This document shows positions 1-30,627 of a stretch of DNA of 30,627 bases, one piece after another. Source of the DNA: an uncultured Candidatus Melainabacteria bacterium. GTDB lineage: Bacteria > Cyanobacteriota > Vampirovibrionia > Gastranaerophilales > Gastranaerophilaceae. The stretch is taken from positions 1 to 30,627 of the forward strand of contig CAKVGW010000018.1 in NCBI GenBank assembly GCA_934747325.1, read 5' to 3'. Below the pieces are notes generated by a model, which worked only from the letters and a program-made list of their open reading frames with translations, ran no database searches and was not told the DNA's origin. Each line of letters opens with the position of its first letter. Positions within the stretch are counted from its first letter, which is position 1. A program made the position numbers and the translations under genes.

Positions 1-188
1 TCATCAATAGCATCAACTGCTTTTTTCCACGCGTAATAAAGTTCAACTGTTTCTTCCATTGATTTTCTTTGTTTTGACAAATCACGGAATTTATTGTAAT
101 CAGCGATTACGTTCGGATCAGATAGAGTTTCACCTAATTCAACATATTTTTTTTCTATCTGAACGATTTTATCTAACATATCTTTCAT
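1..188 (-). CDS. prfA: Peptide chain release factor 1, N-terminal part (truncated by window edge)
   Basis: The first 62 residues of release factor RF1, which recognises UAA and UAG stop codons and triggers peptide release. The reverse-strand translation begins MKDMLDKIVQIEKKY and continues with LSDPNVIADYNK, the typical N-terminal helical domain of RF1 (around LSDPEVI). The GGQ and PxT motifs lie outside the window. The start at 188 is preceded by AGAGG about 7 nt upstream; an in-frame ATG at 179 has no better site. Transcribed divergently from the gene at 414. RF2 begins differently, so RF1 is the better call. Confidence 0.88.
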   Translation of the reverse strand, partial: MKDMLDKIVQIEKKYVELGETLSDPNVIADYNKFRDLSKQRKSMEETVELYYAWKKAVDAID

Positions 189-413
189 AATTTTACCTCT
201 TTAGTTAAGTAAAGTATAAAACAAACATGATATTTTGGAAATCCAAAGGAGATTGCCAATATATATAGAAGTGTTTTTATTAAGCTTTGCAAAGAAATCT
301 TTACATCGTGAAACATTTTGTAAAATTTAAAATGTTTTATGTTACATTATAAAAAGTAAATCCGTTAAGGGGAATTAAGTTAGACTATCACAGGTTATTA
401 TAGGAGATGTTTG

Positions 414-1022
414 ATGCCTAATTATTTGACTAAGGAAGAGATAAGACAGTGGAGAGGCTCTTTGGAAAAAATTACGCTGGAAGAATTTGCAGCAAGATTA
501 GGAAAAGAAGTAGAAGAAAGCAAACCAACCAATGACGTTGTTGATATTGTTATGTCAAAAGGAACTTCAACAAATACAAGTACAACTAATCACGAAAGTT
601 TTTCTAAAATTGCAGAACGTGCATTTGAAAGAGAACGACAATTATCACATACACCATTTTCTGTAAGAAAAAGAGAAGTAAAGGTTCAAAAAGAAGAAAT
701 TGCAAAACCTGAACCTAAAAAACAAGAAGTTAAACCTGTTTCTGTTAAGAAAAAGGAAACTGTTTTGGATAAGGTAGAAGAAGTAGCAACTATAAAAAAA
801 GATGTTCAAATAGTTCTGAAAAAATCTTTAACTGATAGAGAACAAATGGTGTTTGAATATTTCTTGAATAATGTTGGTAAAACAGTTTTTGCTAAAGATT
901 TAGCGACTCTTTTGGATTTACCTAGAGATTATGTTTATAAATATATTAAAAACTTAAGAAATAAAATTGAAGGTGATAAATTAAAGAATGTACCTTCAGG
1001 TGGTTTTGTTTTAACAGAGTAG
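414..1022 (+). CDS. Hypothetical protein with C-terminal winged-helix-like domain
   Basis: A 202-residue protein of unknown role. The N-terminal half is charged and probably disordered, with Lys/Glu-rich stretches around residues 70-125. The last 65 residues (LTDREQMVFEYFLNN onward, ending GGFVLTE) look like a small winged-helix fold of the OmpR/PhoB C-terminal type: a helix pair, a recognition helix in DYVYKYIKNLRNKI, and a closing Gly-Gly wing. No receiver domain is present. The ATG at 414 is preferred over a TTG one codon earlier because AGGAG ends 7 nt before it. It lies 3 nt upstream of the DUF262-like gene, so the two are probably co-transcribed. A DNA-binding regulator is an inference. 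Confidence 0.6.
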   Translation: MPNYLTKEEIRQWRGSLEKITLEEFAARLGKEVEESKPTNDVVDIVMSKGTSTNTSTTNHESFSKIAERAFERERQLSHTPFSVRKREVKVQKEEIAKPEPKKQEVKPVSVKKKETVLDKVEEVATIKKDVQIVLKKSLTDREQMVFEYFLNNVGKTVFAKDLATLLDLPRDYVYKYIKNLRNKIEGDKLKNVPSGGFVLTE

Positions 1023-1025
1023 ATA

Positions 1026-2117
1026 ATGAAAGTTGTTAATTTACTTGAATTCTTAAATAATGCTCAATCTTTATTCACTTTGAATTATGCAAAGTGTTCG
1101 GAGGAACTTGTTAATTTTTTGGATTTAATGACAGAAGATGAACAGTTTACTCAGAGAATAGATTTGGGCATTATTTTTGTTGACCAAAAAAGTTTTGATG
1201 AATTTACTATAGTTGATGGGTTAAATAGAATTCTATCATTGTCGCTTCTTTTACATGCGGTTTGTGAGTGTTATAAAAAAACTACTGCGCAGAATGAAAA
1301 AGCGATTCGTACAATAAGAAAAAAATATTTATTAAGCCATGGCAAATCAAAATTAAAACTTAAAGAAAAAGATAATGAGTTGTTTAATAAGATTATAAAT
1401 GGTGAGCGTTTATCGGGACATGAAAAAGCAAAACCGATGTTTAAGCTGTTGCATAATTTTTGGTCACAAATAAAAGATGAAAAACTGCAAGCAGCAAAAA
1501 TATTTACAATGCTTAAAAAGATTGAAGTTACACTGGTTGAAACTGATGATGTTTCAAAAAGAAATCTTTATTATAAACTTAACAGCAATCGTAATTTGAA
1601 TCAAATAACCTTAATAGAGGATTTTTTAAACGAAAACGGCGTTGAAAAACATTGGCAAGAAATTCGAAAAAAATATTTCCCAAAAGATGATGATTTGGAG
1701 TTATTTTTAAAAGATTTTTTTGTGACGAAATTTAATTATAAAAAATTCAATCCGGAAAGACTTTATGAATCATTTGTAAATTATTTTGAAACAATGATGC
1801 AATACATGCCGGAAGATGTATTGATGAATAAAATGAAGCGTTCAGCAGGATTGTATTATAATATTTTGAATATAAATATTGCAAATGATGCAATAAAACA
1901 AGCTTTAATTCGAATTAAAATGCATGCCGGAGAAGATACGTATGCGTATATTCTAGATGTTTATGAAGATTATGTAGAAAATAATCTTACTGAAGCTACT
2001 TTTGTTGAAATATTAAGCACTATTGATGAATATTTAAAAAACAGACTTGAAACGGGTAAAAATATCGAATTTAATGAATTAATTCAATATTTAAATGCGT
2101 TTATAACTTGTAAGTAA
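1026..2117 (+). CDS. Degenerate DUF262 (GmrS-like) family protein
   Basis: A 363-residue protein resembling the DUF262 domain of GmrSD-type modification-dependent restriction enzymes and related proteins. The family hallmark DGQQR followed by LTTL appears here as IVDGLNRILSLSLLL (residues 62-76), and the following segment KYLLSHGKSKLKLKEKDNEL matches the usual DUF262 layout. The family's N-terminal QR-x-Y-x-W motif is missing and both Gln residues of DGQQR are changed, so the nucleotide-binding activity known for intact members is doubtful. There is no HNH (DUF1524) nuclease domain at the C terminus. It begins 3 nt after the winged-helix-like gene. It may be a domesticated relic or a lineage-specific regulator. 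Confidence 0.55.
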   Translation: MKVVNLLEFLNNAQSLFTLNYAKCSEELVNFLDLMTEDEQFTQRIDLGIIFVDQKSFDEFTIVDGLNRILSLSLLLHAVCECYKKTTAQNEKAIRTIRKKYLLSHGKSKLKLKEKDNELFNKIINGERLSGHEKAKPMFKLLHNFWSQIKDEKLQAAKIFTMLKKIEVTLVETDDVSKRNLYYKLNSNRNLNQITLIEDFLNENGVEKHWQEIRKKYFPKDDDLELFLKDFFVTKFNYKKFNPERLYESFVNYFETMMQYMPEDVLMNKMKRSAGLYYNILNINIANDAIKQALIRIKMHAGEDTYAYILDVYEDYVENNLTEATFVEILSTIDEYLKNRLETGKNIEFNELIQYLNAFITCK

Positions 2118-2233
2118 ATTTGTATTATTTTTGAATAATTTACCTTGTAAAACTTCTCTGTTTTTGGTATTTTACTAAATGTGTGTTGTATTTTTAATAT
2201 TGTAAAAATATGTTAAGTTCATGCACTTAGACT

Positions 2234-2270
2234 AGCAAATATTATTTTATTAAGGACTTTATATATATAG
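2234..2270 (+). promoter_or_regulatory. Promoter-like element, copy A of three (AGCAA / ACTTTATATATAT)
   Basis: AGCAAATAT begins at 2234 and GACTTTATATATATAG spans 2255-2270. From the first base of AGCA to the A of ACTTT is 22 nt, exactly as in the copies at 11999 and 23377. It sits 22 nt before the start of the three-gene operon at 2293. It lacks a TTGACA-like hexamer at the 17-nt spacing seen at ordinary promoters in this window. Function is inferred from position and conservation. Confidence 0.55.
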
Positions 2271-2292
2271 GGTACCAGATTGGGATTTTTGT

Positions 2293-3369
2293 ATGATTAA
2301 ACCGGTAAATTTTTCAAACAACATAAAATTCAAAGCTCAAGCAGAAGAGAAAAAAGATGCTCCTGCAGAATCCAGACTTTTGCCGAATACGCTTAATACT
2401 CGCGTAAGACAAAAGTTTCAAAAAACAACTAATGCTTTTTTACAGTACCCTGTAAAAGGCTTGAAAGGGGATGTTAACTCAGATTTCTATGAATTTCTAT
2501 CAATGGGAATTATTCCTTATTTGGTAGGTAGCGGCATGTTCATGGCAATGTTTAATTTGTTGCATGACTTGAAGCCAAAATCTCAAAAAATTGCAGGACT
2601 TAACGGTAAAAATATGGCGTTGGGTGTTGTTATGTATGGTTTAGGTAAAACTTTGGCAAACGATTTGGTAACACGTCCTGTTTATTGGGGAACTGGTGTT
2701 GATACAGAACTTCCTATTGAACACGTTTATTATCCGCTTCCTAAAAACTCAGGCGAATCTGCAAACATTGAACCACAAATTCAACAAAGAAAAGTTTATG
2801 ACAGCGTTGAATTCTTTAGAAAAGATTTAATTCAAAGTGATCCTAAATATGGTGTAAAATATTACGATAATATCGCAAAAAAATTAAATATGGGTGATAA
2901 CTTGAATGATTCTGTAACTGAAACAACTCCGATTATTCAAGGTATTGTTTCTTCTACAAAAACTGCAAAAAGCTTAGCTTCTTACGCTTGGGCTGGAGCT
3001 GCGGTAGGGCTTGCAGTTCAAGATAGTTGGAGCAACTTCTTTGACGCAATTTCTAACAGAAAACGTCATATAGCAAAACCTAACGAAGGTTTGGGAACAA
3101 AAATATCTGCAAGAATTAAAAACGCCGGTGAAAATTTTGTAGATATTTCAAAAACTTTTGGAAAATCATTCACTCAAGCTTGCAAAACATTGTGGACCGG
3201 TAAAGAAGGTACAACAGGGTTCATGAAACATGCCGGAAAAGCTTGGATTTTATTTTCTACGGCTTTAACAATCGGCAGTGTAGCAAACGTTATTCATAGA
3301 GCAAAAAGTATGGGCAAATTGGCAAATAAAGATATTATGGACAAAGACAAAGAAAGTACGGTGATTTAG
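2293..3369 (+). CDS. Hypothetical membrane-associated protein with N-terminal FKA tag
   Basis: A 358-residue protein that I do not recognise. It has no classical signal peptide. The N terminus carries NNIKFKAQ (residues 9-16), resembling the tag of the GH13 protein in the same operon. Hydrophobic stretches occur near residues 69-90, 107-121, 230-245 and 312-332, suggesting a membrane-inserted or membrane-bound protein, with a charged middle and Lys-rich linkers. The ribosome-binding site is weak (GGGA about 8 nt before ATG). It is the first gene of an operon with the next gene 1 nt away, and it follows the AGCAA/ACTTTATATATAT element. It may be distantly related to its neighbour, since both show a hydrophobic segment followed by a Tyr/Pro-rich region. 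Confidence 0.6.
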   Translation: MIKPVNFSNNIKFKAQAEEKKDAPAESRLLPNTLNTRVRQKFQKTTNAFLQYPVKGLKGDVNSDFYEFLSMGIIPYLVGSGMFMAMFNLLHDLKPKSQKIAGLNGKNMALGVVMYGLGKTLANDLVTRPVYWGTGVDTELPIEHVYYPLPKNSGESANIEPQIQQRKVYDSVEFFRKDLIQSDPKYGVKYYDNIAKKLNMGDNLNDSVTETTPIIQGIVSSTKTAKSLASYAWAGAAVGLAVQDSWSNFFDAISNRKRHIAKPNEGLGTKISARIKNAGENFVDISKTFGKSFTQACKTLWTGKEGTTGFMKHAGKAWILFSTALTIGSVANVIHRAKSMGKLANKDIMDKDKESTVI

Positions 3370-3370
3370 T

Positions 3371-5887
3371 ATGGCAATAACTCCGGTACAACCAAATATA
3401 GACAATACTAAACTTCCTTACAGAGAAGCCAAAGGTACGATTAAAACTGATAAAGATATCAAACCGCTTCCACCGCAAGGGCACTTGGTACATGATACTT
3501 TGTTGTCAGTTCCTCAATATTTTTTGAAAGACATTGCTTATGATATAAAAGCGGTTAAAGACGGTTTCCAAGGTAAAGCAAACGATCACCAATTAGGCAG
3601 ATTAAATGATGTTGGTTTAAAAGTTGGTGGTATTGGTATTGCAACATATTTAGCTTCAAGAACAACAAATCCAATGGCTAGAACTATGGAATATTTGGGT
3701 TTAGGTGCGTTTTTGACTTCTATGACATTATTCCCTAAAGCATTTATCAATGTTCCATCAAGAATTTTACATGGTTTTTCAGTAGGTAAAGAATACATTG
3801 ATGACCAAGGCAGAAAAAAATCAGTATTCCAAGACAGCAACTACATTCCAATGGATATGTATCGCGGCGAATACCCTGGAGAAGATTTAGATGTAATCGG
3901 CGATAGAATGGGTATTCCAAGAGGAATTAAAAACCGTAATGATTTAATCAAAGAACAAATGAGAAAAGTTGCAACGCAAGATAATACATTATGGATGCTA
4001 ACAGCAGGTTTTGCGACTCCTGTTATGACAGCTTTAATTTGTTGTGGTATGGAAAAACTTATTGCGCCGGCAATGGAAAAAGCAAGAAATTACAGATATG
4101 ATTCTAAGATAGCTCATTTAGCAAAAGAAACAGCTTCTATGCCAATAAATGCAAATGAAATTGAAGCTAATAAATTAGGTAATGAGGTCGGTAAAGTTTT
4201 AGCAAACTACAAAGGTCAAGAACTTCCAAAAGCAGAACTTGATAATGTGGTTGAAATGTTAACCAAAAATCTTGATTCTAACGTAGCTGTTGGTATTAAA
4301 GAAGATTTGAATAACTTATTGCAACACGGTTTTGCAGTCGATGAAAAAACTTCTGAAAATATTATTAATGAAATCAAAAACAATGTTCCTAACAGAGAAA
4401 AAGTTACTTACGAAAAAATCTTTGTTCCAACAAAAGAAGAGTTAAACAAAATTATTGGTGACAAAAAAGTTATTACTGCAGATGATTTATATGAAATCAA
4501 AGGTAATTTGAAAAAATTCTTTGATGAAAAAATCGAAAAAGAAGCAAAAGGTTCAAAAGACGCATTCAAAGGTTATAGAAACCAAGTTGTTGATGATATT
4601 TCAAAATCACTTCAAAAAACTCCTTCAAGAATTTTAGACGAAGGTAAAATTAATAATATTCAAGATTTTGCAAAAATTCTAGGTGAATTTAAGGCTAATA
4701 ATAAAGCTTTAGATAAATGTAAAGTATTCAAGGTTGAACAAGCCCCTCAAACTGTTTTAGCTCATTCTTACGCTAAGTTCGAAAGTACATTGCTAGATTC
4801 ATTGGGTATTAAATTCAAAGAATTGAAACAAATGCGTCAGTCTGAAGAATTTGCAAAAGAAATTTTGGATAAAAAATTAACAGAACTTACTAAGAATGAA
4901 GAAGCATACAATAAAGCTATTTCAAAACTTGCTCAAGTTATGGCTGAAATGGACAAAGATTTAAACGGTAGAAATGAAGCTTTGAAGAATTTAATTACAG
5001 GAATTGAAAACAACTTCAACAATACTGCAAAACGTTTAGATGGCTTGGGTAATTTCAAAAGTACAATTGATAAATTGGTAAAAGAAGACGTTAAAACTCT
5101 TTCTAATTCAGTAAATTCAAACGAAGAATTATTTGATTTATTAGATGGTTTAACAAAAGATAAAACAGGTGCTTTAAATGGTGTTGAAAATGCTAAGGCG
5201 AACGCAAAAGGCGTTGGTTCAGCTAAGCAAGAAATGATTACAAAAATTGTTGACAGATATCAAGGCGTAAATAATTCATTCAATAGAGTATTACACGCAA
5301 TGGATTTATACAAACGTGAAATTCCTGCTGATGAATACGGTAAAGAACTTGTTAAACGTGGTAAACAAGCTGTTATTGGTTCAACATCTTCTGACAATAT
5401 TTTGAAATTAAATACGGTAAATAACGCAGAACTTTATAAAGATATTGTTCAAACAACTTGGAGAGTTGATGGTAACGCTAATGAAATCAAAGCAAAAGGT
5501 TATATTACAGAAGCTACTGATAAAGCTATTGCAGAAGGTGGTATTAAGACTCGTTTCCAACAATATTTGGTAAGGTTTAGAAATATGTTGGGTAACAATA
5601 CTTTAGATTTTACAAAACCTGACCATACGCTTGATACAAGTGTATTAAATAATTACGTAAAAGGTTCAAAGACAAGAATGTCTACATTTAACCTTGTTGG
5701 TCAAAACCCAGTAGACTTTGTGAAGAATGCAGCAGAAAGAAGATACGGAAACCAAAAATGGGTTAGAACAGCATCTGCAATTGCAGGAACAGTATTAGGT
5801 GCAACACTTCTTGCACAACTTTGTTTCGGTAAGATTAGAAATCCGCATAATATAGAAAAGAAGGTAGAAGATGGCAGCAATAACTAA
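3371..5887 (+). CDS. Large hypothetical protein, membrane segments flanking a coiled-coil region
   Basis: An 838-residue protein of unknown function. Hydrophobic segments lie at about residues 84-97, 107-125 and 208-232, and again near 800-822. Between them, residues 235-790 are almost entirely charged, Lys/Glu/Asn-rich and predicted helical or coiled coil, with repeated short K-x-x-E patterns. No catalytic motif is visible. It starts 1 nt after the previous stop and its last 17 nt overlap the next gene, so the three genes are translationally coupled. The architecture, with membrane anchors at both ends of a long helical body, suggests a structural or tethering role; this is inference only. 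Confidence 0.6.
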   Translation: MAITPVQPNIDNTKLPYREAKGTIKTDKDIKPLPPQGHLVHDTLLSVPQYFLKDIAYDIKAVKDGFQGKANDHQLGRLNDVGLKVGGIGIATYLASRTTNPMARTMEYLGLGAFLTSMTLFPKAFINVPSRILHGFSVGKEYIDDQGRKKSVFQDSNYIPMDMYRGEYPGEDLDVIGDRMGIPRGIKNRNDLIKEQMRKVATQDNTLWMLTAGFATPVMTALICCGMEKLIAPAMEKARNYRYDSKIAHLAKETASMPINANEIEANKLGNEVGKVLANYKGQELPKAELDNVVEMLTKNLDSNVAVGIKEDLNNLLQHGFAVDEKTSENIINEIKNNVPNREKVTYEKIFVPTKEELNKIIGDKKVITADDLYEIKGNLKKFFDEKIEKEAKGSKDAFKGYRNQVVDDISKSLQKTPSRILDEGKINNIQDFAKILGEFKANNKALDKCKVFKVEQAPQTVLAHSYAKFESTLLDSLGIKFKELKQMRQSEEFAKEILDKKLTELTKNEEAYNKAISKLAQVMAEMDKDLNGRNEALKNLITGIENNFNNTAKRLDGLGNFKSTIDKLVKEDVKTLSNSVNSNEELFDLLDGLTKDKTGALNGVENAKANAKGVGSAKQEMITKIVDRYQGVNNSFNRVLHAMDLYKREIPADEYGKELVKRGKQAVIGSTSSDNILKLNTVNNAELYKDIVQTTWRVDGNANEIKAKGYITEATDKAIAEGGIKTRFQQYLVRFRNMLGNNTLDFTKPDHTLDTSVLNNYVKGSKTRMSTFNLVGQNPVDFVKNAAERRYGNQKWVRTASAIAGTVLGATLLAQLCFGKIRNPHNIEKKVEDGSNN

Positions 5888-7670
5888 TATTTCAGCTGTA
5901 AACTTTAGAGCGACAGCAAATTATCAAACTCCTGTTAAACCTGAAACAAAAGAATATAATGTTCAGGATAAAGAAGTTACAAATAAATATCTTCAAAACC
6001 TTGCTTTGATGAACGCAGCGGGTGTTAAAAAAGTTGACTTAAATTCTAATGCTCAACAACCTTATAAAAACAATTTAAGAACAATGATTCAAAACAATGA
6101 ATCTGTTATGATGGCAATTGTTCCAAGAACATTTACCGCAAAAGATTTAAACGGTGATGATATTGTTATGCTTAAAGAAGGCGAAAAGAATGGAACTTTC
6201 TTGAGCGCTATTGAAAGATTAGATGAATTGAAAAATGATGGAATTAATACTATCCACATTCTTCCAATTCACCCAATGGGTAAAAAGAATGCACAAGGAA
6301 CTGCAGGTTCTCTTTATGCACCTGAAAAATTTGTTAATGATGATGGACATTTGGCAATTGATCCAATGTTGATTGATAAAAATGATCCAAGAACACCTGA
6401 CGAACAGTTCAAAGCTTTAATAGATGAATGTCATAAACGTAATATTAAGGTTATGTTAGACCTTCCAAGTTGTGCTTCTGTTGATATGTTTGAAGCAGAG
6501 CCTGAATTGATGGCTTATGGCAGAAACGGTGAAGAAAAAACTCCTCAAGGTTGGACAGATATCAGAATGTTTGAACCTTGGGCTGATGAAGCAGAAAGAA
6601 CTTTAAACCCTGCATTAATGGAAATGCACAAACAATTTGTTGATTCTTGCATTGATTTAGGCATTGACGGAATCAGAGCCGATGTAGCGAGAGCGAAACC
6701 TACTGAATTTTGGGATGAATTAATTTCATATTCACACAAAAAAGACCCTGAATTTGCTTGGCTTGCAGAAAGCTATACCTATGAATGCGCATCTCCAATG
6801 ATTAACATGCCTTATGACAGACCTGAAGATTTGTTAAATGCAGGTTTTGATGAATATTACGGTCAATACCATATTTTCCATGATTGGAGAAATGCAAGCG
6901 AATTTAATGATTATATTAAATTTAATCTAGACCTTTCCCACAAATTACCTGCAGGTAAGAGTGTTATCGGTTCTTTCTTAACTCACGATGACAGTTCATC
7001 AATGATTCATGGTGGTGAAAATTTCTGTAAATTGACAACAATTTTACAATCAACAATCCCAATGTGTAACCCATATTATATCGATGGTTTCCAAACAGGT
7101 GATTATTACGATTACCAATACAGAAATAAAGATAATGTAGAAACTTGGACAACTAAAGCAGACCCTAAAACAGGTGAACAAGTTCCAAAATATGATATGA
7201 ACGAACACCGTTACAGATTGGCGTTATTCAATATTTCAAGACAACCTGGTGGAGATTGTCCTGATATCGAAAGAGTTATGAAAGGTGCTATGGAAATGAG
7301 AGCCAAAAATTTAGATGTTTTGGCGGATAGAAACAGCAGTTTTATTGAGTTAGATAAACGAGAAGACAAGAATGACCAAATAATAACTTATGCAAGACAC
7401 AATAACGGTAGAACAATTCTTGTTGTAGCTAACAAAAATCCAAACAGAAATGTATCAGGTATTATAGAAATTCCTGGATTAAAAGCTGACCAAAAACTTG
7501 TAAACATGGTTCCTGAATATGGCGAAAAGAGCGAATTTCAAGTTGGTTCAAATGAAATGAAAGTAAATTTAGCGCCTGCTGATGCTTATGTGTTTGAAAT
7601 TGATACTCCAAATATAGAAGAAGATAGAAAAGGTAACGTTTACAAACAAAAAGTAAATGACGAACATTAA
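5871..7670 (+). CDS. GH13 alpha-amylase family protein
   Basis: A 599-residue protein with the (beta/alpha)8 barrel of glycoside hydrolase family 13. Family motifs are present: region I as VMLDLPS (D197), region II GIRAD with nucleophile D271 and R269, region III acid/base E300 in LAES, and region IV THDD with H372 and D373. All three catalytic carboxylates are kept, but the usual Asn-His of region I is replaced by Ser-Cys, which should alter the -1 subsite. A small beta domain closes the C terminus. There is no signal peptide; instead the N terminus carries AVNFRATA. The start overlaps the upstream gene by 17 nt. Substrate is unknown; a glucan hydrolase or glucanotransferase is likely. Confidence 0.8.
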   Translation: MAAITNISAVNFRATANYQTPVKPETKEYNVQDKEVTNKYLQNLALMNAAGVKKVDLNSNAQQPYKNNLRTMIQNNESVMMAIVPRTFTAKDLNGDDIVMLKEGEKNGTFLSAIERLDELKNDGINTIHILPIHPMGKKNAQGTAGSLYAPEKFVNDDGHLAIDPMLIDKNDPRTPDEQFKALIDECHKRNIKVMLDLPSCASVDMFEAEPELMAYGRNGEEKTPQGWTDIRMFEPWADEAERTLNPALMEMHKQFVDSCIDLGIDGIRADVARAKPTEFWDELISYSHKKDPEFAWLAESYTYECASPMINMPYDRPEDLLNAGFDEYYGQYHIFHDWRNASEFNDYIKFNLDLSHKLPAGKSVIGSFLTHDDSSSMIHGGENFCKLTTILQSTIPMCNPYYIDGFQTGDYYDYQYRNKDNVETWTTKADPKTGEQVPKYDMNEHRYRLALFNISRQPGGDCPDIERVMKGAMEMRAKNLDVLADRNSSFIELDKREDKNDQIITYARHNNGRTILVVANKNPNRNVSGIIEIPGLKADQKLVNMVPEYGEKSEFQVGSNEMKVNLAPADAYVFEIDTPNIEEDRKGNVYKQKVNDEH

Positions 7671-7680
7671 ATAAACAAAA

Positions 7681-7724
7681 CGGCAAAAATTCTTTCCTTC
7701 ACATTATTTGTGGAGGTTTTGCTG
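7681..7724. terminator. Hairpin between convergent genes
   Basis: CCTTCACA (7696-7703) pairs with TGTGGAGG (7709-7716), and an outer CGGCAAAA pairs imperfectly with TTTTGCTG (7717-7724). It lies in the 58-nt gap between the convergent GH13 gene and coaE, where a bidirectional terminator is expected. The flanking A- and T-tracts are short, so efficiency is uncertain. Confidence 0.45.
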
Positions 7725-7728
7725 TGGG

Positions 7729-8241
7729 TTATATAAAAGTTTTTAACAATTCATTTACTTGTTCATCCAATTCTTCTTTTGTTGAATTATTATGAATAAC
7801 AAAATCTGATTTATTAATTTTTTCATCTTGTGGCATTTGTGCATTCATACGTTTTAACGCTTGTTCTTTTGTAAAATTATTACGTTTCATCAATCTCTCA
7901 AGTCTAAGCTTATCATCACACTGCACAAAAATAATTTTATCAAATAATTTATCAAAACCCGTTTCAAATAACAGTGGAATTGAAACAAAAACGCATTTAT
8001 CTTGGCTTTCACTAAAAATTTTCAATATTTCATCTTTAACTTTCGGATGAATGTATTCTTCAAGCTTTTTCCTTGCAACAGGGTCTGAGAAAACTTTTTC
8101 ACCTAAAGCACGTCTATCTACATTTCCTAAAAATTTGTGCGCAATTTTGTCCGCATCAAAAACCGGAAAATCTTGGGCGATAATTTTTTCAACTTCAGAT
8201 TTCCCTGAAGCTATATTACCCGTTATTGCTATTTTTAGCAT
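7729..8241 (-). CDS. coaE: Dephospho-CoA kinase
   Basis: A 170-residue enzyme that phosphorylates the ribose 3'-OH of dephospho-CoA, the last step of coenzyme A synthesis in the cytosol. It starts MLKIAITGNIASGKS with the P-loop GNIASGKS at residues 8-15, followed by the family's DADKIAH motif and EYIHPKV. Length is slightly below the usual 195-205 residues but no motif is missing. The ATG at 8241 is chosen over a TTG at 8262 because AAGAGGG lies just upstream of it. It overlaps the end of the pseudouridine synthase gene by 26 nt and is probably co-transcribed with it. Confidence 0.9.
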   Translation of the reverse strand: MLKIAITGNIASGKSEVEKIIAQDFPVFDADKIAHKFLGNVDRRALGEKVFSDPVARKKLEEYIHPKVKDEILKIFSESQDKCVFVSIPLLFETGFDKLFDKIIFVQCDDKLRLERLMKRNNFTKEQALKRMNAQMPQDEKINKSDFVIHNNSTKEELDEQVNELLKTFI

Positions 8242-8977
8242 ATTCCCTCTTAATTTTGGCAATATATGTTTTTAATTCTTTAACTTGCTTTGGCTTAATA
8301 GGTTTAACTTGACCTTTTTTCAAACCTTCTATCGTCAAAGTCGCATGTTGAATTCTCTTCAAACTTTCAACTTCGTAGCCCAATTTCGCAAACATTTTAC
8401 GTATTTGGCGGTTAATTCCCTGATATAAAACAACTTGAATCATTGATGATTTATTCTTTAATTCAATCGGCAATGTTTCTGCGTAAGCCATTTTCTTTTC
8501 GCCGGAATCTGTTTCAATTTCAATTCCATTAAACATTTTTTCTGCATCTTCTGTTGTAAACTTACCATTTATAGATACAATATAAACTTTAGGTACTTTA
8601 ATTGACGGATGGGTCATTTCGTTTATAAACTCCCCATCGTTTGTCAAAATTATAAGTCCTGTTGACTCTTTATCCAATCTGCCTACCGGTTTTAGATGCT
8701 TTAATTCAGGTGGAATTACATCGTATATTGTTTTTCTACCTTTTTCGTCTTCAGAAGTCGTGATATAACCAGCAGGCTTATAAAACTTGTAATACTCCAA
8801 TTTTTGCGGTTTCACAAGTTTGTTATCTATATAAACACGATCTTTTTCTCGAACGTAAAACCCAAGTTCTTCTATTGGTCTATCGTTTACCCTAACACGA
8901 CCTTCAAGAATTAACTCGTCGGCTTTTCTTCTTGAACAAAAACCGGTTGATGCGATATATTTGTTTAGTCTTGGCAT
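8216..8977 (-). CDS. RsuA/RluB-type rRNA pseudouridine synthase
   Basis: A 253-residue enzyme that isomerises uridine to pseudouridine in rRNA. An S4 RNA-binding domain (residues 1-60, MPRLNKYIASTGFCSRRKAD) is followed by the catalytic domain with GRLDKESTGLIILTNDG, where the Asp of RLD is the catalytic residue. Near the end, GINRQIRKMFAKLGYEV is typical of the RsuA/RluB/RluE/RluF subfamily. Large-subunit RluB is the likeliest, but the target cannot be fixed from sequence. The frame is open to 9082, but homology starts at the ATG at 8977. No clear Shine-Dalgarno site precedes it; TACAAT ends 6 nt before the ATG, so a leaderless transcript is possible. Confidence 0.88.
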   Translation of the reverse strand: MPRLNKYIASTGFCSRRKADELILEGRVRVNDRPIEELGFYVREKDRVYIDNKLVKPQKLEYYKFYKPAGYITTSEDEKGRKTIYDVIPPELKHLKPVGRLDKESTGLIILTNDGEFINEMTHPSIKVPKVYIVSINGKFTTEDAEKMFNGIEIETDSGEKKMAYAETLPIELKNKSSMIQVVLYQGINRQIRKMFAKLGYEVESLKRIQHATLTIEGLKKGQVKPIKPKQVKELKTYIAKIKREYAKNSNNG

Positions 8978-9104
8978 AATTATATTGTATGTTAAAAGAT
9001 TGACATTTAACAGTCTAATGTAAATTTTTATTAAATTATAGAAAACATTATTAAAGTTTTCAGAAATTATACCGATATACATGAAGTAAGATTAAGGAGT
9101 AATA

Positions 9105-9542
9105 ATGTCAGAAAATTATAGTTTGTATAATACAATAAGAAAAATTGTTCAAAATGTAGGTCATGCCGATGATAATTTTTCAATTACAAAAAAAGAGTAT
9201 ATGAAAAATTACAGGGGTACTAAAAATGAAGCATTAATGGAAAAGCTATTTTCAATATTTGATAATGCTGATTATAAAACTGATAATGAGATTAATTTTT
9301 CTATATTAGATTCCGGTAGTAATCGTGTAAAAAGCTACCTTTTAACAAGATTTTTTGATAAACCGGAAGATATATATAATGGTGAAGAGTGGACATTTAA
9401 TATTGACAAGCTTAGAGAAAAACTTGGAATTAATATTGAAGAATCTGATTTTAAACAAGCATTAGACGATATTGCAAAAATGTCAGAAGAATATAAAAAA
9501 AATACCGATAAAAAAACCAAGAAACTGCTATTAATAGTTTGA
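9105..9542 (+). CDS. N-terminal part of a frame-split metallopeptidase gene
   Basis: A 145-residue reading frame preceded by AAGGAG at good spacing. The protein is charged and mostly helical, without a signal peptide. FSIFDNADYKTDNEINFS (residues 47-64) is loosely EF-hand-like, with Asp and Asn at alternate positions. The last residues KKTKKLLLIV look out of place and follow a run of seven A (9510-9516). Reading one A more in that run would continue into the next frame as KKNQETAINSLKSNN and join the 528-residue metallopeptidase, for a total of about 673 residues. I therefore read this as the 5' part of one gene; a separate small gene overlapping by 4 nt is the alternative. Confidence 0.55.
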   Translation: MSENYSLYNTIRKIVQNVGHADDNFSITKKEYMKNYRGTKNEALMEKLFSIFDNADYKTDNEINFSILDSGSNRVKSYLLTRFFDKPEDIYNGEEWTFNIDKLREKLGINIEESDFKQALDDIAKMSEEYKKNTDKKTKKLLLIV

Positions 9543-11125
9543 AAAGTAATAATAGTGACATAGATTTATCAGAAGATATTCTAAAAATGATTTCTAAATA
9601 TGCTGATAAAAACGCTAAAGTTGAAGCAATAAAAAATAATAAAGGTGAAACTTATTATCAAATAACAAATAACAGGAGTGAAGATAATTCCGTTCAGGTT
9701 TGTCAGTTTGATAAAAATGGGAATTTAGAGGTTGAAACATCGTATACGGAAGAAATAGATGACGAATTATACGGTAAAAGTGAATATTCCAAAATATACT
9801 ATAACGAAAAAGAACCAACTGAAAGTATCACAAAATTTAAAAATGGTATTTCAAAAATTCGGTATAAAAACGGTTCTGAAGAATGTTTATATGGGAAAAC
9901 TGCATTAGAATATCTAGAAGATGGTTCTACCAAACTAAAAGTAAACAAAGGGCTACCAAATGAAACAAAATTTAATATCACACTGAATATGGGCAAATTT
10001 GCAGATATAAGTCCTACTAATAGTGGTATTATTAAAATGTCAGAAGAAACAAAACAAGAATTATTATATTTATCCCAAAAAGAACTTATTTTTGGAGCTG
10101 ATTATACATTAAAAGTAGAATGTAATGAGGTAAAAATTGAGTTTATCAAAGATGAAAAATTGCCGAATAGTTTAAACACAGAAATCGAGAGTTTAAACAA
10201 AAAAGGAATGAGCAGGACTTATGATTTTACTGTAACAAAGAATGATGATGACAATTACTCAATAAAATATAATACACTTGCATCAAGAAATTATGCAAGT
10301 GATTTCAAAGAAGTTGTCTATGACAAAAATGGAAATATAATAAAGACAACAGAAGAAATGAAAAATATAAAATCAAAAGGGGAATCTGCTTTCGAAAATT
10401 TTGATGTTCAAACAACACCATTTGCATCAAAATTATATAAACAAGGAGTTGTAAAAAATATATCTGATTTAAAATATGAACAAAAAATTGGGAAAGATAA
10501 ATATACAGTCGCAATAGAAAACAATAAAATTTTCGTAAAATGTAACGAACAAAAATTTTCTATTGATACAAGTAATTTAGATTCTGATGCAATTAAATTT
10601 TTATCAAAATCTAACCCAAAAGCTCTTTTTGATATTGCAAAAAATGGTATTAAAATTATATTAAAAGCACCTGAAACAGGCGGTGATGGAGAATATATCG
10701 CAGAAGAAAATGCTATTTATATAGATCCTGATGTTTCTGATATTGAAACTTTGCATAGAAGAATTTCACACGAAACAGGTCATATTATTTACAACCACAC
10801 AAAAGCAAAAAATGAAGCTTTTGAAAATACATTTAAGCAAGAACTGGAAGCATATTATAAAAAACTCAAAGAGATTGATGACAATGTTCCCCAAAGTGCT
10901 AAATATTTTGAGAATTTGGAAAACAAAGCTATTGCTAGAGAAAAATACGAAAACTATGTCGATCCTGAATCAAATCAATTTTATTGTGCGCGAAATGTTT
11001 ACGAGTTTATGGCAGAAGCATACTGCTTGTTAACAACAGGACACGCCAAAAGCGAAGTCACAATTGCAAAACTGTTTCCTAAAACTTTTGAAATAGTCAA
11101 AGAAATAATTGAAAACCAGGATTAA
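9539..11125 (+). CDS. Zinc metallopeptidase (HExxH, lethal-factor-like), C-terminal part of frame-split gene
   Basis: A 528-residue frame whose C-terminal domain is a gluzincin-type peptidase: HETGH at residues 411-415 gives two zinc-ligand His and the catalytic Glu, and E493 in EFMAEAY is a good third ligand. The preceding IYIDPDVSD and following YEFMAEAYCLL arrangement resembles the anthrax lethal factor-like peptidases, where a similar Glu-rich helix closes the site. Residues 30-380 contain short beta-rich repeats with D-K-N-G-N turns. The only start is a TTG at 9539 without a ribosome-binding site, while the frame is open back to 9512, which supports joining to the preceding frame. The last 8 nt separate it from a convergent gene. 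Confidence 0.65.
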   Translation: MKSNNSDIDLSEDILKMISKYADKNAKVEAIKNNKGETYYQITNNRSEDNSVQVCQFDKNGNLEVETSYTEEIDDELYGKSEYSKIYYNEKEPTESITKFKNGISKIRYKNGSEECLYGKTALEYLEDGSTKLKVNKGLPNETKFNITLNMGKFADISPTNSGIIKMSEETKQELLYLSQKELIFGADYTLKVECNEVKIEFIKDEKLPNSLNTEIESLNKKGMSRTYDFTVTKNDDDNYSIKYNTLASRNYASDFKEVVYDKNGNIIKTTEEMKNIKSKGESAFENFDVQTTPFASKLYKQGVVKNISDLKYEQKIGKDKYTVAIENNKIFVKCNEQKFSIDTSNLDSDAIKFLSKSNPKALFDIAKNGIKIILKAPETGGDGEYIAEENAIYIDPDVSDIETLHRRISHETGHIIYNHTKAKNEAFENTFKQELEAYYKKLKEIDDNVPQSAKYFENLENKAIAREKYENYVDPESNQFYCARNVYEFMAEAYCLLTTGHAKSEVTIAKLFPKTFEIVKEIIENQD

Positions 11126-11133
11126 GTAACTAC

Positions 11134-11532
11134 TCATTCTTTAAACGCGTTTGTAATTGCTTCCGGTAATTTTCTGTAAATTGAGCCGTCGTTATGAATT
11201 GCAACTACTTCAAATTCAGCTTTAATAAACAATTTGTTATCCGCTTTGTTACGAATTGTTTGTTCAAATGTTACTCTAATTGGTGACATTTCTTTGATAG
11301 AAGTTTCTACGACTACAATGTCATTCAAACGAGCAGATGCTTTGTAGCGAACATTCATATTTGTTACAGGCATAGCAATATCTTGTTTTTCTAAATCAAT
11401 AAGATTTAATCCTGCGTCTTCGCATAATTCAACTCTACCTTTTTCCATCCATCTAAGGTAAGTACCGTGCCAAACAACACCATAAGCGTCGGTGTCAGCG
11501 TAATAAACTTTTTCTTCTAAAATATTTTTCAT
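11134..11532 (-). CDS. YbgC/FadM-type acyl-CoA thioesterase
   Basis: A 132-residue hot-dog fold thioesterase that hydrolyses acyl-CoA thioesters in the cytosol. The family signature is clear: YYADTDAYGVVWHGTYLRWM, with D15 the likely catalytic Asp and H22 the conserved His, followed by EKGRVELCED. Length matches the 4-hydroxybenzoyl-CoA thioesterase/YbgC family. In many bacteria YbgC belongs to the tol-pal operon, but no tol gene is nearby. It is divergent from the glyoxalase gene with 55 nt between starts, and convergent with the metallopeptidase. Substrate chain length is not predictable. Confidence 0.82.
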   Translation of the reverse strand: MKNILEEKVYYADTDAYGVVWHGTYLRWMEKGRVELCEDAGLNLIDLEKQDIAMPVTNMNVRYKASARLNDIVVVETSIKEMSPIRVTFEQTIRNKADNKLFIKAEFEVVAIHNDGSIYRKLPEAITNAFKE

Positions 11533-11587
11533 ACAACAATTCTATCATGATATAATTTGTTTGTACATTATTAAATAAGGAGTAGCT

Positions 11588-11971
11588 ATGAAATTTCTAC
11601 ACACAATGGTTAGAGTTAAAGACATTGAAAAATCTTTAGCATTTTATACAGACGTACTTAATATGAAACTTGATCACAAGAAAAGATTAGAAGATTGTTG
11701 GTTGTATTTTCTAACAGATGAAGAAAATACATGCCAGATTGAACTAACTTACAATGACGAAACACCTGAAGGCGGATATGAATTAGGCAGCGGTTTTGGT
11801 CATTTTGCATTCTCAGTTGATTCTTTAGATGAATTCACAGATAAAATTAACAAATTAGGTTATTCTTATCTTTATCCGCCATTTGATTTGAACGGCAAAG
11901 GTTCTAAAATTGCTTTTATCAATGATCCAGACGGATATGAAATTGAACTTATTGAAAAAGTTAATTGGTAA
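11588..11971 (+). CDS. gloA: Glyoxalase I (lactoylglutathione lyase-like, VOC family)
   Basis: A 127-residue VOC-fold metalloenzyme expected to convert the hemithioacetal of methylglyoxal into a lactoyl thioester, a detoxification step. All four metal ligands of bacterial GloA are visible: H5 in FLHTM, E52 in IELTYN, H72 in GFGHFAF and E120 in YEIELIE. The YELGSGFGH segment is characteristic of GloA. The short length and lack of the extra loop suggest a Ni/Co-type rather than Zn-type enzyme. AAGGAG precedes the ATG. Whether the thiol cofactor here is glutathione is unknown. Confidence 0.85.
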   Translation: MKFLHTMVRVKDIEKSLAFYTDVLNMKLDHKKRLEDCWLYFLTDEENTCQIELTYNDETPEGGYELGSGFGHFAFSVDSLDEFTDKINKLGYSYLYPPFDLNGKGSKIAFINDPDGYEIELIEKVNW

Positions 11972-11998
11972 CATTTCTTAATAATCTTCTTCTAATAA

Positions 11999-12034
11999 GG
12001 CAATTTTCTTAAACTTTTTGACTTTATATATATG
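11999..12034 (+). promoter_or_regulatory. Promoter-like element, copy B of three (GGCAA / ACTTTATATATAT)
   Basis: GGCAATTTT begins at 11999 and GACTTTATATATATG occupies 12020-12034, with 22 nt from GGCA to ACTTT as in the other two copies. It lies 43 nt upstream of the 50-residue gene at 12077 and just downstream of the gloA stop codon. The GGCAATTTT box is identical to that of copy C. Confidence 0.6.
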
Positions 12035-12076
12035 TAAGATAAATAAGGTTAAGGAAGTAAGATTTAGGAGGCAATT

Positions 12077-12229
12077 ATGAATATTGCAATTAGGAAATTA
12101 GCTATGCTTGAAAAAAGTCTTTTAGAACGAGAAGAAGCTGCAAAGCTTGATGGTTATGTAACATCTCCAATTGATCCTGTTTTTAAAGAAAAAGTTATCA
12201 GATTAATGGATAAAGTTAGGGTTCTTTAA
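12077..12229 (+). CDS. Small hypothetical protein (50 residues)
   Basis: A short gene that a length cut-off would miss. ATG at 12077 is preceded by a full AGGAGG at 12066-12071 with 5-nt spacing, one of the best ribosome-binding sites in the window, and by the GGCAA/ACTTTATATATAT element. The product (starts MNIAIRKLAMLEKS, ends MDKVRVL) is charged, probably two helices joined by a GYVTSPIDP turn, without membrane segment or Cys. I do not recognise it. Its 3' end overlaps the convergent ABC transporter gene by 14 nt. The strong translation signal makes a real protein likely. Confidence 0.65.
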   Translation: MNIAIRKLAMLEKSLLEREEAAKLDGYVTSPIDPVFKEKVIRLMDKVRVL

Positions 12230-13952
12230 ATGAAGCCAATTTAACAAGTTCTTTAAAATCATTATTTTTATTAATTAAATTATTAAACTCTGAAATATCG
12301 ACTATTTCGGAGTTTTTCATAAATATGATTTTATCCGCAGATTTAATTGTAGAAAGTCTGTGTGCGATTGCTAAAATAGTTTTTTCTCCTCGTAAACTCA
12401 ATAGAACCGAACATAAATCATCTTCTGTTTTTAAATCTAAAGAAGAAGTTGCTTCATCCAAAATCAAAATATCAGGATTTGAATATAAAGCTCTTGCTAT
12501 TGCTAAACGTTGTTTTTGACCTTGTGAAAATCCGGTAGAGTCTATAAAAGGATTTGCGTAAATTCCATCTGAATAATTTTGCATTATAAAATCATAGATT
12601 TGTGCTTTTTTTAGTGCATCAATTATTTTGGCGTCGTCAATTTTATCGGAGCCGAACGCTACATTTTCTCGTATGGTTGCATTTATAATTGATATTTCTT
12701 GTGGAATGTAGCCTATTTTTAGCGGCAAAGTTTGAATTTTACCGTCTATAAAAATTTCACCTTTATCAGGCTTTAATATACCTGCAATAATATCGACAAG
12801 AGTTGTTTTTCCGGCACCTGACAAACCGGCAATTCCTATAAATTCACCTTTTTTTATGTTTAGGTTTATATTTTTTAGTACATTTTTTTCAGCTTCATAA
12901 GAAAAATTGATATTTTTTAGTTCTATATTTTCATTAAAATCTGCAAATTTTGTAAAATTAATTTCTTTAATTTTATCCAATTTAAGTTTATCACACCAAT
13001 CTAATAATTGTTTTACATTCATTTTTGCAGAATTAATTCCATTTAAGTTCACCTGAATTCTGGCAATAGTGGGTGCTAATCTAAAAATAGCCGAAACAAT
13101 AATCGCAAAAGAAGCAATCAGTTTGTTCGGTTCTGTGTAATTTTGAAAAGAAATTATTGATAATAGAACAAAAAGTAATAAGATTACAAATGGTTCTGTT
13201 ACATAAGGCGGAATTGTATTAATAAATGAAGCTTTTGCACAAATTCTGTAAAATTCTGTAATGGCGTTTTTGTAGTTATCAAAAAAGAATTTTTCATTAT
13301 GTGAAACTTTAACATTTTTGATATTTAATAAAACTTCATTACTTCTTTGGTTATAGATAGTAGAAGCTTCGCTCGATTTTTGTGCAATTTCTATTAGAAA
13401 TGGCTTGAAACACTTGTTTTGCATTAAAATTAATAAAAATGCGAAAACAAAAGTAATTGCCATTGCTGTAGGAAATTTTATTACCAATAGAGCTGAAATA
13501 AGTGCAAAAATAAAAAAATTAACGATTAAATTTAATAATCTTAAAATAAAATTATTAATAGTGCTTGGAATTAAAAATCCCAAAATATTTCCTTTTTCTG
13601 CTAATGAAATTTTTGATGTTTCTTGATAAGTTGAACCTAAAAAATAATTTATAAACTTTAAGTTAGCTTCTTTTTCGACTTCTTTTGTAAATTTAGCTTG
13701 CAGGTAAGAATAAAAAATCATAAATGCATTTTTCAATAAGAATAAAAATACTATGCAGAATCCTATAAATATTGGTGAATGCCAAATATCAACAGGTTTA
13801 TTAGAAAGTAATTTTAAAACAAACGGATAAGTAAGCGCAACTCCAAAAAGTTCCAAGATAGCAACTAAAAATGACAAAGCCGAATATTTAAAAAATGCTT
13901 TTTTGTTGTTGTTAAAATAATAAAAAAACTTTTGATAATACTCTCTTATCAT
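12216..13952 (-). CDS. ABC exporter, fused permease and ATPase (PglK/MsbA-like)
   Basis: A 578-residue half-transporter. The N-terminal 310 residues carry about six membrane helices; the C-terminal part is an ABC ATPase with Walker A GLSGAGKTT (about 377-384), Q-loop in GYIPQE, signature FSQGQKQR, Walker B ILILDEA and switch His in IAHRLST. The signature has FSQGQ where LSGGQ is usual, still within the functional range. The segment IFRLAPTIARIQVNL before the ATPase recalls PglK, which flips lipid-linked oligosaccharides, so a lipid or glycolipid substrate is plausible. ATG at 13952 is preferred over GTG at 13958 because AGGGTGG precedes it. It begins 7 nt after the MFS stop. Confidence 0.85.
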   Translation of the reverse strand: MIREYYQKFFYYFNNNKKAFFKYSALSFLVAILELFGVALTYPFVLKLLSNKPVDIWHSPIFIGFCIVFLFLLKNAFMIFYSYLQAKFTKEVEKEANLKFINYFLGSTYQETSKISLAEKGNILGFLIPSTINNFILRLLNLIVNFFIFALISALLVIKFPTAMAITFVFAFLLILMQNKCFKPFLIEIAQKSSEASTIYNQRSNEVLLNIKNVKVSHNEKFFFDNYKNAITEFYRICAKASFINTIPPYVTEPFVILLLFVLLSIISFQNYTEPNKLIASFAIIVSAIFRLAPTIARIQVNLNGINSAKMNVKQLLDWCDKLKLDKIKEINFTKFADFNENIELKNINFSYEAEKNVLKNINLNIKKGEFIGIAGLSGAGKTTLVDIIAGILKPDKGEIFIDGKIQTLPLKIGYIPQEISIINATIRENVAFGSDKIDDAKIIDALKKAQIYDFIMQNYSDGIYANPFIDSTGFSQGQKQRLAIARALYSNPDILILDEATSSLDLKTEDDLCSVLLSLRGEKTILAIAHRLSTIKSADKIIFMKNSEIVDISEFNNLINKNNDFKELVKLASFKEP

Positions 13953-13959
13953 TTCCACC

Positions 13960-15195
13960 CTAATATTTATTTGAAAGCTTCATTGCTTTGTACATTTCAA
14001 AAACACTTATCAAGAAAAATAAACCAAAAACAGCCAGGTATGATTTATTTGAATAAACCAATATATCACCGACTTTTTCAGGCGCGAAAAGATTTAACAA
14101 AAATCCCATTGCAGTCCCTAAAAGCCCAACCATAGTAAAGAAACAAAAATTCATAATGCTAACTGCTGTTCCTGAAACCATTTTACGGTTGGTTAAGTGT
14201 AGAACAGGTACAAGCAATGATGTTAAGCTTGCATTACCTGCCAAAACGCAGAATATAATTGCAATTAGCGGTGTTCTTATATTAAAAATTAAACATGTGC
14301 AAATTGTTAACAGCGATACAAACGTAATAACTGAGGCGTTTTTTAAGAATACAACTCTATGGTTATGGCACATTTTGCAAACTGATGCGTTTATTATATT
14401 AAAAGCTGCTGCAATTACAGCCATTATTGATAGTACGACTGCTGCTTTTGCTGTTGGCATACCACAAAAGTCTTCTAAAAATTTTTTACCGATAATAGCT
14501 TGTATTGCATAAGAAATTCCAAAATTACAACATGCGAAACTAAACAAATTTCTATTATGTTTTTTGTGCAACACTAATCGAAACGGTAAAGTTCTCAATT
14601 TTACGTTACGATTAATTTCTGGATACTTAACTTTAGGTGAAAGAATTATAAATAATAAAACGCCTGCTAAAATAATTGATGCAAGAATTACAAGAATTGT
14701 GCGCCAGTTCATGTATTTCATCATAAATACAAAAGGAGCGTTTGCTGCTATTCCACCGCAATATCCGATACAAAGCATTACTGAAATTGCTATACCAAAG
14801 TTTTTATCCGAAAAATATTCTCGAAGTTCCCTTATTAAACTTAAATAAAAACAACTTCCGCCAATACCGACAAGAACTCGCGAAAAATACATTAGCGGTA
14901 AATTTGTAGAAATGGGAAACAATAATGCACCAATTCCTAAAATAATACCGCCGGTCAACATCACACGTAACCCGCCGTATCGGTCGACTAAAACGCCAAT
15001 TATCAATTGGTTTACGGCATACAAGTACATGAAAATCGCACCAAACGCCGTAATGTATGGCGCGCTAACTGCTAATTCCTGTTGAAGCAAATCAAAAACT
15101 GCACCTGGAATCGCTATTCTTTGAAAATTAGCAAAGAAATAAAATAACGCACCAAGCGAAATTAATGTAAAAAGTATCCCCTTATTGTTTTTCAT
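13960..15195 (-). CDS. Major facilitator superfamily transporter
   Basis: A 411-residue inner-membrane protein with about 12 hydrophobic helices. The loop between helices 2 and 3 carries the MFS signature as VLVDRYGGLRVML. The N-terminal half has FSRVLVGIGGSCFYLSLIRE, similar to sugar-phosphate or nitrate-type MFS proteins, but the substrate cannot be told. It lies 14 nt after clpP and directly before the ABC exporter, so the three form one transcription unit. GGAG is only 1 nt from the ATG, so translational coupling to clpP may help initiation. Confidence 0.82.
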   Translation of the reverse strand: MKNNKGILFTLISLGALFYFFANFQRIAIPGAVFDLLQQELAVSAPYITAFGAIFMYLYAVNQLIIGVLVDRYGGLRVMLTGGIILGIGALLFPISTNLPLMYFSRVLVGIGGSCFYLSLIRELREYFSDKNFGIAISVMLCIGYCGGIAANAPFVFMMKYMNWRTILVILASIILAGVLLFIILSPKVKYPEINRNVKLRTLPFRLVLHKKHNRNLFSFACCNFGISYAIQAIIGKKFLEDFCGMPTAKAAVVLSIMAVIAAAFNIINASVCKMCHNHRVVFLKNASVITFVSLLTICTCLIFNIRTPLIAIIFCVLAGNASLTSLLVPVLHLTNRKMVSGTAVSIMNFCFFTMVGLLGTAMGFLLNLFAPEKVGDILVYSNKSYLAVFGLFFLISVFEMYKAMKLSNKY

Positions 15196-15209
15196 ACTCC
15201 AAAATCAGT

Positions 15210-15830
15210 TTAGCTGTTAGCTGAAGTAACAACTTTATCAATCAAACCATATTCGCATGCTTCTGCTGCTGACAAATAGTGGTCACGTTCACAGTCTTCT
15301 TTTACTTTATCGAACGGTTGACCTGAATTTTCAGCCATTATACCGATTAACATGTCTTTCATTCTTAAAATTTCTTTAGCTTCAAGTTCAATATCAGTAG
15401 CTTGACCTTTAGCTCCACCCAAAGGTTGGTGAATCATAATTCTAGCACTAGGAAGAGCCATTCTCTTGCCTTTTGCACCAGCTGATAACAAGAATGCACC
15501 CATAGAAGCAGCTTCGCCTAAGCAAATTGTTTGTACATCAGCCTTAATAAGGTTCATTGTATCATAAATTGCCATGCCGGCAGTAATAACACCACCAGGA
15601 GAGTTAATATATAACATAATATCTTTTTCAGGGTTTTCGCTATCTAAAAGTAAAAGCTGTGCGACAACTGAGTTTGCTACTTCATCATCAATTTCAGTTC
15701 CTAAGAAAATAATTCTTTCTCTTAATAATCTTGAAAAAATATCAAAAGACTTTTCACCTCTTGATGAAGACTCAATTACAGTAGGAACATAGCTTAAAAT
15801 CTTTTTATAATCAGTAGTTTCTGTTGTCAT
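15210..15830 (-). CDS. clpP: ATP-dependent Clp protease proteolytic subunit
   Basis: A 206-residue serine protease that assembles into the 14-mer degradation chamber used by ClpX or ClpA/C. The catalytic triad is visible: S109 in [15 protein letters not shown]134 in MIHQPLGG and D183 in ERDHYLSA. The N-terminal propeptide is about 10-14 residues. GGGAGAG lies ahead of the ATG and a canonical promoter is found at 15860-15888. There is no clpX or tig nearby, unlike in many bacteria; instead two transporters follow. Confidence 0.96.
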
Positions 15831-15859
15831 AATTCTCTCCCTTATTTTATTTTAGGACT

Positions 15860-15888
15860 ATTTTACAATAAATACCAAACTTAATCAA
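15860..15888 (-). promoter_or_regulatory. Sigma-70-type promoter of clpP
   Basis: On the minus strand TTGATT (15883-15888) and TAAAAT (15860-15865) are separated by 17 nt, about 30 nt upstream of the clpP ATG. This fits the housekeeping consensus. Confidence 0.55.
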
Positions 15889-15901
15889 TCATTGTTTTGT
15901 A

Positions 15902-16195
15902 TTACTTCTTTAATGCGTTTTCAAGTGCTTTTTCTAAAACCTCTATTTTAGATTCCAAAACTTTTACTCTAGATGATGATTCAGTAGAAGCAATGGCTTC
16001 TTTTTCTAGTTCTCTTTTATAGGAATTTAGTTTTTTATTTTTGACATTTATCTTTAGAGTCATTAAAAATATTGCGAGAGCAAAACCTGATAAAAACATC
16101 GTAATCATAGGAATGTGCCCTGTTTGGTTCAAAAACGTGTAAGCAGCGCAAACTATTGTTAGTATTGATAAAATTATTAAAAAAATATTTTTCAT
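15902..16195 (-). CDS. Small membrane protein, LapA-like (DUF1049-like)
   Basis: A 97-residue protein with two membrane helices (about residues 3-21 and 29-47) and a short basic stretch KINVKNKKLNSYKR followed by a C-terminal coiled coil (about 55-96, KVLESKIEVLEKALENALKK). This layout matches the LapA domain family, whose E. coli member works with LapB in lipopolysaccharide assembly. No lapB is visible here, so the functional link is uncertain. AGGAG precedes the start. It is divergent from the EscU/FlhB-like gene. Confidence 0.6.
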   Translation of the reverse strand: MKNIFLIILSILTIVCAAYTFLNQTGHIPMITMFLSGFALAIFLMTLKINVKNKKLNSYKRELEKEAIASTESSSRVKVLESKIEVLEKALENALKK

Positions 16196-16288
16196 AAGTC
16201 AGACTCCTTATAGAAACATTGTACAATAAAATATGGGTTTATGCTAAACTATTAACAAAAGAATTGAAAATCCGACGGAAAACATAAA

Positions 16289-17356
16289 ATGGGTGATGAA
16301 GATAAACAGTTCGATGCCACCCCCCAAAAGCTTGAGAGAGCGAGAAAAGAAGGGCAGGTAGTTAAATCTAAAGACGTGTCAACCGCATTGTCTTTACTTG
16401 TGATGTTTTCTTTTATAAACATGCTTGCCCCTATTATATGGAAGCTCATTGTCGGACTTTTTAAAACTCTTTATGAACAAATACCAAATCAACATATTGA
16501 AAATATAGGGATGACTTATATTCTAACAGTTACACTTATTCCAACAGTTGTGATTATTGGTGCAATTTTGTTCGTGGCAGCTTTTGTTGCGATAATTGGT
16601 GATTTTATTCAAGTAGGGCCTCTTGTGGCAACTGCTCCTTTAGTACCAAAGCTTGATAAACTTAATCCAACAAAATATTTTAAAAATCTTTTTCAAGTAA
16701 AAACACTATTTGAGCTTTGTAAAAACATTGTAAAGGTATTTATTTTGGGGCTTGTCGGTTGGACTGTTTATAGAGCGCATTTGGAAAGTATTCTCATGCT
16801 TGCTGCTATAGATAACCATTTTGCTGTAATGATAGAATTTGGCAAACTAATTGTAGAATTTATCTACAAAGCTTGTATTGCATTTCTTATTATTGCAGCT
16901 GCCGATTATGGTATGACAAAGTGGAAATTTTTTAAAGACCAAAAAATGTCTTTTAAAGAAATTAAAGATGAGTACAAAAACTCAGAAGGTGATCCGCACG
17001 TAAAAGCCGCTTTAAGACAAAGACGTATGCAAATGCTACAGCAAGGTGCAATGGACTCTGTTCCTGAGGCTGATTTTGTGGTTAGAAATCCGACCCATGT
17101 AGCTTGTGCCTTAAAATATGATTCTGAAACGATGCAATCGCCAATGTTGACAGCAAAAGGAACAGAACTTATTGCTAAAAAAATTATTGATATTGCGACG
17201 AAACACAATGTACCGGTAATTGATAACGCTCCGGTCGCAAGAGCTTTGTTCAGGATGGTTGATATCAATCAACAAATTCCACCAGAATTGTATAAAGCAG
17301 TTGCAGAAATTCTATTATTTGTTTATGGATTGAAGAACAAACAACAGGGACAATAA
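16289..17356 (+). CDS. EscU/YscU/FlhB-family export apparatus switch protein
   Basis: A 355-residue inner-membrane protein of the flagellar/type III export gate. The start DKQFDATPQKLERARKEGQ is typical of FlhB/YscU, four membrane helices follow (about 35-60, 78-105, 150-172, 185-207), and the cytosolic domain carries the self-cleaving motif NPTH at residues 267-270, which switches substrate specificity after cleavage between Asn and Pro. The ending near IPPELYKAVAEILLFVYGL is also standard. Flagellar and virulence versions cannot be separated from sequence alone. No other export gene is in the window. A strong hairpin plus T16 follows the stop codon. Confidence 0.88.
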   Translation: MGDEDKQFDATPQKLERARKEGQVVKSKDVSTALSLLVMFSFINMLAPIIWKLIVGLFKTLYEQIPNQHIENIGMTYILTVTLIPTVVIIGAILFVAAFVAIIGDFIQVGPLVATAPLVPKLDKLNPTKYFKNLFQVKTLFELCKNIVKVFILGLVGWTVYRAHLESILMLAAIDNHFAVMIEFGKLIVEFIYKACIAFLIIAAADYGMTKWKFFKDQKMSFKEIKDEYKNSEGDPHVKAALRQRRMQMLQQGAMDSVPEADFVVRNPTHVACALKYDSETMQSPMLTAKGTELIAKKIIDIATKHNVPVIDNAPVARALFRMVDINQQIPPELYKAVAEILLFVYGLKNKQQGQ

Positions 17357-17399
17357 ACTATAACTTTCATTGATGGGAAACTATAGCTGTAAGTCATTC

Positions 17400-17467
17400 A
17401 CTACTTGCGTAACCCCATTCCTTCATAGAGGGAATGGCCTAAAGTAGTTCATTTTTTTTTTTTTTTT
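17400..17467 (+). terminator. Two-stem rho-independent terminator after the EscU/FlhB gene
   Basis: Outer stem ACTACTT (17400-17406) with AAGTAGT (17442-17448) encloses an inner stem CCATTCC (17415-17421) with GGAATGG (17431-17437). A run of 16 T (17452-17467) follows three bases later. This is the strongest terminator-like signal in the window. Confidence 0.75.
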
Positions 17468-17498
17468 ACATTTGCATCTTTTAACTAGCGCATGTCAT

Positions 17499-17855
17499 AC
17501 CCTCCCTTGGGGAAAAATGCTAAAGGCGAGCACTACTGTCCGAGATAAATTTATCTATAATTTACAAAAAGTAGTTAAGTCAAGGCTTTTTAATAAAATT
17601 TGTACTGTATAGACTAAAAATAATAGTTAATAAAAAGCTGGATTGCTTCAGGCTAATCGCCTTCGCAATGACGTGGCGTGAGACTACCGGTTGGGCGTCA
17701 TTGTGAGGTGCGATTTTTACGCTTCACTTCCATACTTGTAGTTTTAACTACCAACTTGGAAGTGTATTGTAAAACGAAACAATCCAGCCTTTTAATAACT
17801 TTTTTTATTTTATTAAAATTATTTCGGACAGTAGTGCGAAGGTGGGAGAGGGTGT
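17499..17855. repeat. Nested inverted-repeat (MITE/foldback-like) element in a 571-nt noncoding gap
   Basis: The gap 17357-17927 holds no convincing gene. Its core is bounded by 23-bp inverted arms, 17530-17552 and 17815-17837, matching at 21 of 23 positions around GCACTACTGTCCG. Inside lies a second pair of 24-bp arms, 17626-17649 and 17776-17799, around AAGCTGGATTGCTTC. The middle holds further dyads: GCAATGACG with CGTCATTG, and CACTTCCA with TGGAAGTG. Outside the 23-bp arms, ACCCTCCC on the left and GGGAGAGGGT on the right extend the symmetry. No transposase is encoded and no clear target duplication is seen. It may be a non-autonomous element or a large structured transcript. Confidence 0.7.
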
Positions 17856-17871
17856 TATTAATTTTTACATC

Positions 17872-17900
17872 TTGAAAAAATGTATAAATCTTGGTATGAT
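17872..17900 (+). promoter_or_regulatory. Sigma-70-type promoter of the sigma-factor gene
   Basis: TTGAAA (17872-17877) and TATGAT (17895-17900) are separated by exactly 17 nt and lie 27 nt before the ATG at 17928. It begins just outside the right arm of the inverted-repeat element. Confidence 0.65.
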
Positions 17901-17927
17901 ATTCTTAGGTTAGTTTAATAAGAGAAG

Positions 17928-18623
17928 ATGGAAAATAACACTTTAATCAAACAATACCTTGGTATTGTTCAAAAAATAGCAAGAGTAGAGCATAGGCGTA
18001 TACCTAACCATATGATAGAGTATGAAGAATTGGTTAGTATAGGCATAATAGCCATTCAAACTTTGATTAAAGGCAAAACGGAAGAACAACTTGCTCATTA
18101 TAACGAAGCGTACATTGGTACTGCTGTAAAATGGGCAATAAGAAATGAATTACGTCACCGTTATAAATGGTATACAATGAAGCATAAAAAAGAAGAAGGG
18201 GACGAAGATAGTTATGTTTCTGATGCAGTTACCGAAAACGGTGAAGACAGTTCTGAAGATATGGGATTCAGTATATCTCCGACAAAAGTTCGTGAAGCAG
18301 TTTATGAAACAATTCTTTCTATTGATGGTTTGGCGGCTGCAGCAACTGATAATGCTTCTCCTTTTGATTTTATTAAGGACCCGTCTGCATTGCCTGATGA
18401 GCAAGCAGAAATTGTTGAAATGAGCAAACTTATTAAACAAGCCATAGCAAAATTACCTCAAAAAGAACGTACAGTAGTTGAATATCGTTTTTATAGAAAT
18501 ATGCAGGCAAAAGATATTGCAACTATGGTAGGGCTTTCGCCGTCAAGAATTACAAGAATTGTACAATTTTCTTTAAACCAAATCAGGGAATATTTAAAGA
18601 GCCGCGGTCGAGTAGATTATTAA
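17928..18623 (+). CDS. FliA-like sigma-70-family RNA polymerase sigma factor
   Basis: A 231-residue alternative sigma factor. Region 2 occupies about residues 1-85 (LIKQYLGIVQKIARV, then YEELVSIGIIAIQTLI), and region 4 spans about 170-225 with LPQKERTVVEYRFY and the helix-turn-helix AKDIATMVGLSPSRITRIVQ. The middle is an acidic linker (about 90-150) weakly like region 3. There is no region 1.1, and the length fits the FliA/SigB/SigF group. FliA-type factors direct flagellar or stress regulons; the EscU/FlhB homologue just upstream makes a motility or export regulon plausible. The ribosome-binding site is weak. The gene overlaps the convergent dehydrogenase by 4 nt. Confidence 0.82.
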   Translation: MENNTLIKQYLGIVQKIARVEHRRIPNHMIEYEELVSIGIIAIQTLIKGKTEEQLAHYNEAYIGTAVKWAIRNELRHRYKWYTMKHKKEEGDEDSYVSDAVTENGEDSSEDMGFSISPTKVREAVYETILSIDGLAAAATDNASPFDFIKDPSALPDEQAEIVEMSKLIKQAIAKLPQKERTVVEYRFYRNMQAKDIATMVGLSPSRITRIVQFSLNQIREYLKSRGRVDY

Positions 18624-19630
18624 CAAACGCGATTTGTATTTACTCCTTTAATATAATCTCTTATATTGTTAAAAGTTTTTGTTAAAAGGTAATTTACAGA
18701 GTCATGTGTATTATAGGCTATATGTGGTGTAATTATTACATTATCCATATTGAATAATTTTTGTGTAACGAGCGCTGTTTCCACGCAATGTGATTCGGAG
18801 TCTTTTATTACATTGCTGAGTTCTCCCGGATGCGTACTTAAAAATTCGCATTCTAAAGCATCGAGTGCAGCTGCTTTAACTTTGCCTGTAATTAAATTAT
18901 CATAAAGTGCTTTAATATCAAGAAGTTCCCCTCTTGCAGTGTTAACAAATACAACACCGTCTTTCATTTTTTCAAACTCTTCTTTTCCGATTAAATGGTA
19001 GTTATCACCTGTATACAATAAGTGTAAAGAAATAACATCGGCTTCCCTCAATAATTCATCTAAACTTACAAAATCGCAAAAACTATCTAATTCAGGATTC
19101 TGCATGTATGAGTGAATCAAAACTTTCATCCCTAAAAAGTTTGCAATTTTTGCAACAGCACTTCCTATTTGTCCGCAACCGACAATTCCAAGTGTCAAAT
19201 TGTTGAGCTTTTTCCCTTCATAGTGTTTGTAATTTATTTTATGCGACTTCATGTCTAAAATCGCCGGTAACATGTTCCTTACAAGAACAATAATCAACGC
19301 TATTGCATACTGAGCAACAGCTTCTTCTCCGTATTGTTCAACATTAAGTACCGCAATATTGTGTTCTATGCAGTAATCTAAATCAATATGCCCATATCCG
19401 TAAGAGCGTGTTGCAATAATTCTTAGATTTTTGAACTGTTTAAGAACTTTATCTGTTAAATTAGAACTTCTAAATACACTAATAATATCTGTTTCGTTTT
19501 TTTGTTCTTCGCTTAGGTTGAAATCAGCATTCAGAGGTTCACGTATAAAAGACAAATCAAAGTCTACAAGTTCATTATTTTGAAAAAATTCTTTTTCTGT
19601 ATCGCGAAAGTCAAACATTAACATTTTCAT
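18620..19630 (-). CDS. D-2-hydroxyacid dehydrogenase (D-lactate dehydrogenase-like)
   Basis: A 336-residue NAD-dependent cytosolic enzyme interconverting a 2-oxoacid and a D-2-hydroxyacid, most likely pyruvate and D-lactate. The Rossmann motif is GIVGCGQIGSAVA (about 148-160). Catalytic residues are R233 in NTARGE, E262 in LDALECE and H303 in TPHIAYNT, with the 29-residue Arg-to-Glu spacing of D-LDH. The stretch ATRSYGYGHIDLD also matches fermentative D-LDH. AAGGAG lies about 11 nt before the ATG. It may regenerate NAD in a fermentative cell. Vancomycin-resistance VanH is a related alternative, but no ligase gene is next to it. Confidence 0.85.
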   Translation of the reverse strand: MKMLMFDFRDTEKEFFQNNELVDFDLSFIREPLNADFNLSEEQKNETDIISVFRSSNLTDKVLKQFKNLRIIATRSYGYGHIDLDYCIEHNIAVLNVEQYGEEAVAQYAIALIIVLVRNMLPAILDMKSHKINYKHYEGKKLNNLTLGIVGCGQIGSAVAKIANFLGMKVLIHSYMQNPELDSFCDFVSLDELLREADVISLHLLYTGDNYHLIGKEEFEKMKDGVVFVNTARGELLDIKALYDNLITGKVKAAALDALECEFLSTHPGELSNVIKDSESHCVETALVTQKLFNMDNVIITPHIAYNTHDSVNYLLTKTFNNIRDYIKGVNTNRVC

Positions 19631-19711
19631 GAAATTATCTTCTCCTTAATAAAGAGTATTGTTGATAATAGTTTTTTGACTATTCGCTGAGTTGGTAATT
19701 CTGAAATACTA

Positions 19712-19740
19712 AAAGAGGATGACTTTTCAGTCACCCTCTT
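19712..19740 (-). terminator. Rho-independent terminator of the GGDEF gene
   Basis: On the minus strand AAGAGGGTGACT and AGTCATCCTCTT form a 12-bp stem with one mismatch and a GAAA tetraloop, beginning 3 nt after the stop codon of the GGDEF gene. The following T-tract is short (TTTAG). Confidence 0.65.
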
Positions 19741-19743
19741 AAA

Positions 19744-20616
19744 TTACATTTCCAAATTCATTTGAGAGAATTGAATGATTTTATTTTTACCCCTATGTTT
19801 TGCATTGTATAAAGCATGCTCTGCGTATCTGATTACAGTATTTGCATCTTCTTCAACATCCGGCATACAAGGGTATGTTGAAATACCTCCTGAAACTGTT
19901 ACCTTGTGCGGTTCTTCTTCGCCGGCAGGAATAAATTCCATCTTTTCAACTTCTCGTCTAAATCTTTCGCCAAATAAAAATGCATTGTCTTCCGATGTAT
20001 TTGGAAGTACCAATAAAAATTCTTCATCCCCGTAACGAGTTAAGATATCTTCTTTTCTTATCATTGCATTAAGTTTATTTGCAATTTTTGTTAGTAGAAT
20101 ATCGCCCCACTCGTAACCGTACATGTCGTTAACTACTTTAAAGAAATCAATGTCAAACAATAAGCAAGAAAGCTTTGTGCCATAACGTCTTGAACGAGAA
20201 ATTTCTTCTTCTAAACGTTCTTGCAAGTATTTTCTGTTATGCAAACCTGTTAAATCATCTGTTGTAGAAACTCGCTCTAATTTGTCCTTTATTGACTTTA
20301 TTTTTAATAACGCATTTACACGAACAATGAGTTCGTCAATATTTGCAGGATCTTTAATGAAGTCAAATCCTTCTGCTCTTACTGTTACATCTCTTCTTGT
20401 CGGACCAAAGAAAAGGATTGGGCAAGGAAATTTGTTTGTCATTAAAGCATCTTTAGCTAAATCAATGTTTTCTATAATCATTAAAGATGGGTTAATAACC
20501 GCATAATCCTTTATTTTATCAATAGAAACAACTCTAACCTCTGCGTCATCAATGTCCATTAACGTGGCTTGAAGTTCAGGCATAGGTTTTGTTGAATAAA
20601 TTACAATATTGCTCAT
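19744..20616 (-). CDS. Diguanylate cyclase (GGDEF) with degenerate receiver domain
   Basis: A 290-residue protein. Residues 1-105 resemble a response-regulator receiver but lack a clear phosphoacceptor Asp (the position reads SLMIIENIDL) and the Lys-Pro near its end reads KDP, so it is probably a pseudo-receiver. Residues 115-285 are a GGDEF domain that makes cyclic di-GMP: DDLTGLHNR, FDIDFFK with metal-binding Asp, and the active-site loop as RYGDEEF, so GGDEF is replaced by GDEEF (196-200). An RxxD product-inhibition site, RKED (187-190), sits exactly 5 residues before it. Activity is likely but the second Gly is missing. AGAGGA precedes the ATG. Confidence 0.85.
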   Translation of the reverse strand: MSNIVIYSTKPMPELQATLMDIDDAEVRVVSIDKIKDYAVINPSLMIIENIDLAKDALMTNKFPCPILFFGPTRRDVTVRAEGFDFIKDPANIDELIVRVNALLKIKSIKDKLERVSTTDDLTGLHNRKYLQERLEEEISRSRRYGTKLSCLLFDIDFFKVVNDMYGYEWGDILLTKIANKLNAMIRKEDILTRYGDEEFLLVLPNTSEDNAFLFGERFRREVEKMEFIPAGEEEPHKVTVSGGISTYPCMPDVEEDANTVIRYAEHALYNAKHRGKNKIIQFSQMNLEM

Positions 20617-20651
20617 AAATCTTCCTCTTATTTAATTTGCCTAACATTTTA

Positions 20652-20679
20652 ATAATACACTATTTGTAACAATTTGTAA
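20652..20679 (-). promoter_or_regulatory. Possible promoter of the GGDEF gene with ATTTGTAA direct repeat
   Basis: On the minus strand TTACAA (20674-20679) and TATTAT (20652-20657) are 16 nt apart. On the plus strand ATTTGTAA occurs at 20662-20669 and 20672-20679, one helical turn apart, overlapping this promoter. The repeat could be an operator. Confidence 0.4.
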
Positions 20680-20726
20680 ATCTTTTAGAATTTAACGATT
20701 TTCTAAAGTTTAGTTTATAAACAAAG

Positions 20727-20753
20727 AAAAGAGCCACTAGATTGGCTCTTTTT
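20727..20753 (-). terminator. Rho-independent terminator downstream of tRNA-Arg
   Basis: AAAAGAGCC (20727-20735) pairs with GGCTCTTTT (20744-20752) around an 8-nt loop. On the minus strand it follows the tRNA by about 11 nt and ends in a T-tract. It is symmetric and could work in either direction. Confidence 0.7.
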
Positions 20754-20763
20754 ACAAAAAAAA

Positions 20764-20837
20764 TACGCCTGCCGCGATTCGAACGCGGGACCCTCTGCTT
20801 AGAAGGCAGATGCTCTATCCAGCTGAGCTACAGACGC
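20764..20837 (-). tRNA. tRNA-Arg (anticodon TCT)
   Basis: A complete cloverleaf on the minus strand: acceptor arm GCGTCTG with CAGGCGT, D-arm from GCTCAGCTGGATAGAGC, anticodon stem TCTGC/GCAGA with loop CTTCTAA giving anticodon TCT (reads AGA), and T-arm CCGCG-TTCGAAT-CGCGG. The discriminator base is A and the CCA end is not encoded, so it must be added by the nucleotidyltransferase. The first acceptor pair is a G-U. Confidence 0.95.
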
Positions 20838-20941
20838 ATAAATTTTTATTCAGTTTGTATAAATAGAATATCACATCAAACTTTTTTTGCAAGACTTTTA
20901 TTTTGAGAAATTTTTATCCCTTTTTTTAGGTGCGTAATTGC

Positions 20942-20970
20942 TTTACATTTCTTAAAAAACATGCTATTTT
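20942..20970 (+). promoter_or_regulatory. Extended -10 promoter of the Maf-type gene
   Basis: TTTACA (20942-20947), a 17-nt spacer ending in TGC, and TATTTT (20965-20970) fit an extended -10 sigma-70 promoter about 55 nt upstream of the ATG at 21026. Confidence 0.5.
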
Positions 20971-21025
20971 TAAATAAAAAAGCCCTTTATCGGTCTATTT
21001 TTACATAATTTTAAAAGGATTTGAA

Positions 21026-22702
21026 ATGTTTAATAAGAATTTGTTGTTTTTTAATAATGAAGAGCTAAAAGAGAGATTAAAAAGATTTTCACTTGATGAT
21101 ACTAAAAAAAATTTGTCATATTGCATGACACCATCAAATGATTATTTATTAATGAAGGACGAAGTTCCGATTGACGATGTTAATAATCCTCGTGAAGCTG
21201 TTAAACAAATGCTCAAATCTACTATTAAAAGTGAAATGGGCAAAAACGATATTATTATCACTTTCGGTATTGGTTTAGGCTATCTTTTGGATGAAGTTTT
21301 TAATACATATCCAAGCAGAATTTATGTATACGAACCTGACACGATGCTTTTGCATTTTGTTTTGAACAACGTTGATATTTCTGAACATCTTGCAAGTGGT
21401 CGAGTTTATATAACAGATAATTTAAAAGATTTGTTAAACAAATTGAGTGCAACCTATATTAATAAGGACAAAGTAGAAATAGTTTATTTGAAAAACTACG
21501 CACTTGTAAGAAGTAAAGAGCTTTTGGAACTTACTCAAAAAGTTTACGAAACATGCAAAACTAAGATGGTTGACGTAAACACAATTGCAAGATTTTCTAA
21601 AAAATGGTTGCTTAATACATTGAGAAATATTAGTACGGTAAATAATTCCTCTATTTCATTACTTTCTGATTTAGAAAATAAATTTATCGGACAAACCGCT
21701 TTAATAGTTGCTGCAGGCCCATCATTAAATGAAAATATTGAAAAAATCAAAGCAAATAGAGATAAATTTGTTATTTTTGCAGTAAATAAAGTTTTAAGAA
21801 CATTAGAAGCTAATGGTATAACTCCTGATTTTGCGGTTTGTTTAGACGCTAGTGCAATCAGTGCAACTTATACAGGTTTAGAAGATTATTGTGCAAAAAT
21901 TAATTGTATAAGTGACTTAAAATCTGATGCTGCAATTTTGTTATCATCATTCAAAAAACATTTTTTAACATTTTCTGAAACAGATTTTATTGTTAAAAAA
22001 CTAATTAACTTTAATAAAAGTTTTAAGACATACGAATTGGGCGGTTCTGCTACAACAATGGCACTCGTTCTTGCGTCAAAACTAGGTTTTAGCAAAATTG
22101 TTTTTGCTGGATTAGATTTAGCATTCAAAAATGATATTATGTACTCAACAGGTGAAACTGTTAATAAAGCACCTAACGGTCAAATTATTACAGGTAATTC
22201 TACTAAAAATATTGTAAAAGTTAAATCGGTGACAGGTGGAATGGTAAGCACTCGTGATGATTATGCCGCGTTTATTAACCACTTTGAAACATTGATAAAG
22301 GATTTGGGCATTAAAGAAGTTTATAATACAACATCTTTTGGGGCTGCAATTGAAGGCATGAAGAATGTTGCGTTCGATGATATTCCTCTATTTTTATCAA
22401 CGACAGGCGTAAACTTAATTTTATCAGAACCTAAACCTTTTAAGATAGAAACAAAAGATTGGACTCAGGAAGAATTATTTTTGATAAATAATATCATTTC
22501 ATTGCTTTCTAAAGGTGTATTTTCACCGGCTTTAATATCTTCAATCGTAAAATCTTCTCTTGTTTATGAATATATGCAAGCAGATATAATTCAGGTTATG
22601 CAGTCAAAATTTGACCCGAATCTTGCGGAAGAATTTATTGAAAAGGCTAAAGCTGCTATAAAAGCGGTTGTTGAATATTTGCAAAAATATAGATTAATAT
22701 AA
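21026..22702 (+). CDS. Maf-type motility accessory / DUF115 glycosyltransferase-like protein
   Basis: A 558-residue protein of the motility-associated factor family (DUF115, MptE-like fold). The N-terminal domain shows DIIITFGIGLGYLLDEV and VYEPDTMLLHFVL (about 75-113). The central domain begins at QTALIVAAGPSLNENI (about 223-238) with D274 in AVCLDAS and a later GGSATTMAL segment. Maf proteins in Campylobacter and other bacteria transfer nonulosonic acids to flagellin; related copies act on other surface glycoproteins. No flagellin gene is visible here, so the acceptor is unknown. AAAAGGA precedes the ATG, and the next gene starts 14 nt after the stop. Confidence 0.8.
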   Translation: MFNKNLLFFNNEELKERLKRFSLDDTKKNLSYCMTPSNDYLLMKDEVPIDDVNNPREAVKQMLKSTIKSEMGKNDIIITFGIGLGYLLDEVFNTYPSRIYVYEPDTMLLHFVLNNVDISEHLASGRVYITDNLKDLLNKLSATYINKDKVEIVYLKNYALVRSKELLELTQKVYETCKTKMVDVNTIARFSKKWLLNTLRNISTVNNSSISLLSDLENKFIGQTALIVAAGPSLNENIEKIKANRDKFVIFAVNKVLRTLEANGITPDFAVCLDASAISATYTGLEDYCAKINCISDLKSDAAILLSSFKKHFLTFSETDFIVKKLINFNKSFKTYELGGSATTMALVLASKLGFSKIVFAGLDLAFKNDIMYSTGETVNKAPNGQIITGNSTKNIVKVKSVTGGMVSTRDDYAAFINHFETLIKDLGIKEVYNTTSFGAAIEGMKNVAFDDIPLFLSTTGVNLILSEPKPFKIETKDWTQEELFLINNIISLLSKGVFSPALISSIVKSSLVYEYMQADIIQVMQSKFDPNLAEEFIEKAKAAIKAVVEYLQKYRLI

Positions 22703-22716
22703 TATTAGGAGCGCCT

Positions 22717-23349
22717 ATGAAAAAAATCTTACTGACACTAATTTGCTTATCTCAAATTTCTGCCTGTTTTGCTGCTGATTATTTAAAAGTAACAGCAATG
22801 GAGGATTTTAGCACTGACTCTCCTAAAGAGTTCTTTAATGTTCGCTTGAGAGAAGAAGGAACGCTCGGCAAATATGAATTACCGACCAATTCCATTCTGC
22901 ATTGCCAAGTATTACAAATAGTTGACCCGAAACGCGGAAAAAGAAACGCAGTCTTTTTTGTTAAACCATTAACTTATACTCAAGGCGATGAAACATTGCA
23001 AATTCAAGAAGATATGTATGGAAAGTATACAACGGTAGTTTTGTCAAAAGAAGAAATTAAAAAATTACCTTACTGGAAAATGGTTAAAAATGGTGCTTTA
23101 ATGGTTGGCAGTTACTTTGTAAAAGGGCTTTCAATCGGCGTAGCGTTTGTAGAAGGTGTAGCTAAAAACGAGCAAGACAATCGCTTAAAATCAGGTGTTA
23201 CAAATGCTTATGAAGAATCTCCGATTTCTCTTGTGGAAAAAGGCGAGCAGTTGGATATAAAAACAGGCGATGATTTCTATTTTGTATTTAAAACAGAAGA
23301 AGACGAACAAGAACCTAATTACACTTATATTCCTGCAGAAGAAAATTAA
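22717..23349 (+). CDS. Exported hypothetical protein or lipoprotein
   Basis: A 210-residue protein beginning with a classical signal peptide: MKK, hydrophobic ILLTLICLSQI, then SACFAAD. It could be cut by signal peptidase I after Ala19 or Ala20, or processed as a lipoprotein at Cys17, since ISAC fits the lipobox. The mature part has a KGLSIGVAFVEGVA stretch that may pack against a membrane and an acidic C terminus. No known domain is recognised. AGGAG precedes the ATG, and the 14-nt gap indicates co-transcription with the Maf-type gene, so a role at the cell envelope is likely. Confidence 0.65.
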   Translation: MKKILLTLICLSQISACFAADYLKVTAMEDFSTDSPKEFFNVRLREEGTLGKYELPTNSILHCQVLQIVDPKRGKRNAVFFVKPLTYTQGDETLQIQEDMYGKYTTVVLSKEEIKKLPYWKMVKNGALMVGSYFVKGLSIGVAFVEGVAKNEQDNRLKSGVTNAYEESPISLVEKGEQLDIKTGDDFYFVFKTEEDEQEPNYTYIPAEEN

Positions 23350-23353
23350 ATAA

Positions 23354-23374
23354 TTTGTAACATTTCGTTACAAA
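23354..23374. promoter_or_regulatory. Operator-like palindrome
   Basis: TTTGTAAC (23354-23361) and GTTACAAA (23367-23374) are perfect inverted arms around a 5-nt spacer. The site lies 2 nt before the GGCAA box of the third promoter-like element, an expected place for a regulator dimer. The octamer ATTTGTAA also occurs twice upstream of the GGDEF gene. It has no T-run, so it is a poor terminator. Confidence 0.45.
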
Positions 23375-23376
23375 AA

Positions 23377-23412
23377 GGCAATTTTTGGAGAGAAAATAAC
23401 TTTATATATATA
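23377..23412 (+). promoter_or_regulatory. Promoter-like element, copy C of three (GGCAA / ACTTTATATATAT)
   Basis: GGCAATTTT starts at 23377 and AACTTTATATATATA spans 23398-23412, again with 22 nt from GGCA to ACTTT. It lies 29 nt upstream of the glycine-zipper gene at 23442. Confidence 0.6.
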
Positions 23413-23441
23413 AGGTTAGATTTATAAAGGTAGAAAAGGTT

Positions 23442-24812
23442 ATGGTATCTCCAATTAATTCACTTACGAATATGGAATATATGCTATATGGCGGAGCATC
23501 CGGCGTTAATCCTAATTGCCCAAGCTTTTTAAACGGCTATATGGCTAACCGTAACTCTTGGAATTATCAAATGCCTTTTGGTTATAATAATCAATCAATT
23601 TGGAATAACCAATACGGTCAAAATTATGATTATGGAAATGTAGGTGGGGCTTCTGCTACAACATCTAATACTCAACAAGCTTCTCAAACAGGTTTTGGCG
23701 CTTCTGCAAGAGATATGGATACACTTGGCAAATACTACTTAAAAGGTATGGAACCAAGCGAATCATTATTGGGTGCAGCAGGTGGTGGTGCAGCATTTGC
23801 ATTGGTTAATAATATGAGACTAATCACTCATCCGTTTGCTTCATTAAGCTCAGTTGCTTCTGTTGAAAAAATGTTTGCAGATGTTAAAAAAGATGGAACT
23901 ACATTAAATAAGCTTTGGAGCAAGGGTGAAACAAGCGGTTTGATGCGTGATGCTTATCATAAAATGCATAAGTTGGAAGGTGCTTCTAAATGGCGTTTTG
24001 CTCCTTTGTTCAAAAAAAGATTAGATAAAACAACTTATGATACTTTAAAAAAAGAAATGGAATTAGCTTTAAAATCAGGCAATATAGAACAAATTGCAAA
24101 AGCTACCGAAAAAATTAAAATTGCAACTGATGCTAAAACAGGCGTTTTACCTGAATTATGGGCTAAAATAACTGGCAACAAAGTTGAAACGATTGCACAA
24201 AGAACTCCATGTGGTAGTGATTTGACAAAAATTGCACGTAAAAAAGTAGCTGATGCCGGTACAAAATCTTTATCTGAAAAAATACTACAAGGTTTTAGAT
24301 CACAAGGTATCAAAGGTGGCGCATTCTTCGCAGCTATGGAATTCTTGATGGATTTCGGTAAAATTAAATCAGCATTTTCTGATGAAGCGTTGAAAAAAGA
24401 TCCGAATTCAGGTATAAAACAGCTTGGTCAAACATCTGTAAAAGCTGCAGGTTCAATAATTGGTTGGACAGTAGGTGAAGCGGTTGGTGCAGCAGCAGGT
24501 GCAAAAATCGGTGCAGCAGTAGGAACAGCATTCTGCCCTGGTTTAGGTACAGCAATCGGTGCAGTTGCAGGTTTGGTTGGCGGTTCAATCGGTACTTGGG
24601 CAATGGGTAAACTAACAAAGAAATTGGTTGGTGAAGATGTTGGCTCAAAAGTAGAAGTTGAAAAAATGAAAAAGACTGCTGAAGGTCAACAACAATTGCT
24701 TGAACTAACAATTAATCAAGCAAAAGAAGATCGGAATAATAACAAAAAACTTGATCCAAAAGTTGCTCAAGCTTTGCAAAATGTAATCAGCTCATACAAT
24801 GCAGTTGCTTAA
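23442..24812 (+). CDS. Hypothetical protein with low-complexity N terminus and C-terminal glycine zipper
   Basis: A 456-residue protein of unknown function. Residues 20-90 are rich in Asn, Gln, Tyr and Gly, a composition of disordered or self-associating segments. A short hydrophobic Gly/Ala patch lies near 108-123 (LLGAAGGGAAFALV), followed by a charged helical middle. Residues 336-388 form a long Gly/Ala-rich stretch with GxxxG-type spacing (glycine zipper), a pattern found in membrane-inserting or oligomerising proteins. There is no signal peptide. It is preceded by the promoter-like element and the palindrome at 23354, and followed by a terminator. It may share a regulon with the operon at 2293. 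Confidence 0.6.
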   Translation: MVSPINSLTNMEYMLYGGASGVNPNCPSFLNGYMANRNSWNYQMPFGYNNQSIWNNQYGQNYDYGNVGGASATTSNTQQASQTGFGASARDMDTLGKYYLKGMEPSESLLGAAGGGAAFALVNNMRLITHPFASLSSVASVEKMFADVKKDGTTLNKLWSKGETSGLMRDAYHKMHKLEGASKWRFAPLFKKRLDKTTYDTLKKEMELALKSGNIEQIAKATEKIKIATDAKTGVLPELWAKITGNKVETIAQRTPCGSDLTKIARKKVADAGTKSLSEKILQGFRSQGIKGGAFFAAMEFLMDFGKIKSAFSDEALKKDPNSGIKQLGQTSVKAAGSIIGWTVGEAVGAAAGAKIGAAVGTAFCPGLGTAIGAVAGLVGGSIGTWAMGKLTKKLVGEDVGSKVEVEKMKKTAEGQQQLLELTINQAKEDRNNNKKLDPKVAQALQNVISSYNAVA

Positions 24813-24862
24813 TAAAAAATTATTTTAATTATCTAACCTTATAAATATTTAAAAATTCATTC

Positions 24863-24897
24863 CCCTTTCGTGATAAAATCAATACGAAAGGGTTTTT
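24863..24897 (+). terminator. Rho-independent terminator abutting ilvD
   Basis: CCCTTTCGT (24863-24871) pairs perfectly with ACGAAAGGG (24884-24892) and is followed by TTTTT. It ends 3 nt before the ilvD ATG. The right arm carries AAAGGG, the only ribosome-binding site available to ilvD, and the loop holds TGATAAAAT, an extended -10-like sequence. The hairpin may therefore end the upstream transcript and also mask ilvD translation on read-through RNA. Confidence 0.65.
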
Positions 24898-24900
24898 ATT

Positions 24901-26661
24901 ATGAGAAGTGATAATATAAAAAAAGGTATTGCAAGAACTCCGCATAGAAGTCTTTTGATGGCAACAGGAGTTTCTAAGAAGAACATGGAATCTCCATTTA
25001 TAGGGATTGCGAGTTCGTTTTCGGATTTAGTTCCTGGACACATAGGAATGCGTGATTTAGAACGCCAAATTGAAAAAGGTATTCACTCAAACGGTGGTCA
25101 AGCATTTATTTTTGGAGTGCCTGCGGTTTGTGACGGAATAGCAATGGGACATTCCGGCATGCAATATTCACTTCCTTCAAGAGATTTAATCGCTGATTGT
25201 GTGGAAACGGTTGCGAATGCGCATCAATTAGACGGTTTAGTATTACTTTCAAATTGTGATAAAATTACTCCGGGGATGCTTATAGCAGCTGCGAGGATAA
25301 ATATTCCTACAATCATTGTAACAGCAGGTCCAATGCTTGATGGGGAAAGTCATTGTGAAAAATTAACAATGATTAAAGGTGCGTTTGAAGCTATCGGCAA
25401 ATACAGAAACGGAGAAATAACCGAGCAAAGATTATTAGAGCTTGAAGAGGCTTCTTGCCCTTCTGCAGGTGCTTGTCAAGGTTTGTATACAGCAAACACA
25501 ATGGCTTGCTTAACGGAAGTTTTAGGAATGAGCCTTCCTTATTGTGCAACCGCAGCAGCTGTTTCTTCTCAAAAACGCAGAATTGCATTTGAAAGCGGAA
25601 TGCAAATCGTTGATTGGGTTAGACAAGATATCAAGCCTTTAGATATAATTACAAGAGATAGTCTGAGAAATATGATTATTGCGGATTTAGGTATGGGTGG
25701 TTCTACGAATTCGTTCTTGCATATTTTGGCTTTAGCAAATGCTGCAGGATTGGGTGAAGTTTCTGTGTTGGCTGACACCTCACCCCAACCCTCTCCTCAA
25801 GGAGAGGGTGCAAAGTGCGCTCAATTAGCACAAGAGGTCATTCCCTCTCCACGGGGGATGGAGGGGGCTTATCAAGAAATCCCTCAAACAGTTTCACTTA
25901 AAGACTTTGACGAACTTTCTCACAAAATCCATCAATTTGTTAAGCTAGAACCTTCATCAAGCATAACAATGACTGCATTTCATCAAGCTGGTGGAATTCC
26001 TGCTGTAGTGGATGAACTTATAAAAAGTGTTCCTGAATTTAAAGCGACAAGAGAATTCGCAGGAGTTTATTCTGATAAATCAATTATTCATCCTTATTCA
26101 GAACCGTTTACAACAAAACCGGGGCTGGGAATTTTACGAGGAAATATTGCGCCTGAAGGGTCTGTAATTAAGATTTCTGCTGTTGATGAAAGTTGTTACG
26201 AATTTGAAGGCGTTGCAAAAACTTTTGATTCGGAAGAAGACGCGATGAAGGCTTTAGAAAATGATTTAATTAAAGAAGGCGATGTAATTGTTATCCGCTA
26301 CGAAGGACCAAAAGGCGGTCCCGGCATGAGAGAAATGCTGGCGCCGACATCTCTTCTTGTGGGTAAAGGTTTGGGTACAAAAGCTGCTTTGATAACTGAC
26401 GGACGTTTTTCGGGCGGAACAAGAGGAATTTGTGTCGGACATATTTGTCCCGAAGCTGCAAATGGTGGTGTAATTGCTTTGATTAATGACGGTGATAAAA
26501 TAAAAATTGATATTAACAGTCGAACATTAGATTTATTGGTATCTGATGAAGAATTAGAAGAACGTCGCAAAAAGCTTAAGCCTTATACAACAAAAGCAAA
26601 AGGTTATTTGGGTAAATATTCAAGAACCGTGCAAGATGCAAGTCATGGGGCTATTGTTTAA
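24901..26661 (+). CDS. ilvD: Dihydroxy-acid dehydratase with an in-frame repeat insertion
   Basis: A 586-residue iron-sulfur enzyme that dehydrates 2,3-dihydroxy-3-methylvalerate and -isovalerate in isoleucine and valine synthesis. Family motifs are clear: [30 protein letters not shown] with cluster ligand C119, [17 protein letters not shown] with C192, and the C-terminal [10 protein letters not shown]. Homology runs through [10 protein letters not shown] (about 277-286) and resumes at [13 protein letters not shown] (about 331). Between them lies a segment encoding [11 protein letters not shown] and [10 protein letters not shown] from palindromic repeat DNA, making the protein about 30 residues longer than usual. 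The frame is intact, so the enzyme is probably functional. No other ilv gene is nearby. Confidence 0.92.
25778..25867. repeat. Palindromic repeat inserted in the ilvD reading frame
   Basis: ACCCTCTCC, loop TCAA, GGAGAGGGT form a perfect hairpin at 25788-25809. A second, imperfect one, CCCTCTCC with GGAGGGGG, spans 25843-25867. Together they look like a dispersed intergenic repeat of the CACCCCAACCCTCTCC type known from many bacterial genomes, here translated in frame. Short pieces of the same type (GGGAGAGGGTG) flank the inverted-repeat element near 17845. Confidence 0.75.
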
Positions 26662-26693
26662 GTCAAATGTGTGAATATCATAGCCTTTTTATA

Positions 26694-26735
26694 ATGGAAA
26701 ATTGAAAGTGGAAAATGGAAAGTGGAAAATGGAAA
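26694..26735. repeat. Tandem heptamer repeat, six copies of [AG]T[GT]GAAA
   Basis: ATGGAAA, ATTGAAA, GTGGAAA, ATGGAAA, GTGGAAA and ATGGAAA follow one another without gaps between the ilvD stop and the rpsO terminator. No gene is present in this 159-nt gap. Heptamer short tandem repeats (STRR) are a known feature of several cyanobacterial genomes. Confidence 0.75.
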
Positions 26736-26786
26736 ATTGTTTTAAATTTATCTGTTTAAAATTTGTATAATTGTTTTATAATACAA

Positions 26787-26818
26787 AAAAAGAACCGCTC
26801 ATTGAGCGGTTCTTTTTT
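26787..26818 (-). terminator. Bidirectional rho-independent terminator between rpsO and ilvD
   Basis: AGAACCGCTC (26791-26800) pairs perfectly with GAGCGGTTCT (26804-26813), flanked by an A-tract on the left and a T-tract on the right. On the minus strand it begins 3 nt after the rpsO stop and ends in a T-run; it can also end ilvD transcripts. Confidence 0.85.
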
Positions 26819-26820
26819 GA

Positions 26821-27084
26821 TTAACCTCTGATTCCTAATTCTTTAATTAGGCTTCTGTAACCTTCAAGATTTCTATCTTTCAAGAATGAAAGAAGTCTTT
26901 TTCTCTTACCAACCATCATCAAAAGACCACGTTTTGTAGCGAAGTCTTTTTTGTTAGATTTCATGTGTTCAGTAAGTTCAGAAATCTTTTTAGTTAACAT
27001 TGCAATTTGTACTTCTGCAGAACCTGTATCTTTTGCATTAGCACCGAATTTTTCAATAATTTCTTGTTTGTTTTTTAAGTTCAT
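26821..27084 (-). CDS. rpsO: 30S ribosomal protein S15
   Basis: An 87-residue primary 16S rRNA-binding protein of the small-subunit platform. The sequence shows the family's conserved [16 protein letters not shown], the [19 protein letters not shown] segment and [17 protein letters not shown]. The length is close to the usual 88-89. AAGGAAA precedes the ATG. In many bacteria rpsO is followed by pnp; here the gene stands alone with its own promoter (27189-27217), a roughly 100-nt leader and a terminator. Confidence 0.97.
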
Positions 27085-27182
27085 TATTGTATTTCCTTTT
27101 AAATTGTGGTCTTTGGAGATTTGTTATCGACTACAAATTCCGCCGAACCGTGTGAGTGACATATTGGCGTAAGCACTCTACA
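27085..27182 (-). promoter_or_regulatory. rpsO 5' leader with two hairpins, possible S15 autoregulatory site
   Basis: From the predicted transcription start near 27182 to the rpsO ATG lie about 98 nt with two stems on the minus strand: GAGTG (27174-27178) with CACTC (27154-27158), and GGA..TTTGT with ACAAA..TCC (27141-27115). S15 represses its own synthesis by binding leader RNA in several phyla, using unrelated structures, so this is a plausible site. The binding role is inference. Confidence 0.35.
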
Positions 27183-27188
27183 TAGCTA

Positions 27189-27217
27189 AATATATTACAA
27201 GCAGATACAAAAATCAA
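27189..27217 (-). promoter_or_regulatory. Sigma-70-type promoter of rpsO
   Basis: On the minus strand TTGATT (27212-27217) and TATATT (27189-27194) are separated by 17 nt in the gap between minE and rpsO. Confidence 0.6.
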
Positions 27218-27243
27218 GATTATTGCTTAATAATACTTAATTG

Positions 27244-27753
27244 TTAAGCATGACTTTCTTCTGTTTCACTAGAATTTTCTTCTGCTTCAGAAGTTTCATT
27301 ATCTTCGTCTCGATTTTCAGAATTATTATCAGTATCTTCAGTTTCTTCCGAAATTTCAATATTTTCTTCCGAATTTTCTTCATCTGATTCTGCGGATTCT
27401 TTAATTTCCTCTGCTTTAGCTTCCAATTTTTCAGCTTCAGCTTTTAAAGTAGCTTCGATTTCTTCTTCATCTTTTGCTCTAATTACAGGAATTGAAAGCA
27501 TTAACGCAACTTGGTCGCCTTCGTGTTCAAAGTTAAGCTCTAGAAGTTCTTTATCCAATTCAACGTAGCGAGAAAGTAAATCTATCAATTCTCCGCGCAT
27601 TTGTTCCAAAATTTTTGGCGTTAAATTAGTTCTATCTTGCATCAAAACAAGTTTCAAACGGTTGGTCGCTACTGATTTAGAAGCATCGCCCTGTTCTTCT
27701 TGAGGGCGGAAGAACTTAGCCACGGTATTATAAATATCTGTGAAAAGTCCCAT
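27244..27753 (-). CDS. minE: Cell division topological specificity factor MinE with acidic tail
   Basis: A 169-residue protein. Residues 1-93 are a full MinE: an N-terminal membrane-targeting helix (MGLFTDIYNTVAKFF), the MinD-contact region ATNRLKLVLMQDR, and the dimer domain ending in VALMLSIPV. MinE stimulates the MinD ATPase and drives pole-to-pole oscillation. Typical MinE has 80-95 residues, but here about 75 more follow, almost all Glu, Asp, Ser and Asn, probably disordered. It begins 1 nt after the minD stop, so the two are coupled. The same composition appears in the MinC linker of this operon. Confidence 0.93.
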   Translation of the reverse strand: MGLFTDIYNTVAKFFRPQEEQGDASKSVATNRLKLVLMQDRTNLTPKILEQMRGELIDLLSRYVELDKELLELNFEHEGDQVALMLSIPVIRAKDEEEIEATLKAEAEKLEAKAEEIKESAESDEENSEENIEISEETEDTDNNSENRDEDNETSEAEENSSETEESHA

Positions 27754-27754
27754 C

Positions 27755-28567
27755 CTACACCTTCGCTTTCAATTTTGCAAAAACATTTTTCAATTTAGCA
27801 ACAAAACCTTTTGGCTCATCCAAATCTAAAAACGGAACTTCTTCACCTAAAATTCTTTGTGCTACGTTTCTGTAAGCTTTACCGGCAAGCGCGTTTTCAT
27901 CATTAACAATTGGCTCACCTTTGTTTGTAGATGTAATAATACCTGTATCTTCAGGTATTATACCAATTAGCGGACAAGAAAGAATTTCTACTACATCATC
28001 AACGCTCATCATTTCGTTGCTTTTGATTAAGTTTGGACGAACTCTATTTAAAAGAAGTTTGTAACTTGTGATTTCTTCTTTTGATTCCAAAAGTCCGATA
28101 ATTCTATCAGCGTCACGAATCGCTGACATTTCCGGAGTTGTAACAACGATTGCTTCGCTTGCACCTGCTACTGCGTTTTGGAAACCTTGTTCAATACCTG
28201 CAGGGCAATCAACTAGAACGAAATCGTTTTCTTCCTTCAATGTGTCACAAATTCCTTTTAACTGCTCAGCGTTAACTGCTGTTTTATCTCTTGTTTGAGC
28301 AGCTGCAAGTAATGAAAGATTAGGATTCTTTTTATCTTTTACAAGCGCTTGTTTAAGTTTGCAACGTTCTTCTATTACGTCAACAATTGTGTAAACAATT
28401 CTATTTTCAAGACCAAGTAACAGGTCTAAATTTCTAAGTCCCAAGTCTGTATCAATAAGAACAGTCTTATAACCGGCTTTAGCAAGTGCTGTACCAATGT
28501 TTGCACTTGTTGTAGTTTTCCCTACTCCGCCTTTTCCTGATGTAATTACTATAACTCGACCAGTCAT
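27755..28567 (-). CDS. minD: Septum site-determining ATPase MinD
   Basis: A 270-residue ParA/MinD-family ATPase that binds the membrane as an ATP dimer and recruits MinC. The deviant Walker A is SGKGGVGKTT (residues 10-19), switch I and II are seen as DTDLGLRNLDLLLGL and LVDCPAGIEQGF, and the C terminus GFVAKLKNVFAKLKAKV is the amphipathic membrane-targeting helix. Its ATG shares one base with the minC stop (TAATG), and AAGGAG lies within the end of minC. Confidence 0.96.
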   Translation of the reverse strand: MTGRVIVITSGKGGVGKTTTSANIGTALAKAGYKTVLIDTDLGLRNLDLLLGLENRIVYTIVDVIEERCKLKQALVKDKKNPNLSLLAAAQTRDKTAVNAEQLKGICDTLKEENDFVLVDCPAGIEQGFQNAVAGASEAIVVTTPEMSAIRDADRIIGLLESKEEITSYKLLLNRVRPNLIKSNEMMSVDDVVEILSCPLIGIIPEDTGIITSTNKGEPIVNDENALAGKAYRNVAQRILGEEVPFLDLDEPKGFVAKLKNVFAKLKAKV

Positions 28568-29577
28568 TAATCTCTCCTTAATTTTTTATAAATTACTATT
28601 TTTCCTTCTTCAATTTGAGCTTCTTCCGGTGTAAACTCATTTGTTTTTTGAACGTAAGGTACGTTCAATGTGTCATTTCTTCTAGCGTAAAGACCTGCAA
28701 TTCTTAATTGAATTGCGTTTAATTTTAAAGCTCTTACTTTTGCTGTAACATTACCCAAAGAGCCTGCATGAGCGATACCGCCCAAGATGCCCCAAACAGT
28801 AATGTCACCTGTTGCAACGATTTCACTACCAGGGTGAGCATCGCCTATAATCAAAATATTACCTTCATAGCTTACAGTTTGACCTGAACGCAATGTTTGG
28901 TTTATGTACAAAGTTGGCAAGCTTTCTGTGTTAACTGTATTTTCTTCTGCGCCTTGAGGTAAAACATCACCTGTATCAAGAAGAATGTATTTGCTTGCGT
29001 CTTCGTTTTTAATTAAACCTTCGTTTGTAGCAAGTGTTTCAAAATCAGTCCCGAATGTATCTGCATGAATAACTTCTGATAATTCTTGAGTTGTTTCTTC
29101 TTCGTAAATATCTTCAATCCCTTCGGTTGTTTCAATTGGGCTTGAAGATGTCGGAATATCTGCATGAACTTCAACAGTTTTGTTTTCTTCAATAGATACA
29201 GCTTCTTGTGGTTCATTAACTTCTGTTTTTACAACAACTTCTTCTTCCTTAAGATTTTCATCAGGTTCACAAGTCACAGTCGGTTCTACATTATCTGAAA
29301 CCTCTGAAACAATTATACCCAAGCTTACGGCAGAAGCTTCCGTTTGTTCTGAATTTGTATCAATAAAAGCAATTGATGCGTCCATTGATTCGATTAAAGC
29401 TTTTATGCTCAAAAGTTGAGATTGTTTTAAATCTAAACTTCCTAATTTTAAACAAATATTTTTCCCTTTTACATCAGGATGCTCCATTATCGAGCTAAGT
29501 TCAAATACAAGTTGAGTTGTATTTTTTGCGTTGCTTAAATCAATAATAAAGCCATTCTCTACAAAACCTTTTTCCAT
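28567..29577 (-). CDS. minC: Septum site-determining protein MinC with long acidic linker
   Basis: A 336-residue FtsZ-polymerisation inhibitor. Residues 1-92 form the MinC_N domain, which contacts FtsZ; residues 222-300 form the C-terminal beta-helix that binds MinD, with LRSGQTVSYEGNILIIGDA and GDITVWGILGGIAHAG. The linker between them (93-221) is about 130 residues of Glu/Thr/Ser/Val-rich sequence, whereas MinC usually totals about 220-240 residues. About 35 extra residues follow the beta-helix. It is the first gene of minCDE with its own promoter. GGGA precedes the ATG. Confidence 0.92.
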   Translation of the reverse strand: MEKGFVENGFIIDLSNAKNTTQLVFELSSIMEHPDVKGKNICLKLGSLDLKQSQLLSIKALIESMDASIAFIDTNSEQTEASAVSLGIIVSEVSDNVEPTVTCEPDENLKEEEVVVKTEVNEPQEAVSIEENKTVEVHADIPTSSSPIETTEGIEDIYEEETTQELSEVIHADTFGTDFETLATNEGLIKNEDASKYILLDTGDVLPQGAEENTVNTESLPTLYINQTLRSGQTVSYEGNILIIGDAHPGSEIVATGDITVWGILGGIAHAGSLGNVTAKVRALKLNAIQLRIAGLYARRNDTLNVPYVQKTNEFTPEEAQIEEGKIVIYKKLRRD

Positions 29578-29609
29578 TTGATTTTCCCAAATAATCTACC
29601 ACAGTTTTT

Positions 29610-29638
29610 AGAATAGCTTAAATATTTTTAATATTCAA
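29610..29638 (-). promoter_or_regulatory. Sigma-70-type promoter of minCDE
   Basis: On the minus strand TTGAAT (29633-29638) and TATTCT (29610-29615) are separated by 17 nt, about 33 nt before the minC ATG. Confidence 0.55.
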
Positions 29639-29684
29639 TAAAGTGTGACACAATGTAAATTTTGATTTTTAATGTTTTATATAA

Positions 29685-29714
29685 AAAAGCGAGCAACATA
29701 AGTTACTCGCTTTT
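29685..29714 (-). terminator. Rho-independent terminator after rplR
   Basis: AAAAGCGAG (29685-29693) pairs with CTCGCTTTT (29706-29714), extended inside by AAC with GTT around an ATAA loop. It lies 23 nt after the rplR stop on the minus strand, so the ribosomal protein transcript ends there. Confidence 0.8.
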
Positions 29715-29737
29715 AATGATTTGTTCGTGTTTCTTAA

Positions 29738-30106
29738 TTAGAACATCAAACCTGCTTCTCTAGCAGCATCAGCTAAAGCAGCAACTCTTCCGTGATATAA
29801 GAAACCGCCTCTATCGAATACAACGCATTCAACGCCTTTAGCCAAAGCTTTCTTTGCGATAGCTTCGCCAACAACCTTAGCAGCTTCGATATTACCACCG
29901 TGAGCCAATTTTTCTTTAAGGTCTTTATCAACTGAAGATGCTGAACATACTGTTACATGTTTTTCATCATCAATCAATTGAGCGTAGATGTGTTTTGTGC
30001 TTCTATAAACAGCCAATCTTGGGAATTCAGTTGTACCAGCCAACTTAACTCTTAATGCTTGGTGTCTTTTTTGTACTTTTGGTTTTCTAATTTCTTGTTT
30101 AATCAT
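29738..30106 (-). CDS. rplR: 50S ribosomal protein L18
   Basis: A 122-residue 5S rRNA-binding protein of the central protuberance. It shows the L18 features [13 protein letters not shown] [19 protein letters not shown], the [19 protein letters not shown] segment and the ending [19 protein letters not shown]. The ATG at 30106 follows AAAGGA at good spacing and gives the normal length; a TTG at 30130 only adds translated leader. It follows rplF on the same strand, but 359 repeat-rich bases lie between the genes, and a terminator instead of rpsE comes after it. Confidence 0.96.
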
Positions 30107-30180
30107 TTTGGTTTTCCTTTCTTTGCCCAAATCTGCTTGATACCACTCAAGGATTTATGTGGGCGATGTGTTTTTAGTCT

Positions 30181-30265
30181 TTAAGTCGTTAGGTCATTAA
30201 GGCGTTAAGTTCGTTATAAATTATTTTATAAATGAACCTAAGGACTTTTCGACTTAACGTCTTAA
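30181..30265. repeat. Inverted pair of four-unit octamer arrays
   Basis: Four degenerate octamers, TTAAGTCG, TTAGGTCA, TTAAGGCG and TTAAGTTC (30181-30212), face four in reverse orientation, GAACCTAA, GGACTTTT, CGACTTAA and CGTCTTAA (30234-30265), across a 21-nt AT-only centre apart from one G. They can form a long imperfect hairpin in the RNA upstream of rplR. Confidence 0.7.
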
Positions 30266-30283
30266 CAGTTTATAGTGCTAATT

Positions 30284-30357
30284 TTGAGGTTGACCTGTAG
30301 TTTTTAAACCAATTTGTAATTATACCAATGTCAACCGACCAAATGTCTACGTGCGTA
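30284..30357. repeat. 74-bp direct repeat, copy 1
   Basis: Matches copy 2 (30389-30462) at 69 of 74 positions without gaps, at a period of 105 bp. It begins TTGAGGTTGAC and ends CTACGTGCGTA. Within it GGTTGAC (30288-30294) and GTCAACC (30330-30336) are inverted arms. With the octamer arrays it fills the noncoding gap between rplF and rplR. Confidence 0.85.
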
Positions 30358-30388
30358 CCGTATTTTCTTTGGTCTAGTAGTTTCACTA

Positions 30389-30462
30389 TTGAGGTTGACT
30401 TGTAGTTTTTTAACCAACTTGTGATTATACTAATGTCAACCGACCAAATGTCTACGTGCGTA
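30389..30462. repeat. 74-bp direct repeat, copy 2
   Basis: Second copy, ending 3 nt past the rplF stop codon on the minus strand. It keeps the GGTTGAC (30393-30399) and GTCAACC (30435-30441) arms. The 31-bp spacer between the copies is unrelated to the repeat. Confidence 0.85.
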
Positions 30463-30465
30463 GCA

Positions 30466-30627
30466 CTACTTTTTACCTGCTTTACCGGCTTTACGTCTGA
30501 TGTATTCGCCTTCGTATTTAACACCTTTTCCTTTGTAAACTTCAGGTGGTCGTTTGCTTCTGATGAATGCTGCAACGTCACCAACTGTTTGCTTGTTAGA
30601 GCCTTTTACAGAGATTTTAGTGTTAGC
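30466..30627 (-). CDS. rplF: 50S ribosomal protein L6, C-terminal part (truncated by window edge)
   Basis: The last 53 residues of L6, read on the minus strand: [20 protein letters not shown], then [20 protein letters not shown] and the ending KAGKAGKK, which is the diagnostic L6 C-terminal signature. The stop is TAG at 30466-30468. The N-terminal part lies beyond the window. L6 binds 23S rRNA near the sarcin-ricin loop. It is the gene before rplR in the spc operon. Confidence 0.95.

Follow-up and report, generated by a model that had tools for sequence, protein, structure and literature searches.

Three sites in a 30,627-nucleotide stretch of DNA from an uncultured Candidatus Melainabacteria bacterium (the window) share a two-box element, which raises the question of whether they are copies of a distinct promoter and, if so, what genes it serves and which proteins act on it. 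The initial annotation had reported an [AG]GCAA box followed at a fixed distance by ACTTTATATATAT, and our search bears this out: all three sites lie on the forward strand at the reported places, with exactly 22 nt between the start of the first box and the start of ACTTTATATATAT. Each matches RGCAA-N17-ACTTTATATATAT with 0 mismatches, and a search allowing up to 2 mismatches returns just these three, confirming that the element occurs nowhere else in the window. The full-length sharing by two of the sites is also as described.

2234-2268, + strand: element site 1, AGCAA-N17-ACTTTATATATAT, with the variant AGCAAATATT
11999-12033, + strand: element site 2, GGCAATTTTC...ACTTTATATATAT, carrying GGCAATTTT
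23377-23411, + strand: element site 3, GGCAATTTTT...ACTTTATATATAT, carrying GGCAATTTT

Each site is followed by a gene on the same strand, and the element ends 24, 43, and 30 nt before the start codons at 2293, 12077, and 23442, within the 22-43 nt first given.

2293-3369, + strand: 358-aa protein, first gene after site 1; no Pfam family, relatives at 10 loci
3371-5887, + strand: 838-aa protein, probably in the same operon as the 358-aa gene, judging by the 1-nt spacing; no Pfam family
5871-7670, + strand: 599-aa alpha-amylase-family protein (PF00128, E 2.1e-05), probably in the same operon as the 838-aa gene, judging by their overlap
12077-12229, + strand: 50-aa small protein after site 2; no Pfam family
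23442-24812, + strand: 456-aa glycine-zipper-rich protein after site 3; no Pfam family

The 50-aa open reading frame is supported by conservation: by eye, the same small protein follows the element in G005 (L025) and G001 (L040), and those two copies are 50% identical. N-termini resembling that of the 456-aa protein were also recognized by eye in two other genomes, in proteins encoded after the element or its GTCAATT form (MTAPISSLLNMETMLYG in L026 and MVTPISSLMNMEYMLYG in L097; the two proteins are 39% identical). When 48 proteins, picked from 75 downstream open reading frames after near duplicates were dropped, were compared with Pfam, PHROGs, and NCBIfam, few families were found. The products encoded downstream of the element are mostly proteins without known function, together with some cell-wall hydrolases and non-coding RNAs.

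Judging by the record titles of a similarity search, the relatives found for the window are mainly Gastranaerophilales, a sister lineage of cyanobacteria that does not photosynthesize. The exact element is present in 10/10 relatives at 9-23 copies per genome, 147 sites altogether, with 0 matches to the reversed-pattern control. With a looser pattern, 129/292 genomes of the phylum are positive and the control is 0 in all of them; the positives include 39/39 order genomes that recur in the 292-genome table, and the 163/292 genomes without a match to this pattern include every genome of at least 2.6 Mb in that table. The other 21 of the 60 order genomes were scanned with the strict pattern only, and 5/21 are positive. 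In a matrix scan above 20 bits, we obtained 113 matches, and 0 when those loci were reversed; most of the loci had been fetched for the element. Our 60 fetched regions plus earlier loci comprise every exact site of G001, G008, and G009, 10/18 of those of G007, and 3 loci from each of the other six relatives. Among the fetched regions are 20 variant sites selected from G001 and G008, those of G001 coming from the matches listed. Entries with identical flanks were removed from the site lists; the remaining sites include some that precede related genes and so are not independent of one another. Viral contigs hold a further 37 pattern matches, 10 of them with RGCAATT.

Across these sites the core takes two forms with common spacing: class A has the first box RGCAATTTT, and class B has TGAAATT. 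The second, -10-like box, (T)ACTTTATATATA, follows the first in a fixed 22-nt register; its invariance in the site lists arises partly because ACTTTATATATA was the search key, and variants do occur. Since the -35-like boxes of the two classes differ, two recognition events may be mixed here. We propose that the -35-like box and (T)ACTTTATATATA would form the core of a Gastranaerophilales promoter class, with transcription probably starting in the TAAG-like stretch immediately 3' of the core.

The position of the element relative to genes is consistent with such a role. A Shine-Dalgarno sequence and start codon lie within 120 nt at 47/71 evaluable class A sites (median 30 nt) compared to 211/1476 random places, and only 3/71 of the sites fall inside a long open reading frame compared to 1067/1476 random places; 7/78 sites were excluded from this test because they had too little downstream sequence. 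The element thus lies between genes, on the coding strand, a median of 30 nt ahead of starts. Taken with its abundance in the relatives and its absence from much of the phylum, this strongly supports the idea of a lineage-specific, promoter-like class with a regulon.

Some element copies precede apparent small RNAs, judging by sequence. One of them, sRNA-3, which was searched for within this order only, contains a 30-nt block found in 38/60 order genomes, with 40/44 copies identical. The element core lies 113-150 nt upstream in 10/12 loci fetched with this pattern, and the two misses are degenerate forms by eye; these 12 loci are all exact matches, L149 is the same place as L048, and L156 was left out of the alignment. 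The pyrimidine-rich block of sRNA-3 is conserved, and its terminator-like hairpin leads into a T run; with the element upstream, sRNA-3 appears to have its own promoter and intrinsic terminator, and the predicted RNA is about 145-175 nt long. No Rfam family reached its gathering score in 13 loci including sRNA-3; we took three matches below that score (up to E 1) as chance, one of which, L20_leader on L061, overlaps the place of sRNA-3. Perfect complementarity of at least 9 nt to sRNA-3 occurs in 10/69 regulon leaders compared to 4/167 others, a comparison confounded by related genes and AT content, so that pairing with the regulon is only suggested. Duplex energies gave no signal for sRNA-1. 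For sRNA-2 they are weaker on average in regulon leaders than in other genes (-7.9 vs -9.7), and we therefore dropped the claim that it pairs with them, although the motif AGGTTAG is commoner in regulon leaders (5/69) than in others (1/167). Together, the elements look like copies of a promoter that, in a gut lineage akin to cyanobacteria but without photosynthesis, serves one or more strongly conserved small RNAs besides a set of mostly uncharacterized genes.

Upstream of the core, each window site carries a second feature that the initial annotation had missed, a direct repeat resembling HLR1, the binding site of RpaB in cyanobacteria, whose consensus is published as (G/T)TTACA(T/A)(T/A)NN(G/T)TTACA(T/A)(T/A) (PMC11633204).

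2199-2216, - strand: HLR1-like repeat TTAACATATTTTTACAAT upstream of site 1, 15/16 informative positions
11968-11985, + strand: HLR1-like repeat GTAACATTTCTTAATAAT upstream of site 2, 13/16, weak
23357-23374, + strand: HLR1-like repeat GTAACATTTCGTTACAAA upstream of site 3, 15/16

The relatives of site 1 retain a degenerate form of the element in their upstream regions. In 8/9 such regions with a loose element, the repeat is on the same strand at -34/-35 and scores 15-16/16; in L006 it is on the + strand at -42, and no loose element was found in L010. Among all sites, a score of at least 14/16 is reached by 54/75 in class A, leaving 21/75 below it, and by 14/14 in class B, compared to 4.5% and 5.7% of shuffles. 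The phase is preferred as well: in class A the repeat lies mostly on the + strand at -31 or at -20/-21, about one helical turn apart, and in class B it is inverted at -33. It ends 2 to about 17 nt before the first box and so lies some 40-75 nt before the inferred transcription start; in the -20/-21 register it spans about 42-60 nt before that start, with only part of it in the 50-100 nt range given for activation. On viral contigs, 10/10 RGCAATT sites have at -30 to -32 an HLR1-like repeat (score 13-15); one flank is common to two of these sites, and L190 matches a G009 site. Among the remaining 27 matches, 2 reach a score of 13. These repeats at preferred upstream phases support the suggestion that the element belongs to an activator-dependent class.

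HLR1-like sites are also enriched genome-wide over the control in G001 (61 vs 11), G008 (85 vs 12), and G009 (83 vs 6), an enrichment not seen in G072 (2 vs 0), G083 (0), or G146 (1 vs 1). In G009, 64/83 lie more than 80 nt from any of the 50 elements, and G191 is enriched (36 vs 4) yet has no element; HLR1 is therefore not specific to this promoter. Within the window, matches of at least 15 number 3, compared to 4 in the reversed sequence, and 2 of the 3 are at elements.

RpaB is a light-response regulator of photosynthetic cyanobacteria, where it acts with HLR1 in the light and redox control of photosynthesis. We looked for it in the relative G001, a genome other than the window's own, where the protein encoded at L101:958-1746 passes the NF045944 equivalog model with 354.4 bits (cut-off 330). 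Its recognition stretch TRVVDVHISRLRSKLE differs by eye at one S/A position from TRVVDVHISRLRAKLE of an RpaB-like protein in another phylum genome (L139), and the two proteins are 73% identical overall. G001 and G008 each encode three OmpR-type regulators; for all three in G001 the RpaB model is the best match, and one passes the cut-off. A protein search with RpaB scored 8000 candidates; among the best 120 of 7180 entries, one is named RpaB (P0112, 87% identical). The accessible parts of earlier reports describe four complete Melainabacteria genomes that lack photosynthetic machinery and, for Melainabacteria, the presence of a homologue of NblS, the partner kinase of RpaB (PMC3787301), as well as homologues of RpaA, RpaB, and NblS in Melainabacteria (PMC3787301; PMC4040986; PMC5877343 for rpaA and rpaB); another function for the regulator genes in non-photosynthetic cyanobacteria is put forward there as a possibility (PMC3787301). 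At RpaB-activated genes, according to the available text of PMC6331805 and PMC11633204, HLR1 lies upstream of the core promoter. Because the repeat here has this same arrangement, we propose that the RpaB orthologue would bind it and activate the genes of small, secreted or envelope-type proteins and of cell-wall hydrolases, as well as those of non-coding RNAs. We put the probability of this reading, a Gastranaerophilales promoter class whose HLR1 repeat is bound by RpaB and which drives a protein and non-coding RNA regulon through RpaB activation, at about 0.72.

Could the element be something other than a promoter? Chance similarity in AT-rich intergenic DNA would suit a window of 32% GC, but dinucleotide shuffles of the window contain a mean of 0.01 matches and 0/100 reach three; with the reversed controls at 0 in both the 10 relatives and the 292 genomes, we regard chance as negligible. 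A repeat or the end of a mobile element would account for the several copies at contig ends with near-identical downstream sequence and for those on 10 contigs classed as viral. Elsewhere, however, flanks, spacers, and downstream genes differ and only the boxes and the upstream repeat are held in common, while the copies are intergenic and oriented to starts; we rejected this idea because of the diverse flanks and consider it very improbable.

As for what reads the core, one explanation, plausible though somewhat below even odds, is a dedicated alternative sigma factor driving its own regulon, with the HLR1-like repeats incidental or bound by another OmpR-type regulator, of which the three each in G001 and G008, only one of G001's passing the RpaB cut-off, offer candidates. 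The two boxes keep a strict geometry and the -10 differs from TATAAT, both of which fit this, as do the 12-14 matches to sigma-70 region 4 counted in each of four genomes, including group-2-like sigmas with an altered region 2.4 (IKQTIIRA in L119, L120, and L122; IKQAMFKAI in L123 and L125; the sigma proteins of L121, L124, and L126 are left out of this reading). The latter are only a lead as readers, since the L119- and L123-type proteins are not tied to the element. Against a sigma-driven regulon, HLR1 is phased with the core in class A, in class B, and on viral contigs, and no sigma gene is tied to the element: across 30 of the 52 sigma matches' loci, none of the elements above threshold lies close to a sigma gene and faces into it. 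Nor does the window's FliA-like sigma, which the initial annotation had linked to the element by conjecture, track it. Its orthologues (at least 63% identity) occur in 37/38 order genomes carrying sRNA-3 and also in 17/22 others, and G058 has 11 element copies with no orthologue; on this co-occurrence we rejected it as the reader. The matrix scan for elements ahead of sigma genes gave a match in L113 in DNA shared with a sigma gene but facing the other way, towards an RHH gene; a match in L123 ahead of the sRNA-3 gene and convergent with the sigma gene; and a weak match in L114, with a sigma gene following some 500 nt further on.

Alternatively, the housekeeping RpoD may read the core, with RpaB as an activator offsetting weak boxes, a common design; we hold this possible to a similar, less than even, degree. 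The housekeeping sigma-70 promoter is TTGACA-N17-TATAAT, and class B (nTGAAA-N16-TACTTT) is partly compatible with it: nTGAAA resembles TTGACA as a weak -35, the spacer is 16 nt, and TACTTT keeps T-12, A-11, and T-7. Class A is incompatible, its GGCAA being a poor -35 yet strongly conserved, and the long ACTTTATATATA does not look like an ordinary -10 box, which varies. We still think the element is best read as a promoter class linked to RpaB, together with its regulon.

A bolder version of the RpaB-linked reading, which we advance tentatively, is that in a non-photosynthetic sister lineage HLR1-RpaB has been wired to its own promoter class, driving a secreted or envelope regulon together with a hub small RNA, sRNA-3, whose almost invariant 30-nt block would damp the Shine-Dalgarno regions of the same regulon. 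If true, the RpaB site would either predate the genes of photosynthesis or be independent of them, and the circuit would be a new feed-forward design. The promoter-like sites with HLR1-like repeats are testable targets that let one ask whether the RpaB network predates photosynthesis, and the pattern offers a way to flag, straight from sequence, where start sites, small proteins, and small RNAs are likely to be in a gut lineage known here mainly through metagenome assemblies.

How does the element compare with known systems? The sigma-54 promoter has GG at -24 and GC at -12, and no conserved downstream GC was found in the base frequencies of the element sites. FliA/sigma-28 promoters (TAAA-N15-GCCGATAA) have strict two-box spacing and a long conserved -10, as here, but neither box matches; a flagellin-like gene, named by eye, beside a response regulator in L105 has no element upstream. 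ECF sigma promoters are of the GGAAC-N16/17-GTC type. They resemble the element in a -35-like box that is G-rich with AA and in a distance of about 22 nt from one box start to the next, and they differ in AAC and a GTC-type -10 where the element has AAT and ACTTTA. Trans-acting small RNAs with anti-Shine-Dalgarno seeds are a known class, which sRNA-3 resembles in its pyrimidine-rich block, terminator-like hairpin, and own upstream element; it differs in having no Rfam family at gathering score and target evidence that is only suggestive. Among the literature matches listed for Gastranaerophilales, Melainabacteria, and Vampirovibrionia, none describes this promoter class or regulon, and reports of RpaA, RpaB, and NblS in Melainabacteria (Di Rienzi 2013, PMC3787301; PMC4040986; PMC5877343) cover regulator genes and, in their accessible parts, name no binding site, promoter, or targets. 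A close parallel is the RpaB/HLR1 regulon of photosynthetic cyanobacteria (NblS-RpaB): the repeat here fits its HLR1 consensus and likewise lies upstream of the core promoter, and a relative encodes an RpaB equivalog with a matching recognition stretch. In contrast to that regulon, four complete Melainabacteria genomes have no photosynthetic machinery (PMC3787301), HLR1 here accompanies, in preferred phases, a core promoter missing from 163/292 phylum genomes, and what lies downstream is mostly uncharacterized proteins, some cell-wall hydrolases, and non-coding RNAs.

A promoter-like element of two boxes, an RGCAA-type box followed at a 22-nt register by a second box, had been described at three sites of the window, each before a gene, and nowhere else in it. 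All of this is borne out; the sites lie at 2234, 11999 and 23377 on the + strand with the 22-nt register, a search allowing up to two mismatches returns the same three only (shuffle mean 0.01), and ORFs of 358, 50 and 456 aa start 24, 43 and 30 nt after sites 1, 2 and 3. Relatives of the site 1 protein were found at 10 loci (one Melainabacteria, five Gastranaerophilales, one 'Cyanobacteria bacterium' and three uncultured bacterium), and their genomes are referred to as G001-G010. Scanning these related genomes, as the initial annotation proposed, RGCAA-N17-ACTTTATATATA occurs in 10 of 10 at 9-23 copies per genome, 147 in total; the backwards pattern gives 0. With up to two mismatches there are 43, 63 and 50 sites in G001, G008 and G009 compared to 1, 4 and 3 for the reversed control. 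We refer to sites with an RGCAATTTT first box as class A; the two-mismatch sites of these three genomes also include class B, with TGAAATT at the identical register before ACTTTATATATA, as well as GTCAATT and CGCAATT forms of the first box.

The strict form GGCAATTTT is present in 40 of 60 order genomes (control 0), and a pattern whose right half is shortened in 129 of 292 phylum genomes, at 2-46 copies each (control 0 throughout); in this 292-genome table, no match to the shorter form was read in any genome of at least 2.6 Mb. The order genomes common to both samples are all positive (39/39), and the strict pattern, the only one used on the other 21, is positive in five, three of which are 2.9-3.1 Mb in size. 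The element is thus a property of the order Gastranaerophilales, dense in part of it and elsewhere sparse or drifted from the strict form.

Enrichment before gene starts, a test that had also been proposed, is clear. Downstream sequence was long enough to judge 71 class A sites: 47 are followed within 120 nt by a Shine-Dalgarno-like stretch and a start (median 30 nt), compared to 211 of 1476 random places in the same loci and 19 of 78 on the opposite strand of the same sites; 3 of the 71 lie inside an ORF of at least 120 aa, versus 1067 of 1476 random places. For class B, starts follow 7 of 14 sites (29/262 random places), and 2 of 14 are inside an ORF (194/262). Thirty-one sites have no such start: nine belong to the three kinds of non-coding RNA listed below, three more (L069, L075 and L091) may be non-coding, and many of the rest precede an ORF whose Shine-Dalgarno stretch is weaker. 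Some assemblies break directly after an element.

Gene families recur behind the element across genomes: a 62-aa ribbon-helix-helix protein, for instance, stands there at 8 loci, and a 302-aa protein weakly similar to MgtE_N at 3. A family such as MAATFDAIERNKKPAGALEIP... stands behind near-identical elements at L027, L041, L047, L053, L054, L062 and L073, with more than one copy each in G001, G008 and G009; it is also seen at contig ends in G001, G003, G007 and G008. A set of 48 downstream proteins yields few family matches: peptidoglycan hydrolases (GH108, glucosaminidase, SLT), ribbon-helix-helix, EF-hand and glycine zipper. PHROGs contributes endolysin hits (one family, two members) and tail-protein hits, each to a single member. 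These matches, together with composition, suggest a function in secretion or the envelope. By eye, several encoded proteins (window 2293 and 5871; L032, L099) carry a short FKA/FRA/FKT-like N-terminal motif, possibly a lineage-specific signal.

Three kinds of putative RNA lie behind the element; each lacks an ORF and closes with a terminator-like hairpin and T run:

L060:1850-1998, L061:1825-1998 and L123:1680-1844, - strand: sRNA-3, apparent small RNA gene behind the element, with terminator-like hairpin
L079:1037-1200 and L149-L160: sRNA-3, apparent small RNA gene behind the element, with terminator-like hairpin
L023 (- strand), L084, L161 and L162: sRNA-2, shared stretch behind the element
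L029, L035, L037 and L067: sRNA-1, conserved ACTACACTTCACACAT stretch and terminator-like hairpin behind the element

A search allowing up to three mismatches places a 30-nt block of sRNA-3, CTCTCTTAATATCCTCGTGTTTATTTAATG, at 44 positions in 38 of 60 order genomes, 40 of them without mismatch (control 0). In 10 of 12 loci fetched by this block, the pattern finds the core 113-150 nt upstream; the remaining two have, by eye, a degenerate core at the same register. The sRNA-3 flanks vary, and the terminator stem appears by eye to be kept by paired changes. G008 holds two copies of sRNA-2, one following a class A element and the other a class B element, and a stretch of 35 nt is identical between them; among the 60 order genomes, sRNA-2 is found in one, G001, likewise in two copies. 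sRNA-1 occurs at single loci of G003, G004, G005 and G008. None of the three matches Rfam at the gathering score (13 loci scanned). At L069 and L075, a short leader, AAGGTTAGATAAGGTTG, directly follows the element and precedes a terminator-like hairpin; it resembles leaders of some genes behind elements (the regulon), and is perhaps a decoy RNA or attenuator.

Perfect complements to sRNA-3 of at least 9 nt are found in 10 of 69 regulon leaders versus 4 of 167 others (p 0.0009), and of at least 7 nt in 29 of 69 versus 40 of 167 (p 0.007); at 6 nt or more there is no difference (41/69 versus 89/167). In 200 trials, letter-shuffled sRNA-3 never reached the 7-nt regulon figure (largest 0.406, observed 0.420), and the mean duplex energy is -13.6 for regulon leaders versus -11.9 for others (p 0.003). 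These figures are no more than suggestive of sRNA-3 acting on the regulon. Pairing of sRNA-1 and sRNA-2 with regulon leaders was not borne out by duplex energies.

What drives the element? The initial annotation had suggested, purely by inference, a link to the FliA-like sigma factor encoded in the window, and this link is not supported: 37 of the 38 genomes with sRNA-3 encode an orthologue (at least 63% identity), but so do 17 of the 22 others, and G058, which has no orthologue, holds 11 copies of the element. Sigma region-4 matches number 12-14 per genome in four genomes, a few below the family cut-off. A FlhB-family gene (PF01312) lies at 16289-17356 of the window, and a gene that looks flagellin-like by eye adjoins a response regulator in G001 (L105:1969 onward).

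The sequence upstream of the core points to RpaB, the cyanobacterial regulator that binds HLR1. Sites were selected without any use of upstream sequence, and the 60 nt before the core were then scored against the HLR1 consensus given in PMC11633204 (maximum 16). Scores of at least 14 are reached by 54 of 75 sites in class A and by all 14 in class B, compared to 4.5% and 5.7% of dinucleotide shuffles; since homologous sites lack independence, there are fewer separate events than these counts imply. Among the 72 class A sites scoring at least 12, the repeat is on the + strand at -31 in 27 and at -20/-21 in 16, two positions separated by roughly one helical turn; the remainder fall into smaller position groups, some inverted. 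In class B it is inverted, at -33 in 12 of 14 and at -34 in two. Window sites 1, 2 and 3 score 15, 13 and 15. For site 1, a loose form of the element turned up in 9 of the relatives' upstream regions, and 8 of these 9 retain the repeat at -34/-35, scoring 15 or 16. A 16/16 repeat without the element lies at 20663-20680 (- strand) of the window, 46 nt before a GGDEF (diguanylate cyclase) gene at 19744-20616.

Viral contigs hold 37 core-pattern matches. The ten with RGCAATT, on IMG/VR contigs L163, L164, L165, L170, L176, L185, L189, L190, L191 and L196, all have the repeat between -30 and -32, scoring 13-15; two of the other 27 score 13 and the rest lower. The promoter may therefore be in use by phages or mobile elements of these hosts, or the contigs may be host DNA. 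The set is not fully independent: L185 and L196 have one flank in common, and L190 is a match to the G009 site L058.

G001 and G008 each encode three OmpR-type regulators. One in G001 passes the NCBIfam RpaB equivalog cut-off (354.4 versus 330) and shares 73% identity with an RpaB-like protein encoded in G110; the recognition stretch is TRVVDVHISRLR(S/A)KLE. An RpaB gene is already reported in this lineage (PMC3787301, PMC4040986 and PMC5877343). Genome-wide, HLR1-like sites outnumber reversed ones in three order genomes (61 versus 11, 85 versus 12, 83 versus 6). Of five other phylum genomes compared in this way, G191 (36 versus 4) and G110 (28 versus 4) are enriched, but G072, G083 and G146 are not. 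G191 has an 89%-identical RpaB and no element. In G009 the element lies within 80 nt of 19 of 83 HLR1-like sites; sites of the RpaB type therefore probably act at other promoters as well.

If transcription starts in the TAAG-like stretch, the repeat would lie about 53-75 nt upstream of the start for the -31 and class B positions, and about 42-60 nt upstream for -20/-21. A promoter class with its own regulon is very probable taken alone; the whole reading, in which RpaB activates this class, we put at 0.72. RpaB is reported to repress when HLR1 falls inside the core promoter or close to the start (PMC6331805, PMC11633204) and to activate from upstream of the core (PMC6331805), at a distance of about 50-100 nt from the start (PMC11633204); here the repeat is upstream of the core in every register, a placement that would be consistent with activation.
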